Origin: Ulota crispa
Taxonomy: Eukaryota; Streptophyta; Bryopsida; Orthotrichales; Orthotrichaceae
Assembly (NCBI GenBank): GCA_963920765.1
Contig: OY987248.1
Coordinates: 9,458,539-9,522,538 of the forward strand
Length of the DNA: 64,000 bases
Direction of reading: 5' to 3'
The position numbers and the translations under genes were made by a program. This document shows, in pieces, positions 1-64,000 of the stretch (its first letter is position 1; each line of letters begins with the position of its first letter). The notes beneath the pieces are model-generated. The model saw only the letters and a list, made by a program, of their open reading frames with translations. It was not told the DNA's origin and did no database searches.

Positions 1-1317
1 TATTTTCGTTGTGGGTGGGAGTGAAATGAATATAGCAACGAAGGTGGTGTTTGTGATTTCAGGTTAGCCAAGTGATTTGCGTGGAGAAGTTCGACGATTT
101 TCCGCAGCTAGGACGATTCACCCTACGAGATGAAGGTTGGTCCCTGGTTCCCTACGAATGAGGCCTTGCTACGCAAGCATGGTCGGCTGTGTGTATTTCA
201 TGTGCGGAGTGGAGTGCATAGCACGGACGTCCTGAATGTGAGACGTGGGTGATGGATGAATCAGGTAAAACAGTAGCAATCGGAAAGGTGGTGAAGTTCC
301 CGACGCTGGAGGGCAGCAAACAGAACTGACGGCGGCAGCGCTAAAATACGTCACCTTCAAGTAGTGGGTTCTACTTTGTGTGGTAAAGCTCGCTCACTCC
401 TGGGATGACACTAGGCAATCCAGACGTTGCATTTTTGGGCGTTCCGTGCATTGTCTAAATATCGTCAAAGATAGTTCTCCTTGTGTTGCCTCAGGAGCAT
501 AAGTCGTGGCCCTGGGCTGCAATTGATAGTGGCGGCCAATCTCGGACTCCAAGAAGTGAGTCATAAAACCGAGTGGTGTGAAGCTTGCTGAATCCGATTT
601 GTGACATATGGCTGGTTTTGTGCGTGTTTGTAGGAATCAGCGAAAGTGAGGTGATTTTTGAGAAGAAGGAATGAAAATCACGGGGTGTTGCTTTGCCGCA
701 TACTTTACAGTCGTTTCATTTTTGAGAGAGCAACCACGAGGCATACGGGTGGACTTGGTGGTTCGTGCAGGCGGACGACGGCTACGTTCACGACGAATGC
801 TGGTTAGGAGTTGCTCCTCGAGAAATAGGAGGGTTGCTTTCACGTGTTTCGGTCATGAAAGAACGGGAGCGGGAGAAGTGGATGTCGGGCACGTCAAAAG
901 TAAGTAGTATTAGACGAGGGAATGTGGATCGACTGAGAAAGGTTATGCCGGGAGTAGGCCGTTTTCACTTTTTGATGGGTTGGTGTATGTGATTAGTTGT
1001 TTCTGGTTTTACGAACAGAGATGAGCGACCATGGATTGAACGTAGGGGTTACAGATGATGTCGAGGGCTTCCGAGGCACTTGTTAGGCAGCAGACGGTAG
1101 TGTAAGGCCGGCAGATGGAACGATGAGTGTTAGATGTAGAAGTAAGTAGTATTGCGATGAGCGATTTTTACCTTTTTGACATTCGTTGTGTGTAGTTAGA
1201 AATATGATTCTGGTGCTCAGAATGTAGATTGCAATTCGGAGAGAGAAGTTGGCCACAGGATTGTGGTTTCGTAATAAGTCCCAGAGGTTACTAGTGGCTG
1301 CATTTGGCGTGGTTCAT
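1..1317 (+). repeat. Left arm of long inverted repeat
   Basis: Every base x in this arm pairs with base 22920-x in 21603-22919. The relation holds with one constant offset, so there is no net indel, and I found no mismatch when comparing the segments by eye. Identity stops abruptly at base 1318. The arm starts at the first base of the window, so its true outer limit is unknown and the duplication may be much longer. It contains the end of an eRF3 gene and about 1 kb of downstream DNA. Identity in introns and non-coding flank points to a very recent inverted duplication, active gene conversion, or an assembly artefact. Confidence 0.95.
63..329 (+). CDS. ERF3: eRF3 release factor GTPase, last two exons only (second copy)
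   Basis: Exons 63-135 and 265-329 with a 129-bp intron encode the last 45 residues of eukaryotic release factor 3. Readable blocks are [20 protein letters not shown] and [10 protein letters not shown], the conserved end of the EF-Tu-like domain 3, followed by a short tail ending in SKQN and TGA. The first exon follows an acceptor reading TTTCAG. The upstream exons would lie to the left of the window, so it is unknown whether this copy is a full gene or only a 3' fragment. The exons are identical to the last two exons of the complete gene on the opposite strand (22591-27464), which makes the copies tail to tail, about 22 kb apart. Both exons are intact. Confidence 0.9.
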
Positions 1318-1804
1318 CGTGGACCGTTTACTATATTTGTGTGGCTCAATTGGCTCACATGTAGCTTAAAGTCTTGTGTTCCTTGTCAGCCGTTTGCTAC
1401 CAGGCTGGTGTTTCAGACAAGAGCAGCTTTCGTGAGAGGCTTGGATTGATGCATAGATTTGTGGAAAATGTTAATGGCTGCATGTGAGTGCACGGCACCA
1501 AATTCAATATGTTTGAGACTCAGTACTTGTTTTAATTCGCTTTTACGCTCTATTTCTAGTCTGTGTTTATTTTGGCCGTAGTTATGATTAGATGGTGAAT
1601 GAAGGAATGTCGTTTTTTGCAATTGTAGTCTCGATGAATGGGTGGCCTAAACATTGGTTAATCGTACAGAGAATACAGTCAACGCTTAGTTATGTGTTTT
1701 TGAGGTATCACTATTGTCCAAAACTGCTGACAGAGTCGAACCTTTCCTCCATTGCAGAATGGACAGAGTGTCGAGTTGTACACGCACACCCTATTTCACA
1801 TGTA
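330..1804. other. 3' flank of left eRF3 copy and unassigned DNA
   Basis: Bases 330-1317 are the 3' untranslated and downstream part of the inverted-repeat arm. Bases 1318-1804 are single-copy in this window. Short open frames occur on both strands, but none shows a recognisable domain or a splice-supported extension. I see no gene here. Confidence 0.6.
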
Positions 1805-1808
1805 TTAA

Positions 1809-2183
1809 CCCTAAACGTCGAGGAGGACGTTTTTTTTTGTTCTTTGGCTCTGGAAAATCATTTTGTATGACAGGAAAAAGCCATTTTTCATCTGGTTTTT
1901 TTGTAGAAGTGATCGTTATAACATGGTCCATTGTGGAAGGAAAAAAAAAAAAAAAACTCATCAAATACATTCATTTTTAGGCAACTCAAATTGTGAGAAG
2001 ATTCACAAACACGGTATTAGGCCCCCATATTGTCCTTGCAAATTTCATGAGGTTAGTATGTACTATTGACTTTTGTAATTTTTGGAAACAATATTATAGA
2101 GGTTAGGCACTTACCACACCAATAACAACACTAGATAACATTGTAGGTAGGTTGGTTGCGGTGACCAGCTTGGCATTTAAGGG
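1809..2183. mobile_element. TTAA-flanked short element (375 bp)
   Basis: TTAA at 1805-1808 and 2184-2187 brackets an element that begins CCCTAAACGTC and ends GGCATTTAAGGG, an imperfect terminal inverted repeat. The interior is related to the element at 20600-20960: both contain a GAAGTGATC block, a T/GGAAGG-A-rich block and CAAATTGTGAGAAGAT. The right TTAA is also the left flank of the next element. It has no coding capacity and belongs to the TTAA/CCCCTAAA group. Confidence 0.75.
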
Positions 2184-2187
2184 TTAA

Positions 2188-3605
2188 CCCCTAAATGCTT
2201 TAGGGCACTTTTCTCAATTAAAGATAGCATTTTTGAGGTTTTGGAACTCTCCTTGTAAGATCATTATTAACCCCTAAAGGTCCAAGCCCTTTTTCTTGTG
2301 AAGCCATTGGAAAATGCCATTTTGGGGGGAAAGAGTAGAAAGATAGAAAAAGAAAGTCTTTTTTTGAAAATCCAACCATAGGATCTTGATCTAGACTATG
2401 GAAGATACTTGTCGGAAAAAATTAGCTCATTTCAAATTAGGAGTGAGGTACTAACATCTAAAGGGAAGAGAACAGTTTTTTTTCTTGGTGCCTAAAACTC
2501 TCAAAAGCCTTTGACCACTCTTATAGCAAAATAAATTGCTCTACACAAAGTTGAGGTTTAATTTCTCCATGCAGAAGACCAAGTTAGGTATGTCTCAAAG
2601 AATTTTCAAATGAATTCCAGTTGTGCGACATACTTCAAAAATCTTTGAATGCAAGAAGGTCATCAAATTTGCAATTACACTAGGCAAAATTGGAGGATTT
2701 ATGTAAAATTCAAGAACCTGAATTACTCTAATCCAAATTGTGAAGGAGGAGGAATGTTAGTCTACTACAACTTAGGAAAAATAAAAAACAAAATACAAAT
2801 ACACAAATTGCTCAAAAAAATAGAGTACCAAATTTTACAAGAGGCAAAAGGAATGGGGGGTTGGGAGGCTCCCAAAAAGGGCACTTTCCACTCCACTACC
2901 CTTCGCCCAAGTGTTCACTCTTTTTGCCCATGAGGGCTGACCCTCTTTGGAGTCAACACCCACTTACAAAGAAGAGGCCATGCCTAAATTGCCCCTTCTT
3001 GCCTAGTTTCAAAAAATCCTTAATAGCTTCTTCATCAAATGTCAGAATGAAGAAAAAAAATTAGATGCATGTGTAGGTCTTGAAATTCTCCACCTCTAGT
3101 AAAAGCTTCAAAAAATCACAAAATATAATTTAGCTACAAGTACAAGCCCAAAATCCATTTGTCCCCAAAGAAGACAATTGGACCTTTAGGGGTTAAACAC
3201 TAAAACAAAAATGTAATTGTAGGATCTTGAACTTCAAAAACTTTAAATTGTGTTGCCTAAAAAGTTCTAGAAAAGCTATGGAGATTTTAAGGACATCTGT
3301 GATTGAATGTGGATGAGTATGGAATGTTCTAGTTTTTTTGGAGCCGCCCAAAACTTTCTTGCAAAAATGGCAATTTTTGAGTACAAAATTGGGAAACAAC
3401 CACATAATGATTTAGTACTTCTTGTTGTTACTTCAAAACTAATGACTCCCTTTCCAAATCTATTATCATAGTTTCACAAATGAGCTTGCAATGCAAGTGA
3501 CAAAGAGCTACCACTTAATAAAAAGAAAATATTTAGCTCCAATTATTGCCTAGAAATCATTATGGATGAAAGATAACTTAATGGTGAATGAATCCAATTA
3601 GTACA
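2188..3605. mobile_element. TTAA-type element, interrupted by a nested element
   Basis: It starts at a TTAA (2184-2187) with CCCCTAAATGC. Its sequence is paralogous to 61862-62340, for example in the words TTGTAAGATCATTATT before and ATCTTGAACTT after the interruption, and in later blocks such as TGGAGCC and AGCTCCAATTATT. Bases 2271-3192 are a second element inserted into it. The right end was not found: similarity to the paralogue fades near 3605. Confidence 0.6.
2271..3192 (+). mobile_element. TTAA-flanked element, 922 bp, perfect 15-bp ends
   Basis: Flanked by TTAA at 2267-2270 and 3193-3196. The terminal inverted repeat is CCCCTAAAGGTCCAA at both ends. It is nested in the element starting at 2188. 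The paralogue at 61862 has the matching site without this insert, and removal of the insert plus one TTAA restores the same length. Related copies are at 19239-20161 and, inverted, at 33308-34252. No long open frame is present, so it is non-autonomous. The ends (CCC next to a duplicated TTAA) are those expected of the piggyBac superfamily, but there is no transposase to confirm this. Confidence 0.85.
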
Positions 3606-3911
3606 GTGGAGGTACAGCAAGTATACTAACACCATATTATGCCATTCAAGAAGTTTTACTTAGCATAGAGTATAAATGGTAACTTTGTTGTCTTGCATCA
3701 TTGATATTAGACTACTCTTACAAAATCCCGATTAGGCATACCAAATTTCAGTTCCTAAAAACCAAAATCCCATTTTTGATGCATTATTTTGTATAAAATT
3801 CATGATTTTACGTGATTTTTGATTGATCAACATTGGTGATTTTAGAGATTTGATTTCATGGGTGTGTAGGATAAACCCATATGCTCATCTTCTATACTAA
3901 AACCAATCCCT
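3606..3911. other. AT-rich DNA without recognisable feature
   Basis: About 300 bp between two TTAA-type elements. It may include the unrecognised right part of the element that starts at 2188. No coding signal was seen. Confidence 0.5.
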
Positions 3912-3915
3912 TTAA

Positions 3916-4800
3916 CCCCTAAAGAATCATTTGTCCCATTGGGGGACAAATGGGAATTTGGATAGGGTCATGCTACTACAATTTATGAACAAATTCTATA
4001 GATTTTCCCTCCAAAGGCAAAGTTTTGCAAGAGTTACGTGGGAGAACAATTTTTACTGAAATCCAATTCACAATTCAAAATTTATAAGGGTAAACATGTG
4101 AGTTTTAGACTTTTAGTTGGAGGGGCAATTTGGGCATGCATTTTTTGTTGACTTCTCCCTAGGGGAACCAATGAAGAGATGACCTTTCATTGGAATATCC
4201 TAAGCAATAGGGTACTAAATAAATACATTATTGTACTTGTTGAATACATTAACTTTGAATTGCAATAGCTACTAGAGATTTGGTTTTTCTTCCAATTTTC
4301 TTTTTTGTGACTGTCATAAAGCTGAGCTCTTCCAATCTATTGCTTAGATTCTCATTTTCTCTAATATATCTTTAGAAAGCTTGGTTGGTAGAAAACCTCG
4401 GTGTAGTGTGAATTTCAAGCACATGTTTGCAATGCAAGGCCATAGAGGGTGTGTTCCATGTCTTCGTTGGTCACAAAAACTTGTAGAGATATGCCTAATG
4501 TGATTTGGAACATGCTAGACAAATCTCTTTAGCACCTATAGTGCAAAAATTGTTCACCACATGTGGTCAAAGGCACTTGACAATTTTGGGCATGGATAAA
4601 AAATAATAATGTACTTCCTTTAGATGATTATATCTTTCAATCTGTACGGTCAAGCTTCACAAGATTTTCATGGTATGTTCTTGAAAGAGTATACTACTGT
4701 ATCCTATGGTTAGATTTGAAGAATTAATTTTGGGATCAGACCACTAGAAATGACTGTTTTAAATGTTTTTTGAGAAAAAATGTGCTTGATCCTTTTGGGG
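3916..4800 (-). mobile_element. TTAA-flanked element, 885 bp
   Basis: TTAA at 3912-3915 and 4801-4804. The ends are CCCCTAAAGAATCA and, inverted, CCCCAAAAGGATCA, 12 of 14 matching. The left end carries GGGGGACAAATGG, which resembles the right end of the 922-bp element at 2271-3192 read in reverse, so it may be an inverted relative. Its right TTAA is shared with the next element. Confidence 0.75.
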
Positions 4801-4804
4801 TTAA

Positions 4805-5045
4805 CCCCTCAGCCCCTAGGCCATATTCACTCAAATCCATACCCTTGTGTACTTAGTCCAATAAAAGTATTACCTAAATAGAGTCAAATAGCTTGAATTT
4901 TTTTTGAGTGGTAGTAGACACATGCCTAGAGGTACATGAAAAATTACAAGTCCTTTCACTTTACTATTAAGAAGAGGATAAGAGTCAAACATGGACATTT
5001 TTCAAAATTGAGCAACCACATAGTGGTTGCTGGGGCGCTCAGGGG
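4805..5045. mobile_element. TTAA-flanked element, 241 bp
   Basis: TTAA at 4801-4804 and 5046-5049. The ends are CCCCTCAGCCCC and, inverted, CCCCTGAGCGCCCC. It is the smallest member of the group in this window and abuts the 885-bp element with a single shared TTAA. Confidence 0.65.
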
Positions 5046-5383
5046 TTAAGTAACAAAAATATGACTTACTAAGGATTTAGTGTAATGTGTGATATCCCCA
5101 AATTTTGTAAACAATATATTTTTATTTTTTGACTAGTTTTTCACCAAGCAAACACAATGTCATATTCAAAGATACAAACTTATTCACAATATTTGAGTCA
5201 AACACAAAATTTGGTTATCATAAAGAAATGAAGCACAATGCCCATTATAAAATCCAACTATACCAAAAACACCTCTACTAATTCAAACATCAGGATAAGC
5301 AAAACATGGAGTCATATTCACATGTAGAATAATACAGAACCATCATACTAATGAAAAAAAGTCATGTTAATCTTCTTTCTATA

Positions 5384-5560
5384 ATAGAACAAGGTGTTCA
5401 TATGTACGTATTAGTTAAGAGGGGGTTGCATGGTAAAATTGCACATGGGCCATGGGGGCATGCATGGGGCCATGGGGGGCTTATATAAATATAATAGAAC
5501 AAGGTGATAAAATTGCACATGAACCATGGGGGGCATGCATGGGGCCATGGGGGGGTGATA
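5384..5560. repeat. Direct duplication with G-rich CATGGGG core
   Basis: Two related blocks (about 5384-5482 and 5485-5560) share ATAATAGAACAAGGTG, TAAAATTGCACATG and a core of GGCATGCATGGGGCCATGG. G-rich sequence stands out from the AT-rich surroundings. The rest of 5046-5627 shows no feature. Confidence 0.6.
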
Positions 5561-5627
5561 AAAATAATCATAAAAAGTTTTTAGATTGATATCTCACATG
5601 TCATACATTAAAAAAACAATTAAAAAA

Positions 5628-6039
5628 GGGAATTGATATGTGCACATTAGGGGTTCATATTTGCACACCCCCTTGGGAGGTAAATTATAGGTTTCTACCA
5701 TCAAAAATTTGAATCTGAGAATTTTGAATTCAGATTTGGACTTAGAGACCGTGGTTTACTCTAGAATCATAGAAAAGTTTGCAATTGAACAACACCCAAT
5801 GAAAAGATTATCATTTTTTACAAACAAAAGTAAAAGTAACACTTTTTCCCCTAGCTAAGTTTTTTCATTGAGTGTTGTTTAATTGCAACTTTTTTTTAAG
5901 GTTCTAGAGTAAACCATGATCTCTAACTCCAAATCTGAATTCAAAATTCTCAAATTCAACTTTTGGATGGTAGAAATCTACAATTTACCTCCCAGGGGAT
6001 GTGCAAATATCAACCCCTGGTGTGCACATATCAATTCCC
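5628..6039. mobile_element. Foldback MITE, 412 bp, 9-bp target duplication
   Basis: The two halves are inverted copies of each other over nearly their whole length: GGGAATTGATATGTGCAC at the left and its complement at the right. Inner stem words include TAGAAATC/GATTTCTA and CAACACCCAATGA with its complement. It is flanked by ATTAAAAAA (5619-5627) and TTTAAAAAA (6040-6048), an 8/9 match. A second copy is at 28366-28774. The G-starting ends and 9-bp duplication fit a Mutator-like non-autonomous element. Confidence 0.8.
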
Positions 6040-8536
6040 TTTAAAAAACAATTAGCCTCACCTATCACAAAATCCATTAAAATAAGCAAAAAATTATTAA
6101 AAAAATGACAACATGATGTGATTAAGCAAGCAAGAAACAATTAAAATAAACAAAACAATCTATGTGTGATTAGAATAAATGATTAAAATAAACAACAAAC
6201 AAATCATGATTAAAGCCTTCATCCTTAACTTCTGTGTTTGAAGTGGGCCCGAAGGGTGCACGGGTCCACTAGTCTAGAAGATAAAGGATTTCACATTCTA
6301 TTAAGTTTTTGCTTTGGAAAAAGATGAGCTTTTTCATTGTGAGTAGCTTGTGCTGCACTATATGATATTTAAGATTTTAAATATGGTTCTTCCAAAGTAA
6401 ATCCTATCAAGAAGCATCACAAACAATGGGGGTGAAAGCTATAGCACATTTATGTTTGTTGATGCTTGGAAAGCAATTTATGAGGAGTCTTGTGGAAGTA
6501 AATGAGAGGTCTAATTAATGTTTAGTTTAGAACTTCAAACTATTTTTGAAGGCTAGAGTGGACAAATTTCCTTGTAGTAATGTCATGAGAGCTTGTTGCT
6601 TGAATTTCTCTAAGATAGGTATACCCAATCTCAATCATGAATTTAATGTTGTCACTATGTGCACAAGGTGTTCATTTTGGAATTTAAATCTATGTACCCC
6701 ATAGATATTTTATCTTATGTGACACAAAAGATAAGCTATATGTGGTATACCTAGATATGAGTTCTAAAATGAACACCTTGCACACATACTAGGGGGTTTC
6801 AAGTATGACATTCACCACCAATTTTGTTCACGTAAATTAAATTTGTGAACAACCTAGCCAAGCCACTAATCATGCCTCCTTGTTCACCCATTCAAACATC
6901 CAAACCCTTGTGAACAATTGAGTTTCAAGTTGAGTAAGAGCATCTAGAGAGGTCAAATTTCAAGCCAAATGGAGCGTTAAGGGACATTGGTCAAGGTCTA
7001 GGGGGTGGGACTATGATGTGTGCAAGATGAGTGAGGAATACCATCATTCACTTGTGAACGAGCCATTGGACCTCTAGGAGGTCCTCATGGTTGGTTCACT
7101 TTTCTGACTTCATATACACCAACAAATAGTTACTCATTCACAGCCACTCACTTGTTCACTGCCATTTTGAGATGTTAGGGGGTTTCATTTGTCTCAGAAA
7201 AATAATGAACAAATGGTTGTGAACAAGTTTTTGTTCATCGGTGAATACGCTATGACAACCTCCAAGAGGTCGTCATGGCTTGTTCACTCTGTGAACACTA
7301 CTTATTTTTCACGAATCTCATTCACGTGAACGATTTTGGTGCAAAATGCCATAATTGGTTTCAAATATGCCGTTCAACACCAAAATCATCATGGCGTAAT
7401 CGTCATGGCGTATTCACCGGTGAAAGAAAACTCGTTCATGACCATTCCTTCATCGTTTTTTAAAGATATATGAAACCTCCATTGGAAACCCCGTAGTGAC
7501 GGCATTAGGTTTGCGTAGTGCATGTTTTGCAAATCAGAAATTATCTTGCCCCAAGGTGGCCATGTAGAAGTGCCATTGCAGAGAATATCCGACACAACTT
7601 GATACAGAGAAGTGCAATAATTTCCTGTGCGAGACACATAGACACTGTTTTGATCATTGAAAACACTCAAGTAAGGTCTTGAGAACATCACCGAGATAGA
7701 CAATGTTAGTCAAATTCTGGAACATGGGTATAAATAAATAAGAGTAAGGTGTCAGATTTGCAAAAGTAAAAAACCTAAATCCACACCAATGGACTCTTTC
7801 CAAATAGGATTTAAGCGCGAAATGAAAATGGCAATGCCCCAGATTTGGAAACTACTGTCGCATTTCACACAGATAACAATGAAGTAGGGCACACAAGATC
7901 TGGGAATCATGTCCGAAATTTGAAAACCACTAGTTCCTCTTTCTAGGACCCATTGCGGCAAATGAAAGACATTCTATTCCCCGTACCACAAAGAAAAACA
8001 CAAAGGATTGCTTGGAATATACACATATCTTCCTGATACGAAAACGTAACGCCCTATTAGGACAATTGTTCATGGATAAGTGATATAGGGTGTCAGACCT
8101 ATGAGGAACTACAAAGAGGGAAAAAACTTGGACAAAGATTAAAAAATGAATACCGAATCACTGGTCAATGATGCATAGCACTGAATAGAAACTGATAGAA
8201 CTCGCTAGATTCTACGAAAATGAATATAGCAACAAACCTCGCAACTAAACACGGAAGTGTGACTCTTGTCCACTTCGGGTTGATGGAGCTCACAAAGGGA
8301 AAACAGAATACCTGATTGATTATCTGAGCATCCTGCATAGAGATACAGACCCGTAATTGATAACAGAAATCAGGAATAAAGCGTGAAAAAGGTCACCGGT
8401 ACAAAAATCATGTCCTTGATAACAGAGAACTAAAATCACAAGGATATGAACAGAATAACAGCCTACAATTGTGGCATTTACGACTATTCAAACCAAAAAG
8501 CAGAGCAGGACTGAGACGAGGGTGGTTCCATACATC
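6040..8536. other. Intergenic DNA with repeated TTGTGAACAA words; 3' flank of epsilon-COP
   Basis: 6662-6781 holds a short foldback: AAGGTGTTCATTTT near 6667 and its complement AAAATGAACACCTT near 6765. About 6788-7494 starts GGGGGTTTCAAGTATG and ends with GGAAACCCC. It is dense in short words such as GTTCAC, TTGTGAACAA and GGTGAA, resembling the elements at 30558-30892 and 59490-59916, but its limits are uncertain. 7495-8536 has more balanced base composition and is the downstream flank of the epsilon-COP gene. No gene was recognised. Confidence 0.5.
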
Positions 8537-11367
8537 TTATGCAACACTTTGTACCGCCCTCTCAAAAGCAGCTTCACCGGCACCAGCACGCTCCACAAGC
8601 ACATGATTTGGCTGTGTTATCTTCAATTGGCTGGTAACACAACCACAACACAGATGAGAACTAACGCTATAACACTTCCCTTTCTCCCGAAGATCCATCC
8701 GTAGAAACAAAACATGATGGTTCATTTACAAATCTATAGAGCAAGAAAATCTCATTCACAAATCTGAGCAAGAAAAATCTACCAGGACACAGACATGCAC
8801 TACTAAATAAACTGAATGGGCTCTGGAGCCACTCATTCACCTCAGATATCGTCCAGTTGCCTTGCTCAGGTGCAGATTGCACACGATCAGATTAGCAAGT
8901 GTGTTGGCGTCCTTCGGATCCTACAAATCAAAGCCAATGTGACCCAGCCATATTCGAATCAATATGACTACTGCAACCATCAAACACTGAACCGTGAATC
9001 AAAGCAGCAAAATACCAAAACCTCCATCCAATGAGTGTAGCTTAAACTTGTACTTACGAATGACAAAGAGCAATAGCACTCGGCCTATCACCAGGAATGA
9101 CGTACGAAAACAAAGAAGATGTCCCAGATAAAGGCAGCAGTCTGGAGGACGCAGCAAGGCAAGTAAGATACTGCTAAGACGACAACCTCCTCCAAGAGAG
9201 TAACTCCTGTTGATTACTACACTTGCGTACCACTTACCTTGTTCAGGGCCTCCAACAGCCGGGACTCTGCCTCTTCGAATTGGCCCATGTGCATTTGACA
9301 AACCGCACTGCCATTCATCAGCATAACTGTCCACGTGTACTTTTCACACAGCTCTTGGAAAATGTAGAATGCCTCCTGCACCTTAGCGCCACCCTAAGCA
9401 AACCGACAGGAGAAACTTCCATCTCAGTAAAGCACCAATGCTCGGCACAAAACATGAATCGCATACCAATTCAGAGGTGTTAGGCTCAAGTCTACGTGAT
9501 CACCTCACAGATACAATACGAATTTGGGATAATCATCGCTGAAAGTGAACTCATACAAGACAAGGAACTCAACAAACAGCATAAAAATCAACGAGTCTTA
9601 CCAATGAGAGGTTCACCCATGCATTCGCCAACTGTGTGAGGGTATGATCCTCGTCAATCTGTTGCATGATCTTCAGTTGCTTCTCCGCATAATCTGCTCG
9701 GTACATCTTCGAGTAGATCTGTACATTCAGGGCGCACCTGCAAACATACAGCAACACCTGGACTCAGACCCATGCACGTGACCAACTCCCACTGATCCAC
9801 AACAGCAGACGGAACAACTCTTTGGATCGAAACGCGATCCCCAGTCTATTGCCATCGGCTACGCAAGGACGACCCTGAGTCCAATGCCTGATCTCCTCCT
9901 TTCACATTATTCAAAGATCTTTCACTATAAACTGAACTCGTCAGGTAGCCACGAGGCCATCCAATGATAATTCCTACAAGACAGGTCATTGACAAAAGCC
10001 AATCTGAACGCCTCCAAGACAAAGAATCCAGCCAGTCTGGAACAGGTCAAACACGAAGCACGGTGCTAAAAATACTAACACCAGCACCGACACTGTGTCG
10101 GAGCATGGCGCAAATTCCCCTAATCACGTCAAGGAGCGGCTGGCTTGGTCACTTACAAATCGAGAGTACCGCCGACGTGAGTGTGCTTCAGAGCTTCGTT
10201 GTAGTTTTGTTCGTGCGTGTAGATCATGCCGGCAACCATCAACAGCGTGGGGTTGCTTGAAACAGCCGGGTCAGATAACCACTCCGACAAGCCAGACAAA
10301 GCCTGGTCCTGGAAACAGAAAGCCGGGAGGGACAGAAGAATCATCCAAACAAATCAGTTTCCGATTCTTGCCCCACGTAAACAGACATTGGACAGACATT
10401 GGAGCTACATGAGATGCATCGTAACGCAGACCAATGACAAGCTACACACGAGTGAATTTCTCGAAGTGATTAAACACGCTGGAACTCGTGAACGGTGTTT
10501 ACCTTCTGATCTCCCCCAGACAGGTACAATGCGAGGAGTTTCACAGCTTGGAGCGCTGTTGGAGCAGCATCGCTGATTTCGTTGATGACCAGCTGATGCA
10601 CCAGCCAGTGTCACATGTGTCAGAGGGTTGTCACGTCACCAAAATCTCACGCAATGTTCAAACGACTGCCAATGAGCCATATATCTACAAAACCTAGGGT
10701 TTGGATGAGTCTCCTCTCATTTCCGTACACACACGAATGACCCGAGAGAAAAAGTCAGACCTTAGATGCGCGAGACAGCATCATCGCCATACTGCAGAAA
10801 TTCCTCAACCAATGAAGATCGCCGTGGATCCGTCGACGCGGAATAGGAATTAGAAGTGTGCCATCGGTTCTGAATCAACCGATGGAAGCTAACAAACTAG
10901 TTGCAACAAATTGAGCCAAATGTCGTTTCGGCAAGTAACATCAGAGATGAGCTCATTGTGGCAGCAGCACTAGATACGAGATGCAGTCAGGAGCGACACA
11001 TCCCGGTTCTCGACTTCCCGCTGCGGTAGACAATTCAGATCGCTAAACAAAGACAAGGTCGAAATCCAAGATCCATCGAGAAGAGTTTATGGAAAATCTT
11101 CTGGAATCGGACAGGGAATAAGAAACGGAGAGACATGCCGGGGTGTAAATATTCCTGTTCGGAGGTGGAGAAGAAAAAGGGGCGCGGGGATGACTGACTG
11201 ACCTGGTGCTGGCCGAGCGCAATGTAGGAGCGGTAGACGAAGGTGTCCTTCTCCGCGGCGTCGGCGTCGCTCAAGGAGCGCAGCACGGTGCTGTCGTTGA
11301 TGGCGGCCTGGAAGGCGCCCAGGTAGAAGTTGTTCCGCACAGAGAACAGCACATCGGGCCCGCTCAT
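8537..11367 (-). CDS. Coatomer subunit epsilon (epsilon-COP)
   Basis: Epsilon-COP is part of the COPI coat that drives Golgi-to-ER and intra-Golgi vesicle budding; it stabilises alpha-COP. Seven exons were read on the minus strand: 11203-11367, 10503-10592, 10157-10308, 9602-9737, 9238-9393, 8841-8920 and 8537-8630. They sum to 873 nt, 290 residues, the usual length. All junctions are GT-AG and keep frame. Recognisable blocks are NNFYLGAFQAAIN near the start, NYNEALKHTH, RADYAEKQLKIMQQIDEDHT and a C-terminus ending FERAVQSVA, all hallmarks of the plant family. The family folds as TPR-like helices. The start is the ATG giving MSGPDVLF. The leader just upstream is G-rich (11382-11418). A Stowaway-like element begins 282 bp upstream of the ATG. 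Confidence 0.96.
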
Positions 11368-11381
11368 CGTGGCTGAAAGCG

Positions 11382-11418
11382 CCCCCCCTGGATCCACCTC
11401 CCTGCCTCCCTCCCTGCC
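11382..11418 (-). promoter_or_regulatory. G-rich leader of epsilon-COP, possible RNA G-quadruplex
   Basis: On the coding strand the region has G-runs in the order GGG-A-GGG-AGGCA-GGG, then a spacer, then seven G, ending about 15 nt before the start codon. Four runs of three or more G with loops of 1, 5 and about 11 nt fit a loose quadruplex pattern. That the region is transcribed is inferred from its position. Confidence 0.4.
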
Positions 11419-11649
11419 TTTCTCCTTCTCCGCTTCTGGCTCCTCTTCCTGGTTCTGTTGTCCGTGTGTGCTGTGGCGACGAGGGCTCGGTGGACGTGGT
11501 GGATCGCGAGCTTCGTGTAGTGTGGCTTGCGTCGAGAGTGTGGGTGATTAGGTCAGTGGGAAGCAAAGAGGAGAGATGAGAGTGCAAGCAAGCCTTGACA
11601 CACCAGCAACCCCGACCACACCAATTACTGCGAGGGCTGCAATCATATA

Positions 11650-13208
11650 CTCCCTTCGTCCCAAAATGATCTTCCTGTTTGCTTTTTTTTTTTAGTGTCC
11701 AAAAATGATCTTCTTGTTGTAGGAGGAAGGAAGGTAGCCACAGTTGCACATCAGGCATTTTTTTTCAATTTTCAGGGACAGTCACCATGGCTTCCCTCTT
11801 CAGAAATAGGTAGTTAAACAGGTAACTGTGTTTTTTTTTCAAAAGAAACATATGGGGATGAGTCAAAAATTCATGTAGTAATAAAGTGACAACATCAATT
11901 TCTTTGATACAAGTATAGGCAAAATTTTGAGACTAAATGTATGATTTCCATGGCTACAAGTCTACAACACTAGAACTTTGAGAATAATTTTGCTGCAAGT
12001 TAAAGATGTGGTAGAGGTAGTTGTCACTGAGCCCCTATTATCACTTCTCTACCTTAAAAAATCCATGTATTTTAGGTATTTCTTTCAAAATTTGGGTCTA
12101 TTGATATTTCAAGAAATGTTTCAAAGCTCTTAACTTAATAGTGCATTTTTTTTTCCATTGATCACAATTTGCACAAGATAGAGCATATTAGCTATGAAGA
12201 TTTCAATTAGACATATAGTTTATTGCCCCAACACCTCAGTTATTTTAATGTCAATTGCAAAACATTAAAAATAACTGAAATTTGTCAACTTAGCTAGCAC
12301 TTATGGATGATTACAAAGGCTAATGAAGGAAAAAAGAAGGTCAAATATGAAAATGACACAATATGATCATTTATGATGACCAAAATCTCTAAGGAAGTGA
12401 TAATATGACAAATTCAAATTTGAGCTTTACCTTGACTTTACCTCATTGAAACATTGATAGCTAGTACATACTTTAGTCATTTAAGAATTTGGAACTTGGT
12501 ACAAAATCTTGACTTGATTACCTTTTAAATGGTACCATAACCATTGCATTTGGTGTATTGTAGCTCTTGTAATTAGATTTTGAATTAAGGCCCAATGATA
12601 ATAGGGTAAATTGCATGTAGTAAATTTGACCACAGTGACTAACATTTGTGTGCACTCATTCTTTGCTTGGTACTCCCATAGCCAAGCCAATGAGCAAGCC
12701 TCACAAGTTTTATTTTGGCAAAAAATCTTGACGTGACAGTGCTAACTGGCAACATTGCTTGTTGAACAGCAGTCCCCTTTGCAGATGTGAATTGCCATAT
12801 GAAGTGCAATGTGACAACTAGGGCAAGTGGGAGGGCTGAGATTTGGTTGTTAAATTTTTTTTTCACCTATTTTTTTCTATACTCCAATTGCCAGAGCCCA
12901 TTGCCTGGTGCCAAATGGCACCAAATTGCCTAAAAGAATGGGCTATTGCACATAGTTCAAAAGCATGGGCATGCTAACCAATTCCATGTCATCAAGTGAG
13001 TGGCCACAGGTGCTCTTCAAAAATGCCTCAAAAATTCAATTTTCAAGCACTTTGGAACCACACTTTGAATATTAATTTGAAACTCAAAATTTCGTAACAA
13101 TAGGACATTAAATTCTATTCATAGGTCAAAAAAATTTGAAAAATGATTCTTTTCAAGCTTAATCTATAACATTTTGTGTAATAGGAAGATCATTTTGGGA
13201 CAAAGGGC
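11650..13208. mobile_element. Stowaway-like MITE split by a 1.2-kb insertion
   Basis: The left end is CTCCCTTCGTCCCAAAATGA after a TA. The right end, read inverted, is CCCTTTGTCCCAAAATGATC. The outer parts match the compact copy at 40949-41300, including AATGATCTTCTTGTTG on the left and AGTGAGTGGCCAC on the right. Removing 11752-12945 and one copy of the 8-bp duplication leaves an element of similar length to that copy. It lies in the upstream region of epsilon-COP. Confidence 0.75.
11752..12945. mobile_element. 1194-bp insertion with 8-bp target duplication (hAT-like size)
   Basis: TTGCACAT is present directly on both sides (11744-11751 and 12946-12953). The related compact Stowaway copy has only one TTGCACA at the matching place. 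The ends are CAGGCATT and, inverted, TAGCCCATT, a weak inverted repeat. An 8-bp duplication is typical of hAT elements, though short-TIR hAT ends are usually better conserved. No transposase-like open frame is inside. Confidence 0.7.
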
Positions 13209-15240
13209 AAAGCAAGGGGTATTTTTTATATTTCAAAGAATATAGGGATAAGTTTGATATTTTGAAAGAATTAAGGGAAATTTTTGATGTTTTTCCTTTA
13301 AACAAAAGCAATTAGTTCAAAACTCATTTGAGAAAATAATATGGCTTTAGTTACCTTTAGCCCAATATTGATAGATCATGACAAATTTGCAATTTATTTT
13401 GGTATTTTTTGTAAAAATTTGAGGTTTTTTTTTTTCACTTGTGCACTCAAATCATGTCTACATAGAGCATGCCTAAATATATATTCACTCACTTGTACTC
13501 CTAAGCCTTTTTGGATTGTCTAGATGCATCTATTGTAGTATCCAGCTTTCTTCTAATAACTTCTAGTATGTAAGATCTTTCCATAGCTCTAATCATCACA
13601 TGTGATCTACATGTACATCCAAGCTTTGCTAATTGAAAACATGTGCAAATTGAATGTTATAAACACTATCTAAGCTCACACGCAAAGTTCTAAAGATTTC
13701 CTTTCAATCTATTCCCTCTCTCCAACATAGAAGTGACATTCTTCCTTTGTTTAACTTCTAAATGTTATAAGTGTATGAATTTTTTTTATTTTTGTAAACA
13801 TTCATCATGCAATATTGAAAGAGATAACATAATTGTTAGCAATTCACATATTGCTAACAACCTCCAAAGGCAAAAATAACCATATTCACAAGGTTTGGGC
13901 AAATGCAAGTGAAAAACTTATCTATTGTAGGTAATTAGTAGATATTGTAATTTGGTAGATATTTTTTATATGCTTAGGCCTTATTTCAAGTGACACAATT
14001 GCACTTAAATCTAGCAAAGAAAATAATGTTGTTTTTAAAATCTAACCATTCACATTGTTTGCACTCTTGCACTTGTTTTTTTTTGCTTTGTAGTTGATAC
14101 ATTAAAAGTTTGCCAAATGGTTAGATTGTTTTTGATAGTTGGATAAGACTTCAAATTAAATAGGGGTGATTCATCATAAAAAATGTTTTCAAAAATATTT
14201 GTCATGTTTATAAGCAATGTAAAGACAATATATGCTGCTCTTTTAGACAAAAGCCTACATGTTGCAATAGCAAAGATTCTTTTTACTCAAAATTTGTACT
14301 TGCCAAAACATATTAAATATTGGGAACATCTTGCAAGTCGATAATTGACTTTTGCTTCATTTTTTTGACACACCATTCAATGCCATTCCAACAAAATCAA
14401 AAAAACTTTTCCAACATTTCAATGGCTTTCACATTTCATTTTTATTTCATAATAAATTGGAGCGCAATTTTTTTAAGATCATTTTCCAATTATAGCAATG
14501 CATTTTAGTTTTGAATCTTGTTGTTGAGCACGACATTGTATATTTAACTTTTGGTTGATCTTTGCAATATGCTCATGAATTGTGTTACAATCATTTTCAA
14601 AAACTACCATAAGAAGCAACATTTTAATTAGTGATGCTCTTATACTTGCAATAAATCTAGTTAAAGCTAATTTTAATCATATTTTAATTGGTGATTGAAC
14701 AAAATTCTACTTTATTAAGACAATGTAAATCATCATTATTATCAATTGGAACATCTAATTTCCTCTCTACACTTCCAAGCATTTCTTCTTACTCCAATTA
14801 TAAAATGCAAGTTTCAACATCATTTGCTGTAGATGATGTATTCAATACTTTGGCCATTTTTTTGAGATCTCTACTTTGTCTTGCACTTGTTAATTTCAAC
14901 TCATACTAAAATAGAACAAACCTAAAAGCATGGCTAGTAATTTCAGAGCAACATATGCTTCGGTTTTGAATAAGCAAAATATAAATACACAAGAAGATTC
15001 CTTCCAATTCATTTTAACCAAGTATTGAAAAAATCTTGACCTAAAAATAGCCCATCTTAGGCGCAACTTGGGCTAACTCTAATCAAGCTCATTACATACA
15101 TATCACTCAGAAATATGCTTTTTAGGTATTGTGCTAACTAGTTCATTGCCATGCTAATGTTCACTAAGTGAAATAGACTACTCCTTTCACTCGTTTATTC
15201 AAGAGTCTATTGATTTAATTTCTTTCTTGTTTTTCATATA
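13209..15240. other. AT-rich intergenic DNA
   Basis: 13217-13301 (GGGGTATTTTT, then TTTGATATTTTGAAAGAATT) resembles one end of the foldback element at 28309-29296 and is probably a remnant. The rest is AT-rich with short open frames that lack any recognisable domain. No gene was seen. Confidence 0.5.
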
Positions 15241-15241
15241 A

Positions 15242-15242
<1 letters not shown>

Positions 15243-15290
<48 letters not shown>
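15243..15290. repeat. (TA)n microsatellite
   Basis: An almost uninterrupted run of about 22 TA units, 90 bp upstream of the 90-codon ORF at 15377. It is a likely polymorphic length site. Confidence 0.95.
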
Positions 15291-15292
<2 letters not shown>

Positions 15293-15376
15293 TATGCAAA
15301 AGAACTCACTATTGGCTAATTTGGGAAAAATCACAATTTTGGGACCTAAAGGTTTTACGTCCTTGAATGTGTATAT

Positions 15377-15649
15377 ATGCAGTGCCCTGGCAGGTGCGCG
15401 AAGGATCGGAAGGGGTTGAAGGATTGCTTCAAGCGGCCTAATCAACAGGCACTCAAGAGGTGTTGTGACTTTAAGAGGTGTTGTGACTTCAAGAAGTGCT
15501 GTGACTGGTACTATGGCAACCAATGGAAATCAGGCTTCAACTACTTCTTCTTGTGGAGTGCAGCTGTAGTAGGAGCACTCGTGGGTATAGCCCTTACAGC
15601 AAACTTTTACTACTACAGAGGCAAGAGTTTCAATACTCATTGGTGCTAA
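15377..15649 (+). CDS. Candidate orphan: 90-aa protein, double-Cys repeats plus one membrane segment
   Basis: Not recognised as any family. The frame encodes ten cysteines (residues 3, 7, 17, 29-30, 35-36, 41-42 and 90). Residues 28-44 are three near-perfect copies of a six-residue unit (R/K)CCDF(K), from an 18-bp tandem repeat at about 15454-15507. A hydrophobic stretch at 54-78 (FFLWSAAVVGALVGIALTA core) looks like a transmembrane helix, followed by a basic tail ending in HWC. Base composition is clearly more GC-rich than the AT-rich surroundings within several kb, which suggests coding constraint or a transferred piece. It stands alone in a 9.7-kb gene-poor stretch. It could also be one exon or a decayed piece of a larger gene, since an acceptor-like TATGCAG overlaps the ATG. 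Confidence 0.4.
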   Translation: MQCPGRCAKDRKGLKDCFKRPNQQALKRCCDFKRCCDFKKCCDWYYGNQWKSGFNYFFLWSAAVVGALVGIALTANFYYYRGKSFNTHWC

Positions 15650-18600
15650 AATGAGTTATGCTTTAAGAAAATTCAATATCATCTATGCATAAATAATATT
15701 CTTACATGTGGCGTCAATTAAATTGATTTTTTCAATTTCTAAACATTTGAAGATATTTGTTAGGAATGGTCTTTGACAAAATTGCATGAAAAAGTATCAA
15801 TTGTTTTTTTCAAACTAAATTCTGAAATTTTTGCTATCATAATACTAAATTAAAACAACATCATTTTATACATCAAAGTCCTATACACTATCAAGTTACT
15901 CTATGTAAACAACATCAAAAAAAAGATAAGGTATAAAATTTTCATTCAAGTTTTTATGATTTAAATTAACTTATTTAATTATATAAAAGGGACATCATTT
16001 TGATAGATTGTAAATATAAACGTAAGCACCAGGGCATTTTTTTCAAGCAAACTGTCCACACTGGCAAAAAACTAACAGGTTTCCGCCAGTCTGGGACAGT
16101 CCATCCATTTTTCCTCCAATCTTTCCTCGACACGAAATCTAGCAAACAAAAAAAAATGCGCTAGTAAACACTAGAGCAATCTAATATGAAATAAAAATAA
16201 AATTCTAACATTAGTTTTCAAAAATGTGAATACTAATAAACATTTGAATACATTAGTCAACCCCAACTAATTAATTACAAAGGCTCTTAGTTCCTACTAT
16301 TTTATATTTATGCAAAAAAAATTAATTCAAACCTGCAATTATGATCATTGATGTTTTAAACAACATTTTTAAGTAAACCACATGTTAAAATGAAAATAAA
16401 TGGTTCATTTCTAAGGTATTAAATAATTAGTGGACTACAAATATTAAAAAAATCAAATTTAACATTCACATAATATTTGCATGAAATTGCCTCATTATAT
16501 ATCACAAATATGCCAATATATAAATCAGTAGTTGGTATGAAAAAGTGCATTTTTTGATGTAGTATTGAACAATAGTCACCAAGAACAAGTTGTAGAAGAG
16601 CGTGTTTTTATCTTATACAAAGTTTTTGAACCAGTTTAAAATGTTATTATCAAATTTTTTTTTTTGATATCTTTTGGGTATGCTTTACAAAAATTTGCCA
16701 ATTTAACCAACAAGTGCGCTCAAGTATTTTTATTATGTATTCAACTAATCTAGTATCATAAATAATGCAAACCGCTTTTCAAATAGTCATTGAGCTATTG
16801 ATCATGAAGCTTTCATAATTAGAATATTTCATAAAATAGCAAAACATGAGTACATTAAAATATTTTTAAAATAATACATGTATTTTAGTTTTTTTAAGTC
16901 ACTTGTTATATGTAAAACTAATCATCATCTTTTTGTAATTTAAATTACATATGTAACATGTCATAAGGGTTTACTTACACGCACGCTTAATGTGATCAAA
17001 CATGACTCATGCATTTCATAAATCTCTATTTACATTCTCTTCACCAATTACTCTACTCCAAACATGCATATATATTTCTTTAATAAGCAAAAATAATAAT
17101 TTAAAATGCTATAATTCCGTTCATTTTAAAATTTTGACTTATTTATAGTTTTATCCTTGTAGTTTGTTGCTTTAAGATTTTTGTTTGCTTGCCATATTGT
17201 GATTAGATGTAATTTTTTCTTATTTTGTATAAAAATATATTGCATTTTTTCATCGATTGCAATCTTATGGTTTTTTATTTTTTTATTTAATAATTTAAAT
17301 CATACTAAGATAGATCAATTTATTTTGACATTAATGTATGATGTTAGTTTAAAATCAATGATGAATTTGCATAAATATTAATTTTTTTCCTTAGTTTGAT
17401 TTTTGTGTGAATCTTGAATTTTTGATTTTTTATAAATAAAAGTGCTAAAATTTATAGTAATTGAATCTAATCAACTTTAGCTATAGGTTAGTTTAATTGT
17501 AGGTTTAGCTTAATTAAACCATGAATTTTGATAATTAATACAATAATAATAATACTTGAACTCAAAATCATTTTCAAAATCATTTATGATTTTCTTGATT
17601 TAAAATAAATTGCAAATGAGTTGTAATGCACACAAATTTATTCATTGAATATTGATGAAATCATTTACATAGCCATTATTATTTTATTTTTAGTGAAAAT
17701 AATTCTACACATGTGATTAGATCTAATTTTATAATAACAATTTATCAATGGATTTGAATGATTTTATTCACGTAAGATCAGTTTATTTATCAACCATAAG
17801 ATTTAGCTTTGTGGTGTCACAAGCTTTTGTAATTTTTTTAATTACGCAAATATTTTCAGTAAATTGAATTTTTGTATGAAATTTGGACATATTATATTTT
17901 CTTTCATTGACCCTTAAAAATAATCTTTAAGCAAATTTTTGGATCTAGCACAAAGTACAAAAGGAAAATCAAATATTACATAGGGTGATATTGCCATAAT
18001 TGAGAAGTGGTTTGGACATGGGTTGTCATCATTATTGCCTGCCCTGCAAGATATTTGTCAAACGTAGCCAGTATAGTTGCGTTGTCATAGCTGATAGCAA
18101 AACAAATTGTCTAGTTAGTCGCCTCTATTTTATTTTATTTTTGTTTAAAAATCATGCTTGTCAGTCTCTCACTTGTTATTGAAATGCACTCACAAACATG
18201 CCCTCCCGTGCTTGTTTTTTTTGCCATGCTCCTCTCTTGCCGTTGTTAGTGCATTAGCAAAAAACTTTGTGTAAACAACAAAAAAACAACAACTATATGT
18301 TATCTTGGGAACTTACACACATTATTTGATTAGTATAACAGAATTTTGAGAAAAGTTGACACGTTTTGTTATTTTAGACACTAGTGACTAAATCAATAGA
18401 AATTTTAGAATTTTATTGGGAATCTTTGAGAATCTTTGAAAATCTTTAAAATCTTTGAAAATCTTTTAGAATCTTCAAGAGTCTTTGAAAATCTTCCAAA
18501 AAAAAATTGGAACTCATTAAATATTTCAAAATCATTTATATATGCAACTATAAACCAAAAGTTTAAGGCTAGTCTAATTTTAAATCCAAGTAAATCGGCA

Positions 18601-19238
18601 AAATCCCCACCATTGAGAATCTCATGTTTGTTAATTTGGGTAGCAATTCACAATATGGATTTTGGACTTTGATGTGATTTTTTCCCAAAAAACAAAATAA
18701 ATCTAATGGTTGATCCCATGAGACTATATCTAGCTATACGTGATGGAAAAAAGGACTCCTCAAATGGAAAAAGACTCCAAAACTTATGGTCATTCAAAAT
18801 AAGTGGATCTAGCTCATTCACTACTTTAGAGCTACAAAAACCTTGCCCAATCAAGAGAAAAAAAGTGACACATCACCAACCTTCTCCCCTATACATGGGA
18901 GTGTGGGCTTCCAACCCATCCCATCCAAAATTCCTCCATCCACAATGCAATGCACAATGCTTATATACACTCCCACTAATAGTTTTAATACTAAAAATAA
19001 TAAATTCAAATGTTTGGGTGCAAATTTTAGAGGCTTCAAGGAACAACAAGCCAATCCAAAAGTTTTGTTGGACTTTTAGCTCCACTTGGACTTGAGTGGC
19101 AAACCAAAACTTGAGCATGCAATGCCCTTTTTGTCTACTTTTACACCTCAAAGAACCCCATTTGGCCATATTGGGCTCTTTGGTCCTTTAGGTGTTAAAC
19201 AAGATGTTAACTAGGAACATCCACAAGCATGAGTTTAA
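15650..19238. other. AT-rich gene-poor DNA
   Basis: Very AT-rich. 18436-18490 has a run of AATCTTTGAAAATCTT-like short tandem words. A right end of the TTAA group (CCTTTAGGTGTTAA) lies at 19185-19198 without a clear partner. Several short frames exist, none convincing. Confidence 0.5.
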
Positions 19239-20161
19239 AAGCCCAAGCCCTTTTTCCCAATGAAAGTCATTGCTAACTGCCACTTTGGGGGGAATGAGTA
19301 GAAAAGTATGAAAAACAATTAGTTTTGGAAATCCAACCATAAAATCTTGCCCTAGACTATGGGAGGTACTTGTGGGAAAAAATCAAGTCATTCTAGATGT
19401 AGAGGAGGAAGATATTTACATCTAAGGTGAAGGGAAAAGGTTTTTTTCCTTGCTACTAGTAAATTTTAGAAGCCTTTGACCACTGTTACATGAAAAAAAT
19501 TACTCTACACAAAGTTGAGGTTAATTTTTTCCATGTAGAAGACCAAGTTAGGTATGTGTGTGAGAATTTTCAAATCAATTGGAACTATACAACACATGGG
19601 GGAAAATAGTGAGTAAAAAGAAGTAGAGAATGAGTCAAATCACTAAATTGTTAAGAATTTAATGATTAAATGAAAAATGCAAATCCTAATTGTATAATGT
19701 TGTAATAACCAATCTATTTCTTTAGGTTTAGTTTTTTTCCAAAATGTGAAAAATTATGGAAAATAAAGGACTTCAAAGTTTATTTTAGAGTAGAGGATCC
19801 ATAATTGCCTACAAACTAAAACATCTCATAATTTTCATCTCATCGATTGAAGTTGAAAGATTCAAAGTTTCCCACATATGAAAAAAATCTAAACAATGCA
19901 ATTCAGATTTCTATTTTTAGAAAATTCAAAATTTTTACAAGTTTTTGGGTTGCCCAGATTGCCCTCCCTCCCTCGGGCAGCAGAAATTATTGCATATCTT
20001 CTTTGTCAAATGTCAGAATGACAAAAAAAAAAGATTCCCGCATACGTCTTGGAATTCCCCACCTTCAATAAAAGTTTAAAAAGATCACAAAAACTAGATT
20101 AGCTATAGGTACATGCCCAAAATCCATTTGTCCCCCAAGGGGATAGCTGGGCCTTTCGGGG
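19239..20161 (+). mobile_element. TTAA-type element, decayed left end
   Basis: Homologous to the 922-bp element at 2271-3192, as seen in CCAAGCCCTTTTTC near the left, AGACCAAGTTAGGTATGTGT inside and AAAATCCATTTGTCCCC near the right. The right end GGGCCTTTCGGGG is followed by TTAA (20162-20165). The first bases of the left inverted repeat are lost. It is non-coding. Confidence 0.75.
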
Positions 20162-20165
20162 TTAA

Positions 20166-20447
20166 GGGTTTTGAACATGATGATTATTAATAAACATTTA
20201 TCAAATTATAGGAACCTATTAGCATTAAAAAAATAATGAGTTTGCACATTCAAATGTATTATTTGGATACTATGAGAATAAGTTGTGAATTTTTAAAGAG
20301 CAAACTGCCATTGCACCCATAACCAACATTAAGGTTACATGTTCACATGTTGTACACCCTTGTCATTACATCTATTTACTTTCATAGATTTTCCAAGATT
20401 TCAGAGGTGAAGGTTATGGGGACCCTCACGAGGATGGCTTTCCTACC
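20166..20447 (-). mobile_element. Tourist-like MITE copy (truncated)
   Basis: Member of a family seen at 32773-33083, 50050-50348 and 51500-51810. Shared words are AAGGGTTTTGAACATGATGA, AGAGCAAACTGCCATTG and TTCATGTTCACATGTTGTA. Its left terminal repeat is missing: homology begins exactly where the preceding TTAA-type element ends. The right end TTTCCTACC is decayed. Confidence 0.65.
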
Positions 20448-20599
20448 GTAAGCATAGTTTTGAGTTAGCACCCTCTAAATTCATTGTCATTTCACTGACA
20501 ATGTTTACAAAGTTTGCTTTTCATGTTTACTAATTTGGATATTTTGGATATTTTGGATATTTGGACAAATATATGAACAACTTAAAGCAAGTACCTTAA

Positions 20600-20960
20600 C
20601 CCCTAAACGTCCAAAAAGACATTTTTTGTCCTTTGCCTCTGAAAAAACTTTCTATATGGTAGAAGAAAGTAGATTTTCATTTGATTTTTTCCCAGAAGTG
20701 ATCATAAACACATGCTCTATCATGGAAGGCAAAAAATAACTTCATCAAATACACTCATATTTTTAAACAATCCAAATTGTGAGAAGATCCATATTGCCCT
20801 TCCTACAATTTTTGTGAGGTCAACTTACACTATTCACTTTTGCAGCTAGCTAGGCACTTGTTACACCAATCATAGTTTGCATAAATCTTTGAAATCTTTG
20901 AAAAACACTGTAGAAGTCATGCAGCAAGCTGGCCACGAGAATGAGTCCGACGTTTAAGAG
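20600..20960. mobile_element. TTAA-flanked element, 361 bp
   Basis: TTAA at 20596-20599 and 20961-20964. The ends are CCCCTAAACGTCC and, inverted, CTCTTAAACGTCG. The interior is related to 1809-2183. It is non-coding. Confidence 0.75.
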
Positions 20961-21110
20961 TTAAAGCAGATACCTTGGCTTCTACTCTTGAGCGCTAAAG
21001 ATAATGGACAACTAACAATCTCAATTGCATAATCACAAAGAAAATTGCATACTCTTGCAAAATTCAATATTTTCACTTCAAAATGTTTGTAGCAAAGCAA
21101 GCTATGGTAA

Positions 21111-21151
21111 GGTAGGAGGTCCTAAAAGCGTCCACCTCCTACCTTACACCT
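21111..21151. repeat. 41-bp near-perfect hairpin with Tourist-type ends
   Basis: GTAAGGTAGGAGGTCC is followed, after a 9-bp loop, by its near-perfect complement ACCTCCTACCTTAC. The stem sequence equals the terminal repeat of the GGTAGGAG-ended MITEs elsewhere in the window, so this looks like two element ends with the interior lost. The rest of 20965-21602 shows no feature. Confidence 0.7.
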
Positions 21152-21602
21152 TCAGCGCTCGAAGGCAGAAGCAGAGCTACAAGGGCATACATCATTCTCA
21201 AAATATGACGAAATACTTGGACTAACAAAACAAGCAAACAATCATTACCATATGTGACCTGCCCAGCTTCTACTACGCCACTGCGCTGACAAGATATCTA
21301 CGTACCAAAAACATTGTACTCCTAATAACTGATATAGGTGGCACTAAACCTCAGAAATAAACTTGAAATACACATTCGAGAAAAGTGCCGGCCTCGCCCT
21401 AGCGGTTCAAGTGTCGCAATTGCTGTCACTGACAACACATCATCACAACAAAAATTTCCACAAATTTGGAACTGAAGCGAAGGATCTCCCATACATGACA
21501 AATTTAAAAACTAACCAGTAAACAAGCACTTGACATATGATGAAAGCACAAAAACCAGACAAGAGTCACATAGACCACACAAGCACCAGCCACAGTCAAC
21601 AA

Positions 21603-22919
21603 ATGAACCACGCCAAATGCAGCCACTAGTAACCTCTGGGACTTATTACGAAACCACAATCCTGTGGCCAACTTCTCTCTCCGAATTGCAATCTACATTC
21701 TGAGCACCAGAATCATATTTCTAACTACACACAACGAATGTCAAAAAGGTAAAAATCGCTCATCGCAATACTACTTACTTCTACATCTAACACTCATCGT
21801 TCCATCTGCCGGCCTTACACTACCGTCTGCTGCCTAACAAGTGCCTCGGAAGCCCTCGACATCATCTGTAACCCCTACGTTCAATCCATGGTCGCTCATC
21901 TCTGTTCGTAAAACCAGAAACAACTAATCACATACACCAACCCATCAAAAAGTGAAAACGGCCTACTCCCGGCATAACCTTTCTCAGTCGATCCACATTC
22001 CCTCGTCTAATACTACTTACTTTTGACGTGCCCGACATCCACTTCTCCCGCTCCCGTTCTTTCATGACCGAAACACGTGAAAGCAACCCTCCTATTTCTC
22101 GAGGAGCAACTCCTAACCAGCATTCGTCGTGAACGTAGCCGTCGTCCGCCTGCACGAACCACCAAGTCCACCCGTATGCCTCGTGGTTGCTCTCTCAAAA
22201 ATGAAACGACTGTAAAGTATGCGGCAAAGCAACACCCCGTGATTTTCATTCCTTCTTCTCAAAAATCACCTCACTTTCGCTGATTCCTACAAACACGCAC
22301 AAAACCAGCCATATGTCACAAATCGGATTCAGCAAGCTTCACACCACTCGGTTTTATGACTCACTTCTTGGAGTCCGAGATTGGCCGCCACTATCAATTG
22401 CAGCCCAGGGCCACGACTTATGCTCCTGAGGCAACACAAGGAGAACTATCTTTGACGATATTTAGACAATGCACGGAACGCCCAAAAATGCAACGTCTGG
22501 ATTGCCTAGTGTCATCCCAGGAGTGAGCGAGCTTTACCACACAAAGTAGAACCCACTACTTGAAGGTGACGTATTTTAGCGCTGCCGCCGTCAGTTCTGT
22601 TTGCTGCCCTCCAGCGTCGGGAACTTCACCACCTTTCCGATTGCTACTGTTTTACCTGATTCATCCATCACCCACGTCTCACATTCAGGACGTCCGTGCT
22701 ATGCACTCCACTCCGCACATGAAATACACACAGCCGACCATGCTTGCGTAGCAAGGCCTCATTCGTAGGGAACCAGGGACCAACCTTCATCTCGTAGGGT
22801 GAATCGTCCTAGCTGCGGAAAATCGTCGAACTTCTCCACGCAAATCACTTGGCTAACCTGAAATCACAAACACCACCTTCGTTGCTATATTCATTTCACT
22901 CCCACCCACAACGAAAATA
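21603..22919 (-). repeat. Right arm of long inverted repeat
   Basis: Exact reverse complement of 1-1317 as far as compared by eye. It covers the eRF3 3' flank, the last two exons, intron 15 and part of intron 14. Identity at the outer side is cut only by the window edge on the left copy, so the duplication may continue through the rest of this eRF3 gene. Its inner limit at 21603 is sharp. Confidence 0.95.
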
Positions 22920-25900
22920 CAACTCACTGCAGCGCTCAGCTCACCACTGACGCATCGTCCGAGCAACGCCCATTCCGTCACTCACTCGAAAACCGAATCT
23001 CTGTCTCCCATTCCCAAACTCACCTGGATGCGAACCACCACCACGGCTCCACTCTTCACGAACAGCAACTTCTTCCTTATAGGCTTCTTTGTTTTCGGGT
23101 CTATCTGATGAATCAGACCCATGATCTCGCACTCCTCCACGATGGAGTGGATGTGTAGCACCGCTTTGTATCCCGCCGTAAAAATCGCCTGCAACCATGA
23201 CAGTGTTCGTCATTTCAGAACTAAACGGCTTCAAAGTACCCTGCCATACTACAAACCAAAAATCCCAGCGAATCCGCTCTCGCCGCTTCCCAAACAAACA
23301 AACAAAATTCACCACCACTCAGTAGACGCTCATACCGGCTCACAACGGACTCTCTGGATCAGCCAGATATAACAATCACGGCACAAACTCTCCTCACAGA
23401 CAAGCCTGTATTCAACGCTCCCCCTCATCCCCCGTCCATCACAACATCCATACATGCACCCACAAACGTACCTTGTGATCCAACAGCTCAAGAATCTGCA
23501 GCTGGGCATCGAACTCCAGTACCGCAGGAATCGGCTTATCTGCACATCCCACAAAACGTGCTTCAGCTCGCCGGACAACGTTCCTGCGACCAACTCCCGT
23601 CTCCAAAACCACCAAATCGTGAAGCCACGATACCGGATACTTACTCACGGATGAAAGCACGAACCCTGGAATGATTTCCTCCTCCTCCACCCCCGATATC
23701 CTGATCCGTAGATTTTCCCCGGGCTTCGCATAATTCACTTCATCGTTGTCCCGGTACACCGTCACCACCTTTACCAAGGCCTGCACATCGTCCACATCCA
23801 CTCGTCATCCACACCGCTGCGCCCTCTGCCACATAATCCCCCGCTCAACCGCGTCCCTCAACGGGCCACCGCATCCAACACGCGGATCCGACTCGACTGC
23901 CCAAAAGCCTTGACCTCGCCTACACAACCAACTCACCTTGTTCGGCATAACCATCAACGAGTCCCCTCGTCGCACGCTCCCGGACTCTATCTTGCCCATC
24001 ACCACCGTACCCATGTCCCTCGACTTATCTATTATCGGCATCCTGCACACATACCACGTCCGCATCGTATCGTCAGTACGCCTCCATACCGACACTCGCA
24101 CTGCGCAAAGCCTGCACGAAACTCTTCCTCCACGACCCATAGCTCACAGCACCTCACGACCATCTACCTGAAACAACCCTTCGGGTCTCGCAACGGCAGC
24201 TCCACGGCATCCAAAGCATCGAAAAGGCAAGGACCGTCCCACCACGAGCACACATCCTTCGCCATGCCTTCCTTCATGTTGTGTCCCAGCAGCCCAGATA
24301 TCGGCAAGAACTGAACATCTGCGGAGTGCATCGTCGCAACACACGGATTCAGATGCCCACGCGCCACACACTTTCCCATCCATTTCCGCTTCCCTAACAC
24401 CAAGACGAAGCATCCAAACACAACGAAGAAACCCAAGCAAAGCGTTCACGTGCCTTTCTTCGTATTGTAGCCGCATGACTTCAGAAATGGGACGATCTTC
24501 TTCTCGATGTCGTCGAACCTGCAAACCACAATCCAGCGCCTCCAACATTACCATATGAAATCAATAAACACTTCAAACGACACCACCAGATAACATCGAC
24601 CCTCATTCTTTCTTCAAACCATCTGTCGCACGAATGCATCTAGCATACACCAAATACACTACAACTCGTCGGCATATGCGCTCCACTCAGATCTGACACG
24701 GCGGCCGCTCTCTCTCGTTCCCTCCAGCCTTCACAAACAGAACCAAACCACAAACCCTACCTCTCCTTCGAATACTCCACGGACGGATCGTCCATCTTGT
24801 TCACTACCACCAGTAACTTGGAAACGCCCAACGTCTTCGCAAGCTGTGCATGCTCCCGAGTCTGCCCTCCTCGCTCGAACCCAGTCTCGAACTCCCCTTT
24901 CCGAGCCGAAATTACCTGACATGTGCAAACAACTTCCAATCTCAGGTCCGATCATCCATCAACATACAAAACCACAACTTGGATCCACCGGCAATTCACA
25001 GAATACCGACCAACCCGCCCGGGTTCATTCTCCTCACCAGCACGCCAACGTCTGCCTGTGATGCACCGCTTATCATGTTCGGGACGTAATTCTTGTGGCC
25101 CTGCACAACACCAAATTCCACACCTCACTTCACCTTTCCAACATCTTCGACAAAACAACCTTCCATATATCACCCACAAGCTGCACACCAGCGCCCGTCA
25201 TCTGCCGGTACACATTTGCCTACTCCCCACGTGCCTCCCCTCTACCATCCGAACGACGAAACGTGCTTTCGCGACCAGCTCAACACACGTCACCCATGAA
25301 CGACTCCTGATGACGTCTGGCACTTCGACCAGAATTCTGAGTGTGCTCGACAACATCCATCTCTGCGACGAACGTGCCCATCGCGCCCTTTCATCGACCA
25401 TGACTACCATCTACACCACACTGTCCTCCTCACTGGTCGTGCCAAACTCAAACAGATCCCCTCTACGATGTGATGGCATCCTTACAGGCGCATCCAACAC
25501 CGTGAATCGCGTCTTCTCTGTCTCGAAATGAGCCCTTCCAACTTCCACGGTCTTGCCCTGTATCCCCACCAAACCCGTCAGACGCGCAAACCACCAACAC
25601 TCCCAACGGCATGCCAAGAACCAAAAACGACCCGGTCCCAAGGGGCACCCACAACAGGCCAACCTCCACACTCCTATGCAACCAGCGTTTACAGTACAGC
25701 TCGGAATCACTCGAAACAAATCCAGCAACACGTCCCCTACTCAAAACGACATCACACGTCATCCATGTAAAACAATCCATCCGTCCCTTTCCGATCGTAA
25801 AAGGTCGCACTCGCTAAACCCTACGCCTACTCAAACTGTACACACGCACTGGTCGGCTTTCATTCACAGAGATGGTCAACAACCTTTGCCCTCTCTTCTT

Positions 25901-27464
25901 CGTTGGTGTCCATGATGTACGCCATATACCTGCAACATGCCCCATCCACATTTACCACATCAGAATATCTGCTTCAGCAGTGACGGCTACTTCAACATAC
26001 TTCTGGTTCCACTTTTCCAGCTGCTACGATAAACCACGAACCGAACTCCGCTTCCCAAGTGACAGAACGCAATCTAAGAAAAATAAATATATTGGTTCTG
26101 GAACGATCACTCGCCAACTGTCTCTGTTCTTCTCTTTCGCCTCTCGTTCGAACTTCTGGATCGTACGATCGTCCACCATGCCGCTCAGGTACAATATCTG
26201 ACCTCCGATCGTTGACTTCCCCGCATCTGCACACACAGCTCCGCTTCAGATCATCGTTCACCATCAAACACGCAGATCAAATCCCACCCGTAACGTCAGG
26301 TGAAGTGAACTAACGACACGGTTTCTGAGAGCCAATCCTTCGCGCGAAAACTTCTCCACACTCAAATCCCGCTCGAGTTCCTACACTTCAGCTAAACCAA
26401 GCGAAACAAGTCGCACTAACAGGTCTTCCACTGAACAGAACTCAAAGCAAATGACGGAATCCCTACCCACGTGACCAATGAAAACTACGTTTAGATGCTG
26501 CCGAGGATCATCGTCCTCCTCCGGAGCCTCCTCTTCCACGGCTGCTGCATGGGGAGCCGATGCCTCTACCACGGCCGGCGGTTCGGGATCGGAATGCTCG
26601 GGGGCCGCCGCCTTCTCTTCCTCCTCCACCTCACCCTGCTTCGGTTCATCGCTCAAATTCAGTTTCTCCTCCACCTCCGTTGCAATCGGCTCGGGATCAG
26701 CCTGCGATCATGTAATCAACACAAGAATGCGCAAAACAGCATTCGTTCAGCAAACCAGGGGTGAGACCATACCAATGCCTCACATGACACAATCGTCCAA
26801 GCCAGACAGGTAAATCACCTGCTTCGCCTCCGATTCCTCCGCCTTCGCGTTCAAAAGTTTCCCCGGAACGAACTCGGCGCTCGCTGCATTCAGCGTTGAA
26901 AATGCGGGTTTTGGAGCCTCCAGTATCTTGTCGTCGTGCTCCCAGTCCTGATCCGCAGACGACTCCTGCTCACCAACATTATCAAAAATTAGGTCATCCA
27001 AGAAAACCCTAAATTGAAGTCAATCCGCAATACTCTCTTCCAACTCATGCAAGAAGCTATACACTCTGGAAAGATCAACAACTTCAATCATCAAGCGCCA
27101 CTACTGAACAATCTACTCTACTTTCAACAAAAGAAATCAATTCAAAAAGATTCACACGCGCAAAACAGAGAGACAACAGCAGTAAAAACCTAAATTGAAG
27201 TCAATCTGCAATACTTTCTTCCAACTCAAGCAAGAAGCTATACACTATCGAAACTTCAACAAATTCAACCGACAAGCACCACTACTGAACAATCTACTCC
27301 ACTTTCAACCAAATCAAAAAGATTCATACGCGCAAAACAGACAACAGCAATAGTGAACAGGATGTAACGCCTTGGAAGTTTGAAATTCTTATGAAACGAG
27401 AAAGGGAGAGAGAGAGAGAGAGAGAGAGAGAGGAGTGATGACGTACTTGCGTGAGGTCCGACAT
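22591..27464 (-). CDS. ERF3: Eukaryotic peptide chain release factor GTPase subunit eRF3
   Basis: eRF3 binds eRF1 and uses GTP hydrolysis to drive stop-codon peptide release in the cytosol. Sixteen minus-strand exons: 27447-27464, 26819-26965, 26467-26701, 26115-26226, 25884-25929, 25486-25557, 25038-25100, 24761-24915, 24454-24518, 24168-24318, 23937-24042, 23645-23780, 23472-23539, 23024-23188, 22785-22857 and 22591-22655. The total is 1677 nt, 558 residues. Order: a PAM2-like poly(A)-binding-protein motif at about 29-40 ([12 protein letters not shown]), an acidic linker, then G1 GHVDAGKST (131-139), G3 DAPGH (208-212), G4 NKMD (270-273), [11 protein letters not shown], and the C-terminal beta-barrels ending GRFTLRD...[10 protein letters not shown]. 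Without the longer eRF3 N-terminal region and PAM2 it could be HBS1, but the C-terminus and PAM2 favour eRF3. Introns 4 and 9 use GC donors. Intron 1 holds a tandem duplication and a CT repeat. Confidence 0.96.
27011..27352. repeat. Tandem duplication (~180-bp unit) in eRF3 intron 1
   Basis: Bases from about 27011 and from about 27192 repeat the same block: AAATTGAAGTCAATC, CTTCCAACTCA, GCAAGAAGCTATACACT, CACTACTGAACAATCTACTC and GCGCAAAACAGA, with modest divergence. It lies wholly in intron 1, close to the promoter. Confidence 0.85.
27404..27433 (-). repeat. (GA/CT)n tract next to eRF3 intron 1 donor
   Basis: An uninterrupted GA run on the plus strand, read as CT repeats in the transcript 12-14 nt downstream of the first 5' splice site. 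CT microsatellites are common near plant transcription starts and may affect expression; that role is inference. Confidence 0.9.
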
Positions 27465-27906
27465 GGTGGATGCCGGGGGAGTGGGAGAGTGAGCCGCCTC
27501 CGCTAGAGACGAAGGAGAAATAAGCTTAGTCGCTGCTGCTGCTGCTGCGACGGCAAGAGCAGTAAGTGGAAATGAGAGAATGATGAATTGAATAGAAAAA
27601 ATGAATGGCGAAGAGAGAGAAGACGGAGAAGCACGACGACTGTCGCAGCTCTTCTTCGAGGGCTGCTGCAGCTCCGTCGACAACGTGACGCCCACTCACG
27701 AAAGAAAAGCTTCGCGGGAGAAAACACAGCAAAGTTTGATTGTTTGTTGAATGGACGACTCGTCGTAGGGCTCCACGGTGGACGGAGAGCTTGGCAAAGC
27801 TCTTAGTCCCCCGGGCCTGGCAGTATAAGCTGAGGTGTCAACATCTTCTGTACGAGAAATATTGCATTTAGGTTGCCTTGACAATTAGGTTGGCTTAACA
27901 ATTTGG
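27465..27906. promoter_or_regulatory. Leader and promoter region of eRF3
   Basis: GC-richer than the flanks, with CTG/CTC repeats (a GCT run near 27534-27548). Open frames here are short and unsupported. No clear TATA box was identified. Confidence 0.45.
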
Positions 27907-27909
27907 TAA

Positions 27910-28237
27910 GGTAGAAATACCATAAACGGTTAAAATGAGGCACTTTTGCGTGAAGATATGGGGAATTTCTTGACCAAGGATAAGGAAGAGTGAAAATTAT
28001 AATAATAGTAATAATATTTTATGCAATATAAATGTAGATTTAGGGTTTGGATCGTTTGCGGTTTCATAGGTGTACTTTAAACGGCTACCTCTAGAACCTT
28101 GTTCCGAAATAAATTTGAACCAATCAAATGCAAAGAAAGAGCATCTTTCTAAAATCTCTTTCAAAACCAGCTCTTATTGGTTTAAGGACACTCTACTCTA
28201 CCCTTTTCCGGCAATAACCGTTTATGGTATTTCTACC
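27910..28237. mobile_element. Tourist/PIF-like MITE, 328 bp
   Basis: Ends are GGTAGAAATACCATAAACGG and its complement, flanked by TAA on the left and TTA on the right. The interior matches the copy at 38061-38407: TGCAATATAAATGT, GAACCAATCAAATGCAA and TTTTTCAAAACCAGCTCTT-like words. Confidence 0.8.
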
Positions 28238-28308
28238 TTAGGTTGCCTTATGATGAAAAGTTACCTTGTGAGTCATAGCTTGGGTAGTTGGAGGCAGGTT
28301 TTTTTTTT

Positions 28309-29296
28309 GGTAAAATATAACATATACCCCTCAATTCTTCCAAAATATCAAATATCATCTCTATAGGGCATTGATATGTGTACCACACACTTTGAACTAA
28401 TGTACCACACCTTGAGGTAAATTTTAGATTTCTACCATCAAAAGCTGAATTTGAGATTTTGGAATTTAGATTTGGACTTAGAGACCCTGATTTAGTTTAG
28501 AATCACAAAAAGGTTCTAATTGAACAACACCCAATGAAAAAGCTTATCTTTTTTATAAATAAAACAAAAAGTAATATTTTCCCCCCTAGCTAAACTTTGT
28601 CATTGGGTGTTGTTCAATTACAACATTTATTAGTGGCTCTAGACTAAATGACAATCTCTAAGTCCAAAACTAAATTCCAAATTCTTAAATTCAGCTTTTT
28701 GAGGGTAGAAATCTATAATTTACCCTAGGGTGTGGTACAATAGTTCAAAGGGTGTGGTACACATATCAATGCCCATCCCTATATTATTTGAAATATCAAA
28801 AGTACCCTTGGCATTGTGTAGTAATATCATTTAATATATCCCTAGTTATCTTTGAGAATATCATTAATACCCCTAGATTTTTGTGCCTCTTTACTACAAT
28901 CTTTTTTAAACATCAAAATGATAACAAAAGTTACTATGTTATCACTACAATGGCTTTGACCACAATAGACTTACATGCAAACACCTATTTAGAGCTCAAA
29001 GAGCTTGCTTTCAAGATTTGGCTTGCTTTTCACTTATATCTAGTTTTTGTACTTTCCATTGTCATCCAAGTATTTACAAAAATTTGCAAAAAGATGCACA
29101 GGAGAGTTAGAAATGTATTTTATAATTCAAATGATACTAGGGTATATTTGATGTTTCATAATAATTGAGGGTCCCAAAGAACTAGGGGTATAATTGATAT
29201 TACTACACAAAGTTAGGGGTATTTTTGATATTTCAAATATTATAGGGGTATATTTGATATTTTGAAAGAATTGAGGGGTATTTTTGATATTTTCCC
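28309..29296. mobile_element. Foldback element with long inverted arms, interrupted by a MITE
   Basis: The left arm (28309 to about 28865, minus the insert) and the right arm (about 29165-29296) are inverted copies built from words such as TACCCCTCAATTCTT, AAATATCAAATAT and TTTGAAATATCAAAA. A remnant of the same family lies at 13217-13301. Bases 28366-28774 are a foldback MITE inserted in the left arm. The 138-codon open frame across the middle has no domain and is judged not coding. Confidence 0.65.
28366..28774. mobile_element. Foldback MITE, 409 bp, second copy
   Basis: Ends are GGGCATTGATATGTG and its complement, flanked by ATCTCTATA (28357-28365) and ATCCCTATA (28775-28783), a 9-bp duplication with one mismatch. 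It shares the stem and centre with 5628-6039. It is nested in the larger foldback element; the uninterrupted right arm of that element shows the empty form of the site. Confidence 0.85.
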
Positions 29297-29626
29297 TTTT
29301 CTTTTATTTGTTGTTTTCAAGGTAAGGTAGCAGCACCTTTAAGCATGAAACTAAGGGTTTTGGGGTAGGAAAATCAATTCATGAACTTTGAAAAAAAGGT
29401 GTGAAGTTAGGAAGAGGAATTTAAAAATATTGACATCAATTTCAAATTTCCAATCATGAGCGGGCTCACAAAAAAAGTTGAAAGTCCAAAATCACTAAAA
29501 TTGTAAAGTTGTGAGTAGGAGATGCTAAAAACAACGCTTAGTGAAGACTTTTATGTGCTCATATGCTCATAATACTAGCTTGAGGAGTTCTTAAATAATG
29601 AGATGAGGCACTCAAAATTGTCATAC

Positions 29627-29714
29627 TAGTCACCCAAAACCATCACTTAGTAACCCAAAACCATCACTTAGTCACCCAAAACCATCACTTAGTCACCCAA
29701 AACCATCACTTTTG
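29627..29714. repeat. Four tandem copies of a 22-bp unit
   Basis: The unit TAGTCACCCAAAACCATCACT repeats four times with one or two changes. This is an uninterrupted tandem array, not a spaced one. The nearby right end GCTGCTACCTTA at about 29816-29828 is a remnant of the Tourist-like family. Confidence 0.9.
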
Positions 29715-30557
29715 TTACCCAAAATCAATTTTTTTAATATTTGTGATCATTGATGCAGTCTGCAGAGAATATGAACAAGTAGGCCACGCTTTAGGGGATG
29801 GTAACGCTTATGGATGCTGCTACCTTAGACCGCCTGGCACCCTAGAATGCACGTAGGTAAGGAAAAATTGCCTAAAATTGGAATGAACAAATGATTTGTG
29901 TACTTTTCATCCAATATGTTTACTAATGTAAGCTACATTCATCCAAAATCTAATGAACATGGTGTTCAAGTAAGGAGAGAGGTGGAAATTTCATCCACTT
30001 TTTCACATGAACTTCTTAGTGTATTGGTTGTCAGAGGCAATCCAAGGTAAGATTTAGGCAAAAATTTGCTAGAAAAAAAAAACCATAGTTGGAGGCCCAT
30101 GCTACTTTCTATATACTAAGATTTCACATGATTTTTGACATGGATGTTGCTAGTCTGCTTTTGCACAGCTTCATTGTGGCTTTTTAAAATTTATTTATTG
30201 TAGTAATTATTGCAAAGAATTATTGTAGTATTGATAAGTAGAGTCATGGACAGAATATCATAGTACTCACTCAAACATCTCCCACACACTCAATTCTTCA
30301 TCAAATCTAAAAGTGATTACATGTTAGAAAAGCTTAGCAATGGGGACAAGATATATTAAAATTTGAAGAGTAGATTATCTCTATTTCATGATTTTAATCC
30401 ATGTCAAATGCAATTTTGGACAAATGAGTATGCCATATTCATCAACTTTTATCAATATTGCCAACATATTTGTGACTTTGCACCTCCTTGTAGAACTTGT
30501 AGTTGTTTCAACTTATGCAAGCATGTTGTATATTGAGAGTAGATTGAGAACATATTA

Positions 30558-30892
30558 GGAGGGTTCAAACATCAAGTGTTTTAAGTGACTCACTCGCGGA
30601 TTCACATTGGTGATTTTAGTAGTGAACCGCAAGGTGACTCACCTTTGGACTTCACTCCTAACGTGATTCACATGAGGAGTGAACTCCAAAAACTCACCTT
30701 TGTGGCTTCCCGCAGCTCCTCCACTTGTGTTTTCAAATTGGCTCAAAACTTCTTTTGCATTATTTCCGCAAACTCACGAGTGTCTCGGACAAGCGCGTGC
30801 AAGGGAAAGAAAGCAATTCACTAGTGAGAGGAGATCCTGTGAGGTGAGAAGCTCAAAAACCAAATTTTATATTTGAACCCCCTAATGGTGAT
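30558..30892. mobile_element. GGGGTT-ended element rich in GTGAATTCAC-like words
   Basis: Ends are GGAGGGTTCAAACAT and, inverted, GGGGGTTCAAATAT, flanked by TTA and TAA. The interior has many copies of GTGACTCAC, GTGAATCAC and GAGTGAACT. A related copy is at 59490-59916. Two short frames inside (79 and 65 codons) look non-coding. Confidence 0.65.
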
Positions 30893-32772
30893 AAATCATT
30901 GGCAAACTTGTAGTGATTTTAAAAGCATTTAAATCACAACATGATGTTTTTTACAAATAGTTTTTTTTCCCTAACACTTCTCCAAGTTAGATTTAAGTCA
31001 AATTTGATGCATTTTGTCCCTTTTTCTAAGTTTCTCAAATATGCAATTAACTTTAGATTTGGTAGAGTATTGATTGTGTGAAAGAGTTATGCAAAAAGTA
31101 CTATAGTTTTTTTTGGTCTACGACACTATTTGAATAGTGTAAAATGTTGAAAAATTAGTGTAAGGCAATATCCTTGCAAAATTTAGTGTAGTCAACCACC
31201 AAGTTTGCACTAGAAAATGGTTTGTGATTAGAGTGTGTAATTGTCGAGATAAGGGCTTTTTGTAGGTAAACTTTATGGATGCCCTTGAGATTTGCAATAT
31301 TTGTATAGGTGCCTATGGTTTTTTTTAAATTGCACAAATGTCTTTGATAGACTTTCATAATTGCAAAAATATTCTTTCTCTCAAGTTATCAAAGGTGCAT
31401 GTCACTTATTGTTAGGCAAGACTTATGTTGAGTGTTGTAATGGGCTTTTCAATTTCCTAACAAAACATCTTTTCTTGCTATGACATAATTAGTTGAAAGG
31501 TTGATCATAGCACAAGTTGTGCCCAAAAGTAGGTGACATGTATTTTTGATAACTATGAAGAAAGGTGTTTTCACAATAAATTATGAAACTATGTTAAGGG
31601 TATTTGAGCAATTTCTAAAAAACCATGGGCATTTATATAAACGAGTGTGCCTTGTCCGTGCTTTGCACGCTGTCCATTTGAGATCAATTAAGGAAATATA
31701 GGCAAATTTTATATATTAGTAAAGAAGAACTTTTGTATATACAACATTCTTGGTGTATGTGCCCTTATACTCATATTTTCCATAGTTTTTAAAATTAAAA
31801 TTGAAAATACTAATATTTAGTTTTTGAAAAATTAAATTTGGAAATTTTAATATTTTTTCATAATATTTTTTCTTAAAATAATCATATTCGAGAATTTTAA
31901 TGACTTTTCACAATTTCAAATGACTTTTTGTATTTTCAAATGACTTTTCACCCACACTTTGAATGCCCTTTCTTCTCATTTTGTGATGTTTCACCCTTTT
32001 AGTGCATTTTCTTCTCTTTTCTCCCCTCTTCATTAGAGCTTGTGTTGTTAATAGAGAATTTATGACATGACACGTCATTATATCATGAAAAACTTTTAAC
32101 GTGAGACACTTTAAAGGGAGACACATCATTATATCATGAGACACTTTAAAGAGAGACACACCATACTTTATATAATAGATGTCACAAATCTTAAAAGTAT
32201 TAGTCAGCTTTTTCCTTTTTTTATTTACAAGTATGCCTTGCCGGCGCATTGCACATTTTTTACTTTCTTGTCTCTTATCTTTTTATTATTTATCTTGTCT
32301 AAATTGTTTTCCTATACTATCTTCCCTTTTCCACCTCTTTTTCAATGTTTTTCCTAGCCCTCCCCTCCTCAAATTACAAGTGACTTTTCAACCTCCCTAA
32401 ATCACCATTTTCTTTCCCTCCCCTCCGTCTGATAGAAAATTTCACATATTTGGTGTTTCTAAAGAATTTTGAATTTTGTATAATTGACAAACTCTTAATA
32501 CTTATATTATGGATTAACCTTGTTTTTTTGGAAGAATAAGAAATGACATTTGAAAAATCATACATGGGGAACTTGATATTGTGGAAAGTTCAAAAAGTTT
32601 AATTTAGATGAGGTGAAGTTTGCATTCATTGTAGGTCTGAGATTCTTACTCTGTTAGGTTTATACAAAATTGAAGTGCATAAATTTTTTGTTTGTGATAA
32701 GGGCCTCTTTATTATCAATTTATTTCTATTGGATTTTTTATCTTTACCAACACACGTCTTCTTATACATAAT
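30893..32772. other. AT-rich DNA, remnant foldback, no gene seen
   Basis: 31270-31345 (TTTATGGATGCCCTTGAGATTTG and following) and 31595-31640 look like the two arms of a decayed element of the family at 60688-60997. 32055-32175 repeats GAGACACTTTAAAG and CATCATTATATCATGA. No coding feature was supported. Confidence 0.45.
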
Positions 32773-33083
32773 GTAGGAGCACCCATAAGCGTCAATCTAA
32801 GGGTTTTGAACATGATGAGTACTATTAAACAACTAGCAAAAATTAGGTTCTTAATAGGAACAGGAAAATAATGAGTTTGCAATTTTGAATGTATTATTTG
32901 GATACTATAAGTAGAAGTTATGAATTTTTAAAGAGCAAACTGCCATTGTATCCATAACCACTATCAAGATTTCATGTTCACATGTTGTACATCCTTGTCA
33001 TTACATCTATTTACTTCCAAAGATTTTCCAAGATTTCAGAACTGACGGTCATGGGGATAGCGTTGCTTATGGATGCTCCTACC
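32773..33083. mobile_element. Tourist-like MITE, about 310 bp
   Basis: The left end GTAGGAGCACCCATAAGC and the right end, inverted, GGTAGGAGCATCCATAAGC are near identical. The interior matches 51500-51810 and 20166-20447. Confidence 0.75.
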
Positions 33084-33307
33084 TTATAGGTTATACATAC
33101 AAGGCAGGGAAAAAAATTCATAGAATTACCTATGTGCACATTCATTTGTGGGAAATCAACAATTGTTAGAACTTTTGTTTTATTATTAACAAATGTACTG
33201 TTACTTTGTGGGGAGGAACTAGAACTGTATACAGTTATTTACTTGTTTATGTTAGAGTTGAATAAGTAAAACAAAAATCTTACACATTATCACTTTAAAC
33301 ATTTTGA

Positions 33308-34252
33308 CCCTTAGAGGCCCAAGTGTCCCCTCATAGAACATATGGATTTAGCTAAATCAACTTGTGTAACTTAATGAAATTTTTGATGAAGGTAAAGAGT
33401 TTAAAAATCTATGTGGGTATATAATTTTTTCTTCATTTTGATATTTGACAAAGAATTTATGCAAAAATTCCCAAACTAGGAGAGAAGAGGCAATCTGGAC
33501 AAGGCCTCTTCTTTGGAAGTGGGAGTTAATTCCAAAAAGGGTCAGCCCTTATGAGCACAAGGTGTGTACACTTAGACGAAGAGGAGTGGAGTGGAAGGGA
33601 CCTATTTTGGGGGACACCCAACCCTCCATTTCTTTTGCCCCTTGTAAAGTTTGGTATTTTAATTTTTTGAGCAATTTGAGTCTTTGTTTTTTGATCATTT
33701 TTTTTCCAAATTTCTTAATTTTCACCATTTGGATCAAAGTAATTTAGATTCATAAATATTAAATAAACCATAAATATTAAATAAACCATAAATATTAAAT
33801 AAATCCTCAAATTAATTTAGATTCATAAATATTAAATAAATCCTCAAATTTTGCTTGCTATATTTGCAAATTCATGACCTTCTAGTATTCAAAGATTTTT
33901 TGAAATATATTGTACACCTCCAATTCATTGGAAAATTCTCCCACACATACGTAACTTGATTTTCTACATGGGACACTTAAACCTCGACCTTGTGTGTAAA
34001 GCAACTTTTTTGCTATAAGAGTGTTAAAAAGGCTTCTGAAATTTTTTGAGTACGAAGGAAAAATACTTTTTTCTTCTCGTAAGATGTCGACATCTCCCTC
34101 CTCTCCATCCCTTTTATTCCCCACAAGTACCTCAACCTCAAAATAACCTCATGTAGTATGGGGCAAGATCCTACGATTGGACTTTCCAAAAAAAAAAGAA
34201 GAATCTACCTTTCTTCAAGTGGCAGTTTTCAGTGACGTTTGGCCTTCAGGGG
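33308..34252 (-). mobile_element. TTAA-type element, 945 bp, inverted copy
   Basis: Homologous in reverse to 2271-3192, for example CCTTGTAAAGTTTGGTATTTT and TTGAGCAATTTGAGTC. The right end GGCCTTCAGGGG is followed by TTAA (34253-34256). The left flank is TTGA, one change from TTAA, before CCCTTAGAGGCCC. A short AT-rich tandem array (TAAATATTAAATAAACC units) lies inside at about 33745-33850. Confidence 0.7.
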
Positions 34253-34578
34253 TTAAAGACCAACGTGAGTTTCAGTAAAATCCACCCGGAAGTAATACCA
34301 ATAAACTGTCAGAAAAGCCACAATTAAATGATGGCGATGACATCTCAAACAAAAAACTTCAATTCAATGACTACAGGACTCGTCTAGAAGAGCCTTCTTC
34401 ACATTGTTTCCTTTTCGTTCGAGTCAAATAAAATAAACACCCGTGGCCGTGAAAGAGTGAAGTAACCATCTTCATTCTCGATTCCTCAAGAATGATATGA
34501 TACCTCATGGAAAATCAGATGTTAACCTGTTCCCAATTTCTGATTTAATACAACCTTACATACATACAGACTACGAGG

Positions 34579-37488
34579 CTAACCACAAGGTGTGAGCTTC
34601 TTGTTGCCAGCTCCTCTCGGATTATCGTCCTTCCAATCATCCCAGGACCGCGCCTTGTTTGTAGCAGCCTCGTCATCGCTGTCGTCATCGTTCTTTTCCT
34701 CCCCAACCCATGAGGACTGGTTGGCCTCATCGAAAATCTTCTGGTTTTTCTCATTCCAGGTGCGCATGATTTCCATTTCTGCCAAACCGGCCTGTTCTAT
34801 ACTCATGCTTGGTAAACTGCAAAATTCAGCCACTCAGAAGTCAGCATCTTAGAATCTTAAAAAATAAACCCAAGGCTTTGCACGAGGAGAAGTTGGATAT
34901 ATTGAATTTCTAAGCAGATCCAAAGCATAAACAGCTGTGAGTGTATCAACAGACGTGATGCACAAAAAAATAGCCAGAACATCATAGCTAACATATAGCC
35001 ATACCTGTGACTAGGTTGGAAGACTTGAGCTAGCTGTCGTTCACGATCTGTGGAAAGGCTTCCACTGATTACACTTGCGGGTCCAAACAACATAGGAGTT
35101 CCATGAGTATGTTGATGGCTTGGCTGAATAGAAACTCGCCCTTCTATTACGTCTTGAGCATACGTGGCACAGTTGATGGGAATTGCCGGTCTTGAAGTTT
35201 GGGCCTTAACAGCCCCTTGTCTATGCCAGTCATCAGCTCTTTGATGCCTTTCATCTAACATTTCTTTAGAGAAGGACTCCCTGCCCTGTAGGACAATGAA
35301 TGCTTGATCAACACTCGCAAAATTTCTATATTGGTACATGTGCGTATCAAACTCACAAAAAGTCGATCTCAGTAGCATTTCCCTAAACAACTTGTGAATT
35401 TTGCTACACAACCACAAACAAAGATCTCACAATCAATACAGCCAATTCCAAAAAAATCACGCAACGATTCCAAGATGCTAACCTCTTCGTTAGCCGCTTT
35501 AACAGCAGCTAACATCTCTTCCTCCCGTTGCAGCATCTCGACCAAGTCCAAGGACTGATATTCAAAACAAACCTGTTGTATTAGAACCAAATAATCCTAA
35601 CTGGCATACATCAGAGTCTAACGTGGGACCAAAACAACCCAATGCTTTCACTCAAAATGATCCATACAACTGATTGAAATCTCAACAGCGTAACCAACCC
35701 CTCATCTTGCAGTCACACGCAGAAATATGGTGTGAGGTAAACATCAAAACATCGCAAATACTCGGAAAAGATGATTATACAAACCTTGCAGAGAGCGAGT
35801 GATATCTGCATGAACCAAGCCTGTAATACCCTCCACAAAAATAAATATTTAGTACAATAATGGCGTATGTAAAAAACTCGGAATCGAATGTTCATGCTAG
35901 GCTTAAGTACGGTAAAGCAAAGCTGCAAAAGCACTTCTAAAAACCTCGCTTAAAGCACTGAGATAAATTAGACTGACCTCTCGCTCTTCTTCATCATCTT
36001 CGTCTGGCAAGTTTTCTTCCCCTTGTTCAACAGAAATGGTCTTAGCAGTAGCTTGCATAGAGCGCCGCCGCCTCTCCTTTCTCTCTTTGATTTCTTGCAA
36101 TTTAGATTCTGCAGCTCTTTGTTTTCTGAACCGTGCAACCTACATCATCAGCCCCTAAATCAGAAAAAGAGCGACTGAGCATGTGAACAAACCAAGAATT
36201 AATTTCCACAATTAACCATGTAAAGCTCTTCAAATAATCGACCATAGCCTGCACTGCTATATGTATGACAAGTATGTTTGCAAGTTTTAAAAATTCATGT
36301 CTAGTCTACTTAGCATCATACGCACCTTTTCTGCTCTTCTTGTTTCATTAGTAGCCTGGCCCTCTCTAGTAAGAACCTGAACTTCGCTTTCTGAAACAAG
36401 TTCTAAACGCTCGCATGATCGAATGAAGGTCTGCTCAAAACCAACAGTGATATTTCAGACAATTGAAGGGAGATAGCAGTGGCGAAACATGTGTCACAAA
36501 CCAGTAAACCACATCCAGGAAAACGATTTCTTGGACACTGCATACGAACGCTTTTACTCCTGAAGACTTAGCAGTCCAAATCGAAACAGCAGTTGGATAG
36601 TAGAAGAACATATAAAAGTATGAGCCAAAAATCCGGAACACCAAGACAACTGCTAAAAATACCTACTTTTCTTGATATAGCAAGATAATATAATCTGACT
36701 AGAAAACGCACCACTAATTGTTCTTTGGAAACCCTAATCAATTGAACTCGGTCCTCTGTCTCCAACTTCTCGGTAAGATCGCCCAAATAATACGGAACCT
36801 ACATTTTGCAAAATCAGAAAGTGTTAAAAACCTCAATTCAAGTTCAATACCTGCCGAAAGTGTAAGCTATTGCCAACCGAACATACAAATCGTCTGACGA
36901 AGGAACATTAAAATGCCAGAATTTCTCAAAATAACGACTGCACACAGAAGATTGAAGCGAGAAAATGATGTAGAAAGATTCCGAGAAACTGGTGACATAC
37001 CAGCAAGTACTTGAGATCCCCGGTGCTAATATCATCTTTCTCCTCATTTCTAGAGAAAAGGCCCAATTTGTCTACAATTTCTTGGCATTTCTGTAACATC
37101 TGGCAACCTTTCTTCACATCGTCCTGCTCAATCAGATAGTTATCGATTAGAAGTTATATTCTAGTCACTGCCATTTAAGTAACACAAACCAGAATCAAAA
37201 AATTTGCTTGTTAAACCGACAACACAAGACACATCGCTCAGAGCAAGAGCATTTTTATAGACGAGCGTCTTTCACCAAGAAAAAAACAATCCAGTACAAC
37301 TTCACGAACCACTTAAAAAGGTACACAAACCTACAACCACTGAATAACATACATAAAATTGACTCTCCATTAAGAGAACCTGACAAATTGCTTACATTTC
37401 CAATTCGAGATGAATTTTCAAGGCTGCGTATTTGCTGCGCTTGGCTAAGCAGCCGCGGAAGAGGCACATCCTCCAAGTCTTCTCCCAT
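34579..37488 (-). CDS. TAP46: PP2A regulatory protein TAP46 (TAP42/alpha4 family)
   Basis: TAP46 binds PP2A-type catalytic subunits and acts downstream of TOR kinase in plants. Nine exons: 37396-37488, 37001-37123, 36712-36798, 36326-36430, 35978-36139, 35785-35820, 35483-35554, 35005-35285 and 34579-34816. They give 1197 nt, 398 residues, close to the roughly 405 of other plants. All introns are GT-AG. Conserved blocks: KKGCQMLQKCQEIVDKL, DISTGDLKYLLVPYYLGDLT, LQEIKERKERR (the basic stretch after the helical PP2A-binding half), a FSKEMLDERHQRADDWHR block, and FGPASVISG...STDRERQLAQVFQPSH. The C-terminus DDWKDDNPRGAGNKKLTPCG is a signature of the family. An acidic run precedes it. Start: the ATG giving MGEDLEDVPL, which fits the family start. 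Confidence 0.97.
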
Positions 37489-38060
37489 AGCTTTCGGATT
37501 GAATCAACCTTCACACTGCAAGGATCTCCCCGACAACAATCTCTCTTTTATTGTTGCCTCTGGATCGCAGGGGAGGAGGCTTCGCATCGACTGAAGCTAT
37601 TCTGCGGAAGTTTGATTTGATCTTAAGAATCGCTACATGGACATCGCGGACCTGCTTGGTGTGCTTGGCTTTGTTGTAACCCTAAAGCTCGCCTCTCGTA
37701 GTGAACGTACCTGCTTGATCCGCCTGGATTTGCTGTAACCCTAAAAGCTTTCACGTGCGCGCTCTCCCGAGTTTAGGAAAGCTTCAAGCAAAATGACATT
37801 ACGGAGGTGCGACTGGTCCGATGACGTGGCTTCTAGACTCTTCTTCGACGTCCTCCCTTTCGGGCCACGTCAGCTGCTTTTGGTGGAGGCCTTCTTAGTA
37901 AAATTCCCGCCTTCCGCAAAAGTAGACCGGTGTTTTTTTTTGTGCCAGCTCAGCAGTTTCAGCTTCTCGTCTCCAGAATCTTCGGATCAATGTCCAAGTA
38001 AGTTGTTATAACCGGCAGGGAAAATTTGATGGATACCCCTGGAGTTTGCAATATTTGTAA
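37489..38060. other. Promoter side of TAP46; end fragment of a foldback element
   Basis: 37489-37990 is GC-richer and is the likely leader and promoter. AACCCTAAA words (telo-box-like, often near plant translation genes) occur at about 37678 and 37736. 38027-38060 (GGGAAAATTTGATGG and following) is the left end of the foldback family at 38842-39162, cut off by the next MITE. Confidence 0.5.
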
Positions 38061-38407
38061 GTTAGAAATATCATAAACTGTTAAAATAAGCCAATTTAGT
38101 CTCAATTTATGGAGAAATTTATGGAGAAATAAGGATAAGAAAAAGTGCAAAAAAAAAAAGAAAAAAGAAAAAACTCAATTATGAATAGTTTATGCAATAT
38201 AAATGTGGATTCTTGATTTTGACTAATTCTTGTTTCATAGGTGCACCTTAAACGATTACCTCTAAAATCTTATTTTGAAACAAGTTTGAACCAATCAAAT
38301 GCAAGGAAATAGCATCTTTTGAAATCTTTTTCAAAACCAGCTCTTGTTGGTTTTAGAACAGTCTACTCTGCCATTATCAAGGAGTAACTGTTTATGGTAT
38401 TTCTACC
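38061..38407. mobile_element. Tourist/PIF-like MITE, 347 bp
   Basis: Second copy of the family at 27910-28237. The right end GGTATTTCTACC is followed by TTA. The left end (GTTAGAAATATCATAAAC) has a few changes. It lies inside the truncated foldback fragment upstream of TAP46. Confidence 0.75.
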
Positions 38408-38841
38408 TTAGACTGGATTTTTTTTTTGTTACCAGCTTAGTAGTTTCAACCCAATGTACGAGGAGAGCCAAAAAGAAACAATAGAGAGTTGATCGAATGA
38501 AATGTGGAAAAAACCAATTTAAAATCTACAACAACCGGCTAAAAAAGGACTAAATTTCTGAAAGATTACTAAATACAATGTAAGTATATAGGCAATATTT
38601 GGTGTATGCACTTAAAAAATTGGTTGAAAAGGAGAAATGTAGGATATTTGCCAAAGAAGCTCAAAATCTCTTCGCACAACACTATTTCAATCTTTCATTT
38701 CCAAAATCTTCAAATCAATGTCAAGGGATAACAGACATTTAGTGTCTTGTCAACCGGTTCAAATTGCAAAAAGCCAGTTGAATTTGACATTATTGGCTAA
38801 AAACATGGCACATTTTAATCAATAAAATTAAATGTAATATA

Positions 38842-39162
38842 GGGAAAATTTGATGAATGCCCTTGAAGTTTGTGATATTTGTATAGATGCCCATAATTTT
38901 TCAAAAATTGCTCTAATATCCGTGGACTATAATTTTTGGGATTTATTTTTTGTGCTAGTCACTTCCTCCATGACCACTGTTGAAAAAGGGAGTACAATGG
39001 AACAAAAAAAAAAACATGTGCACAAAAGAAGAAGGAAGTGGCATGTACAACAAAACAAACAATTGAAAATTATGGTCCAAGGGTATGTGTGCATTTTTGA
39101 AAAACCAAAGGTATCTTTACAAATATAATTGCAAAATTCAAGGTTATCCATCAAATTTTTCC
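38842..39162. mobile_element. Foldback MITE with GGGAAAATTT ends
   Basis: GGGAAAATTTGATGAATGCC at the left pairs with GGATAACCTTGAATTTTG-type complement at the right over about 100 bp. It is the same family as 60688-60997. Flanking duplication is not clear here. Confidence 0.7.
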
Positions 39163-39579
39163 TATAGAGTAGTACAACATAATATATAAAAATAACCGAT
39201 GTAACTCAATGAAAATATGCAAATGGAAAATGCTAGATTTTAGCTAGTGAAGTCAAAAATTTCTTCCTAAATGTTGCTTTGGATTGTCTTTCATCCCACA
39301 TGATTCTTGGCCCCATCCAAGTACATTCAAATTGGAACTTTGAACTTGAAGTGTAAAAAATGGACTATTCCCTGGAAAATGAAGTTTTGAATTTTTGATT
39401 TACAGCTAGACATTGAATTGCAAACCTTATGGGCCCAAAGTGAGTCCAACAACCCTATCCTACTGTAGTTGTGACTTGAAGGTAATTTAAAAACATTGAA
39501 GTCCAATCGTATTGGACAACCAATAAGCACTTGTTTAACAATCACTTTGAAAGTTATCATGATATTGGATACTCATTAA

Positions 39580-40513
39580 CCCCTAAAGGCCCAAACAGTG
39601 TTTTTTGGCAACATAGTGATTTTGGGCAGCTCACTACAAATGGATTTTCCATTTGTTTCTTTGAAATTTTCACACATGAATGTTTCCAAGGAGTAGCTTT
39701 AAGGCCCAACAAATGTCATAACTTTTGATTTCATGATTCAAAAGTTATTGCATGATATGTAGTTTTCTTTGTTTGGGGGCAGCCCGGGTAGCTCAAAAAA
39801 CTTTTTTTAAAATTACATTTTTTGACTTTTGTTTTTTGAAATTGGTTCTTTAGATATATATATTCTTGGGAAGCTTTGAATCATTCAGTTTTCATCAATG
39901 AGATGAAAGCTGTGAGGAGATTATGTTTGCGGGCAGTTTTGGATTTCCTACTCTAAAAAAAACTTTTAAGTCTTATGTTTTACTCAATTTTTAATATTTT
40001 GGAAAAAAAATAAAGCCAAAGTATGTAGGTTGTTTATTACAACATTTCAACCATTGGGATTGGAATTTTTGTTTTACGTAATTAAATTCTTAACAATTTA
40101 GTGTTTTGTATCATTCTCTACTTTTTTTTACTTATTGTTTTTTTCCTATGTGTTATACATTTCCAAATAATTTGAAAATTTTCAAATGTGTATGTGACTT
40201 GCCTTGAAGAATGAATACAAAAAATTACAAGCATTTTGAAACTTTTTTCATACAAATATGACCTTGTGAAGTGCAAGTGCCCGGATTTTTGCAAGGACAA
40301 AAATCAACTTTTTGTCAATTCAAACTCAATCACCTAACAATCCACATGGCAAAAAATTCTGAATTTTTTTCCACATTTTTGGATACTAATGTACTACAAG
40401 ATCTTATGGTTAAATGTGTCCAAAAATCAATTTTATCTAAAATTTGATACTTGCACTACAAATGGCAGTTTTGGGACAATTTTGATGAATACATAGTCAA
40501 TGGCCTTTAGGGG
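39580..40513 (+). mobile_element. TTAA-flanked element, 934 bp
   Basis: TTAA at 39576-39579 and 40514-40517. The terminal repeat CCCCTAAAGGCC is perfect at both ends. The interior is not obviously the same as 2271-3192 although the length is near equal, so it may be a sister subfamily. No open frame of note. Confidence 0.85.
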
Positions 40514-40948
40514 TTAAAGTTTATGAATGTCACTTGCTTGCGTATACAAAAAAATGCTTAATTTGACATTGATTTTTCATACGATCTTTTAACTTTGGAT
40601 TATTTCATGTGGTTAGGAATTTTTTTTATATGAACCATCCCCAATTTATGTAAAAAAAAGGGGCAAAGGAAGACACTCATGCATGTTTTATATTGCAAAA
40701 AATGTCCTCTCTCATAAATAACAAAACCGGCTGCTCCCTCCATTTTGGTATATGTAGACAACATTTATGCCAATATGTGTCTTTTTGTGCAAATAATATA
40801 TTCGAAGTAGACGTTAATTCATAAATTTTCAAACAAAACTTGTATGTTTTTGTATACAAATTGGCCAAATCTATATATAAATACATAAATAACAAACATG
40901 TACCTTCTAATTAATATAATTTGCTTCTACTCAATGTTATGGCTTATA

Positions 40949-41300
40949 CTCCCTCTGCCCAAAATGATCTTTCTGTTGATCTTTATTTAGTATCCTAAAA
41001 TGATCTTCTTGTTGGAGGAAGGGAGCTAGCAATACTTGCACAATCCAAAAACATGGACATGCTAAGCAATTGCATGCCATCAAGTGAGTGGCCACCAGTG
41101 CTCTTCAAAAATGCCTCAAAAATTCAATTTTCAAGCACTTTGAAACCACTTTTTGAAAACTAATTTGAAACTCAAAATTTTAGAATAGTAGGAGGACATC
41201 AAACTCTATTCATAGGTCCAAAAAATTTGAAAAAGGATTCTTTTTGAGCTTAATCTTTAACATTTTGTGTAACAAGAAAATCATTTTGGGGCGGAGGGAA
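40949..41300. mobile_element. Stowaway-like MITE, 352 bp, compact copy
   Basis: TA at 40947-40948 and 41301-41302. The ends CTCCCTCTGCCCAAAATGA and, inverted, TTCCCTCCGCCCCAAAATGA match the Stowaway consensus. It serves as the uninterrupted reference for the split copy at 11650-13208. Confidence 0.85.
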
Positions 41301-41302
41301 TA

Positions 41303-42331
41303 TCATTTAGATGCATTAAATAGGTAAATTGTAGGTAACTTTAGGTAATTCTTTTATGTTTTTAAACCAATTGAAATGTAGATATTGTTAACTACAACAT
41401 ATTAATTAGACTAAGATTGGCTTTACATTACAAGTCAAGGTTGATTTCTAGCATTTGACACCCTCAACATTTGGTTTTGATTGGTTATTTTAGGACTTAC
41501 CGTCAAATTTTTAAAATATGTTTTAATATTTAAATGACACAACCCCAACTTTAGAAATTGGGTTTTTGTAAATGGGAAGTTAATTCTCGGCCTTGGAGAC
41601 ATTGTTACATGTATTATAAAAATATAGTTATTTGAACAAAAACATTCTTTTGAGGTAATTAACAACATAGGATGGAATAAATTAATAGTGATTCTCCTTG
41701 GTCTCTATGTTTAATCTCTTTTCTCTTGAAAATTTCAAAGCTTTCTCTAGTGCCCTCAATTATTTGGGTGTAAGAGCTTTACCAAGAGCTTATACACAAG
41801 AGAATTGGCTCTAGTTATACTCTCATATTATATTGGGCACTTGGGGTTGTTCCCAAGGCCATTTGGGCTAAAATTTTGGTTAAAACAACCCCAAGTTTTC
41901 ATGACCTTATCTCTTAGTGTAAAGCATCCCTAGGGCACTTGCAGCCATGGCATAGTGCCTTTGGCCTTAGCTCATTAATGAGGTGATCATGAACTCAAAT
42001 GCAGGCATTGACAAGGTACTTATCATTATAAGATGCCCAATTATGGTGAGAGGTCAAATGACCTTGTTATCACATGGGGACTTGAGAATTCTTGAAGACA
42101 AAACATGCTTGTTCTTTATAGGGTCTACCTATTAATGAAAACTTCACCAATAAAACTTGCAATCTAGGTTCAAGAGGCTCAAATAGTTGAACCATTCCCA
42201 ACAAATGCTTCATTTGTATTGGTTTTCAAAACTAAAGTTAACCTTCTTCATAAAATTAATTTTGATTATTGCTTTACACAATAAATACTTTATATTGTGT
42301 TTCCTTAGTATGTAGGATTTTAGTTTTTTTT
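41303..42331. other. AT-rich intergenic DNA, nothing recognised
   Basis: Single-copy in the window by eye. Short open frames only, no domain. Confidence 0.5.
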
Positions 42332-42803
42332 GGAGAAATTACAAACAGGGGCACAAAAACAAAAAAATAATACAGATGATTGAGATAAGGGCACACTTTC
42401 AAAATAATTAAAGATTGAGACACATTTTCAAGACCCCTTTACTAAAATTTTCTTATTTAGGCTTGATTTGGAGAGGCCTTTAGATTTTTGGAAGCTAGCT
42501 AACATTCAATGTAAAGTATCTGAATCAACTAATGTTCAAACCAAACTTTTACAAGATACTACAATTTTTTTTGATACTATGCACCTATCTATATATTTTT
42601 TGAAATTGTGCCCCTAGTTGTAATTATTTTGAAACTCTGCTCCTAATTGTAGTTATTTGAAACTATGCCCCTAGTCGTGATTATTTTGACATTATGACTC
42701 TTGTTGTAATTATTTTGAAACGATGCCCCTAGTTGTAATTATTTTGAAACTGTGCCCCTATCTATAATATTTTTATTTTTGAGTCCCTATTTGTGATTTC
42801 CCC
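42332..42803. mobile_element. Foldback element with GGRGAAATTACAAA ends
   Basis: Left GGAGAAATTACAAACAGGGGC and right GTCCCTATTTGTGATTTCCCC are inverted. The right half contains five copies of a block reading GCCCCTAGTTGTAATTATTTTGAAAC with changes, so the arm itself is a tandem array. The same family is at 49669-50411 inside a proteasome gene intron. Confidence 0.7.
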
Positions 42804-43185
42804 TGCTTTTTTGGTGCCCAGTCGGCATGAAGAAGGAGGTCGGCACTTCAACTTCCTTGTTATCCAAGTTTACTAAAACAATTAATTAATAGAAAGTATT
42901 CCACTGCACATGCATTTATACAAAACGCGTCAGTGACTGTACGAATGAATGAAATGCGTCATTACATGGATGAATAAATACAAGCCTTTCTGCATTCATC
43001 CATTCCAGTGGTCTCTTCCCATGCCAGGCTTCGTCCTGGTTCGGACGACAGAGGTTTCTACAGAGCCAGAGCCTTTTTGCGACAAGGGACTCGAATCACG
43101 TCGACGCCATCGCCCGATCACTCGAGCTTGCCGTAAGCTGCAAAACTCAACTGGTTGTGAAGATTTCAATTTAGAGTTGGCAATA
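42804..43185. promoter_or_regulatory. Upstream region of VPS60
   Basis: GC-richer from about 42990, consistent with a leader. The reading frame of the first exon stays open upstream to 42949, but the family start is at 43186, so the extension is treated as untranslated. Confidence 0.45.
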
Positions 43186-45245
43186 ATGAGGCGCGTTTTT
43201 GGAGTGAAGAAGGAGAAGGCGCCGGCGCCAACGGTGGAGGAAGCGACTCAAAGGGTTAGTTATTTTGGATTTTTAGCTCTTTTGAAAGCGAGTTGAATAA
43301 GAATTGGAATTAGAAATGAAATATACGGAGTTGTTTATGTGTAGAGCTAGAGGTGACAAGGGGATTGGATGGTATGGCGTGGGCAGATTAATAAAAGGGG
43401 CGATACAATTGATGAGAAAATAAAGAAGCTGGATGGGGAGCTGTTTAGGTACCGGGAGCAGATCAAGAAGACACGGCCAGGCCCAGCGCAAGAGGCCATC
43501 AAAGCCCGTGCTATGCGAATTTTAAAGCAAAAAAAGATGTAATTTTTTTAACTGTTGCGTACTTTACTCTGTTTCATGTTTTTTCAAAAAGAATCTGTTC
43601 GTAATTTCGCATAGAATTGCGGTAACTGAGGTGGTTTGGAGGATTTTGAGATTAGGAGTTTTGTTGATCACAAGCGTTTTTGAGATGACTAGAGTTTACC
43701 GACTGGCTTTTTTAGTTTTGTGAAGTCCAACAGGCACTCGATTGGCGATGAAAAGAGTTTCAGGGAAATTAGGGTTTCTGGTTGGAGTGCAGAGTGAATG
43801 GCCTTGGGATTTCAGTTCTTATGTGTGGAATGTATTTTGAAATGTCTTTACTTGGCAGGTATGAAGGTCAACGGGATCAAATTTATAGTCAAACTTTTAA
43901 CCTGGAGCAAGTTTCTTTTGCAACAGAAGGACTCAAGGATGCTCAGCAAACGGTGCGATATAAGTATTTTTTTGTCTTCGTGCTCTAACTATGTGATTTT
44001 CTCATGGCAAGGATCAGGTCAATGTAAACCCTAAAAGACGAAATTGCATTTTTCTCTCTTTTTTGTCCTTCTACATTTGAGTGGGTCATATGGTGGATTT
44101 ATCTAGGTCATTATTGCTTGTTTTTAACAAACATGTGAATTGTAGTTCACGGACTCTGATGATATAAAATCTGGCCTTGTCTGAGTTTTATTTTTCACTT
44201 TGTTATCAACCAGAGTCACAGTATATAATTCACGATATACTGGTCTTTTGGGTTATAGTGAACTTATTTTCATTTCTCTGTAGACCTCATTAGGACACGG
44301 AATATAGCCGATAAGAGTACGTTGGATAGGAGCTTTTAATATTCATGCAATTATTGCAATTGTTTGAGTTTGTGGTACTTTGCCTGTGCAGATGTCAGCC
44401 ATGAAAGCCGCGAACAAGGATTTGAAGGGAACCATGAAAACTCTCAAGATTGATGATATCGATGTGCGTCTCTGCACTCAATTGTTTTTGGTGTTAATCC
44501 TTTTTGTTTCAGGACTGGAGTTGAAGAAATACAAGCATCACGAGAGATTTACGGTGTGCTACATTTCTGCCATGTCCAAAGTTACTCACGAATTACTTGT
44601 GAACTTTTTACTGCAGAAAATGCAAGACGAAATGATAGACTTAGTCGACTACAGCTCGGAAATCCAGGAGACGCTTGGTCGCAGCTATGGTGTGCCTGAT
44701 GATCTTGATGAAGAGGAACTCATGGGAGGTATAACATCTTTCTTCTAGTGGTTTTGAATTGAGAGTTCATAACTTCTTACATTGATGGTTTCCATTTGTA
44801 AGGTCCAAGAGGGATACTCATTTTGGCGGTAATATCCATGGAACAGAGTTGGATGCTTTGGAAGCCGACATGGGGTTGGAGACAGAATCAGACGGGGTTC
44901 CATCCTATTTGCAAGATGAGCCGGAAGTGGAGTCCGACATTAACTTACCTGCCGCTCCCTCTGGTCATTCAGCTCAGCCACAGGTTAGTATCTTTTTAAA
45001 GTACGATGGATTGGACAAGTACAAAGTTTCATTAAGCTCAGATTCCATAACCACCTTTTGGATATTTGAGGGTACTAGTATCAGTATATTCTCCATATTT
45101 TTTGGAGTAACTATGAATACCAGGATTTTTTTCTGTGCATTTAGAAAAATTTCAAAAATTATTATTGACAATGCATGATCATTTTGAACAGGCTGCAGAT
45201 GAGTATGGCTTTCCAACAGTTCCAAGAGCATCAATACGAACGTAA
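43186..45245 (+). CDS. VPS60: ESCRT-III-associated protein VPS60 (CHMP5)
   Basis: VPS60/CHMP5 is an ESCRT-III-like protein that works with VTA1/LIP5 and the VPS4 ATPase on multivesicular bodies. Seven exons: 43186-43254, 43387-43538, 43859-43952, 44392-44463, 44617-44728, 44847-44983 and 45192-45245. They total 690 nt, 229 residues, typical length. Conserved: MRRVFGVKK at the basic N-terminus, KKTRPGPAQEAIKARAMRIL, QKKMYEGQRDQIYSQTFNLE, EIQETLGRSYGVPDDLDEE and ELDALEADM, then an acidic C-terminal tail ending VPRASIRT. All introns are GT-AG. Intron 4 is 153 nt, divisible by three and free of in-frame stops, so its retention would insert 51 residues. The start was chosen by family fit over an open upstream extension. 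Confidence 0.97.
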
Positions 45246-46054
45246 TATGTTCGGTTCAAGCTGGAATTCAGTAAGCAGTTCAATATTACAACCCCATATG
45301 GTATTGTTTGGAGCTCATATTTGTCATTCAAGGACACTTGAGATGACAAAGTTGAGAATGGTAAATTCATAATTTCACGTGCATACGTTACGAAGTCTTC
45401 GTGTGTTGATAGCACCCCACATTCTTCTTTGATTGGACTCATGATCCTGTTGGTACTAGTACGTTAAATTTGTGTACTTTAGTAACAGCATTGGATAGAT
45501 CTGTGACTGTATATCAAATTGATTAGTAAGTGATTGAAACGGTTGCTAAATGACGTGCTCATAATAGCAGTTGTTGATTGTAAGGTGAATACATCAGTAA
45601 TTAATTTTTGTTGACACCCACTTAACACTTTGCATTGAGTAAAATGCCCTGACAATGGAGTGGACGGACGCACGAGGTTTCAAATCATGTCCTGGCATTT
45701 AGGTCATGGCTACTCTGAAAGTAGGATATGTTCAGTTAAGTTGGAAAATATACACAGCAGTTGAAATGTGGAAAAGATCGCAACGCAGAAGTTACGTCAC
45801 TGGGGTGTTAGTGTCGGTTGCTTCATAGTTTCCTAACGAGTTCACAAATCTTTGTATGGTCAGATTTCCATGTTGGATTGTAAGGATAATGCCCTTTTTG
45901 GAGGGGCTAGACCTTGTAATAAAGAAATTACGTTTGAAAGATAAACTGCATTCCACTTTGGTTTATGATGTTTGCAGTCTTGTAGAGTTACGTGTAAATT
46001 TCTCAAGTTGAAAATTTTGGTATTGCAAGTGCTACAAAAGTGTTCCCATTTTAA
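45246..46054. other. 3' flank of VPS60
   Basis: Contains the presumed 3' untranslated region and unassigned DNA. No further exon or repeat was seen. Confidence 0.5.
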
Positions 46055-46553
46055 CCCCTGAATGCCCGAGGCACCAAATTTTGGTGTTGTCAGTACTAAC
46101 TTAACTAAGGTAGATGTCATTGTCATTTTAGAACTATTCTTTTTGAAGTTAAGTTTTAGCATAAAAAATCTGATTCTCAAACACACTAGATTTTGGAGAA
46201 AAATTTACACTAGAAATTCATTTTAAAAAACTGTAGAAAAGATTTTGAAAAGCCGTAAAGTGATTGGAGTTATTGTATGTTATGTCCTTTAATCTTATAC
46301 TTTTTTGGTGACCAATTTTTTAAAATCTACATGTGAAATGAGGATTGAAAAATTTCAAGTCATTTTTGCAATTTTAACACCCTTATGGTCAAACATTAAT
46401 CTTTCAATCTGTAAGTGATATTGTTGTGTTTTCTTTTTCTATGTGATCTTTAACACATCTAATTTAAATTTGTACGGTTGTAGTTTAAAAAAACTTGATA
46501 CAGCTTATTAAAATGTTTTCCGAAGCTCAAAAAAGGCTTCAGGCATTTAGGTG
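46055..46553. mobile_element. TTAA-flanked element, 499 bp
   Basis: TTAA at 46051-46054 and 46554-46557. The ends CCCCTGAATGCC and, inverted, CACCTAAATGCC match at 10 of 12. It is non-coding. Confidence 0.7.
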
Positions 46554-46557
46554 TTAA

Positions 46558-47565
46558 ACCCTTCGCTGCCGCAGAAGAAATTCGTTCTTTGTCCTTATCT
46601 TCTGTATATTGAGATAAGAAATTTTTATCCAAGAAAATTTCATCTTAAAGCATTCCATCTTTGTAAGTTATTTCACACATGTTGGAGAGATTAATGCTTC
46701 AGTTCTTACATATATAGAAAGTCACTTAAGCTCATAGACCAGCTGACAATTATCACAATACAATCCAATTGCAATTTCTTCCACAAAACCAATCATGCTT
46801 GAACTTGTTGGTCTTGCTTGAAGCCATGAGATTTCCAATCCAATTCCTACCAATACCGGGAGTCAAGCTTGATCACCATTGGCAAGAGCTCGGTTATCTA
46901 TTGGTAAGACATGGTAACAACAGCCAGCCATATGTGCCAATAAACAAAAAATTAGAAAATTCTAAACAGACTAATACCGGCCTCAGTGCTCTCATCAACT
47001 AAATAAACGATTGGAAGGTTCTTATTCTCTGTTGACTGAAGAAAAATCATCCATCACTAGCGCTAAAATTCAAATCTACACCTCTGTGAGAAATGCAAAT
47101 ATTTACTAAATTTCAGTAGCAACGGAATTTTTAATGCCACAATTCTTCCACCACTTATACAAGGAACTGCGCGTTTCTTATCACAAACTAATTTGAGAAA
47201 CTCTGGCTGAAATAAAAAAGAGGGACTATAATTCTAGAATCAAACGGCTCGTACTGGGCCACACGCCAGATCAGCACAATCAAAACACGAAAAGTCGAAC
47301 AACAAAATCCTGGCTCACAGACGTTGGTTATACACGTGTCAAGTCGTTGATTACTTGCAAGGCAATCTACAGGGCAAATGTCCAAGTGCCTAGCACTAAA
47401 ATAAAATACGAGAGATAGCACCTTCTAATTCGCTTGAAGTGCAGAAATTCAACAAGGTTCTACACGTGAAAAGTTATGCACATTGTATCAACTCATATTA
47501 ATGAAAACTTCCTGCACCAAGTCACATTAATCAGGCTAACACTGAGGTTTCGCATTTGTATCAAC
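46558..47565. other. Intergenic DNA and 3' flank of PBF1
   Basis: Bases from about 47000 are GC-richer and probably include the proteasome gene's 3' untranslated region. No domain-bearing frame was found. Confidence 0.45.
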
Positions 47566-50500
47566 CTAGTCACGCTTGAGAGGCATACTTTCTCTTCTAA
47601 TCCCGTCTTTGTTGATAATCACAATCTCCACCCCATCGCCCTGCATTGCATTACACCCAGCACAATGACATAAATAAAGGATACCACTGACTAGTATAAT
47701 TGATTTAAAGCAAGATGAGTGGAGTGTCCAATATCAAGCTAACCTAGATTACATTTGATGAATAACAGAGTACTGAGGTATGAACATACCGTGTAGATGT
47801 CACGCTCTGCAGCAGATGCAAAAGTATCCTTGATCAAATCCACAGCTTCATTCTCTGAAAGGGGCGTCGATGACTCCTGTACTCAAACATGTAGCGAGAT
47901 ATATATCATTAGAATAACATGAACCACATCTATGAAGCTATATGTAACGAAATCACAGAAAAGTAATAATGTAGAGGACGACCTCCGTGCAAAACCGACG
48001 TCCTTTAGGATATCAAAGAGTACAATGTCATGAAGAAAGCAAAGAAAACCTTAGTGTATTTACACAATATAAATGATCGATACCTACAAATCCTTTTATT
48101 GAATGATCTTGATTAGATGCTACGCAGGACAGCCAAACAGGAACGTTTCAAAGCATACTCACTCCGCTACTTGAGGTTCGTCATTTATGAAGTTATTCAA
48201 AGACCACCTTGAATCCAGGATCAGGGGTCACCAAAGTATCAGAACAGGAGGAATTTTTTTTTGTAGTATGCCGGGTTTCCTTCGCATCCTGTACACTAAT
48301 GTACACGCTATCTGCATCGAATATATCGAATCTATATACTAGAATATATGAAATCTGTGAGATAATAGTCTCTAGACTGAACGTTGCATTGAGCAAGAAT
48401 GATAAAACGCACCCGTTTTGGCAGAACAAGGGGGCTGGCAGACTTCAGTTGATTGTCGAGAACAGGCATGATGAGAGTCTGGCCAGAGCCCTGAGAACTG
48501 TATCCCGAACGCTCGTACGAACCAACTGCGTCATAAGTGTAGACACAGCCTTTGCCTGCATGACCACGAAAACAATCAACACCAAAAAGACTAGAAGGGG
48601 AACTAAAAGTCTCATAATAAATGTTTTTTATAACCTGGACTTGGATTACGAAACAATGTCCTAAAATGATCAGATTAACAAATATCCAGTAAGACAAAGA
48701 CACACACCTTCATTGTCCAGCCCACCAAGAACATTGAATGCATAATACGGGAAAAACCGCTTGTAGTAGAGTGTGTTTGACAGCAACTGCGCCATTGCTG
48801 GACAGCTCATCTGCTTGTTATGCTGGTGCTGATAAATCTGTTATCAAACAAAGCACATTTTAGTATATTCTCCAATTCTGATACTTACATCTCAAAAGAT
48901 TATTTATGAGTCGTTGTTAATGGTAAAACAACGCCAATCTAATAGAGCATTATCAATATTAAGATAACGTTAGAACAGTATCAGACTTATATTGCCATAG
49001 TAACATCAATGACACTAACATCACATCACACTAATACCCCCTAACTTGGAATTCATACCTAAGGTAGGAGGCTCTAATTCGGAGCAGGCTCTAAAATGGA
49101 GCACCTCCTCAAATGAACTCTATTTGTACATGCTGTTTTTCATAGCCCTTCAACAATGTACAGGTCATGTACATTTGAGGAGGTGCTCCATTTTAGAGCC
49201 CTATGGCCTTTCCACTTCAAAATTTTATGAATAATTCCATAAAGTTCCAAAAAATATGAAACAACTTGGGTTAGATGCCAATTCTTCTTGCCTTTCAAGG
49301 AAAATTTACTGAAAAAATATTTCAAGAAGTTTCACCTACCCAAAATTCAGTTTCAGCCCGTAGATGCTCCATTTATGAGCCTCCTACCTTACATAAATAA
49401 AATTAAGAGGTGAATAAACTTGTGTAAATTTGATCAGGATTATCCAATATGGAGGAAATCAAAGTATCTGGAAAGTCTACCTGGTGCTTAGCGTTCAGGT
49501 TCTTTTGAAGAGCGTTAACGTCTGCTTGAAATCCTGCCGAAGCCAGCACACACTTCTCCGTCCTGACCATGCAAGAAACAAACATGTTAGTCCAAGTCAA
49601 ACCCTAACATGAACCCTAACATGGTCACCAGTCACTCAACATACGATGTTCGAGTAGACAACAAAAAAGGGGGAAATTACAAATAGGGGCATGAAAAACG
49701 TAAAATATTACAGATAGGGGCGCAGTTTCAAAATAATTACAAATAGGGGCACGAGTTCAAAAAAATTGTAATTCTTTTGTAAGTTTTTTTTAGTTTGGAC
49801 ATTGGTTGATTTAGACACAAAATCACAATTAAATGTTAGCTAATTTCCAAAAAACTTAAAGGACTCTCCAAATCAAGCCCAAATAAAGAAATTTTAGAAA
49901 AGAGGATGGCATTTTCTGGAGAGGCCTTTAATTTTTTTGGAAGTTAGCTAACATTTAATGTGATGTATCTAAATCAACCAATATCCCAACCAGAAAAAAT
50001 TTACAAAAAATTACATTTATTATTGAAATCGTGCCCCTGTTTGTAATTAAGAAAGCAACACCCATAACCATCACCTCTAAAATCTTGGAAAATCTGTGGA
50101 AGTGAATAGATGTAATCACAAGGATGTACAACATGTGAACATGAAACCTTAGTGTTGGTATTAGGTGCCAATTGCAGTTGGCTCTTTAAAAAGTCACAGC
50201 TTATTCTCACAGTATTCAAATAATACATTCAAAAGTGCAAACTCATCGTTTTTCTCTTGCTAATAGGATCCTGTAATTTGCTAGATGTTTATTAATAATC
50301 ATCATGTTCAAAACCCTTAATTTGACGGTTATGGGTGCTGCTACCTTCGTTTGAAACTGCACCCCTATCTGTAATATTTTACGTTTTCATGCCCCTATTT
50401 GTATATTCCCCAAAAAAAAAACATTCACCAAACAAAAGAGTGATGCGGTAAGAGAAGGTACACACAAACACACTCACATCTGGTGAATTTTCGAGTAATC

Positions 50501-50787
50501 ACGGGTTAAAATGCTGAAACCAGTGGACATTCTAGTATCAGCAGCAATCACACAATAATCTGCTCCAGCAATCGCCACGCATGTCCTGCACATCCAAAAA
50601 CACAATCAACAACCCTAACAATCAACGCAGAAAACTACTCAACAAACAATCCTTTCTAATCTAATATCATAATAATCCACATAAGTGAGAAGACTAACCC
50701 GCCGTTGTTGTCATAAGGACTCCACGCAGCACGTGCATGCTCAGCATGCGCAGCTTCAGCCAAGCTCGGAGCAAACACCATCGACAT
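47566..50787 (-). CDS. PBF1: 20S proteasome subunit beta-6 (PBF1, PSMB1 class)
   Basis: A non-catalytic beta subunit of the 20S core particle (yeast beta6, human PSMB1). Seven exons: 50699-50787, 50478-50585, 49481-49562, 48708-48837, 48413-48555, 47790-47876 and 47566-47640. They total 714 nt, 237 residues. Diagnostic blocks are [90 protein letters not shown] and [15 protein letters not shown], ending MPLKRD. The N-terminus before WSPYDNN is about 21 residues, longer than the roughly 7 of the flowering-plant forms I recall. A second ATG two codons downstream could also serve. Introns 2 and 3 hold transposons yet splice sites remain intact. Confidence 0.96.
49063..49389. mobile_element. Tourist-like MITE in PBF1 intron 3, with an inner hairpin
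   Basis: Outer ends GGTAGGAGGCTC and its complement, flanked by TAA/TTA. An inner long stem reads GGCTCTAAAATGGAGCACCT at 49090 and its complement ends at 49200. The inner stem repeats the terminal words, which suggests one copy inserted in or duplicated within another. It accounts for about half of the 643-bp intron. Confidence 0.75.
49669..50411. mobile_element. Foldback element in PBF1 intron 2, with a nested MITE
   Basis: Left GGGGAAATTACAAATAGGGG and right complement CCCCTATTTGTATATTCCCC define the ends. It is the same family as 42332-42803. A Tourist-like MITE (50050-50348) sits in the right half. The two together make up most of the 915-bp intron. Confidence 0.75.
50050..50348 (-). 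mobile_element. Tourist-like MITE nested in the intronic foldback element
   Basis: Ends GAAAGCAACACCCATAACCAT and, inverted, GGTAGCAGCACCCATAACCGT. The interior is the reverse of 51500-51810, with CAACATGTGAACATGAAA and TTCAAAACCCTTAATTTGAC. The host element's frame of words continues on either side. Confidence 0.7.
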
Positions 50788-51499
50788 CTTCGCAAAGCTC
50801 CTCGGAGAACAAAAAACCCTAATTTGAACCCTAAAACCAAAGAAACAGTCCAGACGAAAGAAAATCAATACAAAAAGGTTGAGAAATAGCAAGTCAGAAA
50901 AAAGCTACAAAGGATCCAGCAATAAACAAGATCGATCAAACCCTAGGAACTTCAGAAAATGGATCACTTCAAAGAAAACTTTGGTTCAATTCGAGAGCTG
51001 CGTGTGTAATCGTTACTTTCCTTTAAGAAATAGAAAAAAAAGGTGGAGTTTGAGAAGTTAAGGATAACGAGAAGGTGAAGGCGAACACACCTGTGAATTC
51101 GTAAGCTTTGCTTTCACAATAATGAGAGCAAAATGAGAGAGTCGGGAGAGAGCGGAAAACACAAAACCTTGGAAAGGGGGGAGTACTCTGCAAGGAGACG
51201 ACGACTCGACGAGAATGATCTTCATCCATTTCTAATTTTATGTTCATCCAATTCTGTTCTTGAGGTTTTTCTGTACTCGTCGTGGTGTCGTGCCATGTCC
51301 CATGTCCCATTAAAATCTCAGCACCTGATTGGTCGAGAGGTGAAACAAGAGACCTACTTGTACCAACATATTATAATTTAGTCTAGGTTCGTTTAGAAAT
51401 GTGTACTTGCCATTAATTTTTGGAAGTATCGGTGCCAAGAACGTGGGATTTTTTTTTGAGGATTGAGGGTTGCAAAGTTGGAGATCCCACATAGAGTAA
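50788..51499. promoter_or_regulatory. Leader and promoter region of PBF1
   Basis: Open frame continues upstream of the chosen start without family support. 50790-51200 is of mixed composition and may hold a leader intron, since a GTAAGC-like site lies at about 51100 on the minus strand. Not resolved further. Confidence 0.4.
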
Positions 51500-51810
51500 G
51501 GTATGTACACCCATAAGCGTCAAACTAAGGGTTTTGAACATGATGAGTATCAATAAACAACTAGCAAGTTATAGGATCCTATTAGGAATAGAAAATAATG
51601 ATTTTGCAATTTTGAATGTATTATTTGGATACTCTGAGAATAAGTTGTGACTTTTTAAAGAGCAAACTCCCATTGCACCCATAATCATTATCAAGATTTC
51701 ATGTTCACATGTTGTATATCCTTGTCATTGCATCTATTCATTTCCACAAAATTTTCAAGATTTCAAAGGTGATGGTAATGAGGACATTGGTGCTTATGGG
51801 TGTACACACC
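51500..51810. mobile_element. Tourist-like MITE, 311 bp, best-preserved copy
   Basis: Ends GGTATGTACACCCATAAGC and, inverted, GGTGTGTACACCCATAAGC, 18 of 19 matching, flanked by TAA and TTA. It lies about 0.7 kb upstream of the PBF1 start codon. Confidence 0.8.
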
Positions 51811-52014
51811 TTATCAACAATTTTATGTATGATGTCTGTAAGATCTGAAAAAGCCTAAAATATAAGATGGAAATAAAAAAATTTCCTCTATAACTCTAAA
51901 TCGGGTGGGTACAATTTTTTTTTAAAATCATAGTGTGCATGTTTTCTCTTCGGATATCATTGGTTAGGTCATTTTTTGCTCTTGTTTTTTACTCACTGCC
52001 TTTAATGCTTTGTT

Positions 52015-52045
<31 letters not shown>

Positions 52046-53274
52046 GAAAGAGGATACTCTATTGCACATCTTTTATGGTTGCACCAAATTAGAACAAAAA
52101 GTTGGCAAGTAGATTTTTTGTGCACCAAATTTTTAGAGCGCAGTGTTTGAGGGTAAGAATTGTGAAGTAGATTAAGAGGAGAACTACTTTAAAAAAAAAG
52201 AAGTTTAGATTGTCATATCTTTAGAATAGAACATCAATTACAAAAATGAAACAACAAAATTTTCTATAAAAATGGAAGGAGAAAGTGAATTTGAAAATGC
52301 CACAAGACGGGATTGCATATAGAAACATTAATTGCACTGTGGAGAGAGTGAAGCTTGAATTTGTCTATAATTTCAAAAACATGAGGGGTTTTCAAACATT
52401 TTGGAATGGCAATAGCTTATGGTTGGACCATTACTTCTCTTCATTTTCTTTTTCCTATTTGAAGTTTTAAAGTTGGTGTCTAACCATAAACATGTTTAGC
52501 TCATTAAACATTACAATCCCAAAGGCATGCCACAAGGTCTAAAGAAGATGTCATAGAATATGGTCCTTCAAAGGTTCATCTCATTTTTGGAAAGTAGAAT
52601 TGTTTGAAATCCCATCTCTTAGTTTCACCACAACTTACAAATTTCCTACACAAGTGCCTTCGCTTTTTGTTAGGGGTTAAAGTAATCTGCAATACTTTCA
52701 GATTTTAGATATTTCTCTTTTAGATGATACTGAGGAAAATACACTCAATACGTAATTACACTTTAGTCCTATTTTTCTTTACAAATACTAAGTTACAAAC
52801 CTTCTCTCATAAAAAAGATAGAATTAAAAGTAGCGACAAAAGTTACTCTCACAACTTGATTTCAGAAATTTGAGCACAACTTTAACGTTAACCAGCTTCA
52901 CCACATTGAATTATTAGGTCTGATCCAATCCAAGGAAGTCCTCAAGAAAAAATAGTCTCCATGCACGTTTGTTGTCACATCATCACCAATATTTCATGCC
53001 ACCAGTTGTATAAAATACCATACCTTTCAAACAAATTATCTACACAAGTCTAACAAGGTCTTTGAAATAACAGAAATTAAAATAAACATTCCATTGCAAG
53101 TGAAAAATGGTCTTGTAGCGTAGAGCCACAACAACTTTTGATACTCACCAGGTAGCACAATGTTCAATACATGACCAAAAGACCTGTATTACGAAATAAA
53201 TTGATGAGAAAGCTCAATGAAATATTTCCAAAAGGATCCTCTCTACACTACATACGCCATCTCTCAAAAGTGAA
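51811..53274. other. AT-rich DNA with a poly-T tract; 3' flank of UXS
   Basis: 52017-52046 is a pure T run. A right end of the TTAA group (GTTAGGGGTTAA) is at about 52669-52680 with no partner found. 52700-53274 includes the presumed 3' untranslated region of the UDP-xylose synthase gene. Confidence 0.5.
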
Positions 53275-56200
53275 TCATTTCTTCTCTGGCTTCTTCAAGG
53301 AGTTCAGTCTCTCCTTAAAATCTGACGCCATCTGAGGAAGGCCTTCACGCAGCGTCACCTGAGAAAAAGACAAATTGGAAAATACATGAAACATTAGAAC
53401 TACAAAGGAAATTGAAACTATTCCCAATCAAAACTTGACAATATGTACAACTATAAGAGGCTGTTTCCACTTATAGTGCAGATATAAGAACCTCCGCAAA
53501 CTTTCAGTACATGTTGCTTATACTGATGCAACACCTCCTTCCCTCAAGTCCAGAGCCAATATTTTAATAATTTCAAGTTAAGTTAGAGTTAGAAGCTCGC
53601 CTTGGGCTCCCATCCGAGAAGTTTAGTGGCCTTGGTAATATCTGGTTTGCGCTTGCGAGGGTCATCGGGAGTGTTATCAACCATTTTGGTTTGTAAAGCA
53701 GGCTCAATCAACTGCAAGTCCATCCATCAAATCGAGAATCTATTAGTAGTAGAAATCCAGAGGACAATTAAGAGGAAATCGAAAGTGACAATGCTGCCAA
53801 AAATCTCAGGGTTCTAGATACATCATTCATTGGATAAAGCTTAACAATCTGGCCATATCAAATAATTCATCACGAGTTTCGGGGTACTGGATGTTCTAAT
53901 AAGTAAATACGAGTTTCAAGTACTACCTCCTTCACTGCGTCAGCAAGCTCCAACATTGTGAATTCCCCTGTTCCACACCAGAAGCCAAAATAATGTTATT
54001 TCTGTCTTAGCAAGAAATTACATACGAAACTTCAACAGAAAAAATCAGTATACAGCAAACAAGTGCATGAATGCAGTAAAAAAGGAAAGCCAATAATATG
54101 ATCAAGCAAAACACAAGAGCACCTGGATTGCCCAGGTTGATCGGCCCAGTGTGCTCTCCATTCATTAGCCGGTACAGACCATCCACCTGCGCCCATCAAC
54201 TCCTAGGTCACAAACCGAACTCATAGATAGCTGCTATAAAATACATATTGCTACCAAGAACAACTAATTGAATTCAGAACACCAGTCATAAAGCAATCAG
54301 CACCTACCATATCAGAGACATAGCAAAAACTACGAGTCTGAGTGCCAGGTGCCTGCACTGTCAGTCTTTCCCCTCTGTACAATCAAGAAACGCATCAGAT
54401 ATCCACATTGAAGACAAATTCCAGTAATATGAAAAAGGGAGGGTGAAAGGTAGAAAAAAAATCCAGTTTTTTGTGTTGATCGCCTGGACTTTTAATGGGC
54501 GTACATAACCTTAAGAGAAGATCAGGAGCACAACCAAATGATGTCCTCATCTAAAGAGCAATAATTGAACATAAATATATAGAAAGTCCGTACCGTAAAG
54601 CCTGAGCAATGAAATTGCTGACAACTCGACCATCATCAATGTTCATGCGAGGTCCATAGGTGTTGAAAATTCGTGCAACACGGATTTCTGTCCCCACAAA
54701 ATGGGTGATGACCAAGGCCCAGAATCTTTAGTGCCGCTACCACATTTAGAAAACGTATTTCATGGTATCCATGGTATATTCTGGAACCCAACCACTATGG
54801 CAAGAAACAAAGCATCACTGAAACAATGCCTTCACCTTCTTGTACTCTGTTTCTGGTAACACAAAAAGATAAAAACGAATAACATTGTACAAGCGAATTC
54901 TGAAAGATCACATCCAGAGAATCAATAATGCATACCAACGCCATGCTGTCGATGGTAGTCGAACATAAGGGTCTCAGCAACTCGTTTTCCCTCGTCATAA
55001 CAACTCCGGACTCCTGCACAAGAAGAGAATCCAAGTTATCCCCCTAAGGCTTGAAGACATTTCTTTACAAGCGACATATAGTGAATGTTGGTGATAAGCG
55101 TGATTATTAAAGTGCATCTGTTCGATTAGATTCACTGTTACAATCATTGAAAACTACAAAAGAAACTTTGAGAACCACTTTCAAAAAAAAAGCTCAACAT
55201 CAAAGATTGTAACTTCCTTCAAGGGTTAAGGTGGAGATCCTTTGTGCAACATATCTGCAGCAAAGTCTTACAGGCTCAATTCTACAATGCAGCAAAAGCA
55301 GGGATAACTCACCAATCGGGTTCACATTTCCCCAATATTCCTCTGTTTGAGGATGCTCCAGAGGATCCCCATAAACTTCAGACGTGGATGTAAGAAGTAT
55401 TCTGCTATCACAAAAGAACGAACATAAGGCATCGGGCGTGATCATAACATATTAATACATCCGGAGATAGCACAGCTTTTCAAATCGAAATAAAATTTAA
55501 GAGCATATGCAAAATCTCTAATTATCTATACTTGCAGAGCACAATGAGATTTATCTCAGATATATTACTCATCTACGAACAACTAATCTAACGCCTAAAT
55601 GCCTTAACTCATCTATAAGTTTCACGTTTTAAGGTACTAGGTAACTTTTCTTGATCAAGAATTGTGGAAGTTGAATTTTGCCATTATCAAATAATTATTG
55701 AGGAAGTTCGAAAACTTGTGATGAATAATCCTTGCTATGATACTTCATGTTCTAAATGTTGATAATTTTAGAGGAAGACTATTGCAATTGCTTGACAAGC
55801 CTTTGGACTTGACATACTTTCAATCTCAATTTGTAGAATATTAATAAAAATTAGTCCTAAAAATCTGCACCATTCAAAGTTTAACAAGCAAAACAACAAG
55901 GAAATTTTTTATGAATGAAAAATGAAAAAAATAGAGACCTAAGGATAGTGCACAATCTGTGCATTGTCCAAAAATTGACTATAGGGCGCTGAAGAAAACA
56001 TCTACATACCTTGCTCCAACTCGTTTTGCAAGTCCAAGCATGTTGAGCGTACCCATCACATTTGTTTTGATGGTCTGCAAAAGAACCGTCTTCAGGCTAC
56101 AAAATGGAAAGTAAGGCTCTTGAATTCAATTACAGGAACAAAATAGACAAGACGAATCATGTGGAGTTCACAATGCACCTTCACAGGATTATACTTGTAG

Positions 56201-57952
56201 AAAATAGGAGAAGCAGGGCAAGCCAGGTGGTAAATCTGGTCCACTTCAACTAATAGTGTCTCAGTGACATCTGCAAACACGAAAAGAAACTAAAAGGAAT
56301 AAGCTTAAAAGTCCACTTTCCAAAAACACATCAAACCTGATTCAACAAGTTGTTGAATCAAGTTGAACCGTGTGCAATACAGATAGCGCTCTCAATTCAA
56401 GCATCAGCTGCGGTCTCTTTATGTACTGTAATCTTCAGCAAAACAGTTTACACTAAATTAATACGCGTTCACTCATATGATTAGACAATATAACATGCAT
56501 GAAATAGCAAGAGAGAAAAAAAGGAGTATTGAGGACAAACCATGTCGAATAAGCTCAAAGTCTGGATGACCAATCCATTTTTTCAAATTGTCCTTGGACC
56601 CCGAGAAAAAGTTGTCAGCAACCACAACCTGCAAAATTAAATTGGGCAGAAATCTCTGTGAGACAATAATATCAAAGCAGATGCAGTTCAATGCAGCTTA
56701 TCTTCCAATTTCATCCAAATGATTAGGTGATTTGTTAAAGAATCAAATGATCGGAGTAGGAGATTTTGTCTCAGAATAGTAAATTAATTTATGGTTTAGA
56801 TTGAAACAAGACGACAGGACACTTTAATGGGCATCTCTTAAATTGAATTTCAGGAACGATACTGTTTTAGGGAAGGAGTGTCCCCACGCTGAGGAAACCA
56901 CCTTTCAACTAGACTTTCAAAATGAAAGAAAAACGAGAATTGTCTTGAGGACAAGAGCAGTGCGTGCAGACGACTCAGCATTCTAAGGTCTTCATGGCGA
57001 ACAGGCCCTATCCATAAAACAGAGGATCTTAGTGTATTTCCAAAAAAAAGCAGGTAAATACGATCAACTCCTTAAAGATCCTTTTTCGATAAATATTTGA
57101 TTAGGTTGTCCTCGGTAGAAGACACCTGCAGGGTTTAATGACCAATCACATGCACACCCTGCTTCTATAGGGTTTGTGATGTACGAGGGTCTATGAAACT
57201 GGGATCACTAGGTCTTCAACTCCACTGTGGTCTTAAAGGGAAAAATAAATAAAAAATAACCCTTCTAGCATGCTTGCTTCCTCCCATCCGGGTCCTCTAT
57301 TATACAAACGAATCTTGTCTTGGAAAGGTCGCCAGCATTCGACAATAAAACACAACAGCTATTGTAAAAAGTAAATAGCGGAGCACCATACAGTTCACTC
57401 AAGAAACCTCAAAATTGTGAGCTACTTCACTACTCTCCGTTTTCCATTCACAAAATAATGTCAAAGGTGTGCATTCTACCAATTACGATTTCTTATATGT
57501 TCTCTACAAACCTAATTTCTATGCAACATAAACTCCCAGGCTACATTTACCGAGAATATCTTCTCAAGCCTGTCAACCCTAAGCTCCTATTCTTAATGTC
57601 CCTAGTCAAAATTTGAAGCAGAATCGTTACCTCATTTGTGCCTTCTTCCATGAGCCGGTCGACCAAGTGAGATCCAATGAATCCAGCACCTCCTGTAATT
57701 AAGATCCTCATCTTCGTCTACATGAACACAACAAAAACCTAATTCAACAAACGCCTAAAACTAACAGCAACTTACAAACGATTTTCTAATCAAGGCCAAT
57801 AAACCACTAGCTAGACATTGCTTCATTCAAACACCTTATAACAAATTGAAATCCATCCTCACCGTTGTCGACTCCGACAATCGAAACGGTGAAGGACGAG
57901 GCGGACTCTTCGATGCACCATCCGCATTCACTGCCGCTGCTACTGCTGCCAT
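53275..57952 (-). CDS. UXS: UDP-glucuronate decarboxylase (UDP-xylose synthase), cytosolic type
   Basis: Converts UDP-glucuronate to UDP-xylose for cell-wall xylan and glycoprotein synthesis, using tightly bound NAD. Thirteen exons: 57863-57952, 57631-57717, 56541-56628, 56179-56270, 56010-56074, 55313-55401, 54936-55013, 54594-54687, 54308-54374, 54123-54186, 53927-53967, 53601-53711 and 53275-53358. The total is 1050 nt, 349 residues. It is a short-chain dehydrogenase/reductase fold with nucleotide site GGAGFIGS (39-46), the TSTSE stretch (145-149) and YDEGK (176-180) with the active Tyr and Lys. Other blocks are [35 protein letters not shown] and [11 protein letters not shown]. The short N-terminus without a membrane anchor fits the soluble UXS3-like group, not the Golgi type. 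Intron 12 has a GC donor (AG|GCGAGC). An acceptor directly before the ATG implies a leader intron. Confidence 0.97.
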
Positions 57953-58810
57953 CCTGCTAATCCTAAAATTAAAAAGAACTCACAACAGCAATCGTCAGGT
58001 AGATCTTAAAGTCTCTCTCCTCTCCACCTTAGTGCTCTACCACTATATGTCAACTAAAAAGTATCAAAATCTTCTTTAACCTGATCAATGCGGCGCTGCT
58101 ATCGAGCTACATTAACAAAGAAAATTTCGACAACATAAAGAATTAGCGTAGGATTCTAGATTACTACACACAAGACACAAACGACCAGAAAATGCCGTAT
58201 ACAAATCAGCTCTAATTCAATAGTAACAACACTCCCTTACGATTCAAGGTTATTTTAAACGAAAAAAGATAACAAATCGAATTCATTGTCCAATCGAGAA
58301 CTCTACACCACGCGATGATCCACTCGTTAAACAACACATTTAAAAAAGCGAAAACAAGAACAAACGAGCAGGCAATGCCGTATACAAACCAGCTCTGATT
58401 CTGATTCAACAGTAACAACAACACTCCCTTAAGATTAAGAAAGATAAAAAATCGAATTCATTGTACAATCGAGACGCGATGATCCACTCTCTAAACAACA
58501 GACTTAAAGGCAAAAAGCGAAAACAAGAACAAACAAACAGACACCGAATTGCGACGTACGCTTCAATGCACCAGAAGAAGGCCATAATATAATACTACAG
58601 CAAGTCCAAGGGCGGAAGGAATCCATACCTAGTGCAACAGACACGAGATCGAAGAGCGAAATGCGGCAGCAAAGTGTGGCCCGTTGTGCTGCAAAAGTGA
58701 GGGCGATCGGTGGCGAGGGAAGTGAATGGGGAGGTGCAATGGAAACGGCGTTTGTAGGGAGAATAAGTGAGAACAGAACCGCAATGCCAATTGAGAGGGG
58801 CGGGGAGAGC
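57953..58810 (-). promoter_or_regulatory. Leader intron and promoter of UDP-xylose synthase
   Basis: ATTAGCAG ends one base before the start codon, a typical acceptor. A fitting donor CTAG|GTATGG lies near 58627, giving a leader intron of about 670 nt and a first non-coding exon around 58630-58700. 58230-58540 contains a diverged duplication (GTAACAACA, CAAATCGAATTCATTGT and GCGATGATCCACTC words occur twice). Confidence 0.5.
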
Positions 58811-58938
58811 CATACGGGCACCTGAGTACCTGATTTTGGCCGTGGACCCCGGCGCGGGCAGGTTTGTTGCGATGGTGGTCAGAAGTCTCAGAACTCCCTC
58901 TGCCTCTGCCGGCTTGCTCATACTTCCGGGGCGCCTCA

Positions 58939-59035
58939 CACTACGTCCCCACATCCCATGTCCCGAACCACGTCCCACGCCCCGAACCACGTCCCATGTC
59001 CCGAACCACGTCCCATGTCTCGTTCCGTCCCACGT
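58939..59035. repeat. GC-rich tandem array of CCCGAACCACGTCCCATGT
   Basis: About four degenerate units of roughly 19-21 bp built on CCCGAACCACGTCCCATGT. It lies just upstream of the UDP-xylose synthase promoter region. The unit includes the core ACGT found in many plant G-box-like sites. Confidence 0.8.
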
Positions 59036-59089
59036 TCCACATCCTATCCAATGTACGGGGAGTTCCGAGGTGTAAGCTACACTGAATTA

Positions 59090-59486
59090 GGTAGAAGCAC
59101 CTAAATGTGACACTTTTGTTACATCAATTCACCAAAAGCGTGCATTAAGATTTTGAGATTGTAGAATGGTTAGGGAACCAGTGCTGAAAATTTGTTTTTG
59201 AAATTTTATGAGATTGTATGAATAAACTACAAATTGTTGAAAGTAACTCCCTAGACACATCTATTGTGGATGTTAGATTCTCATTGAATTGCTTGTATTG
59301 AAATGCAATTGCGACATCAAAAAGACCATGTCACATGCTGCCACCTACAAGATTTTTGTTCCAATACTCAATTATGATGACAGCTTTAGCCGACTTGCAT
59401 GTCTGATTTGGGTACCTAATGGTTTAGATACGGGTTCATTTATAGGTGTCCAAAAATGAATAGTGTCATATTAAGGTGCTTCTACC
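59090..59486. mobile_element. Tourist/PIF-like MITE, 397 bp, TTA duplication
   Basis: TTA at 59087-59089 and 59487-59489. Ends GGTAGAAGCACCTAAATGTG and, inverted, GGTAGAAGCACCTTAATATG. The TTA duplication and ends are standard for PIF/Harbinger-derived MITEs. It directly abuts the next element. Confidence 0.85.
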
Positions 59487-59489
59487 TTA

Positions 59490-59916
59490 GGGGTTTCAAA
59501 CATCATTTTTTTTTGGTGACTCATGTCGTAGTTCACCTTGGTGGATTCACTAGTGAATAGGGAGGCAACTCACCTATGAAGTTCACTACTAATGTGATTC
59601 ACTTCAGGAGTGAACTTCAAAAATCCACCTTCGTGGCTCTAGTGAGCACCAATTTGAGGACAAGCGTGAATGCGAACGGAGGTTGTCACCCACCCATCAT
59701 GCTCCCACTCCTGCCCTGCTCCTTGTACTCGCGCTGCTTGTGCTGGTCCTGCTCTTGCACTGTTGTTGTTGCAAAAGCTGAACCCTAAATGCAAATTCAC
59801 ACAAACTCACGGATGTCTGAGACTTTGGGCAAGTGAGCAAACAAAAAAAATTCACTAGTGACTTGAATTCTTGTGAGGTGAGAAACTCGTTGGCTAGATT
59901 TCATGCTTGAACCCCC
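59490..59916. mobile_element. GGGGTT-ended element with GTGAATTCAC-like words, second copy
   Basis: Ends GGGGTTTCAAACAT and, inverted, GGGGGTTCAAGCAT, flanked by TTA and TAA. Many GTGACTCA, TTCACTA and GGAGTGAACT words are shared with 30558-30892. Its first half is GC-richer (59650-59780). Confidence 0.65.
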
Positions 59917-60242
59917 TAATATTGCGTGTTTAGGTTGCCCCTACGCTAATTTTTTTGACATTTACAATACAATACCAGTTAAGAAAGATACATAGAAAGT
60001 GTATTTCCTATGAGAACTAGATACTCTTCTTTCAATTTCAAAACACAATTGTATATGCAATAATGGCTCAAATTCCAAATCATAAAGTGCATCAAGTAGA
60101 TAATGTTGCCTAGTTTTAGGAAATATCATGACAATAATTTATAACTTGGATCAATTTATTGCATTTAGAAATTTAAGGAAACAAGTTGTTTTTGCTGAAT
60201 TTTAGTTTCTACCTATCTTTCTTAACTTGTACGGTACATAAA

Positions 60243-60652
60243 GGGAATTGCTAACGCAACACCCCAAAATTGCTCACGAGACACCCATTGTGAGCATGAA
60301 ATGTGATTTTTGAAGCTAATTTTTTTATTTAGATCAAAGGATTTGTTTTGCCTTTATCATTCTACGACTTTACTATTAAAAAAATAGGTGTGCTTAAATT
60401 TGAAACTAAAAATAAGGGATTATTGAGTTACTTAAAGCAAAAATACATTAAAAAATAGTATTGGTGCAATAATATTTCAACAAAAAATGTGTATATGTCT
60501 TGTTTTCTTTCAAGGAGGTAGTAATATTGATTGTGCTGTGATTGAATGAATGATGAACCATTTGAATGAGTCAAAATAGCCCTAAATTATCAAATTTCAT
60601 GCTCACATTGGGTGTCCCATTAGCAATTTAGGGTGTTGGGTTAGCAATTCCC
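60243..60652. mobile_element. Foldback MITE, 410 bp, 8-bp duplication
   Basis: Ends GGGAATTGCTAACGCAACAC and, inverted, GGGAATTGCTAACCCAACAC continue as an inverted stem through CACCCATTGTGAGCATGAAA. Flanks TACATAAA (60235-60242) and TATATAAA (60653-60660) differ at one base. The first bases resemble the 5628-6039 family. Confidence 0.8.
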
Positions 60653-60687
60653 TATATAAATACTCACTATTGCTACAGTAGTTTTTA

Positions 60688-60997
60688 GGGAAAATTTCAT
60701 GGATGTCCCTGAGTTTGTAATACTTTTGTAGATACCCATGCTTTTTCAAAAATATCACAAATATCTTTGGACCAAAAATTTTAGGCGTTTGTTTTGTTAT
60801 ACATGTCACTTCCTTCTCCCTTTATACGCACATTTATTCTTTCTTGTTATGCATGCACACAAAGGAAGAAGGGAAGTGACATGCACAACAAAGCAAACGC
60901 CTAAAATACTGGTCCAAGGTTATTTGTGATATTTCTGAAAAAGCAAGGATATTTATGAAAATATTGCAAACTTCAAGGGCATCCATGAAATTTTCCC
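60688..60997. mobile_element. Foldback MITE, 310 bp, perfect 9-bp duplication
   Basis: Flanked by TAGTTTTTA at 60679-60687 and again at 60998-61006. Ends GGGAAAATTTCATGGATG and its complement. Arms of about 130 bp pair around a centre rich in CTTCC/GGAAG. Related copies are at 38842-39162 and, as fragments, near 31270 and 38027. A perfect 9-bp duplication and G-ends suggest a recent Mutator-like insertion. Confidence 0.9.
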
Positions 60998-61006
60998 TAG
61001 TTTTTA

Positions 61007-61857
61007 TTAGTAATTATTGCAATTAACCATTTTTAGAGGTCTTGGCAACAACAACAAAGTTGTAAAAAACAAACTAGTGGCATTCAAGTTGGAAACCATG
61101 TGACATCCTAATAATACCTACAGAGCTGCATGTGCCTTGAAGTGGTCAAACCATGAGTCATGAAGTAACTTTTTAAGGTAAGGCAACCTAATTGTCAAGG
61201 CAACCTAATTGTAATATTTAGTGTAGTTTGCACTAAAACTATTACTTTAAGGGTTGGTGTGCCTCTTCATGGGCTTTTTGAGACAAGATAATTTTTTGTT
61301 TTGATTTTAGACAAAGAGATACATATGCCAAATGTAGCATCATTTCATATTTTTTGAAGAATTTTTGAGTTGGTGATGAATTTCTAATTTTTTGTTATAG
61401 TAGATACCTATTTGGGACATGTAGGTCTCCTATAATCAGTTCCCTTGCAACTTGTAAAGAGATGAGGTGAAATCAAAAAGTATGATTGGCTCTTTTAGTA
61501 GAATACACCTTTTCTTCTATGACTAAAGAGGATCCATTTAAGAACCACCTCATATCCATTCTTAGGCTACCTATGAAAAGCTTTTCATGAGAGGGGATGC
61601 AATTTGAGCAACCTACTTTATAAGCTTTGATTTAGAGAGGGTACTACATTTTTTGGAAGCTAGCTAATATATGATAAGATGTATCTAAATCAACCAATGT
61701 TCAAACCAATCTTTTAACACGTTTTCACAATAAAAAAATTCATGCCCTTAAAATCATAAATACTTTATGTTATGATCTATTTGCTATTAAAAGGTCTGAT
61801 TTGGGATATTGGGCATGTTTGCCAAGAGAATAGAGGATGCTCTAAGGTAGCTAGTTA
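61007..61857. other. AT-rich DNA with repeat fragments
   Basis: 61175-61215 repeats GGCAACCTAATTGTCAA. 61628-61735 resembles an interior part of the foldback family at 49669-50411. No gene was seen. Confidence 0.45.
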
Positions 61858-61861
61858 ACCC

Positions 61862-62345
61862 TTAAATGGTTGAAGGTACTTCTTGATTGAAGAAGGCATT
61901 TTGGAAATTTTTAAATTGTAGTTGTAAGATCATTATTTACCAGTGATAGAAAACTGTGACTGTAATATCTTGAACTTTAAGGTTTCTAAATGATGTTACC
62001 AAAAAAATTCTAAAAATGTCATACAAATGATAAGATATTTGTGATTGAATATGATTAGATGAGCACAAAATTTTATGTCTTTTTTGGAGCCACACGAAAC
62101 TTGTTATGCAAAATGGCAACTTTTGTGTACAAAATTGGGAAATAACCACTTATGATCATTTAGTATTTGTTGTTGTTACTTCAAAAATAATGACTTCCCT
62201 TCCAAATCCATGACCACAATTTCACAAATGCAAAGAGCTACCACCTAGTACAAATTTTTTGTTTAGCTCCAATTATTAACCAAAAACCATTATGAATGAA
62301 AGAGGATTCAATGGTGAATGAATTCTAATTTATATAACAAAAATG
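61862..62345. mobile_element. TTAA-type element, uninterrupted paralogue of 2188-3605
   Basis: Starts after TTAA (61858-61861) with CCCTTAAATGG. It aligns with 2188-2266 and 3197-3605 and carries CATTATTTACCAG at the point where the copy at 2188 has CATTA-TTAA-insert-TTAA-ACAC. It thus shows the unoccupied site. Right end not found. Confidence 0.65.
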
Positions 62346-63423
62346 TTCCAAGTGAAATAAGTACAAAAACACATTTAGATTTTGTTAAATCATGAAATTT
62401 TAATAAAAAGGCCCTCACTACCCAAGGGAGGAGTGCCCATGGGAAATCTTGACTCTATGCTAAACTTGCTACCCATCTTTCCAATGTGGCAACTTGTCAT
62501 AAGCTCTTTAATGACACTATTCATCACACTTTTTGATGCAATTTAGCTTCCATTAAAAATAATTGAAATATAGTATGAATGGTATTCAAATTGAACATTA
62601 AAGCTAACTTCTGACAGCAATTTCTCCAAAAAAAAAAAAAAAAAAACCAAACCTCTGCCTTCAGCAAGGTCTCAAAGTTTCCTGAACACCCAACTTTGGT
62701 GCCTACCATGCACAGTTCAATGCTGGTGCTCTGTGAAAGTCATGAGGTGTAAATGTATTTTTGTTTGAAAAAAGCTAGTGGATGCTTAAGTTTGCATGTA
62801 CAAAAAAATTGTTCCAACTTTTAGGAAGAATATCAAACTACCTTATATCTCATAAACGGTTTTAATATACATCTGTAGACTTCTAATAGGGGAAGAAAAT
62901 ATAGCAAGAGAAAAGAAAAACAATGTATCAAAATTTTAATCAATAGTACAGAATAACAATGAGCGTGAAAGAAGCTTTGTCAACCTAGATTTTAAGGTAC
63001 TAGGGTGAGATGGCAACTCGCAAATACAAGTTTCAAAAACTTCACGCTATTTTGGAAGGTAGTCATTATCACTTCAAAGTTGAAAATCCACCGCAAACGG
63101 GCACTATTCCTAAAGTCCTCTACTAAAATGAGAATGCAACATTTTCATTCAAACCTAATGTAACGTAATGTAACGAACAAACATGGCCAGGAACTCCCAA
63201 TACCAACAACCTCACCACCACCCCATCCTTTCACTACGGAGGTAATCTCCATCCCTTGATAATGCAGATCCTGGAAAAGAAGTCACTAGAAGGTTGTTCA
63301 AGTCCTTATAAGAATGAGCATGAGTGCCACAGCTGCCCACAAATCACAAATATTTAACAACCTAAATGCCGAACTGACAGGCCACAAGCAAGTAAATATC
63401 CCTCAAACTCAAAGAGAAAACCT
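62346..63423. other. Intergenic DNA and probable 3' untranslated region
   Basis: 62625-62646 is an A tract. From about 63000 composition is more balanced, consistent with the 3' flank of the gene ending at 63424. No other feature. Confidence 0.45.
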
Positions 63424-63543
63424 CTACATAATTGTGCAGCGGTTATTAGACTTGTCCTCTGCACTGGGTGTTGCTTGACTCGGCTGCGCAGATCGGCGAG
63501 CCTCCTCTGGGTTGTAAGTGAATTCCGTGGTGTCCAATCCATA
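63424..63543 (-). CDS. Last exon of an unidentified gene ending in a CaaX-like box
   Basis: After an acceptor reading TTGTGCAG the exon encodes 39 residues starting YGLDTTEFTYNPEEAR, passing through a Ser/Gln/Pro-rich stretch and ending NNRCTIM, then TAG. The final CTIM fits a farnesylation (CaaX) signal, so the product may be membrane-attached through a prenyl group. The rest of the gene would lie upstream on the minus strand. I could not find the next exon with confidence in 63548-64000. The family is not recognised. Another frame over the same bases is open for 82 codons but lacks splice support. Confidence 0.5.
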   Translation of the reverse strand, partial: YGLDTTEFTYNPEEARRSAQPSQATPSAEDKSNNRCTIM

Positions 63544-64000
63544 CTGCACAATGTACACAAATGACAAAAACCTCCACGCTTAAAGACTACTATCGTTATC
63601 AACCTCTGAGATAGGTCTACTATTGACTTCCATCCTTCCTTCCTTCCCTATGTGCTCCCCATTTTGGGGTGGGGAATGCACCATTAAACTGTGCCTACCA
63701 GCTCACTTTTCCAAGCAAAAACCTAAGAAGACATATCCGAGCGTGTCCTACATCAGAGCACAAGATACAGTATTCACCTCCTCTTATGTATCCTCGAAGA
63801 CTTCATACCTGCTTCATTGTTACTGGATATGTTCCTCTTGACCAGGAGCCTCCTATGGCACAAGGAAGTGTGATCAAAACAGTTTTTCAGCTCTTCATTA
63901 TTCAAAACCGGTTTGTCACTGGATAAAGGTTTATTCAACTTTGCTTTTATAATCGCTTTAGTGGTCAAGGAAAACGAGGAGGGGTGTTATTTAATAGGAA

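Follow-up and report, generated by a model that had tools for sequence, protein, structure and literature searches.

Probable piggyBac-type MITEs inserted at TTAA, and resident piggyBac transposases, in the genome of a probable land plant

The short repeats described here are very probably non-autonomous members of the piggyBac superfamily (piggyBac-type MITEs), which a DDD transposase from another locus of the genome would have moved into TTAA sites. The assignment to this superfamily is well supported: the elements have four-base TTAA flanks, the genome holds copies of the piggyBac transposase domain (PF13843), and the readable right ends of transposase-bearing elements consist of TTAA followed by CCC-type repeats. 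The reading of the elements as piggyBac-type MITEs, which formed the core of the original prediction, is therefore upheld. That prediction was made from one window, the whole stretch of 64,000 nucleotides analysed, which lies on contig C7 of a genome searched here over 274.8 Mb in 157 contigs.

Nine elements and their borders in the window

On reading each copy, all nine predicted elements were found where they had been placed, with lengths of 241-945 bp; the coordinates given below are those of the forward strand. TTAA had been described as a nearly constant border and is present at 17 of the 18 flanks, the sole other flank being the TTGA to the left of 33308, so that eight of the nine copies have TTAA on both sides. 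The ends are of the CCC type as claimed, with C as the first base at 17 of 18 ends; the exception is AAGCCC at the decayed left end of the copy at 19239. The exact sequence CCCCTAAA occurs nine times in the window and adjoins TTAA in seven of these cases.

The first copy (1809-2183, 375 bp) lies between TTAA at 1805-1808 and 2184-2187, has the ends CCCTAAACGTCG and CCCTTAAATGCC, and is related (73% over 199 bp) to the copy at 20600-20960 (361 bp), which has TTAA on both sides and the ends CCCCTAAACGTCC and CTCTTAAACGTCG. The TTAA at 2184-2187 is common to the first copy and to an abutting element from 2188. This is an older repeat (2188-3593, right limit approximate) which starts TTAA-CCCCTAAATGCTTTAGGG and whose homology to L001, L019 and position 61859 of the window can be traced to about 3593. 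It is split by the copy at 2271-3192 (922 bp; TTAA at 2267-2270 and 3193-3196), which has a perfect 15-bp terminal inverted repeat, CCCCTAAAGGTCCAA. Two further copies are related to the latter, one of 923 bp (19239-20161) with TTAA on both sides and the right end CCCCGAAAGGCCC, and one of 945 bp (33308-34252) with TTAA at its right flank.

A single TTAA at 4801-4804 is likewise common to two copies, as had been noted for both this junction and that at 2184-2187. To its left is the copy at 3916-4800 (885 bp; left TTAA at 3912-3915; ends CCCCTAAAGAATC and CCCCAAAAGGATC), which matches L019:8097-8974 with 82% identity over 896 bp, and to its right the copy at 4805-5045 (241 bp; right TTAA at 5046-5049; ends CCCCTCAGCCCC and CCCCTGAGCGCC). 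The two together sit within another repeat, which continues beyond 5049. The other copies, at 39580-40513 (934 bp; ends CCCCTAAAGGCCCAA and CCCCTAAAGGCCATT; 80% over 921 bp to L025:4063-4966) and 46055-46553 (499 bp; ends CCCCTGAATGCCC and CACCTAAATGCCT), both have TTAA on both sides. A relaxed scan gave one possible extra element of 169 bp (52508-52676, forward strand), a weak candidate with no second copy in the own-genome DNA compared.

The ends contain CCCTAAA, which we take to resemble the plant telomere repeat, and non-mobile satellite-like or telomere-derived sequence could be envisaged as their source. The end repeat extends, however, to CCCCTAAAGGMCCAAG, which is not telomeric, and the copies are dispersed, their ends are inverted and bordered by TTAA, and empty paralogous sites exist for some of the insertions. 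With this insertion anatomy we reject a satellite or telomeric origin, which we hold to be extremely improbable.

With respect to the rest of the window, Rfam gave no matches at gathering scores. Pieces of ordinary genes are found at 11035-11544 on the reverse strand (coatomer epsilon subunit) and at 44368-44745 on the forward strand (a Snf7-domain protein). Long overlapping frames on both strands are clustered at 22941-26201, and a Pfam scan of two frames of this cluster, 23712-24311 and 24920-25528, gave no match.

Abundance and target site across the genome

The sequence TTAACCCCTAAA occurs 30,972 times in the genome (15,477 forward and 15,495 reverse), as against 77 times (41 and 36) for the reversed pattern, and TTAACCCCTAAAGGNCCAA occurs 6,596 times, with none for its control. 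Exact ends have a mean density of about 113 per Mb over the genome and of 67 per Mb over the contiguous 164 kb that include the window, where 13 paired elements total 11.9 kb or around 7%; by extrapolation the share of the genome would be near 10%.

Pairing of ends was carried out in a 264-kb set made up of the window and L009-L028 (200 kb of own-genome sequence, of which the 100 kb of L019-L028 were picked for their richness in ends). When ends were paired under relaxed conditions, 58 elements of 169 to 3,759 bp were obtained, whose lengths peak near 205, 640-770 and 880-950 bp. Nested outer and inner pairs are both included, so that some elements overlap, and some pairs may be mismatched. 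The interiors fall into clusters of 37, 5, 2 and 2 elements with 12 singletons, in agreement with the predicted subfamilies, and the mean identity within the largest cluster is 78%. The elements are thus short, present in high copy number and non-coding, as judged against piggyBac fragments and frame lists, with inverted ends and a target duplication, as expected of MITEs.

Among the paired elements, six of 58 abut another with one shared TTAA; the junction at 2184-2187 is not one of these because its partner element was not paired. Genome-wide there are 335 exact back-to-back junctions (TTTAGGGGTTAACCCCTAAA) and none for the control, where about 155 would be expected if left and right borders were distributed independently over TTAA sites, the number of which was extrapolated from 164 kb. 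The excess of about twofold may come from local clustering or duplication.

The target site was investigated through the constancy of its four bases. In the 264 kb, a search allowing up to three mismatches to CCCCTAAAGGMCCAAG found 93 ends, of which 80 are directly preceded by TTAA, and each single base of the TTAA is correct in 86-87 of the 93; the reversed control gave three matches, none with TTAA. With the pattern CCC[CT][AT].A..G.CC the corresponding number is 59 of 68, while its control gave one match and no TTAA. For the whole genome, ends with the 15 bases of CCCCTAAAGGNCCAA exact were counted where they had either the full TTAA, which was seen in 6,596, or one changed base. Changes at the outer T make up 315 of 6,911 ends (4.6%), those at the inner A 239 of 6,835 (3.5%).

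These numbers bear on whether the source might instead be a Tc1/mariner-like element that duplicates TA, has true ends ACCCC...GGGGT and merely prefers TTAA. The borders can indeed be parsed in this way, as TTAA-CCCC...GGGG-TTAA may be read as T-TA-ACCCC...GGGGT-TA-A, and an empty site with a single TTAA is compatible with both readings. Duplication of TA would, however, leave the outer T free and place the inner A within the element, yet the two are changed at nearly equal rates, the outer T being kept in 6,596 of 6,911 ends. As the constraint on the outer base is about the same as that on the inner one, the data fit duplication of TTAA rather than of TA with a loose preference, and the TA-duplicating source, which we consider very unlikely, was rejected. 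The flanks thus behave as proposed for a piggyBac-type element, with constraint at all four positions.

Empty sites were sought by comparing the joined flanks of the 58 paired elements with sampled own-genome DNA, and uninterrupted paralogous sites spanning the junction were found for six of them, five of which were examined as alignments. The clearest case is the pair at 3916-4800 and 4805-5045, for which paralogous sites with one TTAA and no element were found: in L004 and at two places in L009 the sequence left of 3912 runs through a single TTAA into that right of 5049, and both elements are absent. In L023 the left part of the 3916 site runs up to TTAA, after which a relative of the element at 4805 begins. 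When the copy at 2271-3192 is removed together with one TTAA, six paralogous places align to the joined flanks with no gap where these meet; two of the six lie in L021 and have identical scores. The gap at the junction is one base for L025_4063 (six of seven matches shown) and three bases for L020_6701, and the junction matches of L027_3243 may represent just the end of a neighbouring element. TTAA itself is still readable at one of the six empty sites of 2271-3192, shifted by one base, and elsewhere at two of six, one of one (L020_6701), none of one (L013_3422) and one of one (the window site at 3916, in L023).

The flanks, the base constraint and the single-TTAA empty sites all point to a TTAA target-site duplication, and the terminal inverted repeats are of about 13-16 bp and begin CCC or CCY, both being features of piggyBac elements. 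By analogy with known piggyBac elements, the DDD transposase, supplied from another locus, would bind the terminal repeats of roughly 13 bp (CCCCTAAAGGMCC), excise the MITE and insert it at a TTAA, which would be duplicated. The TTAA flanking an older copy could then be re-used as a new target, and such an insertion would give rise to abutting copies with one shared TTAA.

An element pair in opposite orientation was observed at L021:1916-2835 and L021:8800-9719. Inverted pairs with equal or nearly equal scores were also seen amongst the transposases (C7:18203169/18223004, C2:36765124/36779670 and C10:676128/785346). Pair members are separated by about 7 to 109 kb, and these arrangements suggest that local stretches were duplicated in inverted form, either in the genome or in its assembly.

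Resident transposases and the ends of their elements

The genome carries many copies of the piggyBac DDE_Tnp_1_7 domain. A profile search with PF13843 gave 120 matches (116 scored of 527 candidates), all over the cut-off and with a best E of 1.3e-73; none of the 14 control genomes gave a match. Stop codons are present in 110 of the 120. Three of five frames from L041 and L042 match PF13843 (E 8e-60, 1.2e-25 and 5.6e-32). The L042 frame of 476 amino acids also matches the solved piggyBac transposase 6x67 (E 4.1e-20), with the first two acidic blocks of which its own align, and piggyBat 9c0f (E 5.8e-17). Blocks of the types T.DE,.DNFF and GVD..DQ, which we take to be the DDD transposase motifs, are all present in six of 15 loci (L029, L031, L032, L034, L039 and L041) and partially present in others; in L042 and L037 the third block is GVN.

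The cysteine-rich C-terminal motif of piggyBac transposases was found in eight of 14 transposase loci, while a ninth match, in L042, was discounted as its frame holds stops. With one such domain as query, 150 matches were obtained with E up to 0.053 (150 of 183 candidates scored), some places being counted twice. These results on the domain refer to the resident transposases. In the window and L001-L028, 288 kb in all, a tblastn search with 101 stop-to-stop fragments at E 1e-3 detected no piece of a transposase.

The original prediction called for a search for a larger copy that combines the MITE ends with a transposase. Where they could be read, the right ends of the transposase-bearing elements are of the TTAA and CCC type, as in CCCCTTAGGGCCC compared with CCCCTAAAGGMCC for the MITEs, but none of the right ends read is an exact CCCCTAAAGG end. 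The best-defined ends are those of the L043 family, where homology between copies stops at TTAA in three cases, with CCCCTTAGGGCCCC in L043, CCCTTTAGGGCCCC in L045 and CCCCTTAGGACCCC in L046, all of the CCCCTTAGGGCCC type; a fourth copy, L044, has kept the end and lost the TTAA. The right end of L043 is alike to the MITE repeat at 11 of 13 positions without being identical, and since its exact 21-mer occurs once genome-wide it heads no large family. Between L029 and L038 a similarity of 90% ends within one base of TTAA, with the inner end CCCTTCATTGCC. For L048, L050 and L052 the shared sequence, which stops at TTAA, is limited to 26-29 bp (CCCCAAAACAACC, CCCCAAAACGTCC and CCCCAGAACATCC), and the right ends of L048-L052 are mostly CCCCARAACNNCC. 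Others were set only by TTAA and CC at the expected distance, namely CCCTTCACCGCC (L034), CCCTTGCATGACC (L041), CCCTTTAGCGACC (L042), CCCCAGAACGACC (L049) and CCCTAGAATGTCC (L051), while L047 and L053 have no readable right end.

In the 1.5-kb flanks of 12 transposase loci the only candidate for a CCCCTAAA end was a weak 6-of-8 match in L040, which was not accepted. L041 has a CCCCTAAACGTCC end at 5762, beyond the limits of the transposase element there, whose own end is apparently CCCTTGCATGACC. Neither L043-type nor CCCCANAANGNCC-type ends were seen in the MITE-rich 264 kb, and no pairing of exact MITE ends with cysteine-rich domains was seen by eye among the matches listed, the first 100 places of the MITE end, which reach 12.8 Mb of contig C1 in one listing and 3.2 Mb in another. 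Also in L041, a stretch of 17 or more C (G on the opposite strand) near 4562-4578 separates the transposase frames from the element's right end.

The right ends lie about 1.1-1.7 kb beyond the cysteine-rich domain, and the sequence upstream of the DDE domain, read for up to 2.4 kb, showed no left end. Pattern searches for matching left ends, made for the elements in L029 and in L042, gave 14 and 3 places, with none in the controls, and none of these pairs with the known right ends. With such distant right ends and no left end met, whole elements are perhaps larger than insect piggyBac elements, given as 2.07-3.52 kb in the available parts of PMC12732532 and PMC10140906, unless left ends were missed.

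A further explanation is that the MITEs derive from another TTAA-duplicating superfamily, either Kolobok or Sola3, the latter being presumably a candidate of this kind, and that the resident piggyBac genes are coincidental. It would account for the lack of a piggyBac transposase with exact MITE ends among the loci read, and Kolobok likewise duplicates TTAA; its termini, however, are 5'-RR in the available part of PMC9587614, whereas those of the MITEs are 5'-CC. The resident piggyBac elements carry TTAA and CCC-type right ends resembling the MITE repeat. The ends thus disfavour a Kolobok or Sola origin, and we regard this explanation as improbable. The MITE end CCCCTAAAGGMCC represents a further variant of the layout seen at the ends of the transposase elements. 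It would seem that one resident transposase family, present or past, mobilised the MITEs, and this partner may be one of the families with unread ends or one that has decayed.

Relation to known systems and to the host

The elements resemble the piggyBac superfamily (T. ni piggyBac, piggyBat) and its MITEs in their TTAA duplication and in terminal repeats that start CCC, and the resident DDE_Tnp_1_7 transposases do so in their DDD-type motifs and C-terminal cysteine-rich domain. They differ from usual piggyBac elements in that the host is probably a land plant and in the great abundance of the MITE family. piggyBac is best known from animals. The Stowaway and Emigrant (TA) and Tourist (TWA) MITEs of plants are also short, abundant and without genes, with inverted ends; their target duplication and terminal sequence differ. 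No piggyBac MITE family of a land plant was found among the matches listed in a mostly open-access literature. The nearest of these was a repeat table for the fern Ceratopteris, the accessible part of which gives 1,230 PiggyBac fragments, amounting to 0.00% of the assembly (PMC6890710); plants are treated in general terms in the available parts of PMC12732532 and PMC10140906.

It is an evenly balanced question whether we see here a land-plant lineage with a long-established and diversified piggyBac, in which many transposase families have ends of about CCC[CT][AT]NANNGNCC and one of these families, whether surviving or lost, gave rise to tens of thousands of MITEs that tended to land in TTAA beside earlier copies. 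In this genome piggyBac would be a large component with many transposase families, in a probable land plant, so that old vertical inheritance and horizontal transfer of plant piggyBac become testable against one another. The resident copies are also a possible source of plant-native TTAA-specific transposases.

Judged by its NAC genes, the host is probably a land plant. These genes are a streptophyte family, a low number of which is typical of bryophyte-grade plants. NAC (NAM) domains were found at 13 places in the genome, at 12 of which the domain is broken into two parts; the 14 control genomes gave no match.
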